Shown here piece by piece: positions 1 through 64,000 of a DNA stretch of 64,000 bases; position 1 is the stretch's first letter, and each line of letters starts with the position of its first letter. This DNA comes from Planctomycetota bacterium (GTDB taxonomy: Bacteria; Planctomycetota; Planctomycetia; Gemmatales; Gemmataceae). The notes beneath the pieces were generated by a model. That model was not told where the DNA came from, ran no database searches, and was given only the letters and a program-made list of their open reading frames with translations. The DNA lies in assembly GCA_021807595.1 (NCBI GenBank), contig JAKBCS010000006.1, forward strand, positions 1 to 64,000, written 5' to 3'. Made by a program: the position numbers and the translations under genes.

Positions 1-164
1 AAAGGGACCGCCCTTGCGAGCGGCCCCCTCGGTGCGAGCATGCGCGTTGTCCTGCAGACGGTCATGCCGCCAACGGCCTTCGGCGACGACGTGCAGAACC
101 AAACATCCCGGCCAGTCCGACGATCATCAACGACAGGTGGACGGTTCGGGGGTATGCGAGCGCT

Positions 165-1088
165 TTACGGGAACGAAAGGTATCGCCGTCCGCGCCAAGT
201 GTAGCCGGCGAGTCCGCAAAGTCCCAGACTCAGCAACGTCAAACTACTCGGCGCTGGTACGAACGCGATGGCCGGTTGGAAGGCCAGACCCGCTGGGCCG
301 CTGACGCTGGCGAACTTGCTGAAGGTGTTCTTCGCCGTCACCTCGTAGACGTATTGGGAGCTGCCGCCACCGCTACTGACGAAGAGGTCGCCGCTGCTGT
401 TGACGGCCAGAGCATCGCCGGCAGCGGTGTTGCTGTTGAGGCTGGCGAAGGAGGTGGCGCTACCCGCCGTCACGGAGTAGATATTGCCTTCGTAGGTAGC
501 GTAAAAGAGGTCGCCGCTGGCATTGAATGCCAAACCCGCACCGAGGCCGGATGCGCTGGCGTAGGTGGTGTAGGTCTTCGCTGCCGTCACCTCGTAGATA
601 TTGCTGTTGTCGCCGTTGGCGACGAAGAGGTCGCCATTCGCGTTGAAGGCCAGAGCCGTAATGGCACCGAGTCCGGTGGCGAAGGAAGAGTTGATGACAC
701 TGCCCTGTGAGCTTAGTTCCTCGATCGTGCCGGTGTTGTTGCTGGCACCGACGAAGAGGTCGCCGTTGGCGTTGAAGGCTAGAACGGGACTACCGAATGA
801 GCCGCTGATGAATGTGGTGACTTTGCCCGATGACGGCGACACCTCGTAGATATTGCCGCTGCTGCTGCCGACGAAGAGGTTGCCATTCGCGTTGAAGGCC
901 AGACTTTCGGCACCGCTGACTGTAGCGATGTCGGATTTGATGACGGTGCCCGACGAGTCTAGCTCCTCGATCACGCCGCCGCTGCTGATGACGAAAAGGA
1001 AATCCCCGCGGGCCAAGGGTACGGTCCCGGCCAGCATGCACAGCAATGTCAGGATTGCCAACCCGCTCGGTTTCATGAAAAATCGCAT
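165..1088 (-). CDS. PEP-CTERM-type secreted protein with beta-propeller-like repeats
   Basis: Signal peptide; repeated 'LAFNANGDLFVG..GNIYEV' motifs; C-terminus 'VPAPSSLTLLSLGLCGLAGYTWRGRRY' has PEP-CTERM architecture (P-rich motif, TM, Arg cluster). Confidence 0.8.
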   Translation of the reverse strand: MRFFMKPSGLAILTLLCMLAGTVPLARGDFLFVISSGGVIEELDSSGTVIKSDIATVSGAESLAFNANGNLFVGSSSGNIYEVSPSSGKVTTFISGSFGSPVLAFNANGDLFVGASNNTGTIEELSSQGSVINSSFATGLGAITALAFNANGDLFVANGDNSNIYEVTAAKTYTTYASASGLGAGLAFNASGDLFYATYEGNIYSVTAGSATSFASLNSNTAAGDALAVNSSGDLFVSSGGGSSQYVYEVTAKNTFSKFASVSGPAGLAFQPAIAFVPAPSSLTLLSLGLCGLAGYTWRGRRYLSFP

Positions 1089-1413
1089 GGATTACCTCTT
1101 TGTCTATGCGGAGAGGGTGAGAACTCTACAGGACCTTTCCTCAGAGCCACTAATCACAATGGGCGAACGGTCGGCGATAGCCGGCTGATAACAGCCGCAA
1201 CTAGCCGGCTAACGCCGATCGTTCGCCGTTGTCGCCGAAATTTTGGGGCTATAGAGAGAGTGCGTGAGGGGGCGAATTCTGGCAGGAAAAATGGAAAAGA
1301 CAAAAAAATCGTTCCGTGCGTCTCTCGCCGCCCTTTCCGGCTGGGCTTTCGTCGCGCGGCGGCGACCGATTATAGTAACGGCGGATCTCACTTGGTGGCA
1401 CAGGAGACGAACG

Positions 1414-2157
1414 ATGCCTCGAACCAATCTGCCGCGCGCCGCGATCGAGGTTGCCTACGCGGATGCCGCTCAGGAGTATCTGCGCAGCCTGCCTCTGGAG
1501 CATTTCATGGAAGCGACCGCGCAAGCGACCCAGCGCAGAATCACTTTGGAATGTCTCGATCTCGTAAGTGCCCGCCGTCCCGCCGTGCAGGTGTTCAACG
1601 AGTTGCTGGTGCAGTATCCACGCCGCGGCCACAAGAAACCGGGCCAGATCGTGCCCGATAACATGGTCGTTCTTCACGACGAACCCATTGAGGCCGACGG
1701 CAGCTACGACGTGCCCATTCAGCCGGTTGGGCCGTTCTGGGTCATGGAATACGTCTCCAAGCACAACAATCGCAAGGATTACGAGAAGAGTTTCGACAAA
1801 TACGAGCGGGAATTGAAGGTACCGTACTATTTGCTCTTCTATCCGGACAATCAGGAACTGACGCTGTATCGCCTCAAAGGGCGAAAGTACGTCTCCGTCA
1901 AGCCGAACGAAGACGACCGCTATGCTATCCCGGAACTCGACGTGGAAATCGCCTTACTCGATGGTTGGGTGCGTTATTGGCAGGAAGGGAAGTTGCTGCC
2001 GTTGCCGGCCGAATTGCAGCGCGATCTGGACGCGGCCCTCCGCCGAGCCGAGACTGCCGAGCAGCGTGCCGAGCAAGAGTGCGCGGCGCGCCTGGCGCTG
2101 GAGCGCGAAGTGGAACAGCTGCGTCGTCAGTTGCGACAGAAGCCGGACAAATCGTAG
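1414..2157 (+). CDS. Uma2-family (DUF820-like) putative endonuclease with C-terminal coiled coil
   Basis: 'PFWVMEYVSKHNNRKDYEKSFDKYERELKVPYYLLFYPDNQELTLYRL' matches the Uma2 core; in-frame ATG at 1414 inside the longer ORF 1264..2157. Confidence 0.75.
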   Translation: MPRTNLPRAAIEVAYADAAQEYLRSLPLEHFMEATAQATQRRITLECLDLVSARRPAVQVFNELLVQYPRRGHKKPGQIVPDNMVVLHDEPIEADGSYDVPIQPVGPFWVMEYVSKHNNRKDYEKSFDKYERELKVPYYLLFYPDNQELTLYRLKGRKYVSVKPNEDDRYAIPELDVEIALLDGWVRYWQEGKLLPLPAELQRDLDAALRRAETAEQRAEQECAARLALEREVEQLRRQLRQKPDKS

Positions 2158-2218
2158 TCACAAGCGGCCCTCTTGTGGAGCGTGAACCCGGAACACGGCG
2201 GGGGCCGCGAAATCGCTT

Positions 2219-2506
2219 AGAGTCTGTCCCACAAGCTCCCCCCTCCCCTGTACTCAGGGGAGAGGGGTTGGGGGTGAGGGGCGAGAATCCTCAGGAAACC
2301 CACCCCCTCACCCCAACCCCTCTCCCCCTGAGTACATGGGGAGAGGGATGATCCACGGCGTCGGCTTGCCTTCGGCTCGCCCTCCCCCCTGTACTCAGGG
2401 GAGAGGGGTTGGGGGTGAGGGGCGAGAATCCTCAGGAAACCCACCCCCTCACCCCAACCCCTCTCCCCCTGAGTACATGGGGAGAGGGGCTTCTGGGACA
2501 GACTCT
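2219..2506. repeat. Family B palindromic cassette: two tandem copies of a ~110-nt hairpin unit bounded by AGAGTCTGTCCC/GGGACAGACTCT
   Basis: Unit 'cctgtactcaggggagaggggttgggggtgagggg...caccccctcaccccaacccctctccccctgagtacatggg' occurs twice; 12-nt terminal inverted repeat. Confidence 0.9.
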
Positions 2507-3090
2507 TAGTCGGTCAAGCCTTCAATCTCGCGGCGGAGACGGCGGAGGACGCGCGATTTGGCGGTGTAGACGGCGTCGAGGCTCAGTCCCAAGGTGTCGG
2601 CCGCCTCGGCCGGACTAAGTCCGTCGAGTACCTGACAGCGGAACGCCTTCCACGTCGAGGCGGTGAACTCCGGCTCGATCAACTCCAGAAGCCGACGAAC
2701 GATAAAGGTGTCGTGCTGCTGGTCCCACAGGCGGCTAAGCTCGCTCGCCGGATCGGCCAGACTGTCCAGCATGTCCGAAATCTGCGCGCCGCTGGTAAGC
2801 TGAATGCGGGTCCGTTGCTTGCGCAGGAAATTGCGCAGGCGGTGGACGAGGATGGCGCGCAGCCAATGGCGAAACGCGCCGCGCTGTCCATTGTGTTCGA
2901 ACTGCGGCAATTCGCGCAGCAACGTGGCGAAGACTTCCTGCGACAGATCGTCGGCGTCCGGGCCGTCCATGCCGGCCTGGCGCAGCCAACGCTGCAAAAG
3001 AGGCGTGTACAATTCGACGAGGCGTTTCCACGAGTCCTCATCGGCATGGGTGGATAATCGTTTGAGTAAACTAAGCGGCGTCTCGGTCAT
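2506..3090 (-). CDS. RNA polymerase sigma factor, ECF-like sigma-70 family
   Basis: 'DADDLSQEVFATLLRELPQF' (region 2) and 'LSPAEAADTLGLSLDAVYTAKSRVLRRLRREI' (region 4 HTH). Confidence 0.88.
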   Translation of the reverse strand: MTETPLSLLKRLSTHADEDSWKRLVELYTPLLQRWLRQAGMDGPDADDLSQEVFATLLRELPQFEHNGQRGAFRHWLRAILVHRLRNFLRKQRTRIQLTSGAQISDMLDSLADPASELSRLWDQQHDTFIVRRLLELIEPEFTASTWKAFRCQVLDGLSPAEAADTLGLSLDAVYTAKSRVLRRLRREIEGLTD

Positions 3091-3217
3091 GCAATAGCCT
3101 CGGTCGGGCTTCAGGGCGCGAGAAAACCGTTCTCCAGCGATCTGAGAAGTTTTACCTCATGACGAGACGATTCGCCATTCTTTTCCGCGGGAGACCGGGG
3201 ACTTGTGGAGCCGCGTC

Positions 3218-3664
3218 CTATTCGGAAGAAGCGATGTCGGGGCAGCCGAGGTGACTGAGATAATGGCGTTCGCGCTGGCGCATGGCGGCGCGGTCGGCGT
3301 CGGCGTGGTCGTCGTAGCCGCATAGATGCAGTAAGCCGTGAATGACGTACAGGATCAGTTCCGCCTGGACATCGTGGCCGCGCGAGGCGGCTTGTTCGAG
3401 GGCCACTTCGACGCCCAGCACCAACTCGCCCGCTAGCTTCGAGGCGTTCGCCTCGCTGAGGGGAAAACTCAGCACGTCGGTCGGCTCGTCGTGCTGGAGA
3501 TAGCGTTGATTGAGACGATGAATGGTGGGATTATCGACGAAGGCCAAACTGATTTCATAATCGGCCACGCCTTCGCCTTCCAGAACGGCGCGCACCGCGG
3601 CGCGCATCCTGGTGCGATCGACGGCCACGATCTCTTGCGGTTCGGCAATCGAAATTCGACTCAT
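3218..3664 (-). CDS. ybeY: Endoribonuclease YbeY
   Basis: 'DEPTDVLSFPLSE' and the zinc motif 'HGLLHLCGYDDH'. Confidence 0.93.
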   Translation of the reverse strand: MSRISIAEPQEIVAVDRTRMRAAVRAVLEGEGVADYEISLAFVDNPTIHRLNQRYLQHDEPTDVLSFPLSEANASKLAGELVLGVEVALEQAASRGHDVQAELILYVIHGLLHLCGYDDHADADRAAMRQRERHYLSHLGCPDIASSE

Positions 3665-3674
3665 GCCGTCTCCC

Positions 3675-3738
3675 GTTTAGCCGCGATCCGAAGGGGAGCG
3701 CGGTCGGTCTCGCGCTCCCCTTCGGGTCGCGGCTAAAC
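3675..3738. repeat. Family A palindrome, 9 nt downstream of parA-like stop
   Basis: gtttagccgcgatccgaaggggagcgcg / cgcgctccccttcgggtcgcggctaaac; 28-nt arms with one G.T-type mismatch. Confidence 0.9.
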
Positions 3739-3746
3739 GTATTGTA

Positions 3747-4628
3747 TCACGCCGGCACGGGCGATTCTTGGCGTTCGACGCGGAGAACCGTCGCTTGGCC
3801 GCGTTCGTCCATCTCGACGCGCGCCGCCATCACGGTCGGCACTTCACCGAGAACCTCTCGTGCCAACGCGGCGTAGTCTTCCGCTCCGTGGCAGTGCGAG
3901 GCGTAGGCGAAGATGGATTGACCGAAACTCGGGCACTCCGCCAGTTTGATGTTGCGGCGAATGCGCGTGTTGAAGATGCGCGCCTTGGCCCACGGCGCGT
4001 TGGTATTGCGGCTTTTGTCCAGATACTCTTGCAGATCTTGCACGACTTCTTGTGCCAGCCGGGTACTCGATTCGTACAGCGACAGCACAATGCCGGTTAC
4101 TTTCAATGCCGGGTTGATGCGTTTGGCGACCAGCGAAGTCGTCTCCAAAAGTTTGCCCATGCCGTGCAGCGCCAGGAAGTGCGGCTGCAAGGGGATGAAC
4201 ACCTCGTTGGCCGCCGACAAGGCGTTCAGCGTCAGCACGCCCAGCGACGGCGCGCAGTCCATAAAGACGTAATCGAACGCGCCTTCGTCTTGCAGCAGCA
4301 GATCGCGGAGGATGACTTCGCGTCCGACGACGCCGGCCAACTCGACCTCGGCGGCGGCGAGATTGATGTCGGAGCCGGCAACCCACAAGTTGTCTTCGAC
4401 CTTGCGCCGGACCTCGGCCAAGGGGCGATTGTTGACCAACACGTCGTACATGGACGGCGCTTTGCCGTCCGGCTCAACGCCCAGATGCGTGGTGGCATGG
4501 GCTTGGGGGTCGAGATCGAGAACGCAGACGCGCTGGCCACACTCCGCGAGAGCCGCCGCCAAGTTCACCGCCGTCGTCGTCTTGCCCACGCCACCCTTTT
4601 GATTGATGATCGCAATCCGTCGCATGAA
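3747..4628 (-). CDS. ParA/MinD-family ATPase
   Basis: '[27 protein letters not shown]' Walker A, '[18 protein letters not shown]'. Start set to 4628 because the longer ORF (4883) overlaps cysK. Confidence 0.88.
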
Positions 4629-4744
4629 GGCTCCTCGGAATAATTCGTCCGTGATTTCGAGATCCAAGAAAGCGATTATACGCCGAAGGGGCAAAGGCGC
4701 GAACCCCAAGCCGCGCCGCCTTTTCTGCTCGGGTATCGGTACGA

Positions 4745-5710
4745 TCATTCGGGATACAGTGCGGTACTCAGATAGCGTTCGCCCAGGTCGGGTAAAATGA
4801 CGACGATGAGCTTGCCGGCGTTCTCCGGACGATGGGCCGCTTGCACGGCGGCATGCGCGGCAGCGCCGCAGCTGATGCCGCACAGCATCCCCTCTTCGCG
4901 CGCCAGACGCCGTGCCATGACGAAGGCGTCGTCGTCGTGAACCTGAATTACTTCATCGACGATCTCAAGATTCAGGTTCTTGGGGACGAACCCCGCGCCG
5001 AGTCCTTGAATCTTGTGCGGAGCCGGTTTGAGCGGTTCCTTGTTCCGCGTCTGGGTGATGACGGCGCTGCCGCTCGGCTCGACGGCGATGGCCTTGAAGC
5101 TGGGTTTCCGTTTCTTGATGACTTCGCTCACGCCGGTGATGGTGCCGCCGGTTCCCACGCCGGAAATCAGAATGTCTACCTTGCCGGCCGTGTCGTTCCA
5201 AATCTCTTCGGCGGTAGTCTGCCGATGGACCTCCGGATTGGCCGGGTTCTCGAACTGCTGCGGCATGAACGAATTGGGCACGGTGCGGAGCAATTCGTTG
5301 GCCTTCTCGATGGCCCCCTTCATGCCGGTCTCGCGCGGCGTCAGCACGACCTCGGCTCCAAACGCCTTGAGCAGACGACGGCGTTCGAGGCTCATGCTCT
5401 CCGGCATGGTGACGACCAACTTGTAGCCGCGCGCGGCGCAGGTGAAGGCCAAGCCGATGCCCGTGTTGCCGCTCGTCGGTTCGATAATGGTGGTTCCCGG
5501 TTTGATGCGTCCGTCGCGTTCGGCGGCGGTTATCATCGCCACACCGATACGATCCTTAACCGACCATAAGGGATTGAAATTCTCCATTTTAGCGACCACG
5601 TCGGCCTTGGCGTCGCCGACGACGCGCCGCAGTCGAATCAGCGGGGTCGCGCCGATGGTTTGCGTGATGTCGTCGTAAATGCGGCCACGGAAACTCGCTG
5701 CCTGCGTCAT
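4745..5710 (-). CDS. cysK: Cysteine synthase (O-acetylserine sulfhydrylase)
   Basis: '[19 protein letters not shown]', '[13 protein letters not shown]', '[11 protein letters not shown]'; start at [14 protein letters not shown]. Confidence 0.92.
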
Positions 5711-5911
5711 TGCGCATTCTCCTCGATATTGACGTTTCGATACGGACGTTCGGGGCTTATCATAGAGAGGTTTTGCCGGACTATGCAAGAGACGAACCCG
5801 CCCATCTCCGACTTCGATTCGCCGCAACCCGAAGCGGAGCGCGTCGAACCTTCCGTGAAAAGATGCCGCCTCAATGCGCCGTCTCGGTTTGCAATTGCGA
5901 AAGGCCGCGCC

Positions 5912-8440
5912 ATGTTTACCGTTTGCAATGTACGGATGGACATTTTATTTCTATCCGCTTTAAGTTTTTTGATGGCGAACGCCCCAGGATTGGCGTTGCC
6001 TGACGGAGCCGTCGCCGAGTTAGGCTCGTCGCTGTTTTGGCACGGCGATGCCGTTGCCGCCCTCGCATTCTCCGTCGACGGCAAACTTCTCGCTTCGGCG
6101 GGTAGCAGCAAGCACAAAGGCGATCCGACGGTCGTTCGTGTGTGGCGTCCGGCTACGGGCGAACAACTATGCCAGATTTTTACTCCCGAGGGCAGGGTTT
6201 CGTCCATGAGCTTTTCCCCGGACGGACGAACCCTGGTGGCGGGATGCGGCTCGCGGGTGATGCTTTGGAACGCTCAAACCGGCAAAGAGATCAAATGCTA
6301 TTCTGCCCACGAAAGCGATGTCTCTTTCGTCCAATTTTCTCCCGAGGGCAAGTCGATCGTTTCGGCGGATCGTTCGGGAGCGGTGCATCGTTGGGAGTGC
6401 GCGACGGCTCGGCGGCTGGACCAGTGGAAGCCGTGGAAGGGCGCGCAGCCGCGCCTGTCCAATGGATTGGCCAAGGAAGAATGCAACGCGGTCGTCGTGT
6501 CTCCCGATGGGAAAACCATCGTCTGGCAGATCTGTTCGTACAAGGTCGTCGGCGATCGAGGTCTCGCGGACGGCGACGGGTATTTCTTGCGCGTCCGCGA
6601 TCTGCGCGCGGGCGGAGGAGCGCGCGAGATCGAGGCGCGGCCTTCGGCCTTCGGCAAGATGGCGTTCGATTCGGATGGGCGGCATCTCGCCTCCGGGTTG
6701 GGCGGCGTTTGGATTTGGGACATCAAGGGCGGAAAGCCGCCGCGCGTCCTCGGCAAAGGACTTGCCAATACCCACGCCTTGGCGTTCTCCGGCGACGGCG
6801 CGCTTCTCGCCTCGCTCCATGCCGACGATGTCGTTCATCTTTGGGACACGAAATCGGGACGGGCCGTCGACCGAATCGTTTGTCGCAGCCGGCGGGACGA
6901 GACATTCGCCTCGTCGCTCGCTTTGTCACCCGACGCTGGGATGCTGGCGACGGGCGGTTCGGAGGCTCCGTTTCTGTGGGATGTGAAGGCCCGACGAGAA
7001 ATGCACCCCGCGACGGGGCATCGAGAGGCGATCCGGCAAGCGGCGTTCGCGCCGGACGGACGCACCTTGACGACCACCGGCTTCCACGTCCAGTGCGTCT
7101 GGGATACGAAAACCTGGAAGGAAACCACTCGATTCGAGCGCGGACGCGCCGCGGTCGCCGACGAAACGACGCTGGCCGTATCCGGTTTGCGGTTTCTGAC
7201 GCAAGCCCGCGATGGGACGGTGCGGCTGCGCGAGACGACCAATGGCAAGGAATTACGCCGCTGTGAAGCGGGACGGTTGGAATTGCGCGAAGGCATTCTC
7301 GCTCCGGATGGCGACAGCGCGATTCTCATTGAAGGAAAGCGGCCGGCGTGTGCCGGCCGGATTGTGGATCTGTCTACCGGCAAGGAACGCGCCTGCCTGA
7401 CCTTTCTCCGTCTCGTGGCCGACCCGATCTATTCGCCGGACGGCAAGCGATTGGCTTGGGTCGGCGAAGACCAATCCGCGCATCTCGTCGAAGCCGCGAC
7501 GGGAAAGGAACGCCGCGCGTTTTCTTCGGCGATTCCTAACTCCATGCAGCAAGACGGATACCAACGATTGGCACTCTCGCAACGAGGCGACTATCTGGCC
7601 TGCCGTTCGTGTCAAAAGCCCCAGGCGATTCGCGTTTGGGAGACGTATAGCGGAGTGGAAATAGGAACAATTGTCGCGCCGGACGAGTCGGCAGGGTTTA
7701 CCGCCTTCGCGCTCTCGCCCGACGGTCGAACGGTGGCTGTGGGACAGGACGACGCTGTCCGCCTGTGTGAGACGGCTTCCGGGCAGATGTATCGTCGAAT
7801 GCCGGGGCACCGCGACACGGTGTTGACGCTGGCCTATTCCGCCGAGGGATCGCTGCTCGTCTCCGGCAGCCGAGACCACACCGCCCTGGTTTGGGACGCG
7901 CGACATCCGAAACGGGAGACCGAAGCGAGATATACAGAACGGGAATTGTCGACGTTGTGGTCGGCGCTCCGGCTGGACGCCTCTCAAGGCGTCGAAGCCG
8001 CTTGGAAGTTGGGCAATATCCCCAGCCAGAGTGTGCCGTTTTTGAAGAAACGTCTGCAACCGGCCGTAGTGATATCGAAGGCTCAGATACAACAACTCTT
8101 GCTCGATCTCGACGACGACGTCTTCAAGGTGCGGGAAAGGGCGTCGAATCGTCTGGCACAACTTGCGGAGCGCGTCGAGGCGGACCTGCGCAAGACGCGG
8201 AAGGAATCTCCTTCGCCCGAAGTGCGCCGCCGCATCGACTTTCTGCTGGCGGATCTGCAAAGGCATGCGGTGGAGCGCGCGGCAGAGCAACTCCGCGCCG
8301 TTCGTGCCGTGGCCAGTCTGGAATATGCGGCCACCCCCGAAGCGCGGGTGCTGTTGGCGTCGCTGAGTCGAGGCGGCGACGATGTCCCTTTGACCCGCGA
8401 AGCCAAGGCCGCCCTGAGACGCCTGGACAACCATCCTTAG
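5912..8440 (+). CDS. WD40-repeat protein with C-terminal helical module
   Basis: Many 'LAFSxDGxxLASGxxDxxVxLWD' repeats; signal peptide after [28 protein letters not shown]; start uncertain (5783 also possible). Confidence 0.82.
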
Positions 8441-8474
8441 CCCCGTATTTCCCAGATGGCTTTGTCGTTTCGGC

Positions 8475-8918
8475 ATGGCGTTTGCGCCTTTTCCCCGAAA
8501 ACCCAGCGTTTCCAACAACTCCCTGCTGAAACGACTGAGGAACCCAATGGGTGAGAGCAAAACGATCCCCTGCGGCTCGATTTCGACCGCTGATGAGGCA
8601 ATTTCGCCGTATTGCGGCCGGCATCGCTGGTACAGAGATACCTGCGCCGCCCCGGACAACGAGGCGGAGGCGACCGCTTGGTTTCTTGGCGTCGAATCGG
8701 GACGGCCGAAGTCGCAGATCTATATCACGATGAAGTTCAAGGGCCGAGAGGGGGGCGGCGTGTTCGTGGCTTATTGCCAACTTGCGGACATCAAGCTGAA
8801 ATGGCTGGACGCCGATACGCTGCGGATCTCCTATCCGAAGGCGGCCAAGGTCGAGGAACCACAAACAAAAAGTAGCTTCTGCGGTCGCACGGTCGCGGTG
8901 AGTTACCGCCGTGTTTGA
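8475..8918 (+). CDS. Hypothetical protein
   Basis: Compositionally plausible; 'SQIYITMKFKG...IKLKWLDADTLRISYPKAAKVEEPQTKS' resembles small beta-rich hypotheticals; start uncertain. Confidence 0.5.
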   Translation: MAFAPFPRKPSVSNNSLLKRLRNPMGESKTIPCGSISTADEAISPYCGRHRWYRDTCAAPDNEAEATAWFLGVESGRPKSQIYITMKFKGREGGGVFVAYCQLADIKLKWLDADTLRISYPKAAKVEEPQTKSSFCGRTVAVSYRRV

Positions 8919-8964
8919 AGCTGTCCCTGGTGCAACAGGCTGGGCAGCAGCTAACCAACGGATG

Positions 8965-9032
8965 AAGCTGACCGGGGCCGCCACCTCGGTTTCGCGCGTT
9001 ACGAAAGGCCTTGCAGTCGGCCCCGGCAGCTT
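8965..9032. repeat. Imperfect inverted repeat / possible dispersed-repeat remnant
   Basis: aagctgaccggggccg...cggccccggcagctt arms; reads 'AANQRMKLTGAATSVSRVTKGLAVGPGSLADRSA' in one frame. Confidence 0.45.
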
Positions 9033-9129
9033 AGCCGACCGTTCGGCGGGTAACGCCCTAATTTGAGTCGTGAGTCCAGGCCCTATCAGAGCTGAAAGCG
9101 ATAAGTAAGGGTTAGCAGTACAGCGTTAC

Positions 9130-9177
9130 TGCCCTCTCCCCTGAGTCCAGGGGAGAGGGGGTTTTGGGGACAGACTC
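9130..9177. repeat. Family B half copy
   Basis: gccctctcccctgagtccaggggagagggg...ggggacagactc, shared with 2219..2506 and 31315..31393. Confidence 0.75.
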
Positions 9178-9178
9178 C

Positions 9179-9222
9179 GATCTGGGGCTTGTTGCTTGCA
9201 TCCAAGCAACAAGCCCCAGATC
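9179..9222. repeat. Perfect 20-bp inverted repeat downstream of glutamine synthetase
   Basis: gatctggggcttgttgcttg-catc-caagcaacaagccccagatc. Confidence 0.9.
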
Positions 9223-9244
9223 AAAAACGGACGGGCGAAGAAGC

Positions 9245-11431
<2,187 letters not shown>

Positions 11432-11527
11432 GGTGTTGGGTACTCAATCGTTTGGTGAGGGAGAGGATCGATTCCTAAATAAAAGAAACAACTCACTAGT
11501 TTAGTGGGGTCGGTAAATTCGGGTAGT

Positions 11528-11590
11528 CTACCAGCCCGAAGCGCCAGTGAGGGCCGAAAGAAAGCCCTCGCCGGCGCTTCGGGCTGGTAG
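11528..11590. repeat. Family D palindrome, 7 nt downstream of P-II stop
   Basis: ctaccagcccgaagcgccagtgagggc / gccctcgccggcgcttcgggctggtag. Confidence 0.9.
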
Positions 11591-11597
11591 AGTTGAG

Positions 11598-11951
11598 TTA
11601 CGGCCCAATGGCATCGCTGCCCCGTTCGCCGGTGCGGATGCGGATGCAATCGTCCAGCGAGAGGACGAAGATTTTACCGTCGCCCACTTGTCCCGTCTCC
11701 GGGGTGCGGGCGGCGTGGACGATGGACTCGACGGCGGCTTCGACGAAGGCTTCATTGACGGCGATTTCGATTTTCAGTTTCGGAAGCAAGCGCACCTGAA
11801 ACTCGGTACCGCGATACACCTCGGTGTAGCCGCGCTGCCGACCGCAGCCGCGCACGTCGCTGACGGTCATCAGGTAGACATCGTGTTCGTTCAGGGCCTT
11901 CTGCACGGCCTCCAGACGTTCGGGCCGGATGATGGCGACGATTAGTTTCAT
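11598..11951 (-). CDS. P-II family nitrogen regulatory protein
   Basis: 'MKLIVAIIRPERLEAVQKAL', 'RGCGRQRGYTEVYRGTEF', 'GKIFVLSLDDCIRIRTGERGSDAI'. Confidence 0.94.
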   Translation of the reverse strand: MKLIVAIIRPERLEAVQKALNEHDVYLMTVSDVRGCGRQRGYTEVYRGTEFQVRLLPKLKIEIAVNEAFVEAAVESIVHAARTPETGQVGDGKIFVLSLDDCIRIRTGERGSDAIGP

Positions 11952-11997
11952 TCCGTAAATATCCTAAAAAAATCGTTGTGGGAGTGTAGACATTCCG

Positions 11998-12060
11998 GTT
12001 GGCCGCGACGCGCGGCGGAGCGCGGGCGTAACTCGCGCTCCGCTGCGCGTCGCGGCTAAC
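11998..12060. repeat. Family A palindrome downstream of amt (plus a half copy at about 12067-12083)
   Basis: gttggccgcgacgcgcggcggagcgcg / cgcgctccgctgcgcgtcgcggctaac. Confidence 0.9.
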
Positions 12061-12078
12061 CTCCTTCGCGCGTCGCGG

Positions 12079-13770
12079 CTAACTTTCGACGCGCGATTGA
12101 ATCTTCTGTCCTCGTAGACGGCTCTCGAACAAGCGCGTCAGCGAGGCGCTCATGGTCGCGGGGTCGCCGCCGCGGAAGTGGAAGCGATTGCCCTTCACCG
12201 TGGTAACGTAGGGATAGACGGTCTGCAACTCGACTGGCGTCGGCGCAGGACCGGCTTGGCACAGGTCGGACCAGGTGTGCATCAATTCGTGGGGATTGCT
12301 CCCCTCCACGATCACGGTAAAGCGCCCCTTGCCGTTCGGCGGCATGAGTGCCGCGCGCGGTTCTTGTGGCGGCATTTCGGGGACCTGTTCGTAGGCCAAC
12401 GTCAGATCGAAGCCGACTTCGCCGTGTTGATTGCGGTCGAGTCCTTCGTTCTCGGCTTGCGGTTCGAGGCAGAAACCCCAGCCGATGTCGATGACTTTGA
12501 CCAAGAACAACGTGAGAACGAAGGCATAGGCGACGGCCACGCTGGCGGCGGTCAGCTGAATCTTGAATTGCTCGAAACCGGCATCGGCCCCCGCGACGTT
12601 GATCGCCTTGGAACAAAACAGTCCGGTCAACAACGCGCCGAGGAATCCGCCCACGCCGTGTACGCCGAAGGCATCCAGCGAATCGTCGTATTGGAAACTC
12701 GGTTTCAGACAGACGACGGCATAGCAGACAACACCGGCGATCAAACCGATGGACATGGCTCCGAGCGGTTTGACGTAGCCGGAGGCCGGAGTAACCGCCA
12801 CCAGCCCGGCGACGAGTCCCGAAGCGAGACCCAGAGCCGTCGGTTTGCCTTTATGGAACCACTCGGCCAGCATCCAGCTGAGTGCGGCGGCGGCGGCGGC
12901 GACCTGCGTGGCCGTTAACGCCGATCCCGCCAAGCCGTTCGCGCCCAAGGCACTACCGCCATTGAAGCCGAACCAGCCGAACCACAGCAAGCCCGCTCCC
13001 AACAATGTGATGACCATGCTATTGGGGTGCATGGAGTGTTCGGGATAGCCGATCCGCTTGCGAAGGAGCAGAATGGCGGCCAACCCGGAGACGCCTGCCG
13101 CGATGTGGACGACCGTGCCGCCCGCGAAGTCGAGCGCGCCCATCTTGCCGAGCCAACCGATGGCCTCGATGGTATCCGGATTTTCCGGCGTGGGAGCCGC
13201 CTTCACCGCCCAGACCCAATGGGCCAGCGGTGCGTATACCAGCGTGCCCCAGAGAAGGATGAAGAGGCAGTACGGCCCGAATTTGATGCGTTCGGCCAAC
13301 GCCCCGCTGATGAGGGCGGGCGTGATGATGGCGAACATTCCCTGATACATGCAGTGAACGAAAATGGGGATGTGCGTACCGGGGAAGACGGTCTTGGAAT
13401 CGACGTTATGCAGGCCGAGGAAGTCGGGATTCCAACCGATCCAGCCGTTGTGCGTGTCGCCGAAAGCCAGCGCGTAGCCGAACAACAGCCATTGAATGCC
13501 GATGATCGCCAAGGCGACCATGCTGTGCATCATCGTGCCGAGAATGTTTTTACGGCGAACCATGCCCCCGTAGAACAGAGCCAATCCGGGAACCATGAGC
13601 ATGACGAGGCCGGTGGACATCAGCATCCAGGCCGTGTCCCCGGTGTCGATTTTATTTTCGGTAGGGGGTGGAGGCGTCGAATCGGTGGGCGGTGGTGTTT
13701 CCGCACGAACCATCGAACTGTTAGCGAACAAAAGCAAAGCGACAATCGAGGCGCGCAGCGAGCGCTTCAT
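12079..13770 (-). CDS. amt: Ammonium transporter with extended C-terminal domain
   Basis: 'DTAWMLMSTGLVMLMVPGLALFYGGMVRRKN', 'GGTVVHIAAGVSGL'; start MKRSLRASIVALLLFANSSMVRA at 13770. Confidence 0.93.
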   Translation of the reverse strand: MKRSLRASIVALLLFANSSMVRAETPPPTDSTPPPPTENKIDTGDTAWMLMSTGLVMLMVPGLALFYGGMVRRKNILGTMMHSMVALAIIGIQWLLFGYALAFGDTHNGWIGWNPDFLGLHNVDSKTVFPGTHIPIFVHCMYQGMFAIITPALISGALAERIKFGPYCLFILLWGTLVYAPLAHWVWAVKAAPTPENPDTIEAIGWLGKMGALDFAGGTVVHIAAGVSGLAAILLLRKRIGYPEHSMHPNSMVITLLGAGLLWFGWFGFNGGSALGANGLAGSALTATQVAAAAAALSWMLAEWFHKGKPTALGLASGLVAGLVAVTPASGYVKPLGAMSIGLIAGVVCYAVVCLKPSFQYDDSLDAFGVHGVGGFLGALLTGLFCSKAINVAGADAGFEQFKIQLTAASVAVAYAFVLTLFLVKVIDIGWGFCLEPQAENEGLDRNQHGEVGFDLTLAYEQVPEMPPQEPRAALMPPNGKGRFTVIVEGSNPHELMHTWSDLCQAGPAPTPVELQTVYPYVTTVKGNRFHFRGGDPATMSASLTRLFESRLRGQKIQSRVES

Positions 13771-14167
13771 GGGGTTTCTCCTACGACGATACCGAGCGAG
13801 CCACCCCAACGCGGCACGTTCGGGAGAGAGAGGGAACGTCGGCGAATGGCATCCCCAAAGCAATTGGTATGCCGGCGCGCGCTCGAATCGTCACAATTCG
13901 TAACATAAAGTAAGATAAAGAGTAAGGTGATGCTGCGTCCCTTGCGTGGAGGGAGGAGCAACCGTAGCGTGCCTAGCCTGTCAGCATTTTGTGCCCGACA
14001 ATGGGGCAGACCTGTCGGTTGACCGCGACGCGGAGCGCCAGCACAGCGGTGTGCGAGAGAGATTCCACGTCTCCCTCCGTGGGGCTGGTTTCCGACCGGC
14101 CCTACGGATCGGGCTTGACCCGAACGCGCGGCTATGCCATAGAGAGCGCCTCACGAAGGGAGATTTC

Positions 14168-14620
14168 ATGCGCTCCAAGGCCGCGGCTTGTCTGGTAGCC
14201 GTGATTGCGACCGCTCTGAGCGGTTGCGGCACGCTGGTCAATTGCGCCAACCCCGAAGGCAAGTCGCCGCGCGCCATCTACGGCGGAGTTCGGCTCGATG
14301 CGCGCAACGGCATGGATCATCTCAACGAAGCTTTTTCCGGAAACACACCCTCGTTCTCGAAGTTGCCCAAGCCGCCCGATCCCGCCCGCGACTTCGCCGT
14401 GAAGACGTTCTGCGCCGGGTGCGGCATCGCCATGCTTGCCGTCGATCTGCCCGTCTCCGCCGTCGCCGACACCCTGACGCTGCCCGTGACCGTTCCGTCC
14501 ACCCTGATGCAAAAGAAGCCCAGTGGCAAAGGCCGGCCGCATCCCAATCAAAAGCCAAGAGTCGCCAACGTGCCAAATCCTCCCATGCCCTCCACTCCCA
14601 CTCTCCCTACTCCGCCGTGA
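14168..14620 (+). CDS. YceK/YidQ-like lipoprotein
   Basis: Lipobox 'ATALSGCGTLVNC', 'RAIYGGVRLD', 'LPVSAVADTLTLPVTV'. Confidence 0.7.
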   Translation: MRSKAAACLVAVIATALSGCGTLVNCANPEGKSPRAIYGGVRLDARNGMDHLNEAFSGNTPSFSKLPKPPDPARDFAVKTFCAGCGIAMLAVDLPVSAVADTLTLPVTVPSTLMQKKPSGKGRPHPNQKPRVANVPNPPMPSTPTLPTPP

Positions 14621-14714
14621 CAAGGCGACAATTCCGCCATACAATAATGCGCTCGCTCCTCTCGTGACTCGAACTTTCTCCTCGACTCGGCGAACGACCG
14701 GAGGATGAACGGCG

Positions 14715-15218
14715 ATGCGAGCCATTCGGGATTTCTATGTGGCGCAGGACGCCGTCGTTACCGGCGATGTCGTGCTGTCGGCGGGCGTCAACATTTGGTT
14801 CGGCTCGATCTTGCGCGGCGATCTGGCGCGCATCGTGCTGGCCCCGCGCGTCAATTTGCAAGACGGCTGCATCGTCCACACCGACTACGACGAACCCATG
14901 ACGATTGAAGAAGGCGTGGTCGTCGGCCATCGCGCCCTGTTGCACGGACGCTCCATCGGACGCGATTCGCTCGTCGGCATGGGAGCGATTCTTCTGTCCA
15001 AATCCGAAATCGGCGCGGAGTGCGTCGTCGCGGCGGGAACGCTCGTGACCGAGAACCGGCGCATTCCGCCGCGCTCCCTGGTCATGGGCGTGCCAGGCCG
15101 CGTCGTTCGAGAAGTCACCGACGAAGACCTGCGTCGCGTTCAGGCGATTTCCGCGCACTATCGTGAATTGGCGCAGCGTTACGCGCACGGCGCGTTCCCC
15201 CCACCCTGGGAGCGCTAA
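14715..15218 (+). CDS. Gamma-carbonic anhydrase family protein (left-handed beta helix)
   Basis: 'GVNIWFGSILRGDLARIVLAPRVNLQDGCIVHTDYDEPMTIEEGVVVGHRALLHG'. Confidence 0.9.
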   Translation: MRAIRDFYVAQDAVVTGDVVLSAGVNIWFGSILRGDLARIVLAPRVNLQDGCIVHTDYDEPMTIEEGVVVGHRALLHGRSIGRDSLVGMGAILLSKSEIGAECVVAAGTLVTENRRIPPRSLVMGVPGRVVREVTDEDLRRVQAISAHYRELAQRYAHGAFPPPWER

Positions 15219-15370
15219 GCGAGAGTAGCGATTGTAACGACTCTAATCGACGTAGCGGACGCGCCGGCGACCAAAAAGCGATTCCGATTCGCTCCGATCG
15301 CGTGGTATCCTAAAGGTGAGGGCTTTCCAAGCTGTTCGGTCGGGTCTCAGGAAGGACATCGTCGTTCGCC

Positions 15371-16633
15371 TTGGCGGAGCGACGCGGGGGACAATGGAGT
15401 CCAGATCGAAGATGGCTCCGCGCATCGTTGATGCGGCCGAGCGATCGAGTTCCAGGCTTCGAGGGTCCGGATGTGATTGCGGAAACTTTGGTGCAACCTA
15501 CCACGCTTATCGACGGGGCCACATCCGTGGACGCCGTATCGGATCGCCGCACCGACATCGACGCCAAAATGGCGCGCGTGGCGGAGTTGTTGCACGAATC
15601 GGGCTGCGAGGGATTGTTGCTCCTCGATCCCGCCAATTTTTCGTGGCTGACCGGCGGCGGCATGTCGCGCGGCCTGGGCGATCCCAACGCGGAACCGGCC
15701 GCCTACAGCAACGGCGAACACCGTTGGATCGTGTGCGGCAACAGCGACTCGCAACGGCTGTTCGATGAGGAAGTCGATGGCTTGGGCTTTCAACTCAAGG
15801 AATGGCCTTGGCATTGGGGACGCGATCAATTCCTCTCCGATTTGTGTCAAAATCGCAAGGTGGCCTGCGATCGCAACGTACCCGGCGTCGTCTGCGTGGC
15901 CGACGCTATGCGCCGCCTGCGCCGCCGTCTGACACCCTACGAACAGGCATGCCAACTCGCCCTCGGCCAGACCGTGGCCCACGCGCTGGAGGCGACGTGC
16001 CGCACGCTGTCGCGCGGCGAGACCGAGCGTGAGATCGCCGGTCATTTGAGTCATCGTCTCATCCATCGCGGCATCGTGCCGTCGCACGTCGGCGTCGCCG
16101 TCGATGGCCGGTCGCGCCTGTATCGCCGTTTCGGCTACACCTCGGCGACGCTGGAGCATTTCGCCGTGCTGACGGTGACGGCCCGCAAATACGGCGTGTA
16201 TGTAACCGCCAGCCGCTCGGTGTCGTTCGGTGAATTGGGGCCGGACTATCGACAAGATCATAACGCCGTCTGCCGCGTCAGCGCCGGCTACGTCGCCGCC
16301 ACCTGGCCGGACGCCGTGCCGCGCGAGATTCTCTTGGCCGGACGCCGCATCTATCTCATCAGCGGTTGCGAACACGAATGGCAGCAATCGCCACAAGGCT
16401 ACATTGCAGGACATTTACCCGTCGAAATGTCGCTTATGCCCCAAACCGAGGAGTTGTTCCAAGCCGGCTGGGGGGTAACCTGGATCGCCAGCGCCGGATC
16501 GGCCCTCAGCTGCGATACCTTCCTCGTCACCGACGAGGGAGCGCAACTCCTCACGCCGACCGAAGTTTGGCCGCTCAAACGCATTCGCATCCAAGGTGCC
16601 GAATTCGTCCGCCCCGACGTGTTGCAGCGATAA
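15371..16633 (+). CDS. M24 (pita-bread) peptidase-like protein, probably catalytically inactive
   Basis: N-terminal creatinase-like region 'GLLLLDPANFSWLTGG' and C-terminal M24-like region; metal ligands not recognisable. Start uncertain (GTG near 15471 possible). Confidence 0.6.
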   Translation: MAERRGGQWSPDRRWLRASLMRPSDRVPGFEGPDVIAETLVQPTTLIDGATSVDAVSDRRTDIDAKMARVAELLHESGCEGLLLLDPANFSWLTGGGMSRGLGDPNAEPAAYSNGEHRWIVCGNSDSQRLFDEEVDGLGFQLKEWPWHWGRDQFLSDLCQNRKVACDRNVPGVVCVADAMRRLRRRLTPYEQACQLALGQTVAHALEATCRTLSRGETEREIAGHLSHRLIHRGIVPSHVGVAVDGRSRLYRRFGYTSATLEHFAVLTVTARKYGVYVTASRSVSFGELGPDYRQDHNAVCRVSAGYVAATWPDAVPREILLAGRRIYLISGCEHEWQQSPQGYIAGHLPVEMSLMPQTEELFQAGWGVTWIASAGSALSCDTFLVTDEGAQLLTPTEVWPLKRIRIQGAEFVRPDVLQR

Positions 16634-16702
16634 GCTCTCTCGGAGCCTACGGCGTCAGCGGGCGAGCGCGGACGCTCGCTCGCTCGCGGCCGCATGATAT
16701 TG

Positions 16703-17548
16703 TTAACCGACTTCGCCGACGCGGAGGCGGACGAATTCGACGAGTTTCAGACCGGCCGCCTTGAGGAGTTCGCCGACCGTTTTGCTGTCGTCTTTCACGA
16801 ATGGCTGCTCGCTCAAGACGTTTTCGGCAAACCAGGTTTTCATCTTGCCCTCGGCGATCATCTCGACGATGTTGGCCGGCTTGCCGGTTGCCGCCGCCTG
16901 AGCGCGGGCGATGTCCATCTCTTTGTCGATGGTTTCTTTCGAGACGTGTTCGCGCAGGGCGGCCGCCGGATTGCGGGCGGTGATGTGCATGCACACGTCG
17001 CGGAGCAGCTGCGGATCGGCCTTCTCGCCTTCCACGCGCACCATGACCCCGACCGAGCCGTCGTGATGAATGTAGGAGCCGAGCAAGCCGGTCAGCCGCG
17101 CCATGCGGGCCGGTTTGATGTTTTCGCGCACCAAGCCAACGACTTCGGCAACCCGTTCGTTGATGCTCTTCTTGGCGTCGTCCACGAAGGTCTGACCGAA
17201 CAGTTCGTCCGAGGTTTTCGCGCTTTGGAGGGCGACTTGCTTGGCGAGGTCGTTGGCCAACTGCACGAACAGATCGCTCTTGGCCACGGGGGCGCTCTCG
17301 CAGCGCAACTCGATCAGCGCGCCGACTTGCTTGGCCGGATCGATGAAGACGCCGATGCGTCCCTCGGCGGTTTCGCGGTCGGCGACTTTGGCGATCGCTC
17401 CGGCGTTCTCCTTGCGAATAATCTCGATGGCCTTCTCCATGTCGCCGTCGGCTTTTTGGAGGGCGGCCTTGCACTTCATCATTTGCATACCCGTGCGGTC
17501 GCGCAATTTCTTGACCGCTTCGGCGGTGATCTCTGCCATGTTCCTCAT
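16703..17548 (-). CDS. tsf: Translation elongation factor Ts
   Basis: 'AEITAEAVKKLRDRTGMQMMKCKAALQKADGDMEKAIEIIRKE'. Confidence 0.96.
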   Translation of the reverse strand: MRNMAEITAEAVKKLRDRTGMQMMKCKAALQKADGDMEKAIEIIRKENAGAIAKVADRETAEGRIGVFIDPAKQVGALIELRCESAPVAKSDLFVQLANDLAKQVALQSAKTSDELFGQTFVDDAKKSINERVAEVVGLVRENIKPARMARLTGLLGSYIHHDGSVGVMVRVEGEKADPQLLRDVCMHITARNPAAALREHVSKETIDKEMDIARAQAAATGKPANIVEMIAEGKMKTWFAENVLSEQPFVKDDSKTVGELLKAAGLKLVEFVRLRVGEVG

Positions 17549-17564
17549 CCTCGTACTACTTGAC

Positions 17565-17625
17565 GTTTAGCCGCGGAGCGGAGCGCGGGATCGATCCCGC
17601 GCTCCGCTCCGCGCCGCGGCTAAAC
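17565..17625. repeat. Family A palindrome between rpsB and tsf
   Basis: gtttagccgcggagcggagcgcgggatcgatcccgcgctccgctccgcgccgcggctaaac. Confidence 0.9.
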
Positions 17626-17637
17626 AGAAACTTTGCC

Positions 17638-18540
17638 TTATTCCACGACTGCCGAGGCGGGCTTGGGGTTCGCGGCGGCTGGCACGTTGCCGTTGCCGGA
17701 GCTGCCCACGTTGGTCGGCGCGGGACGCGGTTTGGGGCCGGACTGCGGCTGATCGGGCGGCAGGGCCGCCTTACCTTCCAGCACGGCGTCGGCCAACTTC
17801 GACAAGACCAATTCGATGGAACGAATGCTATCGTCGTTGCCCGGAATCGGCAGATCGACCACATCGGGGTCGCTGTCGGTATCGATCAGAGAGACCGTGG
17901 CCACACCCATGCGCTGCGCTTCTTTGACGGCGATGTGTTCGCGCTTGGGATCGACGACGACCAGGGCATCGGGCAGCCGATTCATGTCGCGGATGCCCGA
18001 CAGGTTGCGCTGAATCTTCATCAACTCGCGGTTGAGAGTGGCGACCATTTTCTTGCTGTAGCCGCGAATGGGGGCGCTGTCGGGCGCTTTGCTCAGTTCG
18101 AGCTTGCCAGACTCGTTGAGCATGCCCTTCATGTACGTCGGCAAATGGATCTTGGCCGGGTTTTCGTTGGCCGGCAGCCACATCGCCTCGAGTTCTTGCA
18201 ACCGCTTCAAACGGTCGCGGATGGTGCGATAGTTCGTCAGCGTGCCGCCCAGCCAGCGCTCGCTGACAAACGGCATGCCGCAGCGCGCCGCTTCGCGCTC
18301 AATGGCTTCCTTCGCTTGACGCTTGGTGCCGACGAACAAAACGAGACTCCCCGCGCTGGCCACCTTGGCCAAGTAGCGGTGTCCTCGCAGCAGTCCGCGG
18401 ACGGTCTCACGCAAATCGATGATGTGGATTAAGTTGCGCTTGCCGTAAATGTACGGCCGCATCTTCGGATTCCAACGGCTGGCTCGATGACCGAAGTGAA
18501 CACCGGCCTCGATCAAATCGGTTACTTGGACAATGGCCAC
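17638..18540 (-). CDS. rpsB: 30S ribosomal protein S2 with Pro/Ala-rich C-terminal extension
   Basis: '[35 protein letters not shown]'; GTG start preceded by GGAGG-like sequence. Confidence 0.96.
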
Positions 18541-18648
18541 GCACTGCCCTCCTGCTCCTCGGTGGGATGAAAAGTGGTGTCTACCAATTGAAACACAATC
18601 GCCTCGGCGCTCATGACAAATCCCCTTCCCTAAAGGGTGAAGAAGGTC

Positions 18649-18677
18649 ATCCTAGCATTGCGAGGGGTCGGGGTCAA
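18649..18677 (-). promoter_or_regulatory. Candidate sigma-70-type promoter of rpsB
   Basis: On minus strand TTGACC-N17-TAGGAT, ~110 nt upstream of rpsB start. Confidence 0.5.
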
Positions 18678-18973
18678 AGGGATTTGGACGGAAAATCCAA
18701 TTTACCGCGCTTTATACGTCTCCGACCGTTTTTCCTCTCCATCGGCAAACGGGAGGCGTTCGCCGCGCCGCCTTCCTTGACGACGGATTCTTTCCTGCCG
18801 ATAATGCGCATGGGGAGAATTAAAGGTTGCCGTCTCTCGTGGACCACCGCGCAACGCGCGCCTGCGGTGGCAACCTCCTGCTTGGGGAAGCAGTTGGCGT
18901 TCTCTTCGCGTATTCCCATCGCCGCGTCCGCGTTCGCGGGTCCGATTCGGAAAAACGCCATGAAGGAGGAAGC

Positions 18974-19750
18974 ATGTCGGTATTTATCCGTTCGCTTCGC
19001 TTCGCCTACATCACGACCCTCGCTCTCGTGGTCGTGATCCTGGCCAATCCGTCGCAATCGCAAGGACAATTTCGCGGCAATAACATGCCGGGCGCGCCGT
19101 TGATTCTTCCCGCGCCCAACCTTGATGTCGGAGGTTTGGGGTTCGGCGGCTTTCCAGTCGTCGGCGTTGGCTTCGGCGGCTTCGGGGGTTTCGGGGGATT
19201 CGGCATCAATGGCTTCGGCTTCGGCGGCGTACCCATCGGAGGATTTCCCGCTCTCGGAATAGGCGGTTTCAATGGTTTCGGTTTCAATGGTTTCGGCATG
19301 GCTCCGGGCTTCGGTTTCAATGGCTTCGGTTTCAATGGCTTCGGTTTTAATGGATTCGGCATGGCTCCGGGCTTCGGTTTCAATGGTTTCGGCATGGCTC
19401 CGGGCTTCGGTTTCAATGGCCTCGGTTTCAATGGTTTCGGTTTCAATGGTTTCGGCATGGCTCCGGGCTTCGGTTTCAATGGTTTCGGTTTCAATGGTTT
19501 CGGGATGAACGGATTCGCTTTCAATCGCTTCGGCTTCAACGGCTTTGGCGTGCCGGGCTTCGGTTTCAATGGATTCGGCTTCGCCGCCGCCCCGGCGTTC
19601 GCTTTTGGGATGCGATTTCCCGGCGGCGCGTTGCAGATCGGCATTGCTGGCGTCCCGGGATTGGGACTGCGCGGCGTCGCGCCGTTTCCGCTCGCCGGCG
19701 GATTTGCCGGCAAAGGTCTCGGCGGCTTCAATGGCGGCAAGGGGCTGTAG
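18974..19750 (+). CDS. Secreted low-complexity Gly/Phe/Asn repeat protein
   Basis: RBS ggagga, signal peptide 'FAYITTLALVVVILANPSQSQG', then repeats of 'GFGFNGFGFNGFGMAP'. Confidence 0.75.
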   Translation: MSVFIRSLRFAYITTLALVVVILANPSQSQGQFRGNNMPGAPLILPAPNLDVGGLGFGGFPVVGVGFGGFGGFGGFGINGFGFGGVPIGGFPALGIGGFNGFGFNGFGMAPGFGFNGFGFNGFGFNGFGMAPGFGFNGFGMAPGFGFNGLGFNGFGFNGFGMAPGFGFNGFGFNGFGMNGFAFNRFGFNGFGVPGFGFNGFGFAAAPAFAFGMRFPGGALQIGIAGVPGLGLRGVAPFPLAGGFAGKGLGGFNGGKGL

Positions 19751-19932
19751 CGTTTCCTGGCTCCGTCCGATCTACCTTCGCTTGCGTTTCCGGCTCTGAC
19801 GGAGCCAAGGAACGGGTCGGGTATTTTCGCCTTGCCGTCTTCGGGAACTGACGCTAACATCGCGCCTCGCTCTCCTCCGGACCACTACGGGACGGAGCAG
19901 CGCCTTTCAGGAAAGAAAGGGGCGCGGATATC

Positions 19933-20988
19933 GTGGAGATCACCGTTAGCCAATTGGCCGAACTCGTGCAGGGGCGCGTTCACGGCGAGGACCGTTCCAT
20001 TGTCGCGGCCTGCCCTATGAACGAGGCCAAGCCCGACGACCTCACCTTCATCGAAAACGATCGCAATCTTCGCCATCTCAAAAAGTGCCGGGCGCGAACG
20101 GCACTCGTTCCTCCCGCGCTGGCCGCGCGCCGACAAGAACTCGTCAACGTCGAGGGAATCGTGCTGACGGCGATTGAGGTGGCCGATCCGTTGACCGCCT
20201 TCATCGCCGTCGTCCAGCACTTGCGAGGCAAGACGATCGAGCCGCCGCCGAGCATCGATCCCCGCGCCGTCGTTCATCCCTCGGCGCGCATCGGTCCCGA
20301 TGCGACACTGCATCCCTTTGCCGTCGTCGGTGAAGGCAGCGTCGTCGGCGCGCGTTGCCGACTGCACGGCGGGGCCATCGTCGGTCGCCATTGCCGCCTC
20401 GGCGACGATGTCGTCCTGCATCCGCACGCCGTCCTCTACGACGGCACGATTCTCGGCGACCGCGTCATCGTTCACGCCAACGCCGTACTCGGCGCGGACG
20501 GGTTCGGCTATCGCTTTCAGGGCGGGCGGCACGCCAAGATTCCGCAGCTGGGCAGTGTGGAGATCGGCGACGACGTGGAGATCGGCGCGGGCACGACCAT
20601 CGATCGCGGCACCTTCCAGCCGACGCGCGTCGGCGCGGGGACCAAAATCGACAATCAAGTTCAAATAGGCCACAATTGCCAGATAGGTAGTCATAATCTC
20701 TTCGTTAGCCAGGTGGGCATCGCCGGTTCGTGTACTACCGGCGATTATGTGGTTATCGCCGGTCAGGTGGGCGTGGCCGACCACGTTCACATCGCCGACC
20801 GCGCCGTCATCGGCGCGCGTTCCGGCGTCGTCCGCGACGTGCAACCCGGCGAACGACTGCTCGGCGCGCCGGCCCGACCGGAGAGCGAAGAGAAACGCAT
20901 TCTGCTCAGCCTGACGCGACTGCCCGATCTATGCCGGGACGTGCGCCAAATCAAACAGCAAATGGGACTCGATCGAGGCGCGGCATGA
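19933..20988 (+). CDS. lpxD: UDP-3-O-(3-hydroxyacyl)glucosamine N-acyltransferase
   Basis: Hexapeptide repeats; '[44 protein letters not shown]'. Confidence 0.94.
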
Positions 20989-21839
20989 CGAATTCGGCGA
21001 ACCGGCAGCCCATCGGATTGCTGGCCGGCTGGGGGCGCTTTCCCATCGCCTTTGCCGAGAAGGCGCGCAGCGTGGGCTTGCCGGTCGTGTGCGTGGCGAT
21101 ACGCGGCGAGGCGTCGCCGGAGTTGATTCCGTTGGCGACGCGCCACTATTGGACGCGGCCTTTGCAGATGGGAGGGATGATCCGTTCGTTTCGGCGCGAG
21201 GGGGTCGAGTCGGTGGTTATGGCCGGTAAAGTGCATAAGGCCAGCCTGATGCACCAGCCGTGGAAGCTGATTCGCTTTCTTCCCGACTGGCGCACGTTCT
21301 CGTGGTGGTATCTCCGCAAACGGCGCGACAATCGCGACGATACGCTGTTGCTTTCGGTGGTCGAAGAGTTTCGCCGCGACGGATTGCACATCGAAAGTGC
21401 TTTTACCCTGTGTCCGGAGTTGCTCGTGAATCCTGGAGTGTTGACGAAGCGCGCGCCGACGGTTCGCGAGGAGCGCGATATTGCCTTCGGCTGGGAAATG
21501 GCCAAGGAAATGGGCCGACTCGACGTGGGCCAAAGTGTGGCCGTCAAGGATCGCGCCGTTCTCGCCGTCGAGGCCATCGAAGGAACCGACCGCGCCATTC
21601 TCCGCGCCGGCGAATGGTGCCGGGCCGGCGGCTTCGTTGTCGTCAAGGTGGCCAAGCCGAATCAAGACATGCGCTTCGACGTGCCGACCGTCGGTTGCAC
21701 GACCGTCGAGAACCTGCATCGCGCCGGCGGTCGGGTATTGGCCATTGAGGCCAACAAGACCATTGTTCTCGATCGCGAGGCAACTCTGGCTCTCGCCGAC
21801 CGCTACGGCCTCACCGTCGTCGCCCTGTCGCTCTCCTAA
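20985..21839 (+). CDS. lpxI: UDP-2,3-diacylglucosamine diphosphatase LpxI
   Basis: '[38 protein letters not shown]'; ATGA overlap with lpxD. Confidence 0.9.
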
Positions 21840-21842
21840 ACA

Positions 21843-21907
21843 GTACAGCGCTACTCCCCACTCCCTTGTATTCAGGGAAGCGGGGAGAATCCGAGAGTAG
21901 CGGTGTA
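21843..21907. repeat. Palindrome 4 nt downstream of lpxI (family B-related)
   Basis: gtacagcgctactccccactccct...gagtagcggtgtac nested arms. Confidence 0.75.
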
Positions 21908-22032
21908 CGGCTAACTCCGTCGGCGAAAATGCAAATCGCAACGATACGAATTGCCCTGGGCGCTCGAATCTGATACCAAAAGAAACGGAGAATGCGTGTA
22001 GAGTTTGGGGTTTCGAGTTCCGGAATTCTCTC

Positions 22033-23523
22033 ATGGGCACGTTGTCGTTTCAACTTCCGGCCGGCCTATCCGCGGATACCGTCAAGGAACTGAAACGTAC
22101 CTGGATGGCCGGCGGACCGGATAATTCGCCGTGGCCGTCCGACATTGACATATCGGGCGAGACGCTGCGCCTGGGCCGCGCGGTCAACGAAAGCGGCTTC
22201 TTGCTCGCGCCGTGGACCCTCGACGGGCGCGGCCGCTTGATGGGTGCCTCCGCAACCCTCATCGAACGCCATCGTCCCTATAACCTGCTCGTCGAATTGG
22301 CGCGCGGCAAAGTGAATCAGGTTCGCTGTCAGGCGTTCGATTGGCGAACCGGCGGGCTGTATCTGTCGCCGGAACTGGAGCAAACCCTGCGCGCCGCCGA
22401 ACGGTCCTTCGCGCAAACCATCGCCGGCGATTCTCCCGAACATCTCAATCGACACGCCGAAAGCACGCTCGATCTCGCCTATCGGGCCGCCGAGCAGCTG
22501 GCGCGAACCTACGTCGCCCAAGTCTTTCAGATCCGCCACCAACGCCAATCCCGTCTCGATTCGACTTTGGCTTGTCGTCTGAGCGGAACCATCCCGCCGC
22601 AACCTCTCGCCGACGAGTTGACCGGCGCTTGCAACGGCGTGAGCGTGGCCATGCCGTGGGGAAATATCGAGCAAGAAGAAGGGAATTATCGCTGGCAAGA
22701 GACCGACGCGCTGGTGGACTGGGCGCGGCAGCAAAAAATGGACGTTACCGCCGGGCCATTGATCGACTTCTCCTCGGCCCAACTTCCGGCTTGGCTGTGG
22801 CAGTGGGAGCGCGACCGGCCGAGTTTGGCCGCCTTCATGTGCAAGTTCGTCGAGACGGCCGTGCGCCGCTACCGCCAACGCATTCGCCGGTGGCAGCTCA
22901 CCGCCGCCAGCAATTCCGCCAACGTACTCTCGCTGTCCGAAGACGATCTGCTCGGCCTGACGTATCGGCTGGCCGAGACGGCGCGGCAGATCGATCCCTC
23001 GTTGGAACTCAGCATCGGCATCGCCCAACCGTGGGGCGAATATGTGGCCCGCGACGAACGCAGTCCGTCCCCGTTCTCTTTTGCCGATACGCTCGTCCGA
23101 TCCGGACTCAATCTCAACGCCTTGGATCTCGAATTGGTGATGGGCGTCACGCCGCGAGGCAGCTATTGCCGCGATTTGCTCGAAGTCTCGCGCTTGCTCG
23201 ATCTGTATGCGCTGCTGGGGGTGTCGTTGCGCGTGACGCTCGGCTATCCGTCGTCGTCGCTGCTCGATGCCGATGCCGACCCCGATTTATGGGTCGAAGG
23301 AGGACATTGGGGCGACGGCTTCACTCCCGAAATGCAGGCCGCTTGGACCGCCGACGTGGCCGCCCTCGCCCTGTGCAAAACCTACGTCCAGGGCGTCCAC
23401 TGGGTTCACCTGCGCGATGCCGAGACCCATCTCTTTCCCCACGCCGGTCTCGTCGATCCGCAGGACCGCGTGAAGCCCGCCTTGCACAAACTCCGCGAGC
23501 TGCGCCAAGCCCATCTGAAATAA
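22033..23523 (+). CDS. GH10-like (endo-xylanase fold) domain protein
   Basis: 'MPWGNIEQEEGNYRWQETDALVDWARQQKMDVTAGPLI' resembles the GH10 barrel; catalytic residues not confirmed. Confidence 0.6.
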   Translation: MGTLSFQLPAGLSADTVKELKRTWMAGGPDNSPWPSDIDISGETLRLGRAVNESGFLLAPWTLDGRGRLMGASATLIERHRPYNLLVELARGKVNQVRCQAFDWRTGGLYLSPELEQTLRAAERSFAQTIAGDSPEHLNRHAESTLDLAYRAAEQLARTYVAQVFQIRHQRQSRLDSTLACRLSGTIPPQPLADELTGACNGVSVAMPWGNIEQEEGNYRWQETDALVDWARQQKMDVTAGPLIDFSSAQLPAWLWQWERDRPSLAAFMCKFVETAVRRYRQRIRRWQLTAASNSANVLSLSEDDLLGLTYRLAETARQIDPSLELSIGIAQPWGEYVARDERSPSPFSFADTLVRSGLNLNALDLELVMGVTPRGSYCRDLLEVSRLLDLYALLGVSLRVTLGYPSSSLLDADADPDLWVEGGHWGDGFTPEMQAAWTADVAALALCKTYVQGVHWVHLRDAETHLFPHAGLVDPQDRVKPALHKLRELRQAHLK

Positions 23524-23571
23524 TCGAACGCAATCGTCGCCCCACGCGCGCCGGTTCTCGTTTCGCGTTCT

Positions 23572-25086
23572 ATGCTTGAAACGATGACCGCCGTACTCTT
23601 TCCTTCGGATCGTTGGACCCGGTTCCTCTTGGCACCGGCGTTGATCTTCATTGCCGCTGGCTTGGATCGCAATTATCAGACCGATCTGTGGCATCATCTG
23701 GCGCGCGGCCGCGCCATTGTCGCCGAAGATCGGCTGCTCGATGAGGATCGCTTCACCTTCACGGTACACGGGCAACCGCTGCGCGATCCGAATTGGGGTT
23801 GGCAGCTGCTCTTCTATCGCTTGTACGCGAGGGGTGGGCTGCCGCTGATCCAGACGATCAACGCCGCAATTCTCGCCGCCGCGATGGCCTTTTTGATGGT
23901 ACGCGCCTGGCGGCGATCCGGTTCGTTGGTCGCCGCCACCACGGCGTGTTTGGTTGCCTTTCTCGGCTTGTGGCAGTTGATCCTCATTCGACCGCAAACC
24001 CTTTCGATCCTCTTGTTCGTCTTGCTGAGCGGCGTTCTGGAGGGAGCGCGGCATCGTCGCCGATTGCTTTGGGCCGCGCCGCTGCTGATGGCGCTCTGGG
24101 CCAACGTCCACGGAGGCTTCCCCGTCGGTTTGCTGGCGATCGGCTGCTACGCGGCGGCGGAGTTGTTCGACGCCGCGCGCACGCGCTCCCCAGCCGATGC
24201 TTGGGCGTGCGGCGCGTGGCTTTTGTGTGTTCTCGGCAGCGTCGCCGCCACTCTGGTCAATCCCTACGGTTGGCACATCTATGAATATGTGGCGCAGACT
24301 TCCAGGGTAGCATCCGGACGGCCGGTCGACGAATGGCTGCCGCCGGGCTGGAACACGCTGACGGGCAAGGTCTGGGTCTTCTCGCTGACGGCGTTGGTCG
24401 CCAGCTTGGCCCTGTCGCCGCGCCGACCGACGACGCGCGAACTGTGTCTGCTTGGCTGCTTTCTCCCGCTCTCGTGCGGTTCGGTTCGCATGGTCGCCTG
24501 GTGGCTGTTAATCGTCGCGCCGATCCTGGCGGCGCAATTCGCCGCCCTCTGGCCGCGTTTGCGACAGCTAGACGCCGACGACGACCGCCCCTCGCTCGGC
24601 AACGCGCTCGCCTGTGCCGCCCTGGCCCTCGCCGCCCTTTTCAGTACCCCGTGGCTGGAGGCGTACAACCCGATCCTCTCTCGTCCGGAGCGCGCCCATC
24701 GCACCGAGACCGATTTGCAGGCTCTCGCCGACCGCCTTCGGGCCGAGGGGCGCGGCGGACGCGTTTTCACGCGCTTTGCCTGGGGCGAATACCTCGGTTG
24801 GAGCCTGACGCCGACCCACACGGTCTTCATGGACGGACGCATCGAGATCGTACCGGATGAAGTGTGGGATCAATACGAGGCGGTGACGCGAGGCCGAGCC
24901 GACTGGCACGAGATTCTGTCTTCTTACGATGTCCAATATCTCCTTTTAGATTCCGGCCCCTACCACCATTCTCTGGTATCCCTCGTCCGCCGCTCTCCCT
25001 TCTGGCACGAAACCGCCCGCCAAGGCGACGCCCTCCTCTTCGAGCGCCGAACCCCGCCCCCCAATCGCACGGCGCTGCTCCCCTAG
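23572..25086 (+). CDS. Polytopic membrane protein, glycosyltransferase-like
   Basis: Many TM segments; 'DLWHHLARGRAIVAEDRLLDEDRFTFTVHGQPLRDPNWGWQLLFY' typical of C-type GT-like proteins. Confidence 0.7.
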   Translation: MLETMTAVLFPSDRWTRFLLAPALIFIAAGLDRNYQTDLWHHLARGRAIVAEDRLLDEDRFTFTVHGQPLRDPNWGWQLLFYRLYARGGLPLIQTINAAILAAAMAFLMVRAWRRSGSLVAATTACLVAFLGLWQLILIRPQTLSILLFVLLSGVLEGARHRRRLLWAAPLLMALWANVHGGFPVGLLAIGCYAAAELFDAARTRSPADAWACGAWLLCVLGSVAATLVNPYGWHIYEYVAQTSRVASGRPVDEWLPPGWNTLTGKVWVFSLTALVASLALSPRRPTTRELCLLGCFLPLSCGSVRMVAWWLLIVAPILAAQFAALWPRLRQLDADDDRPSLGNALACAALALAALFSTPWLEAYNPILSRPERAHRTETDLQALADRLRAEGRGGRVFTRFAWGEYLGWSLTPTHTVFMDGRIEIVPDEVWDQYEAVTRGRADWHEILSSYDVQYLLLDSGPYHHSLVSLVRRSPFWHETARQGDALLFERRTPPPNRTALLP

Positions 25087-25432
25087 CCCCTCCGCTCGCC
25101 CAATGTAAACGGAAGCGCATCCATTCGTTTACACCGGAATCTTCGTGTTACGAAACAGAAACAGCGCCTTCACGCACTCCGCGCGATGGAGGCGTCGAAC
25201 GAATCGTCGCAACTCACGGATAGATAAGGAGAAGGGTTATCCGATCTCATTTAGTGGATCTTTCCATCGACGTCGGCATCGCGTTTGCACAATTAGTTGT
25301 GACGGCGGTTACCCCTCGCAGGAAGTGTGCAACCTTCTACCTCGACGGACTGAAAAATCGACCGTGCTACGCAGAAGTCGTCCACGATTTTCGCCTCGCC
25401 CCGCTTCTCCGCCTAAGTCGGAAGGATTTGCC

Positions 25433-26149
25433 ATGTCATCATTCGTCTTGCCGCGCCGGTTCTTGCTCGTTACGTCTTTGTTTCTCGTAGTGAGCGCAAC
25501 TCTGACAAGTGAAGCTGCCGCGTCTCCTCTGACGGTGACGTATGAGGGCTGGGGAGCGGGAGACGTATCGGTTAACATAAGCCTAAACGGTCAAAATTAC
25601 AGTGGCATCGCGGGTCAATCGTATTTGAAACTCAGCGATGGTCAGAATCTCGTCGGCTTTTGCATTGACATCGTTCATAGTGTAGGTCCCGGGCAGACTT
25701 ATGATGTAAAGGTGCGCTCAACCAACGACGGGCTTACCAATGGCGGTAAAATCGCTTATCTAGCAAATACGTTTGGACCAGGCAAACTTGGCCCCAATCA
25801 TGCGGCAGCGCTGCAAATTGCAATTTGGGACGAACTCTACAACAACGGCAGCACCACGGGACCATTTCAATACCTTTCGGGTGGAGGCTCTTCCATACCG
25901 GGTCTCGTCAATTACTACTTGGGACAGGCTCAAAATAATTCCGCTACTTCTACTTGGCTCGACGCAAGTCCAAGTTGGACGACGAATAGTCCCGGGCAAA
26001 GTATGGTCATAGCCGATCCGCCCGCCCCGTCTCCAGTGCCCGAACCTTCTATGCTCTTTATATTCGCCGTTGGATTAGGTTTTGTCTTCATTTCCATTCG
26101 GTATGCGTCTTCCGTGCAAAAGCGGGAACCCGCCACCTTCCGCATGTGA
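25433..26149 (+). CDS. PEP-CTERM sorting domain protein
   Basis: Signal peptide; 'FCIDIVHSVGPGQTYDVKV', 'AALQIAIWDELYN'; C-terminus 'SPVPEPSMLFIFAVGLGFVFISIRYASSVQKRE'. Confidence 0.85.
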   Translation: MSSFVLPRRFLLVTSLFLVVSATLTSEAAASPLTVTYEGWGAGDVSVNISLNGQNYSGIAGQSYLKLSDGQNLVGFCIDIVHSVGPGQTYDVKVRSTNDGLTNGGKIAYLANTFGPGKLGPNHAAALQIAIWDELYNNGSTTGPFQYLSGGGSSIPGLVNYYLGQAQNNSATSTWLDASPSWTTNSPGQSMVIADPPAPSPVPEPSMLFIFAVGLGFVFISIRYASSVQKREPATFRM

Positions 26150-26201
26150 TCGCTATGTACTACTTCATCGCCCGTTCGCGTTATCAACTTGGAGGACTCG
26201 T

Positions 26202-26411
26202 ATGCGTCGCACTTGGATTTTGGAATCGACGGCTAAAGCCGCACGCCTGCTTCGCCGAGGTTGTGGTTTTGCCTTATGCTTCACTGCGTTCAGCAGCGTG
26301 GCCTGGGCTCTTCCGGGTGCTCCCGAAATCGATCCCGGTTCGGCGGCCAGTTCGCTGGCGCTCTTGGCGGGCGGCGTGATGTTAGTCTACGACCGCTATA
26401 GCCGCCGTTAG
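26202..26411 (+). CDS. Small VPEID-CTERM-type exosortase target (69 aa)
   Basis: C-terminus 'APEIDPGSAASSLALLAGGVMLVYDRYSRR'; RBS ggagg; immediately upstream of exosortase E. Confidence 0.82.
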   Translation: MRRTWILESTAKAARLLRRGCGFALCFTAFSSVAWALPGAPEIDPGSAASSLALLAGGVMLVYDRYSRR

Positions 26412-26419
26412 TCTCCTTC

Positions 26420-26475
26420 GGAGCTGGAAGCGTCGGCGACGGTTTTTCTTTGCCGCCGCCGACGCTTCCGGCTCC
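26420..26475. repeat. Palindrome 8 nt downstream of the VPEID-CTERM gene
   Basis: ggagctggaagcgtcggcg...cgccgacgcttccggctcc. Confidence 0.85.
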
Positions 26476-26588
26476 GATCCTTAGGGTTATCAACTCCCCA
26501 GACCCCGCCGTTGTCTCACGACAGCGCGCGGGGCTTTTTCTTGCGCGCAGCGCGGCGACGCATGGGGTATCCTTTCGGTATCGTCCCG

Positions 26589-28253
26589 ATGGATGCGCCC
26601 CGCGCCCCACGAGAATCGCGTATGTCCAGCCAATCCGCCTCGCCCTCGCCGCCGTTGCTCCGCTGGTTCGTTCTCGTCGCGCTCTTGCTCGGTGAAGTGT
26701 TGCTACTCACGCTGCGCTTCGACACCGGCACGCTGCGCGGACAGAGCGGATGGTGGGTCGAACTGTTGGGTCGGTCGAATTTACTGCTGCGGCTGGTCAT
26801 CGCCATCGTCGCGGCCACGCTGCTGCTCGGCGGGGCGTCGCTGTGGCGCGATGTCTGCCGCCTGCCCGAGTCCACGATGTCTTTAAGCAGTATAGGCATC
26901 GCTATTATCTTCCATTTGCTCGCCTTCGCCGCCTTCGCCGCCGTCACCGCTTATCTTCTGGAGTCTCCCGCCGGGGCGGCGTTCAAGGCCGAGGGAACGC
27001 TGCTCTGGTGCGCTTTCGGACTGGCCGTCGTCGGATTCTGGGCGTTGGCGGTTTTGCCGGCCGCCGAATGGCGGGGACTGGCTTGGCGGCATCGGCTCTT
27101 GCTGTCGGCGGGAGTGGGCGTCGGCGCTCTCGCCTTTGCTGCGGGCTTGTTGTTGCAGCGCTGTTGGCGACCGCTGGCCGAAGGCACTTTCTGGACCGTC
27201 GATGCCTTGTTGCGGCTCGTCTACGGACACAGTGTTTGCGATGCGTCCGAACTGTCCATCGGCACCCCCGCGTTCGGCGTGTCCATCGCTCCCGAATGCT
27301 CTGGCTACGAGGGGATGGGGTTGTTGTCGGTGTTCGCGCTGGCGTATCTGTGGCTGTTTCGCGCCGAGTTGCGCTTTCCGCAAGCGTTGTTGTTGTGGCC
27401 TCTCGGCGTGGCCGTGTTGTGGCTGAGCAACGCCGTCCGCATCGCCGCGCTCATCGCCATCGGCTCGGCCGGTTGGCCAGAGGTGGCGCTGGGCGGATTT
27501 CATTCGCAGGCCGGCTGGCTGGCCTTCAACGCCGTGGCCTTGGGATTGGCCATCGTCGCCCGGCGGATGCGCTTCTTCGCCGTCCACCCTAAACTCGAAG
27601 CCGTGCCCACTCCTTCGCGGCGCGGCAGCGAAAAAAGTTTGGCATATCTGATGCCGCAACTCGCCCTCTTGGGCGCGACCATCCTGACGGGCATGTTTTC
27701 GACGGGATTCGAGGCCCTGTATCCGCTTCGCGTCGTCGTGGCCGGGTTCGTGCTATGGCGCTGCCGTCGGGCCTACGGGGAGTTGGCCTGGTCGTGGTCG
27801 TGGCAACCGTTTGTCATCGGCGGAATGGTACTCATCGGGTGGATCGCCCTGGTTCCGGCGGGCATCGGTGAACCGTCGGCCCTGCGCGATGGGCTGGCCC
27901 AGCTGTCGCCGGCGGGGGCGCTGACGTGGATCGTCTTCCGCATCGCCGGCGCGACGATTACCGTCCCTTTGGCCGAGGAGTTGGCGTTTCGAGGCTACCT
28001 GCTCCGTCGCATCCAGTCGGCGGATTGGAGCGAGCTGCCCATGGGAAAATGGACCTGGCCCTCACTGCTGGTGTCGTCGCTGGCGTTCGGCGTGCTACAC
28101 GGCTCGTGGCTGGCGGGTTCGCTGGCGGGCTTGGTCTATGCGTTCGCCGTCATCCGCCGCCGCCGCCTGCTCGACGCGGTACTGGCCCATGCGACGACGA
28201 ACGCCTTGTTGGCCGTTTATGTGTTGTCTAAGGGAGCATGGGCAATGTGGTAG
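26589..28253 (+). CDS. xrtE: Exosortase E / CAAX-type protease fusion
   Basis: N-terminal exosortase with 'ECSGYEGMG' Cys motif; C-terminal CPBP/CAAX protease 'EELAFRGYLLRR', 'SSLAFGVLHGSW', 'HATTNALLA'. Confidence 0.88.
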   Translation: MDAPRAPRESRMSSQSASPSPPLLRWFVLVALLLGEVLLLTLRFDTGTLRGQSGWWVELLGRSNLLLRLVIAIVAATLLLGGASLWRDVCRLPESTMSLSSIGIAIIFHLLAFAAFAAVTAYLLESPAGAAFKAEGTLLWCAFGLAVVGFWALAVLPAAEWRGLAWRHRLLLSAGVGVGALAFAAGLLLQRCWRPLAEGTFWTVDALLRLVYGHSVCDASELSIGTPAFGVSIAPECSGYEGMGLLSVFALAYLWLFRAELRFPQALLLWPLGVAVLWLSNAVRIAALIAIGSAGWPEVALGGFHSQAGWLAFNAVALGLAIVARRMRFFAVHPKLEAVPTPSRRGSEKSLAYLMPQLALLGATILTGMFSTGFEALYPLRVVVAGFVLWRCRRAYGELAWSWSWQPFVIGGMVLIGWIALVPAGIGEPSALRDGLAQLSPAGALTWIVFRIAGATITVPLAEELAFRGYLLRRIQSADWSELPMGKWTWPSLLVSSLAFGVLHGSWLAGSLAGLVYAFAVIRRRRLLDAVLAHATTNALLAVYVLSKGAWAMW

Positions 28254-29043
28254 CCATGCCGAGCCATCGACGCCGCAGCCCGTAAGCGCAGGCGAGAATG
28301 CAACCAATCCCGGCCAAGTGCAGACTCGGCGGCACCGGAAGCACGGCATCCTGAATGATCTGGTCTTGAGCGTGTGGATTGCTCATGGCTAACAGGCCGG
28401 ATTGCATTGGTGCATTCGTGTCGGACCAAATACTCGTCAACCAAGACGTCGCTTGTGTAATGGCGTCGCTGTGACCAGTAGAAAGATCGGATTCTGAAGC
28501 CCGAAAGTTGCCCGAAGTAAATAATGAAGCGGGTATCGAGCTGGAAGTCCAATCGTACTCGATTTTCCAGATCGCCAATTGGAAGGCCGCTGCCTTCACG
28601 CCGTCCGAACCGATCGAATTGTAATCGGCATACCACAATTGACGGATCTTGTCGGCCTTGTCGATGCCCATGCCGCTGCCATTTCCGTTTTGACTCGTAC
28701 CGGGATTAGGAGCATCTTGAAGTTGAACCAATTTGTATGTGTAGGTATTTCCTGGCGAGACGTCTTGCGTTAGCTCGATACAGAATGTGGTAAACGGGTT
28801 GGTCAACCAAGCGGGATTATTGGTGCCCTTCGCGGTCCAATTCATCTCACCGGGGTAATAAGGAATCGACGGCGTGTTGCCGTTGCCGGAATTGATAGTT
28901 ACGTCGTCGCCCGGATGGATAATCTGATAGATCGAATTGCCGTTCAGTTGTGCGGTGATATAATCTGCGCGGGCCGGCAATTCACCACACATCCATCCAA
29001 CGAAAATGCAAACGAGTATTCCATAGTCTCTTGCCTGCCGCAT
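28228..29043 (-). CDS. PEP-CTERM-type secreted protein, related to 25433..26149
   Basis: Signal peptide; 'FCIELTQDVSPGNTYTYKL', 'AAFQLAIWKIEYDW'; C-terminus 'LPVPPSLHLAGIGCILACAYGLRRRW'. Confidence 0.82.
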   Translation of the reverse strand: MRQARDYGILVCIFVGWMCGELPARADYITAQLNGNSIYQIIHPGDDVTINSGNGNTPSIPYYPGEMNWTAKGTNNPAWLTNPFTTFCIELTQDVSPGNTYTYKLVQLQDAPNPGTSQNGNGSGMGIDKADKIRQLWYADYNSIGSDGVKAAAFQLAIWKIEYDWTSSSIPASLFTSGNFRASESDLSTGHSDAITQATSWLTSIWSDTNAPMQSGLLAMSNPHAQDQIIQDAVLPVPPSLHLAGIGCILACAYGLRRRWLGMATTLPMLP

Positions 29044-29092
29044 AACCGCCCCTTCTCCGAACCGATTGTTTGGCGCATTCCCGAACGATCGC

Positions 29093-29127
29093 GGTTAGCC
29101 GCGCAGCGGAGCGCGCCGCGGCTAACC
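29093..29127. repeat. Family A palindrome, short internally deleted copy
   Basis: ggttagccgcg-cagcggagcgc-cgcggctaacc. Confidence 0.75.
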
Positions 29128-29482
29128 CCGAAAGTCATTCCTCAATGCACTCTCTGTTCCAACTCAGCCCATTCAATTATAGACGCAAATATGACACCGA
29201 TGGCCATTAAATCACGATCGCACTTAAAAAGGGCCATTTTGCTTCCCAAGGAGTGTGAATTGCCGTTAAGTTTTGTAACTTGAGGCGTTAGCAGCGTTAA
29301 AAAGCGTTAACATTTCACGATCCTGCAACAGATTATTACAATTTCGATGCGTTTCTTATTCGCGGGGATAAGACCATCTGAGTTGGCGTGGTTCTTGCTT
29401 GACCGCCGCGCGCCATCTGCTACGATGGAATGAGCTTTACCAACACTTTTGCCTTGTAATCCGCACCGGAAAGGCAGCACCG

Positions 29483-31267
29483 ATGACGCAACGATTGGCC
29501 GTTCTCCTGTTGTTGGCCACATGGAGCGCGCATACTTCCTCCTCGCTTCGCGCGGCTGTTTTCGTCCTCGCCAATCGCACGGGGGAAGAGGTGCGGTATA
29601 CCGTGGTGGCGGGCAAGGGGGAGGCGCGTCCCGGTACGATTGTCCGGGGCGACGTAGTGGCCTTGCCGTTTGTGCGCGGTTCGGAAATCGATTTCACGGT
29701 AGATGGCAAACGGCATTGCTGCCTGATGCGGCGCAACGAGATCTATTGCTTTGTCGGCGCGGGCAAGGAGATGCGGCTGAAACAGGTCGGATTCGCCGGA
29801 TCGTGGCGGCAAGCGCCCAACGCCGGCGGCAAAGACGACGACGAACCGCTCGAGAAACCGGCGAAGTTCCCGCTCAAAATCCCGGTCGAGATTCTCGTCG
29901 ATCAAGCCGAGCCGACCGTGCAAAAGGTGTGGGAGAAGCGACTGCGCCAGCGCGTGGCGGATGCGTCGGATATTTTAGAGCGCTGTTGTCGCATTCAGCT
30001 CGATGTCATCGAAGTGGGAACGTGGCAATCCGATGACAAGTTGACCAAGCTGCGCGATTTGATGGGCGATTTTCGCACCAAAGTCGCTCCGGGCAAGGCG
30101 CGCCTGGCGATCGGCTTCACGGGGCTGCCCATCGCCAAGGAAGACGACGACAAAGCGCTCGGATGCACGCCGGGGCCGTTGCAGTCTCACATCCTCCTGC
30201 GCGAATATCGGGTACGCACCGAGGCGGAGCGGCTCGAAGTGTTGGTCCACGAACTGGGCCATTTCCTCGGCGCGTGCCACGTTCCCGATCCCGACTCGGC
30301 GATGCGCCCCAAACTCGGCGACGGGAAGGCGAACTTGCGCGTCTTTCGCATCGGCTACGATCCGCTCAACACGCTGGTGATGAACCTGGTGGCCGAGGAG
30401 TTGGCCCAACGTCCCGTGCGCGGTTTGGGGATGTTGACCGCGCCGACGCGGCGGCGCTTACTCGATCTCTACTCGTCGGTCGTCCGGGCCGATCCCGACG
30501 ATCCGGCGGCGGCGCAGTTCGTCCGCATGTTGGGCGGGATGCCTCCCGAACCGCTGACGGTGGGTTCCCTGCCGGAGGAATCGGTCGCTGGGGCGCGGGC
30601 CGTCGTGGTTGCCGTCACGGCCGAGGCCAAGAAGCTATCGGCGAAGGAGCGCGGCGAGGGCGATGCCTTGATGGAACGTTATAGCCGGGTTGCCGCCGCG
30701 ACCTGTCGCCGACTGCGGGGCGAACACGCGGCGACGGCGTATACGCTGGGTTTGGCCGTGGCCATCGACCGGTCGTCGTTGCTGCGCTCGCTGGGAATGC
30801 GCGGCATCCCGTGGACGAAACTCGAAAGCGACCGGGAACGCGAGCAGCGCCTTCAAGTGTTGGGCGTACCGACCGTACACGGCAGCGCGTCGATGGCTCA
30901 GAGTTTCGCCGTGTCCGCCGCCGTGCAGCTGCTCGTGGAAGGACAAGCCGTCTCCGCCGCGGGGTTGCAAGAAGAATTGCTGCTGCATCAGGGCGGCGAA
31001 CGCTTTCGCTTCGACGAACTGTCGGCCAGCCTGGCGGGTATGACGTTTGCCACACAACTCGACGCCTCGCCCAGTCTGCTCGACGATTTGGCCAAATCGT
31101 TCCGCGTCGCCGATTATCTGCTACCGACCAAAGGTCTGCCCGAAAGCGTGGACCGCGACCAGTTTGCTCGGCAATACGGCTCGACGACGGACGAACGGTT
31201 TCTGGAAAAACAAGACGCGCTGCGCAAGCGCCTCTTGACTCTGCCCGGCTACCAATCGCGCGATTAA
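29483..31267 (+). CDS. Secreted zincin-type metalloprotease-like protein
   Basis: Signal peptide; 'VLVHELGHFLGACHVPDPDSAM' (HExxHxxxxxH). Confidence 0.75.
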   Translation: MTQRLAVLLLLATWSAHTSSSLRAAVFVLANRTGEEVRYTVVAGKGEARPGTIVRGDVVALPFVRGSEIDFTVDGKRHCCLMRRNEIYCFVGAGKEMRLKQVGFAGSWRQAPNAGGKDDDEPLEKPAKFPLKIPVEILVDQAEPTVQKVWEKRLRQRVADASDILERCCRIQLDVIEVGTWQSDDKLTKLRDLMGDFRTKVAPGKARLAIGFTGLPIAKEDDDKALGCTPGPLQSHILLREYRVRTEAERLEVLVHELGHFLGACHVPDPDSAMRPKLGDGKANLRVFRIGYDPLNTLVMNLVAEELAQRPVRGLGMLTAPTRRRLLDLYSSVVRADPDDPAAAQFVRMLGGMPPEPLTVGSLPEESVAGARAVVVAVTAEAKKLSAKERGEGDALMERYSRVAAATCRRLRGEHAATAYTLGLAVAIDRSSLLRSLGMRGIPWTKLESDREREQRLQVLGVPTVHGSASMAQSFAVSAAVQLLVEGQAVSAAGLQEELLLHQGGERFRFDELSASLAGMTFATQLDASPSLLDDLAKSFRVADYLLPTKGLPESVDRDQFARQYGSTTDERFLEKQDALRKRLLTLPGYQSRD

Positions 31268-31314
31268 TCGGCGTGAGCTATACTTGAACACGAACGATTC
31301 GGCGCGAATCGGAA

Positions 31315-31393
31315 AGAGTCTGTCTCACATGCTCCCCTCTCCCCTGTACTCAGGGGAGAGGGGTCGGGGGTGAGGGGCTTCGGAGACAGACTC
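31315..31393. repeat. Family B palindrome, single-unit copy
   Basis: agagtctgtctcacatgctcccctctcccctgtactcaggggagagggg...gagacagactc. Confidence 0.88.
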
Positions 31394-31422
31394 GAAGCAA
31401 ACGAGTATCCGGGTGGCTCTCC

Positions 31423-32601
31423 ATGGCGCAACTTGCAATCTTTCGGCCTTCGCGGACGTTTTGGCTTATCGTTGTTACGCTCGTCGCCGGTGCGCTCGTG
31501 CCGATGCTTCAGCTGGACGGGTCGCGCGGGTTGACCGCGTTGCCCATGCACGATTTCGTTGAGTATTGGGTGGCGGGCCGGCTCAACGTCCACGGTGAAA
31601 ATCCCTACGATGTCGACCGCGTCCAAGAACTGGAGCGCGAGGTGGGGCGCGAGGCGGAAGCCATTCTGATGTGGAATCCGCCGTGGACGCTGCCGTTGGT
31701 GATGCCGTTGGGGTTGCTCGAATGCCGCGCCGCCCATTTCCTTTGGTTGGCCGTCCTGCTGGCCGTCGTCGTCTGGTCCGCCGATGCCCTCTGGAAACTA
31801 TACGGCGGGGCGTCCGAGCATGGCCCTCTCGTTTGCATCTTGGCTTTCACCTTCGTGCCCACTCTGGTCGCACTCAAGGTGGGACAGATCTCGCCGCTGG
31901 TATTGTTGGGGGCGGTGCTGTTCGTGGTGTTGTGGAAGCGGAATTATCACGGCCTCGCCGGCGCGGCTCTGCTGTTGTTGGCGATTAAGCCGCACTTGTC
32001 CTATTTGTTCTGGATCGCGCTTTTGGTATGGTGCGTGACCCAACGCCGCTGGCGCGTCCTCGCGGGCGGATTGAGCGCCGGCGTTGCGTCGGTCGGCCTT
32101 GCCCTGTACTTCAATCCCGCGGTTTTGAGCCAATATTGGGACGCGCTGGCGCATCGCCCACCGGCCCAATATCGCTCGCCGACCTTGGGAATGGTGCTGC
32201 GTCTGCTTCTCGGAGAAGACCAGTTTCGCCTCCAATTTCTGTCGCTGATTCCCGGCTTGTTGTGGCTGCCGATCTATGGATGGAGACATCGCAACGCCTG
32301 GGATTGGAGCGAGCGCATGCCGATGTTGTTGTTCGTCTCGCTGCTTACCGCTCCCTATGGCGCTTGGCTGTTCGATCTGGTGCTGCTGCTGATCCCGCTC
32401 ATTCAGGTTTTGGCCGCCGTGCGCGCGTCGGAGCGGGCCGCGACGCGCTCGGCGGCGGCGTGCCTCTATTTGCTGTTCAACGTCGCGGTGGCGGCTCAGC
32501 TGTCGCACTCGGCCGAATACTTTGCCTTCGTGTGGATGACTCCGGCTCTCTTGCTCGCCTATCTTGCCTTGCTCCCGCGCCGCTCCGCGCTTCTCAGCTG
32601 A
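31423..32601 (+). CDS. Glycosyltransferase family 87-like membrane protein
   Basis: 'NPYDVDRVQELEREVG..ILMWNPPWTLPLVMPLGLL' and multiple TMs typical of GT87/DUF2029. Confidence 0.8.
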   Translation: MAQLAIFRPSRTFWLIVVTLVAGALVPMLQLDGSRGLTALPMHDFVEYWVAGRLNVHGENPYDVDRVQELEREVGREAEAILMWNPPWTLPLVMPLGLLECRAAHFLWLAVLLAVVVWSADALWKLYGGASEHGPLVCILAFTFVPTLVALKVGQISPLVLLGAVLFVVLWKRNYHGLAGAALLLLAIKPHLSYLFWIALLVWCVTQRRWRVLAGGLSAGVASVGLALYFNPAVLSQYWDALAHRPPAQYRSPTLGMVLRLLLGEDQFRLQFLSLIPGLLWLPIYGWRHRNAWDWSERMPMLLFVSLLTAPYGAWLFDLVLLLIPLIQVLAAVRASERAATRSAAACLYLLFNVAVAAQLSHSAEYFAFVWMTPALLLAYLALLPRRSALLS

Positions 32602-32704
32602 TTCTCGCACCTTACCCGTGACACTTCGCCGTCTCGCCGATAGATTGCGGGAAGACGGTGTATTCATGCGTTAGCTATTATGCGAAAAGATTGAGGAGAA
32701 TTTC

Positions 32705-33628
32705 ATGTCCGCAATGGACGGCAGGTTGACTCGTATCGGGATTTTTTACGACGGCAACTTCTTCTTTCACGTCAGCAATTTCTACCACTATCACCACGAA
32801 CGCCGAGCGCGCGTTAGCATCGGCGGACTGCACGCCTTCGTTCGCCAACAAGTGGCCGACTGCGAAAATACCGATCCGCGATATTGCCAAATCGTCGATG
32901 CCCATTACTTCCGCGGCCGGCTGCGTGCCGCCGACGCCGACGACCGCGATTTGCTGTATAAAGAGCGCGTTTTCGACGATGTTCTCGTCCGCGAGGGCGT
33001 GACCACGCACTACCTGCCGCTGACCCGCGAGGGCGAGAAGGGCATCGACGTGTGGTTGGCGCTGGAAGCGTTTGAATTGGCCATTTACAAGCGCTTCGAC
33101 GTGATCGTCCTGGTCGTCTGCGACGGCGATTTCCTACCGTTGGTGAGAAAATTGAACACGCTGGGCACACGGGTCATGGTTCTGGGCTGGGACTTTCGCT
33201 ACGTCGGTCCGAACAACGTCGAACGCGAGACGCGCACCGCCCAGATATTGCTCGACGAAGTGACGTATCCCATTATGATGCACCCCATCATTGAAGACCG
33301 CGCGCGGCAGCGCGATGCGCTCATCTCCGGGCTGTTCGTGCCGCGCAAAGAGTTCGGCTCCAGCCCCACGATTCCTCGTCCGGCCTTCATCGGGCCGGAG
33401 GGCGGATCGACTTCAACGGGAACCGGCTCGATTCAGACCTTGAAGAGCGGCTACGGATTCATCGCCGCCGATCAGGGCGGGCCGAATCTGTTCTTCTTCC
33501 ACGAAGACGTCAAGGGGGCCGATTTCCTGGAGTTGAAGATTGGCGACCGCGTGCTGTACGTCGTCGGCCAAAACGACCGCGGCCCCTGCGCCAAGGAAGT
33601 CCGTCGCCTGGCCGCCAGCGTCAGTTAG
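32705..33628 (+). CDS. NYN (PIN-like) domain protein with C-terminal cold-shock-like domain
   Basis: 'IGIFYDGNFFFHV', 'KGIDVWLALEAFELAIYKRFDVIVLVVCDGDFLPLVRKL'; C-terminal 'GSIQTLKSGYGFIAADQGGPNLFFFHEDV'. Confidence 0.85.
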   Translation: MSAMDGRLTRIGIFYDGNFFFHVSNFYHYHHERRARVSIGGLHAFVRQQVADCENTDPRYCQIVDAHYFRGRLRAADADDRDLLYKERVFDDVLVREGVTTHYLPLTREGEKGIDVWLALEAFELAIYKRFDVIVLVVCDGDFLPLVRKLNTLGTRVMVLGWDFRYVGPNNVERETRTAQILLDEVTYPIMMHPIIEDRARQRDALISGLFVPRKEFGSSPTIPRPAFIGPEGGSTSTGTGSIQTLKSGYGFIAADQGGPNLFFFHEDVKGADFLELKIGDRVLYVVGQNDRGPCAKEVRRLAASVS

Positions 33629-33660
33629 CGCGAGCTATTCCGCTGCGCGTCGTGGCCAAC
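33624..33660. repeat. Decayed family A palindrome at the convergent gene junction
   Basis: gttagcgcgagctattccgctgcgcgtcgtggccaac. Confidence 0.6.
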
Positions 33661-35100
33661 CGGAACCTCCCGTTTGCGATAGACGTGCCAGCTCCAACCG
33701 CCGAACTCCGCCGCCGGGAAGTCCTCGACGCGGCGATAGACGTTGTCGCGCACATCGAGCATTTCGTCGTGAAGGGGAGAACCTGCGTCGCTGCGATGCG
33801 TCAGCAGCCAGTCCGCGCCGTGCGGCGGCAAATCCTTTTGCTCGCAATACACCAGGCGTTTCTGGGTGCGAAGATAGGCGGCGTGGAAGCGATAGCACTT
33901 GGCGACGCGGAAATCGAAATCGCCGCACACCGTCGCGCCTTCGCTGGGCGAACGGCGTTCGATGTACGCCAAGGCATCGAGAACGTGGCCGCGCCCGCCG
34001 CGCTCGAACGCCAGCACTTGCGCCGTGCCGCCGCCGGCAACGGCCAGAGAGATAACGGCGGCGACGCAGGCCCCGGCGCGCGAGTGCCGCCACAGCGCGC
34101 CGAGAACGAAGCCGAGTAGCAGCAAAAAAAAGACAAAAGGGATGAGGAAATAGCGCTCGAACAGATAGGCGGGTTTGCCGAGGAGGAACAGCGCCGGCGA
34201 GCCGACGATAGCCGCGGCGAAGAACACTCCCAGGCGCTGGTCCTCGCGCGCCAGCCGGCGCAAACCGATGGCCAGGGTCAGCGCGGCAAAAATCGTGGCT
34301 GCCATCCGGGCGGCCGAAGACGGCGCGACGCCCAAACCGAGACCGAGCAAGCGACCGAGGACGAGCGAGGTCGGCTGCACGGGGCCGCCGCCGAACTTCA
34401 TCGACCGAATGTCCACCCAAAACAGAACGAAAAAGAACAGACACGGAACTAGGTGACAGGCGAGCAGATGACGAATCTCATCTCGGCGGGAGAGGCCGCT
34501 CCGCGCTCCACAATACAACGACCACAACCCCAAGGCGAGATAGCAGTGGAGGAAGGTCAAATGCGCGAGAAAGCCGAGGATCGCGCTCAACCAGAACAGC
34601 ACCAGCGGAATGCGTCGTCCGGTCGGGGGAACCGCCGTCAGATAGCCTTGCAACGACGAGAAGGCGGCGAGAGCGAACAGGACGGCCAGGGCGTAGCCGC
34701 GCGCCTCGGCGGAACACAAAACCAGCCAATAGTTGGTGGCGAACAGCAACGAGACGAAGATGGCCTCGGCCCGGCCGCGCCGAAGTCCCAGCAACGCCGC
34801 CAAGGCCACGCTCGCCAAACCGGCGGCCAACGAGTGCGAACGATACGTCACCCACGACGCGCCGGAGGGATAAAGCCATAAAAAGAGCGTATTCAACTTG
34901 TGATTGTTGTCGTGATGTTGCTCCGCTCCGGCGACGATCTCCCACGGCGACGCCGCCGCCCGCGCGAACTCCCACGACCAGATTTCATCGAGCCAAAACT
35001 CGGTGCGCATCGCTCCGAGCCTTAAAACGGCCGCCAGGCTCAGGATACCTGTGAGCGGCACGAGAATCGATGCTGGACGGCGAGAGAAAATCGACGGCAT
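33625..35100 (-). CDS. Glycosyltransferase 39-like (ArnT/PMT-type) membrane protein
   Basis: 'RTEFWLDEIWSWEFARAAASPWEIVAGAEQHHDNNHKLNTLFLWL' and polytopic TM profile. Confidence 0.75.
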   Translation of the reverse strand: MPSIFSRRPASILVPLTGILSLAAVLRLGAMRTEFWLDEIWSWEFARAAASPWEIVAGAEQHHDNNHKLNTLFLWLYPSGASWVTYRSHSLAAGLASVALAALLGLRRGRAEAIFVSLLFATNYWLVLCSAEARGYALAVLFALAAFSSLQGYLTAVPPTGRRIPLVLFWLSAILGFLAHLTFLHCYLALGLWSLYCGARSGLSRRDEIRHLLACHLVPCLFFFVLFWVDIRSMKFGGGPVQPTSLVLGRLLGLGLGVAPSSAARMAATIFAALTLAIGLRRLAREDQRLGVFFAAAIVGSPALFLLGKPAYLFERYFLIPFVFFLLLLGFVLGALWRHSRAGACVAAVISLAVAGGGTAQVLAFERGGRGHVLDALAYIERRSPSEGATVCGDFDFRVAKCYRFHAAYLRTQKRLVYCEQKDLPPHGADWLLTHRSDAGSPLHDEMLDVRDNVYRRVEDFPAAEFGGWSWHVYRKREVPVGHDAQRNSSR

Positions 35101-35565
35101 AAGCGGAGTCCTCCAGCGACGAGACGGGGCGACACGCGACCGATAACGGCCGCTGCTACAGCATATCTCACGGTTGTTCGCGCCGAATTCCGGGCCGAGG
35201 ATGCGGAGGAATCGCGATTTCAGACGAGGCTGGGGACGCTGGAAATCCGACCGTCTCCCGAGGGGGGTTCTGTTTTCGTCCCGATCCCTTCAATAGAGCC
35301 ATTCGGAAAAATCGAGAAAATTGTCACGACCATTTGACTCCATAACGAACGCAATCTAGGTTTGTGGCACGAGCGGTTCAGTGGATGCTCGCGGCGACAC
35401 TCGACAACAATTGTTCCGCGATAAGTGATCCAAGTGAATCGCCTCTTCCTCCTGGACGCGGGTACCCCTCATCCTTAAGTCCGAGGCAAAGAAGAGGCCG
35501 TTTGGTCCCGTCCGACGCATGCGCGCGGTCGGCGACCTCGGAATAGAGCTTAAGGAGAAAAGATT

Positions 35566-35760
35566 ATGAGCCATTTGTTCGCCTGTGCAGTACGATTTCT
35601 GCGCGAAGAAGACGGCCCGACCGCTGTCGAATACGCCGTCATGTTGGCCCTCATCATCGTGGTTTGCATCGCCTCGATCACGACGCTGGGTAGCAACGCC
35701 AACAACACGTTTAGCAACGTGGCCTTGAACACGGCCGTGAGCAGCGGTTCCGGTTCTTAA
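35566..35760 (+). CDS. Flp family type IVb pilin (copy 1)
   Basis: 'FLREEDGPTAVEYAVMLALIIVVCI'. Confidence 0.93.
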   Translation: MSHLFACAVRFLREEDGPTAVEYAVMLALIIVVCIASITTLGSNANNTFSNVALNTAVSSGSGS

Positions 35761-35859
35761 GCAACTTAATCGGTGAAGGGTGCAACCGTCCGGATGCGTT
35801 GTCCGGGATCCCGTCGCATTTTTCTGTTGGTCGATGATTTAGTGAGGAAGGCGAGTCTC

Positions 35860-36045
35860 ATGCGTAAGTTTGCACAAGGTTTCGTGAATTTTCTGAAGAA
35901 CGAAGACGGTCCGACCGCGGTCGAATACGCCGTCATGTTGGCCCTCATCATCGTGGTGTGCATTACCGCCATCACCACGTTGGGCAGCAACGCCAACAAC
36001 ACGTTCAGCTACGTCGGCAGCAAAATCGGCAGCACGGGTAGCTAA
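35860..36045 (+). CDS. Flp family type IVb pilin (copy 2)
   Basis: 'FLKNEDGPTAVEYAVMLALIIVVCI'; ATG at 35860. Confidence 0.93.
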   Translation: MRKFAQGFVNFLKNEDGPTAVEYAVMLALIIVVCITAITTLGSNANNTFSYVGSKIGSTGS

Positions 36046-36102
36046 GTGTTTCTTTCAACCGTTTCGAGTTCCGATTCATTTTCACACAAAGGGGTGACTG
36101 CT

Positions 36103-36288
36103 ATGCGTAAGTTTGCACAAGGTTTCGTGAATTTTCTGAAGAACGAAGACGGTCCGACCGCGGTCGAATACGCCGTCATGTTGGCCCTCATCATCGTGGT
36201 GTGCATTACCGCCATCACCACGTTGGGCAGCAACGCCAACAACACGTTCAGCTACGTCGGCTCGAAGGTCGCCGGCACGGGCAGCTGA
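36103..36288 (+). CDS. Flp family type IVb pilin (copy 3)
   Basis: Nearly identical to copy 2 at nucleotide level; ATG at 36103. Confidence 0.93.
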   Translation: MRKFAQGFVNFLKNEDGPTAVEYAVMLALIIVVCITAITTLGSNANNTFSYVGSKVAGTGS

Positions 36289-36413
36289 GCGCGTCGCTTC
36301 CAGGGACAAAGGGACAAGGTGGCCGGGCGACAAGGTGCAAATCCTTGTCGTCTTGCCGCCTTGCACCTTTGCCGTTCTCATCTATTTGTCGTTCGCGTGG
36401 AGGACGCCGTCCG

Positions 36414-37019
36414 ATGCACTTTATTCTAAGCCATTGGCCGCTGACGTTCGTGTGCGCGGCCATGATCGTGGCCGCCGTCATCGACGGCTGGAAACTGAAA
36501 GTGCCCAATTGGTTGACGTATCCGCTGATTCTCAGTGGGTGGAGCCTGGGCGTGTTGCACAGCTGCGGGCTAGTGGAATCGACCGGCTCTGGCGGCATCG
36601 GTGCCAGCTTGGCGGCGACGGCCCTGGGATTCTTGCTGCTGTTTCCCTTATACGGTATCGGCGGCATGGGAGCGGGCGATGTGAAAATGCAAATGGGCTT
36701 CGGTGCCTGGATCGGCTCGTTCTACGGCATGCGCGCCGCCGAGGGCATTCATCCGGGCGCGGGCTGGATTCTCGTATACGCCTTTTGTCTGGCCGCTGTC
36801 ATCGGTGGCGTCTTGGCGTTGGCCATGATCGCGGCGCGCGGCCAATTAAAGACCAACTTGAACAACACGCGCGCCATCCTCGGCGACCTGGTTGGCGCTG
36901 GGGTGGTGACGGCGGCCGACAAGGCGGCTCAACGCAAATCGCGGATGCACTTACTACCCTATGGCATTCCGCTGTGCCTGGGCTTCGTCAGCTATCTGAT
37001 TTACCTGCACGGAGTGTGA
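36414..37019 (+). CDS. Prepilin peptidase, A24 family (CpaA/TadV-like)
   Basis: 'DGWKLKVPNWLTYPLIL' and 'GIGGMGAGDVKMQMGFGAW'. Confidence 0.9.
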   Translation: MHFILSHWPLTFVCAAMIVAAVIDGWKLKVPNWLTYPLILSGWSLGVLHSCGLVESTGSGGIGASLAATALGFLLLFPLYGIGGMGAGDVKMQMGFGAWIGSFYGMRAAEGIHPGAGWILVYAFCLAAVIGGVLALAMIAARGQLKTNLNNTRAILGDLVGAGVVTAADKAAQRKSRMHLLPYGIPLCLGFVSYLIYLHGV

Positions 37020-37020
37020 G

Positions 37021-37081
37021 GTTGGCCGCGACGCGGAGCGGAGCGCGAATGCGCTCTGCTCTGCTCCGCGACGCGACTAAC
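37021..37081. repeat. Family A palindrome, 1 nt after prepilin peptidase stop
   Basis: gttggccgcgacgcggagcggagcgcgaatgcgctctgctctgctccgcgacgcgactaac. Confidence 0.88.
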
Positions 37082-37293
37082 CGAAATCTGCGCTCTAAAC
37101 CGCAAGCGGCGCAGACTCGGCAGGTTTGCTACAAGCGATAAAGTTGAAGTTCGGCGTTGCGGATTGTCGAAAGTAACGGTGGCAGCATCGAGGGGATGCG
37201 GAATGTGGAAGTCGGACGGCGGAACGGATGCAGAATAAGTCGTCTGGGCTCTCGCAATCGCTTCGGTTCTCCACGCCAATTGAGGTATGCTCC

Positions 37294-38409
37294 ATGAAAC
37301 CGAAGACAATGATGCTGATGGTCGTGGCCATCGGCTGCGGCCTGGCCGCCAGCTATATGACGAGCCGGCTTTTGGCCGAACGCAACAACGGAGCCGTCGA
37401 GGAGGAAAAAGTTTCCGTCCTCGTGGCCAAGGCCAAAGTTCCAGCCTGGGTTTCGATTAAAGAACCCGAGAAATACTTCGAGCAAAAAGAGGTGCCGGTG
37501 AGCATCGCTCCCAAAAAGGGCTTGAAGGAGTTCAAGGATATCAAAAATCAACGCTTGAGCCAGGGCTTGAGCGAAGGCGAGTACGTTCTGGAAGACAAAC
37601 TGGTCAATGCCGAGCAAGTCGGCTTGGTCGCCAAGCTGCCTCCGGGGATGCGGGCCATCGCGTTGAAGGTGAATGCCGAATCGCTGGCGGGCGGCTTCGT
37701 GCTGCCCGGTTATCATGTGGACGTGTTATCCACGTTGCGCAATGGAACGAACGAGTCGATTTCCAAGATGATTCTGCAAAACATGCTGGTATTGGCCGTG
37801 GATATGGTTGCCAACCGAGACAATCAAACGACGACGATGCTGGGAAGCACGGTGACTCTGGCGGCGACGCCGGAAGAAGCCCAACGCTTGTCGCTGGCGG
37901 GAGCGCTAGGCGAGTTGCGGCTGACGCTGCGAACGCCCGACGATAACAAGATCGTTCGTCTACCCGGATCGAGATGGGAAGATCTCGGCAAGCCCGTGCG
38001 CGATGCCTCGTCCGACAAGGAAGAGGAATCGACGCAGGTTGCCAGCGCCTCGCCGGTGCCGATGTTGCCCGCGCTGCCCCAGGACGCGCCTCCGCCCATC
38101 AATGTGTACGAGAAGCCGTCGGAACCGAAGCCGGAACCGCCCCCGTTGGAGACGCACACCTTGACCATTGTAACCGGCGAATTCGTGCAAAAGGCGGTCT
38201 TTACGTTCGATCCCGTCGCCCAGTCGTGGATCAACGGAGCGCTCGCGCGCGGATCGGAGGACGTTGCGCCGCGCCGACCCGCGCCGCCGACCGGAGCGCC
38301 CAAACCGGTGGACGCTCCGCCCAAACCGGCGGACGCCGCGCCCGCTCAGCCTGCTCCGCTCGCTCCGCTCACTCCTATTCGTGGAGGCTTGCCCGGACGA
38401 GTGGGTTGA
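37294..38409 (+). CDS. cpaB: Flp pilus assembly protein CpaB (RcpC)
   Basis: SAF domain 'VLVAKAKVPAWVSIKEPEKYFEQKEVPVS', 'LPPGMRAIALKVNAESLAGGFVLPGYHVDVLST'. Confidence 0.92.
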   Translation: MKPKTMMLMVVAIGCGLAASYMTSRLLAERNNGAVEEEKVSVLVAKAKVPAWVSIKEPEKYFEQKEVPVSIAPKKGLKEFKDIKNQRLSQGLSEGEYVLEDKLVNAEQVGLVAKLPPGMRAIALKVNAESLAGGFVLPGYHVDVLSTLRNGTNESISKMILQNMLVLAVDMVANRDNQTTTMLGSTVTLAATPEEAQRLSLAGALGELRLTLRTPDDNKIVRLPGSRWEDLGKPVRDASSDKEEESTQVASASPVPMLPALPQDAPPPINVYEKPSEPKPEPPPLETHTLTIVTGEFVQKAVFTFDPVAQSWINGALARGSEDVAPRRPAPPTGAPKPVDAPPKPADAAPAQPAPLAPLTPIRGGLPGRVG

Positions 38410-38421
38410 TCTTCTTGGCTA

Positions 38422-38461
38422 ACCGGGGAACGGGGCCGCGCGAGCGCCCCCGTTCCCCGGT
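38422..38461. repeat. Inverted repeat downstream of cpaB
   Basis: accggggaacggggc...gcccccgttccccggt. Confidence 0.75.
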
Positions 38462-38523
38462 CGATTGCGATGGACCCGAACGAGCGGCCGACCCCCGCTC
38501 GTTCTTACTGACGAGGTGAATGG

Positions 38524-40209
38524 ATGCGCCATATTGTCGATCGAAAAATGCTGCTTTGGGGTAGCACTCTCGCCCTCCTACTCGCCGCGGCTTGGCTGGG
38601 CGACGCGCCCGCTCAAGAGCCGGCCCCCCGACCCGCCGCCCTGATTGTGCCGCTCAACGGCACCATCAAACTGCAAATGTCCAAGAAACAAAAAATCAAA
38701 ACCGTTACCAACCCCAAGGAAGACGCCGTCGCCTTGAGTACTGTCGTGGGCGATCCCACGACAATTCTCGTCAGGGGCCAGCAACCCGAAGTGACGCGCA
38801 TCGAATTGGAAGACACCGAAGGGCACAAGGAAGTTTTCGAAGTGATCGTGCAAGCCGACGTGGAGTATCTGCGCACGCAGCTGCGCCGCGCGGTGCCGAC
38901 CGCCAACGTCACGGTCATACCGACCTCGAACAACACGGTCATCTTGTCCGGTACGGTGACACACGCCGAAGATGTGGCCGTCGTGCGCGGCTTGGTGCAG
39001 AGCGTCGGCTTCAAGTACATCGACGGCATGCGCGTCGGCGGCGTGCAGCAAGTTCAGTTGGACGTGATGATCGCCTCGGTCAATCGCACCGATCTGCGCA
39101 ATCTAACCGTCAACTTCCTCGGTTCGAGTAAGTATTTCGCCGCGTCCAACGCGACTGGCGGCGGCGTCACGGTCGGCGGGCAGACGGGCGTGGGCGGAGC
39201 GTTCCCTCAAGTGACCGGGGCCGGTAGCAGCCTCATCGGCACGCCGGGATCGGGTACCAATCTGTTGCTCGGCTTCGTTCACAATGTCTGGGGATTCCAA
39301 AATTTCTTGGAAGCCCTGAGACAAAACGGTTTGGCGAAGTTGTTGGCCGAACCACGCCTGGTGACTCTGAGCGGTCGGCCCGCCAGTTTCTTGGTGGGCG
39401 GTCAGCAAGCCGTTCCCGTGGCCGGTGGGTTTAGCGGCGTCGGTGTCCAGTTCGTTCCGTTCGGCACGACATTGAGCTTCCTCCCTATCGTAAAGGGCAA
39501 CGGACGCATCTACCTGGAAGTGTCGCCGTCCGTGAGCAGTCTCGATGCCTCAGCTGGCGTCACGCCCGCTGGAGGCAGTCTCGTGCCAGGACGCGACATC
39601 AACAGTGTCACCACCACGGTCGAGCTGGAATCCGGTCAAACTTTCGTCATCGGCGGGTTGATTCAGCGCACGATTCAGGGCAACGTCTCCAAGGTGCCGC
39701 TGTTGGGCGATCTGCCTTGGTTTGGCACGTTCTTCCGCAGCACCCAATACCAGGAAACGGAGCAAGAAGTGCTGGTGGTCGTCACCCCCTGGCTGGTCGA
39801 TCCGGAGTCGTGCAATCAGCGTCCGAAAATACTTCCGGGAGAAGAAACCCGCAGACCGGATAATTTTGAGCTATTCTTGGAGGGACTCATCGAAGCGCCG
39901 CGAGGTCAGCGCCAGATTCGCCAGGATCACCATTATGTGCCGGCATGGATGAACGGCCCGTCGGCCAAGACGTTTCCGTGTGCGGGTCGGAACAATTGTG
40001 GTCCGAATGGCTGTGCGACGAGCGGGTGCGGCCAACCGACTGGCATGGCTTCTCCGAGTACGATGCCGGCTCCGCTGCCCGCAAACCCGGCCTCGACGCC
40101 GCTCATGCCGGCCTCGACCCAAGCGCCGCCGGAAGCACCGGAGACACCCATGTCGCCGCCGGGGCTTCCGAACGACGTATCCGCGGAAAGCGAACGCGGA
40201 GTTCGATAA
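38524..40209 (+). CDS. cpaC: Tad/Flp outer-membrane secretin (CpaC/RcpA)
   Basis: 'SGTVTHAEDVAVVRGLVQ', secretin core 'LAEPRLVTLSGRPASFLVGGQQAVPV', 'VPLLGDLPWFGTFFRSTQYQETEQEVLVVVTPWLV'. Confidence 0.93.
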   Translation: MRHIVDRKMLLWGSTLALLLAAAWLGDAPAQEPAPRPAALIVPLNGTIKLQMSKKQKIKTVTNPKEDAVALSTVVGDPTTILVRGQQPEVTRIELEDTEGHKEVFEVIVQADVEYLRTQLRRAVPTANVTVIPTSNNTVILSGTVTHAEDVAVVRGLVQSVGFKYIDGMRVGGVQQVQLDVMIASVNRTDLRNLTVNFLGSSKYFAASNATGGGVTVGGQTGVGGAFPQVTGAGSSLIGTPGSGTNLLLGFVHNVWGFQNFLEALRQNGLAKLLAEPRLVTLSGRPASFLVGGQQAVPVAGGFSGVGVQFVPFGTTLSFLPIVKGNGRIYLEVSPSVSSLDASAGVTPAGGSLVPGRDINSVTTTVELESGQTFVIGGLIQRTIQGNVSKVPLLGDLPWFGTFFRSTQYQETEQEVLVVVTPWLVDPESCNQRPKILPGEETRRPDNFELFLEGLIEAPRGQRQIRQDHHYVPAWMNGPSAKTFPCAGRNNCGPNGCATSGCGQPTGMASPSTMPAPLPANPASTPLMPASTQAPPEAPETPMSPPGLPNDVSAESERGVR

Positions 40210-40217
40210 AAACCGCT

Positions 40218-40292
40218 GTCGGCAGTCGGTCTTCGGCTATCGGCACTCCCCGCGATCCATCGGAGTGCCGAGCGCCGAAAGCCGACTGCCGA
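40218..40292. repeat. Long imperfect palindrome 8 nt downstream of cpaC
   Basis: gtcggcagtcggtcttcggctatcggcactcc / ggagtgccgagcgccgaaagccgactgccgag. Confidence 0.85.
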
Positions 40293-40314
40293 GTGCCGAA
40301 ATTGGTGGAGCAAC

Positions 40315-41520
40315 ATGAGGGACGTGCAACGAATCGCCATCGTCGATCCTTCCGATACTACCCGAGAAGCATTACGCAATGTTCTCTTGGGCATGGAGTC
40401 AATCTGGTTGGAAGCCGAGTGCGCCCGCTACGAGTTCTTTCAAGAAGTCATCTCGCAATCGATCCCGGACGTCGCGGTCGTGTCCCTCGATTCGGATCAG
40501 AACAAAGCCATTCAACTCATCGGACAGATGACGATGGATCTGCCCGAAGTGCCGATCTTGGCCATCAGCGCGCGGGGCGACGGTCAAGCCATTTTGCAAG
40601 CGCTCCGCGGCGGGGCACGCGAATTCCTGACTGTACCCATCGTGCTGGAAGACTTGCTCAAAGCGTTGCAGCGTCTCCACCGCGGCCGACCGAGCGCCGA
40701 CCGGAGCAACGGTGTGACGGCTTCGACCAAGACCGAATCGCTGGTCGTCGCGGTGCTGGGATCGCGCGGCGGCGTCGGCTGCACCAGCATCGCCGTCAAC
40801 CTCGGTGCTTCGCTGGCCCACGACCCTCGGCACAACGTCGCGCTCATCGACCTCGATTTAGCCTTGGGCGATGCCGATGTCGCGCTCGATCTCATGGCCG
40901 ACTACACCTTGGCCGACGTGGCGCTCAACATCGACCGCCTCGATCAACAATTTCTGCGACGCTCGTTGAGCAAACACGAGTCCGGACTGTCGCTGTTGCC
41001 GCATCCCGTGCAGATGGAGGACGCCAGTTTAATCCGCGAGGATCACTTGCAGCGCGTCATCAATTTGTTGCGCGCCAGTTATTCGCATCTCATTCTCGAT
41101 CTAAGCAAGAGCTTTTCGCCGACGGACGTGACCGGGCTGCGCATGGCCGATTTGATTCTCCTGGTGGCCCAACTCGATCTCACCAGTTTGCGCAATGTCG
41201 TCCGCACCATGGCAACTCTGGGCAACGAAGAGAGCTTGGCCAACAAGGTGCAGATCGTCCTCAATCGCGTGGGCAGCGATTCGGACATCAGCTTGAAAAA
41301 GGCCGAGGAGACAGTTGGCAAATCGATCTATTGGCAGATACCCAACGAGCCGAAGCCGTTGACCGAGTCGCGCAACCACGGCGAGCCATTGCTGACGTTC
41401 GCGCCCAAGTGCAAAGTGCAACAGAGCATCGCGGGATTGGCCGAGGCGGTGTGTGGCAAACAGCTGCAATCGGCACAAAAAGAGAAATCGAGCCGCTGGG
41501 GATTGTTCGCGCGGAAGTGA
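40315..41520 (+). CDS. cpaE: CpaE/TadZ-like ATPase with atypical receiver domain
   Basis: 'VLGSRGGVGCTSIAVNLGASLA' deviant Walker A, 'ALIDLDLALGDADVALDL'. Confidence 0.9.
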   Translation: MRDVQRIAIVDPSDTTREALRNVLLGMESIWLEAECARYEFFQEVISQSIPDVAVVSLDSDQNKAIQLIGQMTMDLPEVPILAISARGDGQAILQALRGGAREFLTVPIVLEDLLKALQRLHRGRPSADRSNGVTASTKTESLVVAVLGSRGGVGCTSIAVNLGASLAHDPRHNVALIDLDLALGDADVALDLMADYTLADVALNIDRLDQQFLRRSLSKHESGLSLLPHPVQMEDASLIREDHLQRVINLLRASYSHLILDLSKSFSPTDVTGLRMADLILLVAQLDLTSLRNVVRTMATLGNEESLANKVQIVLNRVGSDSDISLKKAEETVGKSIYWQIPNEPKPLTESRNHGEPLLTFAPKCKVQQSIAGLAEAVCGKQLQSAQKEKSSRWGLFARK

Positions 41521-41526
41521 AATACC

Positions 41527-41589
41527 GTATAGCCGCGAGCCGCAGCGGAGCGCGTCGGCTCCGCACGCCGCTGCGCCTCGCGGCTATAC
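41527..41589. repeat. Family A palindrome with compensatory outer box (GTATAGCC/GGCTATAC)
   Basis: gtatagccgcgagccgcagcggagcgcg...cgccgctgcgcctcgcggctatac. Confidence 0.88.
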
Positions 41590-41625
41590 GAACATTTCGT
41601 TTGGCCGATAGCCGAGGGAGACGCC

Positions 41626-42999
41626 ATGACACGATTGCAACGCGGTCTGAGTGGATTGAGCCAAAACGGTACGGGCAGCCGGATTGGCGGTTCCATGGCC
41701 GGAGGTGGCGATCGCCAGGGGGCCAAAAGTTTCGAGGAGTTGAAGCGCCTCATCCACGGCAAACTCGTCGATAAGCTCGATCTCTCGCGCGTCAGCGATT
41801 TGGAGGGCGACACGCTTCGCCGCGAGATTCGCCTGGTCGTCGAGCGCTTGTGCGATACGGAAAATCCGTTATTGAATCGCATGGAGCGCGAACGCCTCAT
41901 CGACGAGGTTCTCGACGAGACGTTCGGATTCGGGCCGCTCGAAGTGCTGCTCAAAGATCCGACCATCAGCGACATTCTCATCAACGGGCCGCACAAGATT
42001 TTCGTCGAACGCCGCGGCAAGATGGAAAAGAGCGACGTCAAGTTCCGCGACAACGAACATCTGTTGCAGATCATCGACCGCATCGTGTCGAAGATCGGTC
42101 GCCGCGTCGATGAAACGTCGCCGATGGTCGATGCCCGCTTGCCGGACGGATCGCGCGTCAACGCCATCATTCCGCCGTTGGCCCTGGACGGCCCGTCGGT
42201 CAGTATCCGCCGCTTCGGAGCCAATCCGCTGAAGCTGGAAGATCTGCTCAATTACAAGGCGTTCACGCCGGAAATGGCGATGCTCATGGAAGCCTGCATC
42301 AAGGCGCGCTTGAACATCGTCATCAGCGGCGGTACGGGTTGCGGTAAAACGACGCTGCTGAACACGCTGTCGAGTTTCATTCCGCACGAAGAGCGCATCG
42401 TGACCATTGAAGACGCGGCGGAGTTGCAATTGCAGCAAGATCACGTTGTCCGTCTGGAAACGCGCCCGCCCAACATCGAGGGCAAAGGCTCGATCACGAC
42501 GCGCGACCTGGTCCGCAACGCGCTGCGCATGCGACCGGAGCGGATCATCATCGGCGAGTGCCGCGGCGGCGAGACGTTGGATATGTTGCAAGCGATGAAC
42601 ACCGGACACGCCGGCTCCATGACGACCTTGCACGCCAATACGCCGCGCGACGCGCAAGCGCGTCTGGAAACGATGATTATGATGTCCGGCATGGAACTGC
42701 CCATGAAGGCGATGCGGCAACAGATTTCGTCGGCGGTGGATGCCATCATCCAAGCCAACCGCCTGCAAGGAGGCCCGCGCAAAGTGACATCGATCACCGA
42801 AGTGATGAACATGGAACAAGACATGATCATCATGCAGGACGTATTTCGCTACAAGCAATTGGGTATCGACCAAAATGGCCGCGCCTACGGCCAGTTCGAG
42901 GCGACGGGCGTGCGTCCGTCGTTCGTCAGCCGTCTGGAAGCGGCCGGCATTAAATTACCGTCGAATCTGTTTCAGGAACGTGTGTTGCTGCGCGATTAA
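41626..42999 (+). CDS. cpaF: Tad secretion ATPase CpaF/TadA
   Basis: '[38 protein letters not shown]', '[21 protein letters not shown]'-type motifs. Confidence 0.96.
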
Positions 43000-43002
43000 C
43001 CC

Positions 43003-43105
43003 AGGCGAACCGGCAGCGTATGCTGCCGGGTACGGCGAACCGGCGGCGCAACCTGCCGGGTATTTACAGTACCACCCGGCAGCGTCTGCTGCCGGGTCGC
43101 CAACC
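43003..43105. repeat. Family C palindromic repeat cluster downstream of cpaF
   Basis: ggcgaaccggcagcgtatgctgccgggtacggcgaaccggcggcgcaacctgccgggt...acccggcagcgtctgctgccgggtcgcc. Confidence 0.88.
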
Positions 43106-43119
43106 GATGTGAGACTTCC

Positions 43120-44079
43120 ATGACTCCCATATTGATTTCCGCGATGGTTTTTGTGGCGGTGGCCGCGTTGGTCGGCGTGCTGGCCTTCGTCTTCCGCGAC
43201 AACACGCCGCAAACGGCGACGCGGCTCGATCTGCTCGTCGGCAAACGCTCGCGCGATCAGGATAAGTCGCAGGATATTCTGCGCAAGCAAGCGTTCGATG
43301 GGGACAAGAGAAACTTATTGGAGACGCTGACACCGAAGTTTCTCACGCCGAAAAAGATGTTCGAGCAAGCCGATTGCCACATCAAGCCGAGTACGCTGAC
43401 CGGCATCGGTCTGGTGTTGGCGGCGATCGGGGCCACGGCCACCGTGTTGCTCAAAGTGCCCATCTATCTCGCGCCGTTTAACGGCTTGTTGCTGTTCTCG
43501 TTGCCGTGGGTGTGGTTGTGGAACAAACGGCGATCCCGGTTGGCCCGGTTCGCTTCGCAGCTGTCCGACGCCTTGGAACTGGTCGCCCGCGCGCTGCGCG
43601 CCGGACACAGCCTCGCCGCCGGGATGCACGTCGTCGCCGAAGAGATGCCCTCGCCCATCGCCGACGAGTTTAGCCGTGTCTTCGAGGAACAAAACCTGGG
43701 CATTCCCATTGAGGAATCCATGCGTTCGATGTGCGAGCGCGTGCCCAACCTGGACCTCCGCTTTTTCGTTACTTCGGTGGCCATCCAGCGGCAGACCGGC
43801 GGCGATCTGGCGGAGATTCTCGACAAGATCGGCTACGTCATCCGCGAACGATTCCGCATTCTCGGCCAGGTCAAGGCGTTGACCGGCGAAGGCCGCCTCA
43901 GCGGTATCGTGCTGATCGCGCTGCCGTTTGCGCTGTTCGGTTTCATGCTCAACGCCAAGCCGGACTATGTCGAGTCGTTGTGGACGACGGAACTGGGCAA
44001 GAAGATGAGCATTGCCGCCATCATCGCGCAGGTTCTCGGCGCGCTGGTGATTCGCAAGATCGTCAACATCAAAGTGTAG
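43120..44079 (+). CDS. tadB: Tad pilus assembly protein TadB
   Basis: T2SF domain 'FASQLSDALELVARALRAGHSLAAGMHVVAEEMPSPIADEFSRVFEEQNLG'. Confidence 0.93.
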   Translation: MTPILISAMVFVAVAALVGVLAFVFRDNTPQTATRLDLLVGKRSRDQDKSQDILRKQAFDGDKRNLLETLTPKFLTPKKMFEQADCHIKPSTLTGIGLVLAAIGATATVLLKVPIYLAPFNGLLLFSLPWVWLWNKRRSRLARFASQLSDALELVARALRAGHSLAAGMHVVAEEMPSPIADEFSRVFEEQNLGIPIEESMRSMCERVPNLDLRFFVTSVAIQRQTGGDLAEILDKIGYVIRERFRILGQVKALTGEGRLSGIVLIALPFALFGFMLNAKPDYVESLWTTELGKKMSIAAIIAQVLGALVIRKIVNIKV

Positions 44080-44085
44080 CTATCG

Positions 44086-44149
44086 CCAGCTCGGAGCGCC
44101 GGCGACGGGACGAATACCCATACGCCGGCGCTCCGGGCCGGCCAGCGGT
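44086..44149. repeat. Family D-like palindrome 6 nt downstream of tadB
   Basis: cgccagctcggagcgccggcg...cgccggcgctccgggccggccagcg. Confidence 0.8.
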
Positions 44150-44238
44150 AAATAGGGAAAATCCCTCTCATGCCGAGGGATGCGGAGAGTCGATGTAATC
44201 GGTAAACGGCGAGAGCCGCGCATTCGTGGAGGTGCTTC

Positions 44239-45186
44239 GTGATCCTTGCCCTCGTCGGCGTTCAAGAACTGGTTCCGTTGCTGGTGTTCGCCGCGCTGGT
44301 GGCGGGCCTGTTCGCCCTGTTGTCCATGCTGTCCAACCGCAATAGCCGCGCCCAGGAGCGTTTGGAACGCATCAGTCGTCCGGCCTCGTTGGCCGAGATC
44401 GAAGACCCGTTGGTCAAGAAGGATCGCTTTCAGGGCGTGATGGAGACGGCCAAGGCGCTGTCTGGGCCGCTCATGCCGCAGACGGAAATCGAACAGTCGC
44501 AGTTAAAGATCACGCTGGCCAACGCCGGCTTTCGCAGCGACTCGGCAGTAGCGGTCTATCTGGGACTTCGCTTTGCCGTATTGATGGGCTTTTTGCTGTT
44601 GGGATTGGGCATCTTCCTGCCCAAGTACGGCTTCACGCTGGCGGCGCTCAAGCCCATCGTGATTTTCGGCGGCTTGGGCTTTTATCTGCCCAGCATTGTT
44701 TTGTGGTTCATCCGCAAGAAACGGCAGGACGACATCTTCCTGTCCCTGCCGGACGCCCTCGATCTGTTGGTGGTGTGCGTGGAGAGCGGTCTCGGTTTGG
44801 ACGCGGCGATGCGCAAGGTGTGCGACGAAATGAAGGACAGCGCCAAAGTCATCGCCGAAGAATTATCGTTGGCCAATTTCCAATTGCAAATGGGCCGGCC
44901 GCGGCGCGAGGTCTTGCACGATCTCGGCGTCCGCACCGGCGTGGACGACGTTCGGAGTTTGGCGGCCATCCTCATTCAAGCCGATCGGTTCGGCTCGAGC
45001 ATCGCCCAGGCGTTGCGGGTGCAATCCGATTCGATGCGTACGCGCCGCAAGCAGTTGGCCGAGGAGAAAGCCGCCAAGACGGCGGTGCAGCTGATCTTCC
45101 CGCTGGTGCTGTTCATCTTCCCAGGCATTTTCGTGGTCCTGGTGGGGCCGGCAGCCATCAGCATTATGAAGACGATGATGAAGTAG
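44239..45186 (+). CDS. tadC: Tad pilus assembly protein TadC
   Basis: 'LPDALDLLVVCVESGLGLDAAMRKVCDEMKDSAKVIAEEL', 'FIFPGIFVVLVGPA'. Confidence 0.93.
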   Translation: MILALVGVQELVPLLVFAALVAGLFALLSMLSNRNSRAQERLERISRPASLAEIEDPLVKKDRFQGVMETAKALSGPLMPQTEIEQSQLKITLANAGFRSDSAVAVYLGLRFAVLMGFLLLGLGIFLPKYGFTLAALKPIVIFGGLGFYLPSIVLWFIRKKRQDDIFLSLPDALDLLVVCVESGLGLDAAMRKVCDEMKDSAKVIAEELSLANFQLQMGRPRREVLHDLGVRTGVDDVRSLAAILIQADRFGSSIAQALRVQSDSMRTRRKQLAEEKAAKTAVQLIFPLVLFIFPGIFVVLVGPAAISIMKTMMK

Positions 45187-45194
45187 TTCTTCGT

Positions 45195-45262
45195 AGTTCT
45201 GAGTACCGAGTTCTGAGTTCTGAGTTTCTTAACTCAGAACTCAGAACTCGGTACTCAGAACT
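45195..45262. repeat. Perfect 32-bp inverted repeat (4-nt loop) downstream of tadC
   Basis: agttctgagtaccgagttctgagttctgagtt-tctt-aactcagaactcagaactcggtactcagaact. Confidence 0.97.
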
Positions 45263-45280
45263 TAATTTAAGGAGACGAGT

Positions 45281-46048
45281 ATGAAGGGATTCATGAGTAA
45301 GGGCATGGCCGTTTTGTGCTGTGTCGCGGCGTCGGCGGGCATCGGATGCTTGCCGGATCGATACGTCGATCCGTGTTATCCCATGCGCTACAACTATATG
45401 GCTCGGCAGTCGATCGACGCGGGCATGGCTCCGCAAGTGCAAAACGGGCATGTACTCGATCAGACGATCTGGAACTATTACTTTGAGCCAAGCACCGACA
45501 AGCTGACGACCGGCGGTCTGGAGCGTTTGGCGTACATCGCCCGGCGTCGGCCTTGCCCCGATACCGTGCTGTATTTGCAGACGGCGCAAGATCTGGTTTA
45601 CGATCACAAGGCACCGGAGAAGATGGCGGAAGATCGACAAACGCTGGACGGTAAACGCATCGCCGCCGTCCAAGCCTATCTAACGGCGCAGACCGTGGGC
45701 CGTCCAACTTCGTTCCAGGTCGTCATTCACGATCCGGCCGAACCCGCACTGGCCTCGGCGGCAGCCAACAACATGGTGTCGCAGAACTACTACCGCTTCA
45801 TGGGCGGCAACTTTATGGGTGGCGGCATGGGCGGCATGGGTATGGGCGGCATGGGTATGGGCGGCATGAACATGGGCGGCGGCATGGGCGGCGGCATGGT
45901 CGGCGGCATGAATATGGGCGGTGGCATGGGTGGCGGCATGGGCGGCGGTATGGGCGGCGGTATGGGCGGAGGCATGGGTGGCGGCATGGGCGGAGGCATG
46001 GGCGGAGGCATGGGCAGCACCGGCGGCGGCAACGTCACCGGACGCTAA
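45281..46048 (+). CDS. Putative lipoprotein, divergent OmpA-like domain plus Gly/Met repeat tail
   Basis: 'CCVAASAGIGC' leader; 'FEPSTDKLTTGGLERLAYIARR...LDGKRIAAVQAYL'; tail 'GGGMGGGMGGGM'. Confidence 0.7.
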   Translation: MKGFMSKGMAVLCCVAASAGIGCLPDRYVDPCYPMRYNYMARQSIDAGMAPQVQNGHVLDQTIWNYYFEPSTDKLTTGGLERLAYIARRRPCPDTVLYLQTAQDLVYDHKAPEKMAEDRQTLDGKRIAAVQAYLTAQTVGRPTSFQVVIHDPAEPALASAAANNMVSQNYYRFMGGNFMGGGMGGMGMGGMGMGGMNMGGGMGGGMVGGMNMGGGMGGGMGGGMGGGMGGGMGGGMGGGMGGGMGSTGGGNVTGR

Positions 46049-46082
46049 CCGACGCGCTTGCCTAGTTCGATTGCGATACCGA

Positions 46083-46117
46083 GGCCAGGGAAGGCTCCGA
46101 GGGAGCCTTCTCTGGCC
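46083..46117 (+). terminator. Terminator-like hairpin
   Basis: ggccagggaaggctcc-gag-ggagccttctctggcc followed by gatttcgtctt; stem 16 bp, weak T-rich tail. Confidence 0.55.
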
Positions 46118-46144
46118 GATTTCGTCTTATCTTGAGGTTTTTCG

Positions 46145-46432
46145 ATGAGTCACCGTGCTTTTCGAGCGATCGCTCTTCTCGTCGTACTCCTCGGGCCGAG
46201 CGGGTCACCGGGATTCGCCGAAGGCATCGAGCGGCGAACCGGTAGCGTGAACTGCCGGGTGGGCGTACTCAACTCGGCAGCTCGACCTGCCGGGGTATCG
46301 CGGGTCGTGTTGGCCGACAGCGGTTGGAGTTTGGGCAAATATGTGGCCAGCGGTGGACGCGCGCGCATCGTGCAAATCTGCGTCGCCGTCATGTGCATCG
46401 CCCTGTTCATCCTCATGCGAAAACTACGATGA
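46145..46432 (+). CDS. Small membrane protein with signal peptide and C-terminal TM
   Basis: 'MSHRAFRAIALLVVLLGPSGSPGFAEG' ... 'GRARIVQICVAVMCIALFILMRKLR'. Confidence 0.55.
   Translation: MSHRAFRAIALLVVLLGPSGSPGFAEGIERRTGSVNCRVGVLNSAARPAGVSRVVLADSGWSLGKYVASGGRARIVQICVAVMCIALFILMRKLR
46232..46296. repeat. Family C repeat copy inside ORF 46145..46432
   Basis: ggcgaaccggtagcgtgaactgccgggt...ctcggcagctcgacctgccgggg. Confidence 0.75.
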
Positions 46433-46461
46433 CTATTTCGGTCTGAAAAGAGGGTCTTGAC

Positions 46462-47811
46462 GTGCAACAGCTCAAGCGAAGCGGGATGGATTGGGACAAC
46501 AACACGCTGCCGGAAGCCCCGAGCGCGCCGGAGACGCTGAAGCAAACGGGGCTGACGCTTGGATTCCTCAACGATCTGATTCTGCGCGTCCTGTATACGC
46601 GCGGCGGCATGCTCGGCCTCGATCTATCGCGGTTGCTGTGTCTGCCCTTCAAGATCGTCGAAGAAGCCCTGACGTTTCTGAAAAACGAAAAGTGTGTCGA
46701 AGTGTTGGGCGGCGATCTCATTGGCCGCATCAGCTATCGCTTCAATCTGACCGAACTGGGACGCCGCCGCGCTCAGGAAGTCCTCAAGCAGTGCGCCTAC
46801 GTCGGCCCCGCGCCGGTTCCGTTGGAAGATTACGTCGAGCAAGTCTATCGCCAGGCCGTGACTTCCATCGATGTGTCGCCGGATTCGCTCCGCGCCGCCT
46901 TCGCCCATCTGGTGGTCAGCGACGATCTGTTCAACGCCGTCGGCCCGGCCATTGTCAGTGGCAAATCGGTGTTCATCTACGGCCCGCCCGGCAACGGCAA
47001 AACCGCGATGGCGCAGTCCATCGGCGCGTTTATGAATTCGTGCGGCGGAGAGATTTTCGTACCCCACGCCTTCCTGGCCGAACACAACATCATCACCGTC
47101 TTCGACCGCGCCGTTCACGAGACGGCCGAGGAAGACGCCGGCGAACGGCTGGAAGACAACGAAGCCACCATTCGCCGTCTGCTCAATACCGGGACCGTCG
47201 ATCCGCGCTGGGTCAAAATCAAACGTCCGGTCATCGTCACCGGCGGCGAACTGAATCTGCCCATGCTCGATTTGAAATACTCTCCCGAAGCCAACTACTA
47301 TCAAGCGCCGATGCACGTCAAGGCAAACGGCGGAGTCTTCCTCATCGACGACTTTGGCCGTCAATTGTGTAGTCCCAAGGAATTGCTCAATCGCTGGATT
47401 GTGCCGTTGGAAAATCGCATCGATTACCTATCTCTCGCTTCCGGCCAAAAGTTCCAAGTCCCCTTCGAGCAGCTGACCATGTTCTCGACCAACCTCGACC
47501 CGAAGGATTTGGTCGACGACGCCTTTTTACGCCGCATGAGGCACAAACTCGAAATCAACGCTCCGAAGCGCGACATCTACGAACGCATTTTCAATAGTTA
47601 CTCCAAGCGCTTGGGCATGAACCTGTGCCCCCAGGCCATCGACTATATGTACGAGAACTATTACGATCGCGGTCGTTGCCCGCGCGCCAGCGATTGCCGC
47701 GATTTACTTGAGACGGTGCAGTCGATCTGTCGATTCAGACGTATGCCCGTGCAACTAACGCGCGATCTCATCGCTGAAGCCGCATCCAGTTTCATCCGCG
47801 AGTTCAAATAA
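46462..47811 (+). CDS. AAA ATPase with N-terminal winged-helix-like region, Tad-locus associated
   Basis: 'SVFIYGPPGNGKTAMAQSIG' Walker A, 'GGVFLIDDFGRQ' Walker B. Confidence 0.85.
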   Translation: MQQLKRSGMDWDNNTLPEAPSAPETLKQTGLTLGFLNDLILRVLYTRGGMLGLDLSRLLCLPFKIVEEALTFLKNEKCVEVLGGDLIGRISYRFNLTELGRRRAQEVLKQCAYVGPAPVPLEDYVEQVYRQAVTSIDVSPDSLRAAFAHLVVSDDLFNAVGPAIVSGKSVFIYGPPGNGKTAMAQSIGAFMNSCGGEIFVPHAFLAEHNIITVFDRAVHETAEEDAGERLEDNEATIRRLLNTGTVDPRWVKIKRPVIVTGGELNLPMLDLKYSPEANYYQAPMHVKANGGVFLIDDFGRQLCSPKELLNRWIVPLENRIDYLSLASGQKFQVPFEQLTMFSTNLDPKDLVDDAFLRRMRHKLEINAPKRDIYERIFNSYSKRLGMNLCPQAIDYMYENYYDRGRCPRASDCRDLLETVQSICRFRRMPVQLTRDLIAEAASSFIREFK

Positions 47812-47830
47812 TCGGGATCGACCGAAATCG

Positions 47831-47904
47831 GTTGGCCGCGATCCGAAGGGAAGGGCGGGGCAGTCGCGCGATCGCCTCGCGCTCCCCTTCGGGTCGTGGA
47901 TAAC
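47831..47904. repeat. Family A palindrome downstream of AAA ATPase
   Basis: gttggccgcgatccgaagggaagggcg...cgcctcgcgctccccttcgggtcgtggataac. Confidence 0.8.
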
Positions 47905-47949
47905 CTTGGAACGTGTTCTTGAGTGCCTTCCACGGATGGAGATTTCGAC

Positions 47950-48909
47950 ATGGATAGTCGCGGAGCCGTGAAGTTGTGGATGTTGCTTTTGGTGGCGGCG
48001 GGGTGTCAGCATCAGACGGGGAACGTGTCCAGCCCCGGCCCGCTCTCGTCGCATAGCGCGCCTCCGAAAACCATCGATCCCACTCTAATCAAGAAGGCAT
48101 CCAATAAGCCCAAGGAGTTGCCGCCGCAAGTCTTGGTCGCAGACGCCGACTACAAGACCGGCGAGGCCCAGGCCGTCGAAGCCAGCCCGCAACAGCAGCA
48201 ACAACTCTGGGAACTCGCCCATCAAGAGTACGATCGAGCGTTGAAGGTCGATCCAAAATACGTTCCCGCCTATCGAGGTTTGGCTCGGCTGTACACGGCC
48301 ATGCAGGAGTACGGGCAAGCCGTCGAGAGCTATCAGAAGGCGCTGCGCATCGAACCCAAGAACGGTTCTCTATGGTACGACTTGGCCATGTGCCACAACG
48401 CCCACAAGGACTGGAACGCGGCCTTGGACTGTCTCCAAAAGGCAGCTAAAATCGATCCGAATAATCGCAACTATTCGAATGCCCAAGGCGTGATCCTCGC
48501 TAAGGCCGGCCGCTACGACGAGAGCCTGAGCTGCTTAGCCCGAACGCACAGCGAAGCGATGGGCTGCTATCGTCTGGCGCAGACGCTCGATCGCTTGCAG
48601 CAACCGGCCATGAGCCGCTACTACATGGAGGCGGCTCTACGCAAAGATCCCAATCTGGCTTCCTCTCTCAACCCGCCGGTGCAGCAAGCGACCTATCGGG
48701 ATGCCGCCTACCAAGATCCCAACCCAGCCGCGCCGACTCCAATGCCGGAAGCCGACTCGTCGCCGGCTCCTGTGATTGTGAACTCGTCACCGGCGCGCGG
48801 AACGCCGCCTTCGATGCGAGAATCGGATTCGACACCCACGATCGTAAACGCATCGCCTGCGCGTAGCACGCCCCCTCCTCTTCCTCCTCCGCCGCCGATC
48901 GGTGAATGA
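47950..48909 (+). CDS. TPR-repeat lipoprotein (TadD-like)
   Basis: Lipobox 'LLLVAAGCQHQ'; TPRs 'YVPAYRGLARLYTAMQEYGQAVESYQKALRIEPKNGSLWYDLAMCHNAHKDWNAALDCLQKAAKIDP'. Confidence 0.82.
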   Translation: MDSRGAVKLWMLLLVAAGCQHQTGNVSSPGPLSSHSAPPKTIDPTLIKKASNKPKELPPQVLVADADYKTGEAQAVEASPQQQQQLWELAHQEYDRALKVDPKYVPAYRGLARLYTAMQEYGQAVESYQKALRIEPKNGSLWYDLAMCHNAHKDWNAALDCLQKAAKIDPNNRNYSNAQGVILAKAGRYDESLSCLARTHSEAMGCYRLAQTLDRLQQPAMSRYYMEAALRKDPNLASSLNPPVQQATYRDAAYQDPNPAAPTPMPEADSSPAPVIVNSSPARGTPPSMRESDSTPTIVNASPARSTPPPLPPPPPIGE

Positions 48910-49008
48910 CGGAGCGAGGCTGCGTCGCCCTTCGCCCCGCTCGAACCCGATCCCCATGTCCGCGAATGGCCGGCGCTGTAGAATTCTTCTCAAAGGGAGG
49001 ATCGGGCT

Positions 49009-50178
49009 GTGCGGGCATTACATTTCGATTGTTTTAGCGGCATCAGCGGCGATATGACTTTGGCGGCGCTTTTGGACGTCGGCGTCGATGCCGAAGCCGT
49101 GCGAGAAGGTCTCGCCTCGCTGGGATTGCCGATTCAAGTGGAGGTGGCCAAGGTTCGTAAGGGGGGGTTCGCGGCCACGCAAATCACCATCGAAGCGCCC
49201 GAACAACGCGCCCATCGCCATCTGCCGGACGTGGAAGAAATCTTAAGCCGGGGCCGACTCACGCCCTCACAGCTTGCCTTGGCGCTGCGCATCTTTCGCC
49301 GTTTGGCCGACGCCGAGGCGGAGGCGCACGGCATCGCGGTAGAAAAAGTCCACTTCCACGAAGTCGGCGCGCTCGACAGCATCGCCGACATTGCCGGAGT
49401 CGCCATCGCCCTCGATCTGCTCGGCGTCGAACGCATCACCAGCCGTTCGGTGCCGACCGGCTGCGGCACCGTTCGATGCGAACACGGTCTGATGCCGATT
49501 CCCGCTCCCGCCACCGCCGCTCTCCTCAAGGGTGTGCCGCTCGCGCCGTGCGCCATCAAGGCCGAGTTGACCACGCCCACCGGCGCGGCTATCCTCGGCA
49601 GCGTCGTCCAGGAGTGGATCGAACAGCCGGTTATGACCATCGAGCGCATCGGCCACGGAGCGGGCCAGCGCGATCTCCTCGAACAGCCAAACCTACTCCG
49701 CGTTTTCGTTGGGGAGGCTGCGGCATTAACCGACACCGGCGATCGCGATCGCGTGTGGGTGTTGGAAACGAACCTCGACGACGTGCCGGCGGAGATCATC
49801 GGCTATTGCTTCGAGCGCCTCTTCGACGCCGGCGCGCTGGATGTCTTCTCCACGCCGATTCAGATGAAGAAGAATCGTCCCGGTGTGTTGCTGAGCGTTC
49901 TTGCTCCCGAAGGTATTCTCCCGGCGTTGGAAGAAATCCTGTTCCGCGAGACGGAGACGTTCGGCATCCGCCGCTATCCGGTCGAGCGCAGTAAGCTGCG
50001 CCGCGAGTCCGCGACGGTTGAGACGCCTTGGGGCCCGCTGCGCGGCAAGCGCGGCCGGCGCGCCGGAGTGGAAGTCTTCACCCCCGAATACGAAGATTGC
50101 GCCTGCGTCGCGCGCCGGCACGGCATCGCGCTGGCCGAGGTGTACCGCGTGGTCCGTGAGGCGAGTCGTCGCCGCTAG
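49009..50178 (+). CDS. larC: Nickel-pincer cofactor biosynthesis protein LarC
   Basis: 'MRALHFDCFSGISGDMTLAALLDVGVD', 'VHFHEVGALDSIADIAGVAIALDLLGVERI', 'ETNLDDVPAEIIGYCFERLFDAGALDVFSTPIQMKKNRPG'. Confidence 0.93.
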   Translation: MRALHFDCFSGISGDMTLAALLDVGVDAEAVREGLASLGLPIQVEVAKVRKGGFAATQITIEAPEQRAHRHLPDVEEILSRGRLTPSQLALALRIFRRLADAEAEAHGIAVEKVHFHEVGALDSIADIAGVAIALDLLGVERITSRSVPTGCGTVRCEHGLMPIPAPATAALLKGVPLAPCAIKAELTTPTGAAILGSVVQEWIEQPVMTIERIGHGAGQRDLLEQPNLLRVFVGEAAALTDTGDRDRVWVLETNLDDVPAEIIGYCFERLFDAGALDVFSTPIQMKKNRPGVLLSVLAPEGILPALEEILFRETETFGIRRYPVERSKLRRESATVETPWGPLRGKRGRRAGVEVFTPEYEDCACVARRHGIALAEVYRVVREASRRR

Positions 50179-50188
50179 TTGGCAACGG

Positions 50189-50779
50189 CTATCCCAACAG
50201 ATGATTTTGGAGTTTGCAAATCGCCTTGTATTTTTCGTCGCTGATCCGTTCGGCGGATAAGCGTAGTTCCTCGGACATCTCCCGCACCGACCAGCCCTCG
50301 AAGCTCATTTGCAAAATGCGTTGCTGGCGCGGCGACAGCACCTCGACGGCGGCCCGGCGAACGATCTCGCGCTCTTCCCGCAGTTCGGAGCGCGACGCCT
50401 CGCGCGGATCGGCCACGCCGTCGATGCCCGCCGAATATTTGCGCGCGCGTTGTGTGCGTTTCTTCACGGTGTCGATGGCGCGGAGAAACTCGCGCCGTTC
50501 GTCGCTTTCCCCGCGCAACGTGCGATTCCAAGCGTCGGCCGGCACTCGCTCCAGCAGTCGGCGAAACACTTCTTGCGTGCAATCGTTCCAGCAGTCCATC
50601 GGCAACCGCGCGTTGCGCCAGCAGGTGGCACAATAGCGGCTCATGTGGTCGATGGCTTTCTCGGTAGTCTGCGCTGTCTGCGTCGTCGCCGCCTGTCCTG
50701 GCGCGGCGGGTACCGACAACGCCGTTCCCAAAACCACGGCCATGACGTAAGGCCGATTCATCATCGTTCGTTTCATCCT
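50189..50779 (-). CDS. RNA polymerase sigma factor-like protein with signal-peptide-like N-terminus
   Basis: 'WNDCTQEVFRRLLERVP', 'LSPRQQRILQMSFEGWSVREMSEELRLSAERISDEKYKAICKLQNHL'. Alternative start MSRYCATC at 50644. Confidence 0.7.
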   Translation of the reverse strand, partial: RMKRTMMNRPYVMAVVLGTALSVPAAPGQAATTQTAQTTEKAIDHMSRYCATCWRNARLPMDCWNDCTQEVFRRLLERVPADAWNRTLRGESDERREFLRAIDTVKKRTQRARKYSAGIDGVADPREASRSELREEREIVRRAAVEVLSPRQQRILQMSFEGWSVREMSEELRLSAERISDEKYKAICKLQNHLLG

Positions 50780-50882
50780 CTGCCTCCGTGAAGCCACACG
50801 GGATCGCAAGCTCTCTCTTGAGAGATGGGACACCAACTCACGCGAATCTCGCCTCCTAGTTTATTTTACCAGAGGTGCGAGC

Positions 50883-51263
50883 TTAAAATTCAGAAATCGA
50901 TGGAGAATCCGCAACAAGACGCCAAGGTAGGCCGAGTAGGTTCTTCTTGAAGTAGGTGTCTCCCCCGTTCAACCAGAACGATCCCGTCCGCTTGAGAACG
51001 CGATGGACTTTGCCGAAGATGGCGAGTAAATGAGCGAGGTATTCCGCGTGAGATTCTTCGCGTCCGATTCCCCCTCCCGAATAGCTTCGCTGCCCCCAAT
51101 AGGGCGGACTAGTCGTGCAGAAATCCACGGACTCGGCGGGAATCTCATCCAGCACGATTGAGGCATCTCCGTGGAGGAATAAGGGACGATGGCTTTCTTC
51201 CATTCGGTAGGCGTCGAAGGTCGAGCGGCCATTGGAAAGTCGATCTCGAAGGGAGAGGGACAT
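50883..51263 (-). pseudogene. Truncated DNA methyltransferase (N-terminal fragment)
   Basis: 'LFLHGDASIVLDEIPAESVDFCTTSPPYWGQRSY...HRVLKRTGSFWLNGGDTYFKKNLLGLPWR', then diverges and stops; later MTase motifs missing. Confidence 0.7.
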
Positions 51264-51282
51264 CGCTAATTAATTCCTCGCC

Positions 51283-53157
51283 TCATGCCGACAGCGGTTG
51301 CTCGGCCACGGTTTGTAGACGATCCCAAAACTTCCGCAATCGTTCGACACTATCGCTCGGCAGGTCGCCGTTTGCGTAGACCGCGCGCGCGTACAGAAGC
51401 GCCAGGCGATGCAGTTCCTGCTCCAGTGCCGGAACTTCCGCGCCGACGCGGGCGGCAAACTCCAAAGGCGTCTCGCCGGGATGCCGGCCGAGATCGCGTT
51501 CGCGCGCCCACGCCTGCGCCGCCGCGAAGGTGTAGCGAATCAACTCCGGCACGGCCATGCCTCTTCGCCCTTCCACAAACGGATTGCGGAACGAGGCGAA
51601 GGGACGCTCGCGCGGTCTGTCTTCTTCCGAAACGCTCGATTCTTCCTCGTCGGTCGTTCGCCGTGGTCCGCCGAACAGATTCGCCCAGAAGTTCCGCAAT
51701 GCATCGAGCAACCGCCGCGCCCAGTCGCTGAAGTTGGCCCAAAACTGCAAACCCGAACGCAAGACAAAGAACGCCGCCGCCAGCGCGAGCAGGGCGAAGA
51801 CGATCCATTTGAGTACCGGCGCGATCCGCCCAACGACATTGCGGAGAGCGGAAGGAGACAGCTTTGAGGACGAACCGGATCGCGTTTGGCCGGACGCATC
51901 CTTTTCCGTGGATTCGCCCTTTTGGTCGCCGCGCGCGCGTTCGCCGTCGCCTTTGTCGGCGGGACGATCGCGTCCGGAACCCGGATCGCCCTTGCTCTGC
52001 TTGGGATCGTTCGATTGCCCCCCTTGACTCTGACTTTGCCGGTCGCCGCTCTGGCTCGATTTGCCGTCTTTCCCTCCCGATCCCTTGTCGCCTTGCTCGT
52101 TGGCCGCGCCGCGTTCGCCCTTCTGTTGGCCCCGGTCGCCGCCGGAGTCGGCGCTGTCGTTTTTCCGATCGGGATTGTCTCCATCGGGCCGACCCTCGCC
52201 CTTGCCGGGTTGTCCGCCTTTCATGGCGTATTGGGAGGCGTTGCGCTGGGAAGCCTTCGCCGCCGCGAACGAGAACAACGAATACTCGGCCTGCGGTCTC
52301 GGCATCAGGGCGGCAATCAGCAGGAGTGCGGCGATCGACAAACTTCCCGAAGTCAGCCAAACGCCGGTCATCGTCGCCGGCATTTGCAAGCGGCGCTGGC
52401 GCAAATAGCGGCGTAGGCTAAGAAAACAGGTCGTCAGCAGCAATCCCAAACCGCAGCCGACGTAGACGAGGATCAGCCAAAACGACGACCGCCGGCGGTC
52501 TACGTCGTCCGCGGGGATGAGCGCCTGTCCCAATCCGAACAACGGCAGGGCCGCCAGAGAGAAATAGACAACCCAGACGCCTAATGTGCGTTTTTTCTCC
52601 CGCTCCGCGCGATAGGCCCGCCAGCGCTGCAACCAGCCGGGCGAACCGGCAGCGTTAGCCGCTGGGTTGGGCGAACCCGCTTCACTCGACCCGGCAGCCA
52701 GCGCCGCCGGTTCGCCTTGCAGCCCCGACGCTTGCAGCAATCCCTCGGCATTCATGTCCGCTTCTTCGTCGATGTTGGTGCAGTCCCACGTTAGCCGATG
52801 GGCGCACCACCAAACGAGACCGATCAGACCGGCGTTGAGGATGAAACTGAGTTCGCGCACGCCGCCCGCCGGATACTCGACGAACATTTGCATCCCCAGC
52901 CACGAGAGAAATCCCAACGGCACGCCGTACAAGGCGACGCGGCTGGCGGTGTCGTCGAGCATGGTCATGCGCGCCAGCAGCACCGCGCCGAAGACGAAGA
53001 AGAACAAGATCCACCGCATTCGTTCGACGAATTCGCCGACGTACAGAACGTTGATGAGGAAGAAAACTAAACTGGCGACCAACCCCATGATGAGGGCGGG
53101 ACTGAGGGCCAAGGCAACGTAATCGGCCAAGGTCTGATTTTGCCGTTCGGAAGCCAT
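51283..53157 (-). CDS. DUF4129 domain membrane protein with long charged linker
   Basis: N-terminal TMs; Gly/Asp/Lys/Ser-rich linker; C-terminal 'WARERDLGRHPGETPLEFAARVGAEVPALEQELHRLALLYARAVYANGDLP'. Confidence 0.82.
   Translation of the reverse strand: MASERQNQTLADYVALALSPALIMGLVASLVFFLINVLYVGEFVERMRWILFFFVFGAVLLARMTMLDDTASRVALYGVPLGFLSWLGMQMFVEYPAGGVRELSFILNAGLIGLVWWCAHRLTWDCTNIDEEADMNAEGLLQASGLQGEPAALAAGSSEAGSPNPAANAAGSPGWLQRWRAYRAEREKKRTLGVWVVYFSLAALPLFGLGQALIPADDVDRRRSSFWLILVYVGCGLGLLLTTCFLSLRRYLRQRRLQMPATMTGVWLTSGSLSIAALLLIAALMPRPQAEYSLFSFAAAKASQRNASQYAMKGGQPGKGEGRPDGDNPDRKNDSADSGGDRGQQKGERGAANEQGDKGSGGKDGKSSQSGDRQSQSQGGQSNDPKQSKGDPGSGRDRPADKGDGERARGDQKGESTEKDASGQTRSGSSSKLSPSALRNVVGRIAPVLKWIVFALLALAAAFFVLRSGLQFWANFSDWARRLLDALRNFWANLFGGPRRTTDEEESSVSEEDRPRERPFASFRNPFVEGRRGMAVPELIRYTFAAAQAWARERDLGRHPGETPLEFAARVGAEVPALEQELHRLALLYARAVYANGDLPSDSVERLRKFWDRLQTVAEQPLSA
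52640..52716. repeat. Family C repeat copy inserted in frame in the DUF4129 CDS
   Basis: gcgaaccggcagcgttagccgctgggttgggcgaacccgc...ccggcagccagcgccgccggttcgcc; encodes GEPAALAAGSSEAGSPNPAANAAGSP. Confidence 0.85.
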
Positions 53158-53364
53158 GGAAACAGTCTCTCGCGGAAGAAGGCGAAGATAGATGTAAGGT
53201 CGGAGTTCGCACTTCGTTCATTGTAACCGATTGTATCTCTCTCGATTGATTTTGCTTGCGAAGGGAAGACCGAGCGAAACGACGGCGCGGCCGCTGAAAT
53301 CGGTGTCTTGCGCCGGCCGTGGTGTAGAGCGGTTTCTTTGCGAGTGCATACAACGAACGGTCTC

Positions 53365-53426
53365 GGTCAGCCGCGGCGCAAAGCGGAGCGCGGGACAACG
53401 CGCTCCGCTTTGCGCCGCGGCGAACC
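53365..53426. repeat. Family A palindrome downstream of WD40/HEAT gene
   Basis: ggtcagccgcggcgcaaagcggagcgcgggacaacgcgctccgctttgcgccgcggcgaacc. Confidence 0.9.
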
Positions 53427-53467
53427 AAGCTGTACGAATTTAGCGGGAAAACCGCTCGAGGCGAACC

Positions 53468-56359
53468 TCACTTGGCCTTGAGAATCTCGGCGCGGAGCTT
53501 CTTGGCCGCGGCGCGCAAGACGGGGATGGGATCGCTGCGTTGGATCTGGGCCAGCGCGGTGAACACTTCCGGCACGTTGGCCTTGGCTCCCATTTCTTCG
53601 AGGGTCAACAGGCTCGTCATCCGCGCCTCGGCGTTGGCCTTCCCGACGATGGACGTGAGCTTACCTCCGGAAAACTCGCCGCGTAGCGCCTGAGCCAGAC
53701 CGCGGGCGGCGGGCTGTCCCAGGCCGACCAAAAGTTTGCGGGCGCGGTCGCGGTCGGCGGTCTGCCCGGCATCGTTGGGCTTGGTGATGCGCAGCATCTT
53801 GACCAGGAGGGGCAGGGCTTGCTCGACTTCCGGCGCGCCGATTTGGGCCAGGGTCATCGCCGTCTCACGCGCCACGGCGAGGTCGTTATCCTGAAGCGAA
53901 TCCACCAGTCGAGGTCCGGCGGCGCGGGCGGCACTGCCCATCTTGCCTACGGCCGCGACGGCGGCTCGACGCTCTTGGACTTTATCGCCCTTTAAGAGAT
54001 CGCATAAAGTGTCTATCGTAGAAGCGGCGTCGCCGCCGAGTCGTCCCAACGCTTCGATGGCGCGGAGGCGCACCGCGGCGCTTTTGTTTTGCAGCGCCGC
54101 CGCCAGCAGGGGTACGTTGGCCTTATCCAGCGGCCCGGTAGTCAGTGCTTCGCCGGCGATGCGGACGACGTTGGCGTCGCGATGCTCCAGCGCCTGGAGC
54201 AAACCGGGCAGCGCGCCGTTCTTGGCACCGACGGCCGCCAGACCGCGCGCGGCTTGTTGGCACACCGCGTCGTTGGAATCGGCAAGGCAACTCGTAAACG
54301 TGTCGATCGATTCTTTGTTGTTGGGCTGGATCTTTTGCAAGGCGGCCAGAGCTAAAGCGCGCATGTCGGCGGCGGCATCTTTCGTCGCTGTCGTTCGCAA
54401 CGCGGGGGCGGCGTCGGCGGCATCGTCGCCCATCGCGGCCAGCGCAGTGAGCGCGTAGCGGCGCGCCGTTTCGCGGCGACGGTCGAGAAGGGCGCGGAGC
54501 TTCTCGACGTTCGCGCGGCGCGGCGGGCCTACTTTCGCCAGCGCGGCGGCGGCGGCCGCGCTCACCGCCGGATCGTCGTCCTGAAGCAAATCGAGCAAAG
54601 GCGACCAGGCGCGCGCGTGGGCCGAAGGGCCGATCGTGCCGAGCAACTCCGCCGATTTGATGCGGATGCGGTCGTTGGCATCGGTCAACCCCGCGACCAG
54701 GGCGGAGACGGCCGGCTCGGCGGCCGGACCCAATTTCGTCAAAGCGTCCAAGGCGTAGCGTTGTCCATCGGCAAAGCGACTGTTTTGCAGCACGGGAACC
54801 AGCAATCCAACGTCTTTGATCTCCACCGCGCCGATGCGTTGCAGACTGGCCAACACCAAGGTGCGCACATCGGCGTTGTCGTCGGTCAGGGCGCGCAACA
54901 AATCCGGCACGGCCGCTTGCGCCTCCGCGCCCAGTTTGCCCAACGACTGCGCCGCCGCCAAACGCCGCGCGAGATCCTTGCTGCCCAGATCGCGCGCCAG
55001 CTCCGTCACCCCCGGCGGCAGATCGACGGCAGTAAGCGCGCCGCCATCGTTGCCCCAGACGGCGCGGCGCGCGTCGGGAGCAATCGCCGCGGCGCGGACG
55101 AACGACGACGCGCCGGAAAAATGCGTCACCTCGCGGCCGCCTTCGACTTGCCAGAGCCGCGATCCGTCAGGCCCGCACGAAAGTAGGCGCTTGCCGTCCG
55201 AAGAGAAGGCCAGCGCGCCGACCCAATCGGTATGCCCGCGTAATTCGGCGAGTCTTTCTCCACTCACGGCGTCCCAGATACGAACGCCGTAGTCCATCGC
55301 TCCGGGGGCGAAGCCGCCTCCGTCGGCGTACTGTTTTCCTCCCGCCGAGGCGGCGCGCTGGCCGTCCGGCGACAGCGCCGCGGCCCATACGATGTCGGAT
55401 TGTCCGCTATATTTCTGCACCTCCAAGCCCTCGCCCAGATCCCAAAGGCGCATCGTGCCATCGCCGCTGCCCGAAAGAGCCAGGCTTCCTTTTAAGGATA
55501 GGGATAGACTATAAATCGGTTTTTGATGCGCTTGTAGGCTATGCAGCTGCTTGCCGTTCTCGGCGTCCCAGACGCGCACATCCTTGTCGGCTCCAGAGGA
55601 GACGATGCGGCGACCGTCGGGAGAGAGGGCGACGCAATGGATCTCGGCGGTGTGGCCGGAAAAGCGGCGAATTTCTTGCTCGGTTTGAAGGTCGTATAGG
55701 CAAACCTCGAACGTCGAGCCGGCCAGACCGAGAGCGGCGAAATGGGCGTCCGGCGAGAAGGCGGCGGCGGTGATGGCCTCGCGGAAGCCGCCGATGAGGC
55801 GATGCTCTTTGCCGCCGTCGGCCTCCCAGTAGCGAATCGAATTATCCGCGAGCGCCGTCTTCGTGCCGTTCACCTCCGTGTAACCCCCGGCGGCGGAGAG
55901 AACGAGTCGACCGTCCACCGAGAAGCCCAGCGCGCGGATCGGCGCGGCGTGGCCCTTCCAGGGGCCATCGCTTGACGGCGGCTTTCCCGATGTCGCGCCG
56001 ATGCCGGGCTTCTCGGCTTTCCCTTCGTCCGATTCGACCTCGTGAAGCAGTTTGGGCACGAAGACAAGGAGGGCTGCGCCGACCCCTCCCAAAGCCAAAA
56101 GCATGGACGCGAGAACGAGGATTGGTCCCAACAGACTGCGACGGCGGCCGCGCGGACGGCGCGGCGGATCGGATCGAGTCGGCGGCGGCGGAGTGATTCT
56201 TTGCGGACGCGGCGCGGCGGCGGGGCGCGGCGGAACGAAACCGGCGGGAACGGGGATCGTCAAGACCACCCCGCAATCCGGACACTGGACTTTCAGACCG
56301 GCGAACTCGTCTTTCACCGGATAACTTTTGCCGCAAGTGCAGGCTACTGTAATTGGCAT
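53468..56359 (-). CDS. Zinc-ribbon, WD40 and HEAT-repeat protein
   Basis: 'ACTCGKSYPVKDEFAGLKVQCPDCG' ribbon, TM, WD40 repeats, C-terminal HEAT repeats. Confidence 0.85.
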   Translation of the reverse strand: MPITVACTCGKSYPVKDEFAGLKVQCPDCGVVLTIPVPAGFVPPRPAAAPRPQRITPPPPTRSDPPRRPRGRRRSLLGPILVLASMLLALGGVGAALLVFVPKLLHEVESDEGKAEKPGIGATSGKPPSSDGPWKGHAAPIRALGFSVDGRLVLSAAGGYTEVNGTKTALADNSIRYWEADGGKEHRLIGGFREAITAAAFSPDAHFAALGLAGSTFEVCLYDLQTEQEIRRFSGHTAEIHCVALSPDGRRIVSSGADKDVRVWDAENGKQLHSLQAHQKPIYSLSLSLKGSLALSGSGDGTMRLWDLGEGLEVQKYSGQSDIVWAAALSPDGQRAASAGGKQYADGGGFAPGAMDYGVRIWDAVSGERLAELRGHTDWVGALAFSSDGKRLLSCGPDGSRLWQVEGGREVTHFSGASSFVRAAAIAPDARRAVWGNDGGALTAVDLPPGVTELARDLGSKDLARRLAAAQSLGKLGAEAQAAVPDLLRALTDDNADVRTLVLASLQRIGAVEIKDVGLLVPVLQNSRFADGQRYALDALTKLGPAAEPAVSALVAGLTDANDRIRIKSAELLGTIGPSAHARAWSPLLDLLQDDDPAVSAAAAAALAKVGPPRRANVEKLRALLDRRRETARRYALTALAAMGDDAADAAPALRTTATKDAAADMRALALAALQKIQPNNKESIDTFTSCLADSNDAVCQQAARGLAAVGAKNGALPGLLQALEHRDANVVRIAGEALTTGPLDKANVPLLAAALQNKSAAVRLRAIEALGRLGGDAASTIDTLCDLLKGDKVQERRAAVAAVGKMGSAARAAGPRLVDSLQDNDLAVARETAMTLAQIGAPEVEQALPLLVKMLRITKPNDAGQTADRDRARKLLVGLGQPAARGLAQALRGEFSGGKLTSIVGKANAEARMTSLLTLEEMGAKANVPEVFTALAQIQRSDPIPVLRAAAKKLRAEILKAK

Positions 56360-56365
56360 AACACA

Positions 56366-59233
56366 TCAATCGAACACGCCGCGGACGCGGATGGTCACCG
56401 GCATTTTCTGTTTCGCTCCCGTACTCGAACGCACCGACAGTTCGTATTTGCCGTCCTTGGCGGCGCGAAGACGCCAAGTGACGGGGCTATCCGGACGCTT
56501 CGCCCCGGCGGGAACGGGAGGCACGGGCAAAGTCAGCTGCTGTCCTTCGGCAGTCAACTTGGACGGCAAGTCTAACGTCAGCGTCTCGCCCGGTTGGGGA
56601 TTGTGAACCAGAGCCGTCAGCGTGAACTCGACCTCCGGTACCAATCGCCCTCCAACCGTCAAGAGTAGATGCCCGCCGCTCTCGCGGCTATCCACGTTGC
56701 CCAACCCGTAGGTAAAGCCGACCACGCGCGATTTGCCCGCTTCCAGCCGTTGCTCGCCCCAGTACATCGTCACGGCGGAATCGTTCGCTTCCACGATCTC
56801 TCTTTTCTTATTTTTAAGGATGGCCATGCGCTCCTGGATGGAAATATCGGGCACGACCCAGCCGGTTAGCTGCGCCCGCGCGCCATCAATGCCCCGGCGG
56901 CGAAAGGGGGGACTGGGCTTGCGCAGTTCGGGATTCGGCCAGCCGCCGAGGAAGACCCGACTGGGGCTTTCCACGTTCTTGCCGATCCGAAATTGGAGAT
57001 AGGCCACCGTGCCCGGATTGCGCAGGTCGTCCTTCTCCAGCGCCTGAATGAAGTCCGGCACGCGCTCCGGTCGATCGAAATTCGTCTTGGTGTCGCACAG
57101 ATCGGTCGCGCCGGGGATGGTGAACGGTACGCCGTCGTTGGCCCCGATGAACGTATCGAGCATGAAGCGAATGCCGACGCGATGATCGAGGGTATCGCGG
57201 TTCTCGAGAATATAGCGCACTAAACAGGTATCCAATAGGCGCGATTGTGCGCCGGGAACGATCTCGACTTCTTGGATGATGCGGAGTTTGCGTCCGGGCA
57301 GCCACCAGGTTGAGGCGTAGCCGTCGCGCGGTCGGCCCGCCGTCTCGCCTTGCAGCTTCGTCTTCATTTCGACCCATTCGCCGGGCGAATCGCCCAGATC
57401 GAAGCCCAAGGACGGCTCGTCCGGATTCGCTTCACCGAACAAGAATTGCTTGCCGTCCACCATCAGAACCGTGTTATTCGAGCGCCCGTGTTCATCGAAG
57501 GTTAGTTTCTTAAGTCGGTCGGGATTGCTCGCATCCTTGGCCAAGAGACCAAAGCGCATGGACGGTGCTTTCAGAACCTGATCGCCTTTGTCGTGAAATT
57601 GCAAGACGATGCGCGGGTTGGTATCGAGCAAGGAGTTCTCGGCCTCGTCGCCGCGAGCCGCCGGTTCGAGGACGATCATCCACAGATCGTGGGCCACCAT
57701 CGCGAAAAGCAATAGCGCAAGGACGCTCAAAGGCAGTAGATGTTTGGAGATGCCGCCGGTAGATTTTTCGGGATCGCGCCCCGCTCTGGCTTCTTCGTCG
57801 AAGTCGCTGCCGTCGCGTTTGCCGGATCGTCTTCGGTGCGTCGCCGGCAGCACCTCCATGATCTCTTGCCGTTTTCTAGGCGAAGGTACTTCGTCGAGAG
57901 CGACGACTTCCGGGACGGTCTCCACTTCGGATACCACGTCGGCGGCGGTCAATACCGGCATGGCCGCCAGGACGTGATCCATGTCGAGGACGACGCCCGG
58001 AGCGCGATCGACGCGGGCGGCAATGCGTCCGCCGATGGTCAGCGTCACTTCGACCGCGAAGCGCTGTCCGCCGTTGGCCGTCACTAGCACTTTGCCTTGC
58101 AGCCGTTCGCCGGGACGAGCGGGGACGGCAGGCACCTTGATCGGGACGCGCGCGGTTCGGCCATCGAGAATGACCCGGCCAATTTGCAGCCACGGCGTCG
58201 CGGTCACGGCATGAGCGAACACCGGACGCTTCTCGGCGGCCTGAACCTGTAAGACGTGTTCCACCGGTGTGCCCGGCGCGCCGTGCAGATGAATCGCCGT
58301 CTCGCTGATTTCCACAACGGGCGGTTTGACCAAGCCCAACGCCTCGAAGAACTGTTGAATCGCCCCCAACCCCGACGAAGCCGGCCCTTGCACCGGATAG
58401 GTCCAGCCGTTGCTTTCGTACCAAGCGGCGATCGCGCCTTTCTCGAAAAGCGGCGCGGCACCTTTGGGGTTGGCCTTGGCCTTCTCGGCAATCTGGCGCG
58501 GCGAAGTCGCTCCGGCCAAGACGCCATCGGGAAACGGCTGCACCGGCACATCGGCGCGGACGATCACCACGGCCGATCCGCCGTTCGATTCGATGGTCAG
58601 ACGGCCTTCCAGCGTCTTGTTGCCGGCGCGCAGCGCCTTGCCTTGAACCTGCACCGGCAGCGTGAACTCGTTGAGCGTCTGGAACACTTTGCGCGGCGAG
58701 CCGGTCCCTTCGCCGAGCATTAGCCAGGCCGTTTCGTCGCAGGCAACTGTGCCTTGCAGCAACCCCATGCCCTGATTTTCAAGGTGCAACTCGAAGCGCC
58801 GTCCGCCCAAACGCGCGATCTGGCCGAGGTTGACCTCCAACGGCTGAGCGAACAACTTCGGCGGCTCGCGGTTGCTGCACGGCAGTTTGCTCAACAGATG
58901 ATCGAGACCTCGATCGGCGTCGGCGGAATGGACCGCTTGCTTTGCCGTCAGCGCCAGATCGGCCCGTCCCAGAGCGCCGAAGAAGCTCTCCAAATAGCCC
59001 TGGCGCAACAAATCGAGCGCTTCTTTCCATTCGCCGTAGCAGGCCAATACCAATTCGTCGAAATTGCGACACTGCCGGCCGGACGGAAAGACGAACGGGC
59101 TGAGGAACGGCTGCGCGCCCACGGCAATGGGGCCGCTTTCGCGCGCGCGCCCATCCAATACCGCGCCGTCCCAATAGCAGTAGTGCGCTTCGAGCGGATT
59201 CACCCGCGAACAATTGCGACAAACGAGCGTCAT
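56366..59233 (-). CDS. Large zinc-ribbon protein with Ig-like/beta-sandwich regions and one TM
   Basis: 'MTLVCRNCSRVNPLEAHYCYWDGAVL' ribbon; 'LSVLALLLFAMVAHDLWMIVLEP' TM; long conserved-looking ectodomain. Confidence 0.75.
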   Translation of the reverse strand: MTLVCRNCSRVNPLEAHYCYWDGAVLDGRARESGPIAVGAQPFLSPFVFPSGRQCRNFDELVLACYGEWKEALDLLRQGYLESFFGALGRADLALTAKQAVHSADADRGLDHLLSKLPCSNREPPKLFAQPLEVNLGQIARLGGRRFELHLENQGMGLLQGTVACDETAWLMLGEGTGSPRKVFQTLNEFTLPVQVQGKALRAGNKTLEGRLTIESNGGSAVVIVRADVPVQPFPDGVLAGATSPRQIAEKAKANPKGAAPLFEKGAIAAWYESNGWTYPVQGPASSGLGAIQQFFEALGLVKPPVVEISETAIHLHGAPGTPVEHVLQVQAAEKRPVFAHAVTATPWLQIGRVILDGRTARVPIKVPAVPARPGERLQGKVLVTANGGQRFAVEVTLTIGGRIAARVDRAPGVVLDMDHVLAAMPVLTAADVVSEVETVPEVVALDEVPSPRKRQEIMEVLPATHRRRSGKRDGSDFDEEARAGRDPEKSTGGISKHLLPLSVLALLLFAMVAHDLWMIVLEPAARGDEAENSLLDTNPRIVLQFHDKGDQVLKAPSMRFGLLAKDASNPDRLKKLTFDEHGRSNNTVLMVDGKQFLFGEANPDEPSLGFDLGDSPGEWVEMKTKLQGETAGRPRDGYASTWWLPGRKLRIIQEVEIVPGAQSRLLDTCLVRYILENRDTLDHRVGIRFMLDTFIGANDGVPFTIPGATDLCDTKTNFDRPERVPDFIQALEKDDLRNPGTVAYLQFRIGKNVESPSRVFLGGWPNPELRKPSPPFRRRGIDGARAQLTGWVVPDISIQERMAILKNKKREIVEANDSAVTMYWGEQRLEAGKSRVVGFTYGLGNVDSRESGGHLLLTVGGRLVPEVEFTLTALVHNPQPGETLTLDLPSKLTAEGQQLTLPVPPVPAGAKRPDSPVTWRLRAAKDGKYELSVRSSTGAKQKMPVTIRVRGVFD

Positions 59234-59391
59234 AATCGCCCCGTCCACGCGCCCTGAATCGAGAAAGAGAACAGAGAGTGATTATACCAGGCGGCGCGCG
59301 GAAAGGGAGAAAGAAGTGAAAGGGAAGAGGATACTTTCTCGTTCCCAGCCTCCGCCTGGGAGTGAGATGAAACAATCGCGCCGGCAGTCTC

Positions 59392-60315
59392 TCATTGTTC
59401 TTGCTTCTGGCGTTCGCCGAAACGCAAGACGCACTTTCCCAAGCGGATGGCGTCGCCCGCATGCAGGGTCGCCGAGCCGTGGACGAGGTCGTCGTTGAGG
59501 TAGGTGCCCGCGCCTTCGTCGATCAGGACATAGCGATTGCCCTCGCGGCGGATGCGCGCGTGGAGTTTCTCGATTTGCGGATCGCCGAAGAGGCCGATGT
59601 CGCAACTCTCGGCTCGACCGATGGTGATCTCCGGCTTGGTCAGAATCACTTCGCGTCCCTTGCGAAACCCCGCTTCGACCTTCAACCAGGCTTCTTTGAG
59701 AACGACCTGCGCCACCGAAATCAGCAAGCCGATGCACGCGCCCAAAGAGACGAACCCCCACGAACTGGGACTCCACAATCGCCTCTCTACTTCGGGATCG
59801 CCGCCGAGCAGATGCGTCCAGCCGGCCAAGAGCATCAGCGACAAGATGCCGCCCAGAATGCCGCCCAGCGTGCCGCCGAGTAGCCCTTTGAGAACCTTGC
59901 GCAGGGCCATGGAGGCGTTCCGACCGAGGACCAGACTCGACAGCAGATCGAAAACGCCCAGTGACACGCCGATGAGAAAGCCGGTGATCGTCCAACCGAA
60001 TACCAGGAAGATGCCCCAGTCCTTGAGACCGTAGAGTACCTGCCCGATGAGGCCGCCGAGCAGTCCGCCCATGGCTCCGACCACCACGGCCGTCGCCACG
60101 CGCGCGAAAATCGCCGCCACGTTCCGCAACGAAAAGACCCACAGCGAGTCCACCAGCGCCAACGCCAGCGAGATACCGAAGCCGAGGAACATGCCTTTGA
60201 AGCCTTGCGTCAACACCACATTGTTCAGCGCCAGGGGCCGACCGAGCATCCAGCCCAGAAACGCCCCGCCGCCGCCGCAAAGCATACAATAGTAAATGAA
60301 TAATCGGAACGACAT
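59392..60315 (-). CDS. Membrane-anchored FHA domain protein
   Basis: Multiple Gly-rich TMs; C-terminal FHA 'ITIGRAESCDIGLFGDPQIEKLHARIRREGNRYVLIDEGAGTYLND'. Confidence 0.87.
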   Translation of the reverse strand: MSFRLFIYYCMLCGGGGAFLGWMLGRPLALNNVVLTQGFKGMFLGFGISLALALVDSLWVFSLRNVAAIFARVATAVVVGAMGGLLGGLIGQVLYGLKDWGIFLVFGWTITGFLIGVSLGVFDLLSSLVLGRNASMALRKVLKGLLGGTLGGILGGILSLMLLAGWTHLLGGDPEVERRLWSPSSWGFVSLGACIGLLISVAQVVLKEAWLKVEAGFRKGREVILTKPEITIGRAESCDIGLFGDPQIEKLHARIRREGNRYVLIDEGAGTYLNDDLVHGSATLHAGDAIRLGKCVLRFGERQKQEQ

Positions 60316-60455
60316 GGCGTGGAGAATCTCGCAAGGGAATCGGGGCGAATCTATCTAAGGCGATCGCCGATCTCCTGTCAAGCATCAATTCCTCTATAAT
60401 CCCGTTGTCTCCGCGCGAGCGGAAGAAGAACCGAACGACGACGTTACAAAGGGCG

Positions 60456-62270
60456 ATGCAAATGGCGGAGTGGCGGCGAACGCATAACTGCGGCGAATTA
60501 CGACAAGAACACGCCGGACAGACCGTTGTCTTGAACGGATGGGCCAACAGCTACCGCGCCTATCCCGATCAGGTATTCGTCGATCTGCGCGACCGCTACG
60601 GATTGACGCAGATCGTTCTCGAATCCGATCGCGCCGAGATGTTCGCCGTCGCCCAAGAGATCCGCGACGAATGGGTGCTGTCGGTGCGCGGCAAGGTGCG
60701 GGAGCGGCTGCCGAACAAGCACAATCCCAAGCTGGCGACCGGCGACATCGAAGTGTTGGCCGAGGAACTGATTGTCCTCAATCGCTGTCCCACGCCGCCG
60801 TTCGAGGTCATGTCGATCCCGTTGGAGACTGGCTTCGGCGATCCGGAGCTGGCCGGCGAGGATCTGCGCTTGCAATATCGCTATCTCGATCTGCGCCGCC
60901 CCTCGCTGCAACGCACGGTGGCGCTGCGCCATCGGCTCAACAAGGTTATCCGCGACTACCTCGACCAAGAGCGATTTTTAGAGGTGGAAACGCCTCTTCT
61001 GGGCCGAAGCACGCCGGAGGGAGCGCGCGATTATCTCGTGCCCAGCCGCGTGTGGCAAGACGAGAAGACGGGCAAACCGTTCTGGTACGCGCTACCGCAA
61101 TCGCCGCAGCTGTACAAGCAGTTGCTCATGGTGGCCGGCTACGATCGCTACTTTCAGATCGCCCGCTGTCTCCGCGACGAGGATCTCCGCGCCGACCGGC
61201 AGCCGGAATTCACGCAGCTCGATCTCGAAATGTCGTTCGTCGAGCAAAACGACGTGCTAACGCTCGTCGAGCGGTTGATTGCGGAGATCTTCCAGAAGTG
61301 CGCGGGCGCGACCGTTCCTCTGCCCCTGCCGCGCTTGCCCTACGACAAAGCGATGCTCCAGTACGGCAGCGACAAGCCGGACCTGCGCATCAACGGAATG
61401 GAGATTGTTGAAGTGAGCGATTGGGCAGGATCGACGGAGTTTCGCGTTTTCAAAGACGTCGTTGCCACGGGCGGGAGAGTGCGTGCGATCAATATGAAAG
61501 GTGCGGTAACAAAGTTCACGCGCAAGCAACTCGACGATCTGACTCCCTTCGTGCAACAATACGGTGCCAAGGGGGCGGCTTGGATCAAGGTTGAGGCGGA
61601 CAAGTTTACTTCACCCATTGAAAAGTTTATACCCGCGTCTGCCCAGATGGAATTGCGTGGGCGAGTAGCGGCCGCGGACGGCGACGTGATTGTGTTCGTG
61701 GCCGACAAGGAAGGAGTGGTTTGCCAAGCCCTCGGCCATTTACGCGCGCATTACGCTGGGCATGTGGGCGCAGCCAACTATGCGCCGGGTAATTTCCAAC
61801 TCGCCTGGGTCGTCGATTTTCCTTCGTTTATCTGGGACGACGAGGAGAAGCGCTGGGTGGCGAACCATCATCCGTTCACCGCGCCGCGCGACGAGGATTT
61901 GGCCGTCCTGGAGAGCGATCCGGCCAAGGTGAAGGCCAAGGCATACGATCTGGTTATCAACGGCTACGAGGCTGGGGGCGGCAGTATCCGTATCCACAGC
62001 CCGGAAGTGCAAGGGCGGATGTTCGCCATGCTGGGCATGTCGCCGGAGCAAGCCCGGCAGCGTTTCGGCTTCCTGCTCGACGCCCTGAAATTCGGCGCGC
62101 CGCCGCACGGCGGAATCGCCTTGGGCCTCGATCGTTTGGCGATGATTCTCTCCGGCACCGCGAACATCCGCGATGTCCTGGCGTTTCCAAAGAACCAGAA
62201 GGCGCGCGATCTGATGACCGGAGCGCCGGCCCCGGTCGACGCCAAACAGCTGCGCGAACTGGGCCTCTAA
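60456..62270 (+). CDS. aspS: Aspartyl-tRNA synthetase (bacterial type)
   Basis: 'VFVDLRDRYGLTQIVLE', 'FLEVETPLLGRSTPEGARDYLVPSR', 'GGIALGLDRLAMILSGTANIRDVLAFPKNQKARDLMTGAPAPV'. Confidence 0.96.
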   Translation: MQMAEWRRTHNCGELRQEHAGQTVVLNGWANSYRAYPDQVFVDLRDRYGLTQIVLESDRAEMFAVAQEIRDEWVLSVRGKVRERLPNKHNPKLATGDIEVLAEELIVLNRCPTPPFEVMSIPLETGFGDPELAGEDLRLQYRYLDLRRPSLQRTVALRHRLNKVIRDYLDQERFLEVETPLLGRSTPEGARDYLVPSRVWQDEKTGKPFWYALPQSPQLYKQLLMVAGYDRYFQIARCLRDEDLRADRQPEFTQLDLEMSFVEQNDVLTLVERLIAEIFQKCAGATVPLPLPRLPYDKAMLQYGSDKPDLRINGMEIVEVSDWAGSTEFRVFKDVVATGGRVRAINMKGAVTKFTRKQLDDLTPFVQQYGAKGAAWIKVEADKFTSPIEKFIPASAQMELRGRVAAADGDVIVFVADKEGVVCQALGHLRAHYAGHVGAANYAPGNFQLAWVVDFPSFIWDDEEKRWVANHHPFTAPRDEDLAVLESDPAKVKAKAYDLVINGYEAGGGSIRIHSPEVQGRMFAMLGMSPEQARQRFGFLLDALKFGAPPHGGIALGLDRLAMILSGTANIRDVLAFPKNQKARDLMTGAPAPVDAKQLRELGL

Positions 62271-62341
62271 CCGGCGCACCGGCAGTGTAATCTGCCGAGT
62301 CCAGGCGGCCCGGCAGCGTCAGCCGCCGGGCCGCCTGGCCG
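62271..62341. repeat. Family C palindromic repeat immediately after aspS stop
   Basis: ccggcgcaccggcagtgtaatctgccgagtccaggcggcccggcagcgtcagccgccgggccgcc. Confidence 0.85.
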
Positions 62342-62515
62342 TAAGTTGGGTAAACCTCAACGATGGCGCGGGCGGATTGAACTCGCCTCGGCGTCCATCG
62401 CCGGTTTCTCCCTCGGACTCCTCTCGGTTCCGGTCGAATGGGTATGATGCGCGGTTCCTTCCGTCGAAGGCCGCGCTCGTCCGAACGATTTTCGGTCCCG
62501 TGCAGGATGCAAACG

Positions 62516-64000
62516 ATGGGCCTATTCAAGCGAAGTGCCACGGATCGAACCCTTCCCCCTTCGCGCGGCAGATGGAAGCGCCGATTCTTGACGGCGTTCG
62601 CCTTGTTGGCGATAACGATCTTCTTGTCGCCGATTCTCATCGCGCGCACGCCGCTGCGCAACTGGCTGATCGCGCGAGCCGTGCCGCAGCTTCAGGGGGA
62701 CATTCGCATCGGCGGCGCGTCGTTGTGGTGGTTCAGCGCCCCGGTCGTCACCGATCTCGATGTCCGCGATCTCGATGGCCGATCGCTCTTGCATGTCCCA
62801 CGCGTCGAGACCGAGAAATCGTTGCTCCGACTCCTCTGCCACCCCCTCGACCTCGGCGACATTCGTTTCACGCGCCCCGCCGTCCACATCGTCTGCTCGC
62901 GCCAGAGCAGTAACTTGGAAACGACGTTGGCTTATTGGCTGCGGCTGAAAGACGTACCTTCCGACTCTCCGTTGGCGCTCGACGGGATCGGCTTCCGCGC
63001 CGTTGTCGAAGGGGCCAGCGCGGTGATGGAAGACGAAGAAGGCGGCCAGGCTTGGTCGCTCGATCCCCTGGATCTGACCGTCGAAGTGGCCCGCGATCGA
63101 CGCACTCCGTCGCGGATCGAACTGGACGCGACGGCGATGGAGTCGCGCCGCGAGGGCCGACTGCACTTCGGCGCATCGGCGCACCTGATCGAGGGAACTA
63201 ACGGGCCGCCGCGCCTTCGAGCCGAGGGCGAATTGCACGCCGAAGATTTGCCGCTCGACGCCTTGGAGCCGATCCTTCGCCGCATCGAGCCGCGCCTCCG
63301 CCTCGGCGGTTGGCTCAACGCCGATTTGCAGCTGCAACCCGGCAGCGAATCCAACGGCGGGCCGGACCTGCGCGTGGCGGGCAATGTCGCCATCCAGGCG
63401 CTCACCGCCAGCGATTCCCTCTTGGGAGGAGACGTGTTGCACTTGGCGCGCGTCGATGCGCCGTGCCGATTCGCCTTGGAGGGCAGCCGACTGACCGTCG
63501 AACAGTTGGAGGTGCAATCCGAAGTCGGCAAGGTCAACCTCGGCGGCACGATCGATCTGGGCAAGGACTCGCGCGCGGCCGTCCTTCAGCCCGGCCAACG
63601 GCTCGACGCCGAGCTAAACCTCGTCCGCTTGGCCGAATTGCTGCCGGACGCCTTGCATCTGACCAAGGACACGCGCATTCAATCGGGAGTGCTGTCGCTG
63701 CATCTGCACAGTTCGCAGCGCGGCGAAAGCCTCCTGTGGGAAGGCCATGTCCACACTTCCGATCTGGAAGGTCTGTATCAGGGGCAGCGCATCGTGTGGA
63801 AGGAGCCGTTCGCGCTCGTTCTGGCCGCCCATCAGGAGACCAACGATTCGCTGCCGATTTTGGAACGCTTCCGCTGCGATTCGGACTTCCTCCGTTTGGA
63901 GATATCCGGTTCGTTGGAAGAATGGACGGCGCGAGGCACCTTCAATCTCGGACGGCTGAGCGAACATTTGGCCGGCTTCGTCGAACTCGGTTCGCTGCGC
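62516..64000 (+). CDS. AsmA/TamB-like envelope protein, 3'-truncated by window edge
   Basis: ATG at 62516: MGLFKRSATDRTLPPSRGRWKRRFLTAFALLAITIFLSPILIARTPLRNWLIARAVPQLQGDIRIGGASLWWFSAPVVTDLDVRDLDG...; open to 64000, not in the ORF track. Confidence 0.75.
   Translation, partial: MGLFKRSATDRTLPPSRGRWKRRFLTAFALLAITIFLSPILIARTPLRNWLIARAVPQLQGDIRIGGASLWWFSAPVVTDLDVRDLDGRSLLHVPRVETEKSLLRLLCHPLDLGDIRFTRPAVHIVCSRQSSNLETTLAYWLRLKDVPSDSPLALDGIGFRAVVEGASAVMEDEEGGQAWSLDPLDLTVEVARDRRTPSRIELDATAMESRREGRLHFGASAHLIEGTNGPPRLRAEGELHAEDLPLDALEPILRRIEPRLRLGGWLNADLQLQPGSESNGGPDLRVAGNVAIQALTASDSLLGGDVLHLARVDAPCRFALEGSRLTVEQLEVQSEVGKVNLGGTIDLGKDSRAAVLQPGQRLDAELNLVRLAELLPDALHLTKDTRIQSGVLSLHLHSSQRGESLLWEGHVHTSDLEGLYQGQRIVWKEPFALVLAAHQETNDSLPILERFRCDSDFLRLEISGSLEEWTARGTFNLGRLSEHLAGFVELGSLR

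What the first reader, a model, noticed from the sequence alone, without database searches (positions are those of the whole stretch)
3675..62341. Most gene 3' ends carry a long palindrome within about 50 nt of the stop codon, drawn from several unrelated families
Stem-loops of 14-32 bp sit just after parA, glnN, P-II, amt, rpsB, lpxI, VPEID-CTERM, the zincin gene, prepilin peptidase, cpaB, cpaC, cpaE, cpaF, tadB, tadC, the AAA gene, the WD40/HEAT gene and aspS. They fall into at least four sequence families. Most lack a T-tract, and many lie inside operons (cpaE-cpaF, cpaF-tadB, tadB-tadC, rpsB-tsf), so simple intrinsic termination does not explain them. REP/BIME elements are the closest established parallel. 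The multi-family occupation of 3' ends could be an mRNA 3'-end processing/stabilising or transcription-buffering system, or a landing preference of non-autonomous elements.
Basis: partly seen in the sequence, partly recalled or inferred. Interest (0 to 1): 0.75.

Follow-up and report, generated by a model that had tools for sequence, protein, structure and literature searches.

The report
Mobile repeat hairpins behind stop codons
Several families of short, copied-around inverted repeats sit just after stop codons in this planctomycete genome; they look and behave like the REP/REPIN repeats known from other bacteria, so the phenomenon is real but mostly of a known kind, with the unusual twist that sister species sometimes carry unrelated families at the same gene end.

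Summary
In 0.96 Mb of the window's own genome (a Gemmatales planctomycete MAG), strong inverted repeats are almost confined to intergenic DNA, richest between convergent genes, poorest at divergent promoters, and in tandem gaps begin a median 17 nt after the upstream stop (62 of 74 within 50 nt; null 42, maximum 50). None appear in shuffled gaps. 'Most gene 3' ends' is true of the window's Tad operon but not the genome (about 24% of tandem gaps of 60-600 nt). At least seven sequence families explain most of them. The main ones are discrete dispersed units with sharp ends, arranged as inverted doublets in one orientation only, which is REPIN/BIME architecture. They lack the GTRG/CGTC tag, and the genome's only Y1 transposase has lost a catalytic histidine. 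Sister-species comparison shows inherited copies, empty sites, clean insertions, and six 3' ends where the two species carry unrelated palindromes. Stem mismatches show no G-U bias on the mRNA strand, so RNA selection is not what keeps the arms paired. Best reading: REPIN-like non-autonomous repeats that land or survive next to stop codons and secondarily serve as RNA 3'-end hairpins. A selected, interchangeable hairpin slot is possible but not shown.

The parts
3674..3739 (-). F1b doublet (29-bp arms, 8-nt loop), 7 nt after parA stop and 9 nt before the next gene
   Evidence: the sister species has an unrelated F8 palindrome in this 82-nt gap
9179..9222 (-). Perfect 20-bp hairpin, no repeat family, 22 nt after glnN stop
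11527..11591 (-). F8 doublet 6 nt after P-II stop
11997..12061 (-). F1a doublet 17 nt after amt stop; the sister has an F4 doublet here
17572..17613 (-). F1 palindrome between rpsB and tsf, 24 nt after rpsB stop
26418..26477 (+). F2 doublet 6 nt after the short ORF 26202-26411
31334..31363 (+). F3 unit, 66 nt after a stop (MITE-like family, not stop-proximal)
37020..37082 (+). F1a doublet directly after prepilin peptidase; the sister has an inverted heptamer-type (F6) palindrome
38422..38461 (+). Palindrome after cpaB (18-bp arms), inherited in the sister
40219..40292 (+). 31-bp-arm palindrome after cpaC; the sister arms differ strongly yet still pair, with identical downstream flank
41526..41590 (+). 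F1 doublet between cpaE and cpaF
43004..43101 (+). F4 array (three units) between cpaF and tadB; five units in the sister
44085..44142 (+). F8-like doublet between tadB and tadC
45195..45262 (+). F6: perfect 32-bp inverted heptamer-type repeat after tadC
46083..46117 (+). Unique hairpin after the gene 45281-46048
47831..47904 (+). Degenerate F1b doublet after the gene 46462-47811
53366..53425 (-). F1a doublet after the WD40/HEAT gene (core palindrome 53370-53421, 46 nt from the stop)
62273..62338 (+). F4 units and palindrome after aspS

Best explanation
These are several families of short non-autonomous dispersed repeats with REPIN/BIME-like anatomy: units of about 25-28 nt, the main families paired head-to-head as an inverted doublet that makes a 25-30 bp palindrome. 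They spread as discrete units (shown by sharp family ends, near-identical copies at unlinked loci, empty sites and clean insertions) and accumulate just after stop codons, where an insertion breaks neither a gene nor a promoter (inferred; a true insertion preference is equally possible). A minority of the 3'-end palindromes are ordinary unique hairpins, some with T-tracts. Once in place they are transcribed and by analogy with E. coli REPs probably act as a stop for 3'-exonuclease trimming after Rho-type termination, or slow the ribosome when within about 15 nt of the stop (inferred, not tested). The mobilising enzyme appears to be gone from this genome.
For: Placement. Family structure: k-mers, consensus scan with reversed-sequence control 1 hit versus 200, 253 F1 units genome-wide with 0 in the backward-pattern control. 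One-way inverted doublets: F1 24/24 in own and 20/20 in G003, F2 22/23, F8 8/9. Sharp boundaries and mostly 5-10 nt spacers in F1. Mobility: clean F3 insertions in the sister at window 15218 and L041:4452, F1 absent from the sister at C104:24958 and L041:7877. Patchy distribution: F1 253/228/152/13 units in four congeners, 191 in a different genus, zero in most of the family. DNA-level rather than RNA-level symmetry: G-U 37 vs A-C 38. Location bias <20 bp from 3' ends is documented for REPs (PMC3733652) and REP hairpins without U-tracts define many E. coli 3' ends (PMC13289151).
Against: The REP tag (GTRG or CGTC) is absent; single F1, F2 and F8 arms are not convincingly self-folding. No F1-F6 element lay within the fetched flanks (up to 1.5 kb) of any of 30 Y1-family loci. 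Double compensatory changes (10 Watson-Crick, against about 3 double changes of any kind expected) and slower change in stems (8%) than in flanks (12.8%) show that pairing is maintained by something. Unrelated families reuse sites more than expected, which plain neutral insertion does not predict unless the sites are permissive or targeted.
Confidence: 0.75

Rival explanations
1. A selected 3'-end hairpin slot: many genes need a hairpin just after the stop (3' trimming barrier, transcription or translation buffer), and whichever repeat family lands there is kept, so families are interchangeable parts.
For: Tight stop-proximal placement even in gaps with at least 150 nt free (20 of 29 within 50 nt in own); six 3' ends with unrelated palindromes in sister species, 6/18 versus 10/104 at sites without one (p=0.014; reverse direction p=0.011); compensatory changes and slower stems; unrelated palindromes at the same cpaC, cpaE, cpaF and AAA ends across several genera.
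Against: No sense-strand G-U tolerance; 12 of 18 non-shared sites have no replacement palindrome in the sister; Tad junctions are no richer than other tandem gaps in the wider family (42/188 vs 31/137, p=1); only about a quarter of tandem gaps carry one.
Confidence: 0.17
2. Ordinary intrinsic (Rho-independent) terminators that happen to be long.
For: A minority are unique hairpins, some followed by T-rich DNA (C104:16980, C20:39617, L042:10394).
Against: T-rich tails at only 19/197; palindromes lie inside conserved operons (rpsB-tsf, cpa/tad), many within a few tens of nt of the next start; family structure.
Confidence: 0.05
3. Chance or base-composition artefact of a 60% G+C genome.
For: None found.
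Against: 0/306 in shuffled gaps, 56 vs 2 intergenic to genic, replicated in three sets of genomes.
Confidence: 0.01

Closest known systems
REPINs (REP doublets forming hairpins) of Pseudomonas, PMC3116915
   Same: Inverted doublets of a conserved short unit, extragenic, several families per genome, singlets also present
   Different: F1 doublet spacer is mostly 5-10 nt here rather than a spacing of 71 or 110 bp between REPs, so arms form one continuous palindrome; no GTRG tag; no cognate transposase found in the genome
GTAG/CGTC-tagged REPs across prokaryotes incl. Planctomycetes, PMC3733652
   Same: Unidirectional and convergent gene gaps, close to 3' ends (<20 bp), rare at divergent promoters
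   Different: Tags absent; F1 starts (C)GTTTAG or GGTTAG. That paper cites the frequency of GT pairing in stems as support for RNA function; here G-U equals A-C
E. coli REP/BIME elements (3'-end stabilisers, PMC13289151; translation effects within 15 nt of stop, PMC12306157)
   Same: Stem-loops without U-tract just after stop codons, also inside operons
   Different: Sequences unrelated; RNA effects untested here
MITEs of bacterial insertion sequences (for F3 only)
   Same: About 150-nt insertion with inverted ends (GAGTCTGTCCCA-like), clean presence/absence between sisters
   Different: Parent element not identified

Membership tests
REP (as defined in PMC3686654 / PMC3733652) | 5' tetranucleotide GT(A/G)G or CGTC tag | tested here: not met
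   Family consensus boundaries: F1 GTTAGCC, F2 TCGGAGCC, F8 ACCAGCCC, F4 GGCGAACC, F5 CGAGCGG
REP (as defined in PMC3686654 / PMC3733652) | Unit itself palindromic (mini-hairpin) | tested here: inconclusive
   F4 arm folds strongly (z -5.2) and F5 moderately (z -1.9); F1, F2, F8 arms no better than, or only slightly better than, shuffles
REP (as defined in PMC3686654 / PMC3733652) | High copy, extragenic, repeated | tested here: met
   253 F1 units genome-wide; in the 0.96 Mb sample 34 F3, 36 F2, 55 F4, 25 F5, 9 F8, with 5 of 72 F1 units genic
REPIN | Predominantly inverted doublets | tested here: met
   F1 44/44, F2 22/23, F8 8/9 doublets in +- order
REPIN | Cognate RAYT gene flanked by the same REP | tested here: not met
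   One Y1 gene in own genome, PMH instead of HUH and not flanked by any family; its own flanking repeat is single-copy in the sample. One candidate elsewhere: in G023 contig C117 a weak Y1 match (235-414) lies between outward-facing F1 units (23-48 and 659-684); the sequence could not be fetched
Intrinsic terminator | Hairpin followed by U-tract | tested here: not met
   19/197 with at least 5 T in 9 nt
Known structured RNA family | Match to a curated Rfam model | tested here: not met
   No match in the window at gathering threshold
E. coli-type REP function | Stabilises RNA 3' ends / stalls ribosomes | not testable with these tools
   Needs RNA 3'-end mapping and reporter assays

The most novel reading that the evidence does not exclude
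Gene 3' ends in this lineage are reusable hairpin slots: unrelated repeat families replace each other at the same stop-proximal position in sister species because a hairpin there is selected (or because insertion machinery targets existing hairpins), making mobile repeats interchangeable regulatory 3'-end parts.
Probability: 0.18. Interest if true: 0.65.

Novelty: new variant of a known kind. Interest (0 to 1): 0.42.

Why it matters
It extends REPIN-like repeats to several families in Gemmatales planctomycetes that persist at high copy without an intact detected partner transposase, and it offers a sister-species system with inherited, lost, gained and swapped elements at the same gene ends, in which the old question of whether REPs at 3' ends are functional or merely tolerated can be tested directly.

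Tried and rejected
Chance and composition (rejected by shuffles and genic control). Intrinsic terminators (few T-tracts). RNA-level selection as the force keeping arms paired (no G-U bias). RAYT mobilisation by the genome's own Y1 gene (degenerate, unflanked). A RAYT profile built from relatives (A1) found full-length or near-full-length matches in G012, G002 (two stops inside) and G023, many partial pieces in G003 and only tiny remnants in own; F1 and Y1 counts correlate across the family (rho 0.52), which may reflect shared mobile-element load. Special status of Tad-operon sites across the family: no enrichment. Rfam: nothing. The orthologous-site test used three manual same-family assignments, several thresholds and no multiple-testing correction.

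Full report
What was checked. The window is contig C140 (66,353 bp) of a 5.67 Mb, 282-contig Gemmatales planctomycete MAG. The closest named record is JAJXWW010000190.1, 100% identical in its best cpaF segment; genome G003 in the searches is a sister species, about 90% identical in DNA where aligned, and I treat L062 and G003 as the same species.

Inverted repeats of score 16 or more are 56 intergenic versus 2 genic although genic DNA is five times larger. They are densest between convergent genes and rarest between divergent ones (1.87, 0.91 tandem, 0.28 per kb). In tandem gaps they start a median 17 nt after the upstream stop; 62 of 74 are within 50 nt against 41.8 expected if placed at random in the same gaps. 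The same holds in G003 and in other Gemmataceae. Shuffled gaps give none. Sixteen of the named gene ends were confirmed individually. But only about a quarter of tandem gaps of 60-600 nt carry one, so 'most gene 3' ends' applies to the Tad operon, not to the genome.

What they are. Most belong to dispersed families: F1 (GTTAGCCGCGA...GGAGCGCG), F2 and F8 (related, AGCCSGAAGCGYYAGCGASGG), F4 (GGCGAACCGGCAGCGTNAGCTGCCGGGT), F5 (CGAGCGGGGGGCGTNAGCCCCCTGA), F6 (inverted heptamer-type repeats), and F3, which lies further from stops and behaves like a MITE. F1 homology stops within one or two bases of the arms, and F1 doublets are always head-to-head with 5-10 nt spacers in most cases. F1 has 253 units in the own genome, 228 in G003, 152 and 13 in two other congeners, 191 in a different genus and none in most of the family. 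This is REPIN/BIME architecture without the GTRG or CGTC tag.

The mobiliser. The own genome has one Y1-family gene, whose HUH motif reads PMH and whose frame is shorter than the sister orthologue with HMH. No F1-F6 unit lies in the flanks of 30 Y1 loci from relatives. REP families without their RAYT, with the RAYT present in relatives, are documented in Pseudomonas and Stenotrophomonas (PMC3686654).

Comparing sisters. Of 226 orthologous 3' junctions, many palindromes are inherited, some are absent from one species (C104:24958, L041:7877), some are clean insertions (15218, L041:4452), and six carry unrelated palindromes: after parA (F1 versus F8), after amt (F1 versus F4), after prepilin peptidase (F1 versus F6), C20:50362 (F5 versus F8), C60:41929 and C148:11842. 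Unrelated co-occupation is 6/18 at sites with a non-shared palindrome against 10/104 at sites without (p=0.014; other direction p=0.011). This is modest, partly hand-classified evidence that certain 3' ends are reused. Against a strict requirement, 12 of 18 have no replacement palindrome in the sister, and Tad junctions are not enriched across the family.

RNA or DNA? If mRNA hairpins were selected, stems should tolerate G-U on the sense strand. They do not: 37 G-U and 38 A-C mismatches, and 10 versus 19 among changes since the split. Yet pairing is maintained: 10 double Watson-Crick changes, where about 3 double changes of any kind were expected, and stems change less than flanks. A DNA-level process that keeps the arms alike, such as template switching in hairpins or turnover of whole units, fits best; this is inference.

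Function. Few have T-tracts and many lie in operons, so they are not ordinary terminators. In E. coli, REP hairpins without U-tract mark many RNA 3' ends, interpreted as Rho-dependent termination followed by exonuclease trimming to a stabilising hairpin (PMC13289151), and REPs within 15 nt of a stop reduce translation (work cited in PMC12306157). Given the placement here, similar side effects are likely, but untested.

Novelty. The 3'-end bias and multiple families per genome are known for REPs. New here are the families themselves, the missing tag and transposase, and the unrelated palindromes at the same 3' ends in sister species.

Noticed in passing
window 2218-2510, 9131-9160, 21856-21885, 31334-31363: F3 family (CCCCTCTCCCCTGTACTCAGGGGAGAGGGG) looks like an IS-derived MITE with TTAGAGTCTGTCCCA-like inverted ends; the sister carries a clean insertion of about 150 nt after window 15218.
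   Followed up: partly
window 43004-43101 and own contigs C85, C260, C231, C89, C241, C148 (ends): F4 forms tandem arrays, varies in copy number between sisters (3 versus 5 units after cpaF) and coincides with several contig ends, so it probably breaks the assembly.
   Followed up: partly
L001:1485-1902 (G000:C104:23111-23455): The genome's only Y1 transposase, between argH and lysA, has PMH in place of HUH; the orthologue in G003 (L220) has HMH and a longer frame.
   Followed up: yes
G003, several contigs: G003 carries many RAYT-profile fragments, most of them partial, as if decayed, while own has only tiny remnants.
   Followed up: partly
window 52640-52716: An inverted F4 pair lies inside the DUF4129 gene 51283-53157 and is presumably translated.
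   Followed up: no
window 40219-40292 versus L062: The cpaC palindrome arms differ strongly between sisters yet both species keep long pairing arms, while the downstream flank is identical, suggesting arm-to-arm sequence copying.
   Followed up: partly
L063-L084 Tad junctions: Inverted heptamer-type repeats (for example CTGAAAACTGAAAACTG, GGACTAAGGACTAAGGAC) form 3'-end palindromes in several Gemmataceae genera.
   Followed up: no
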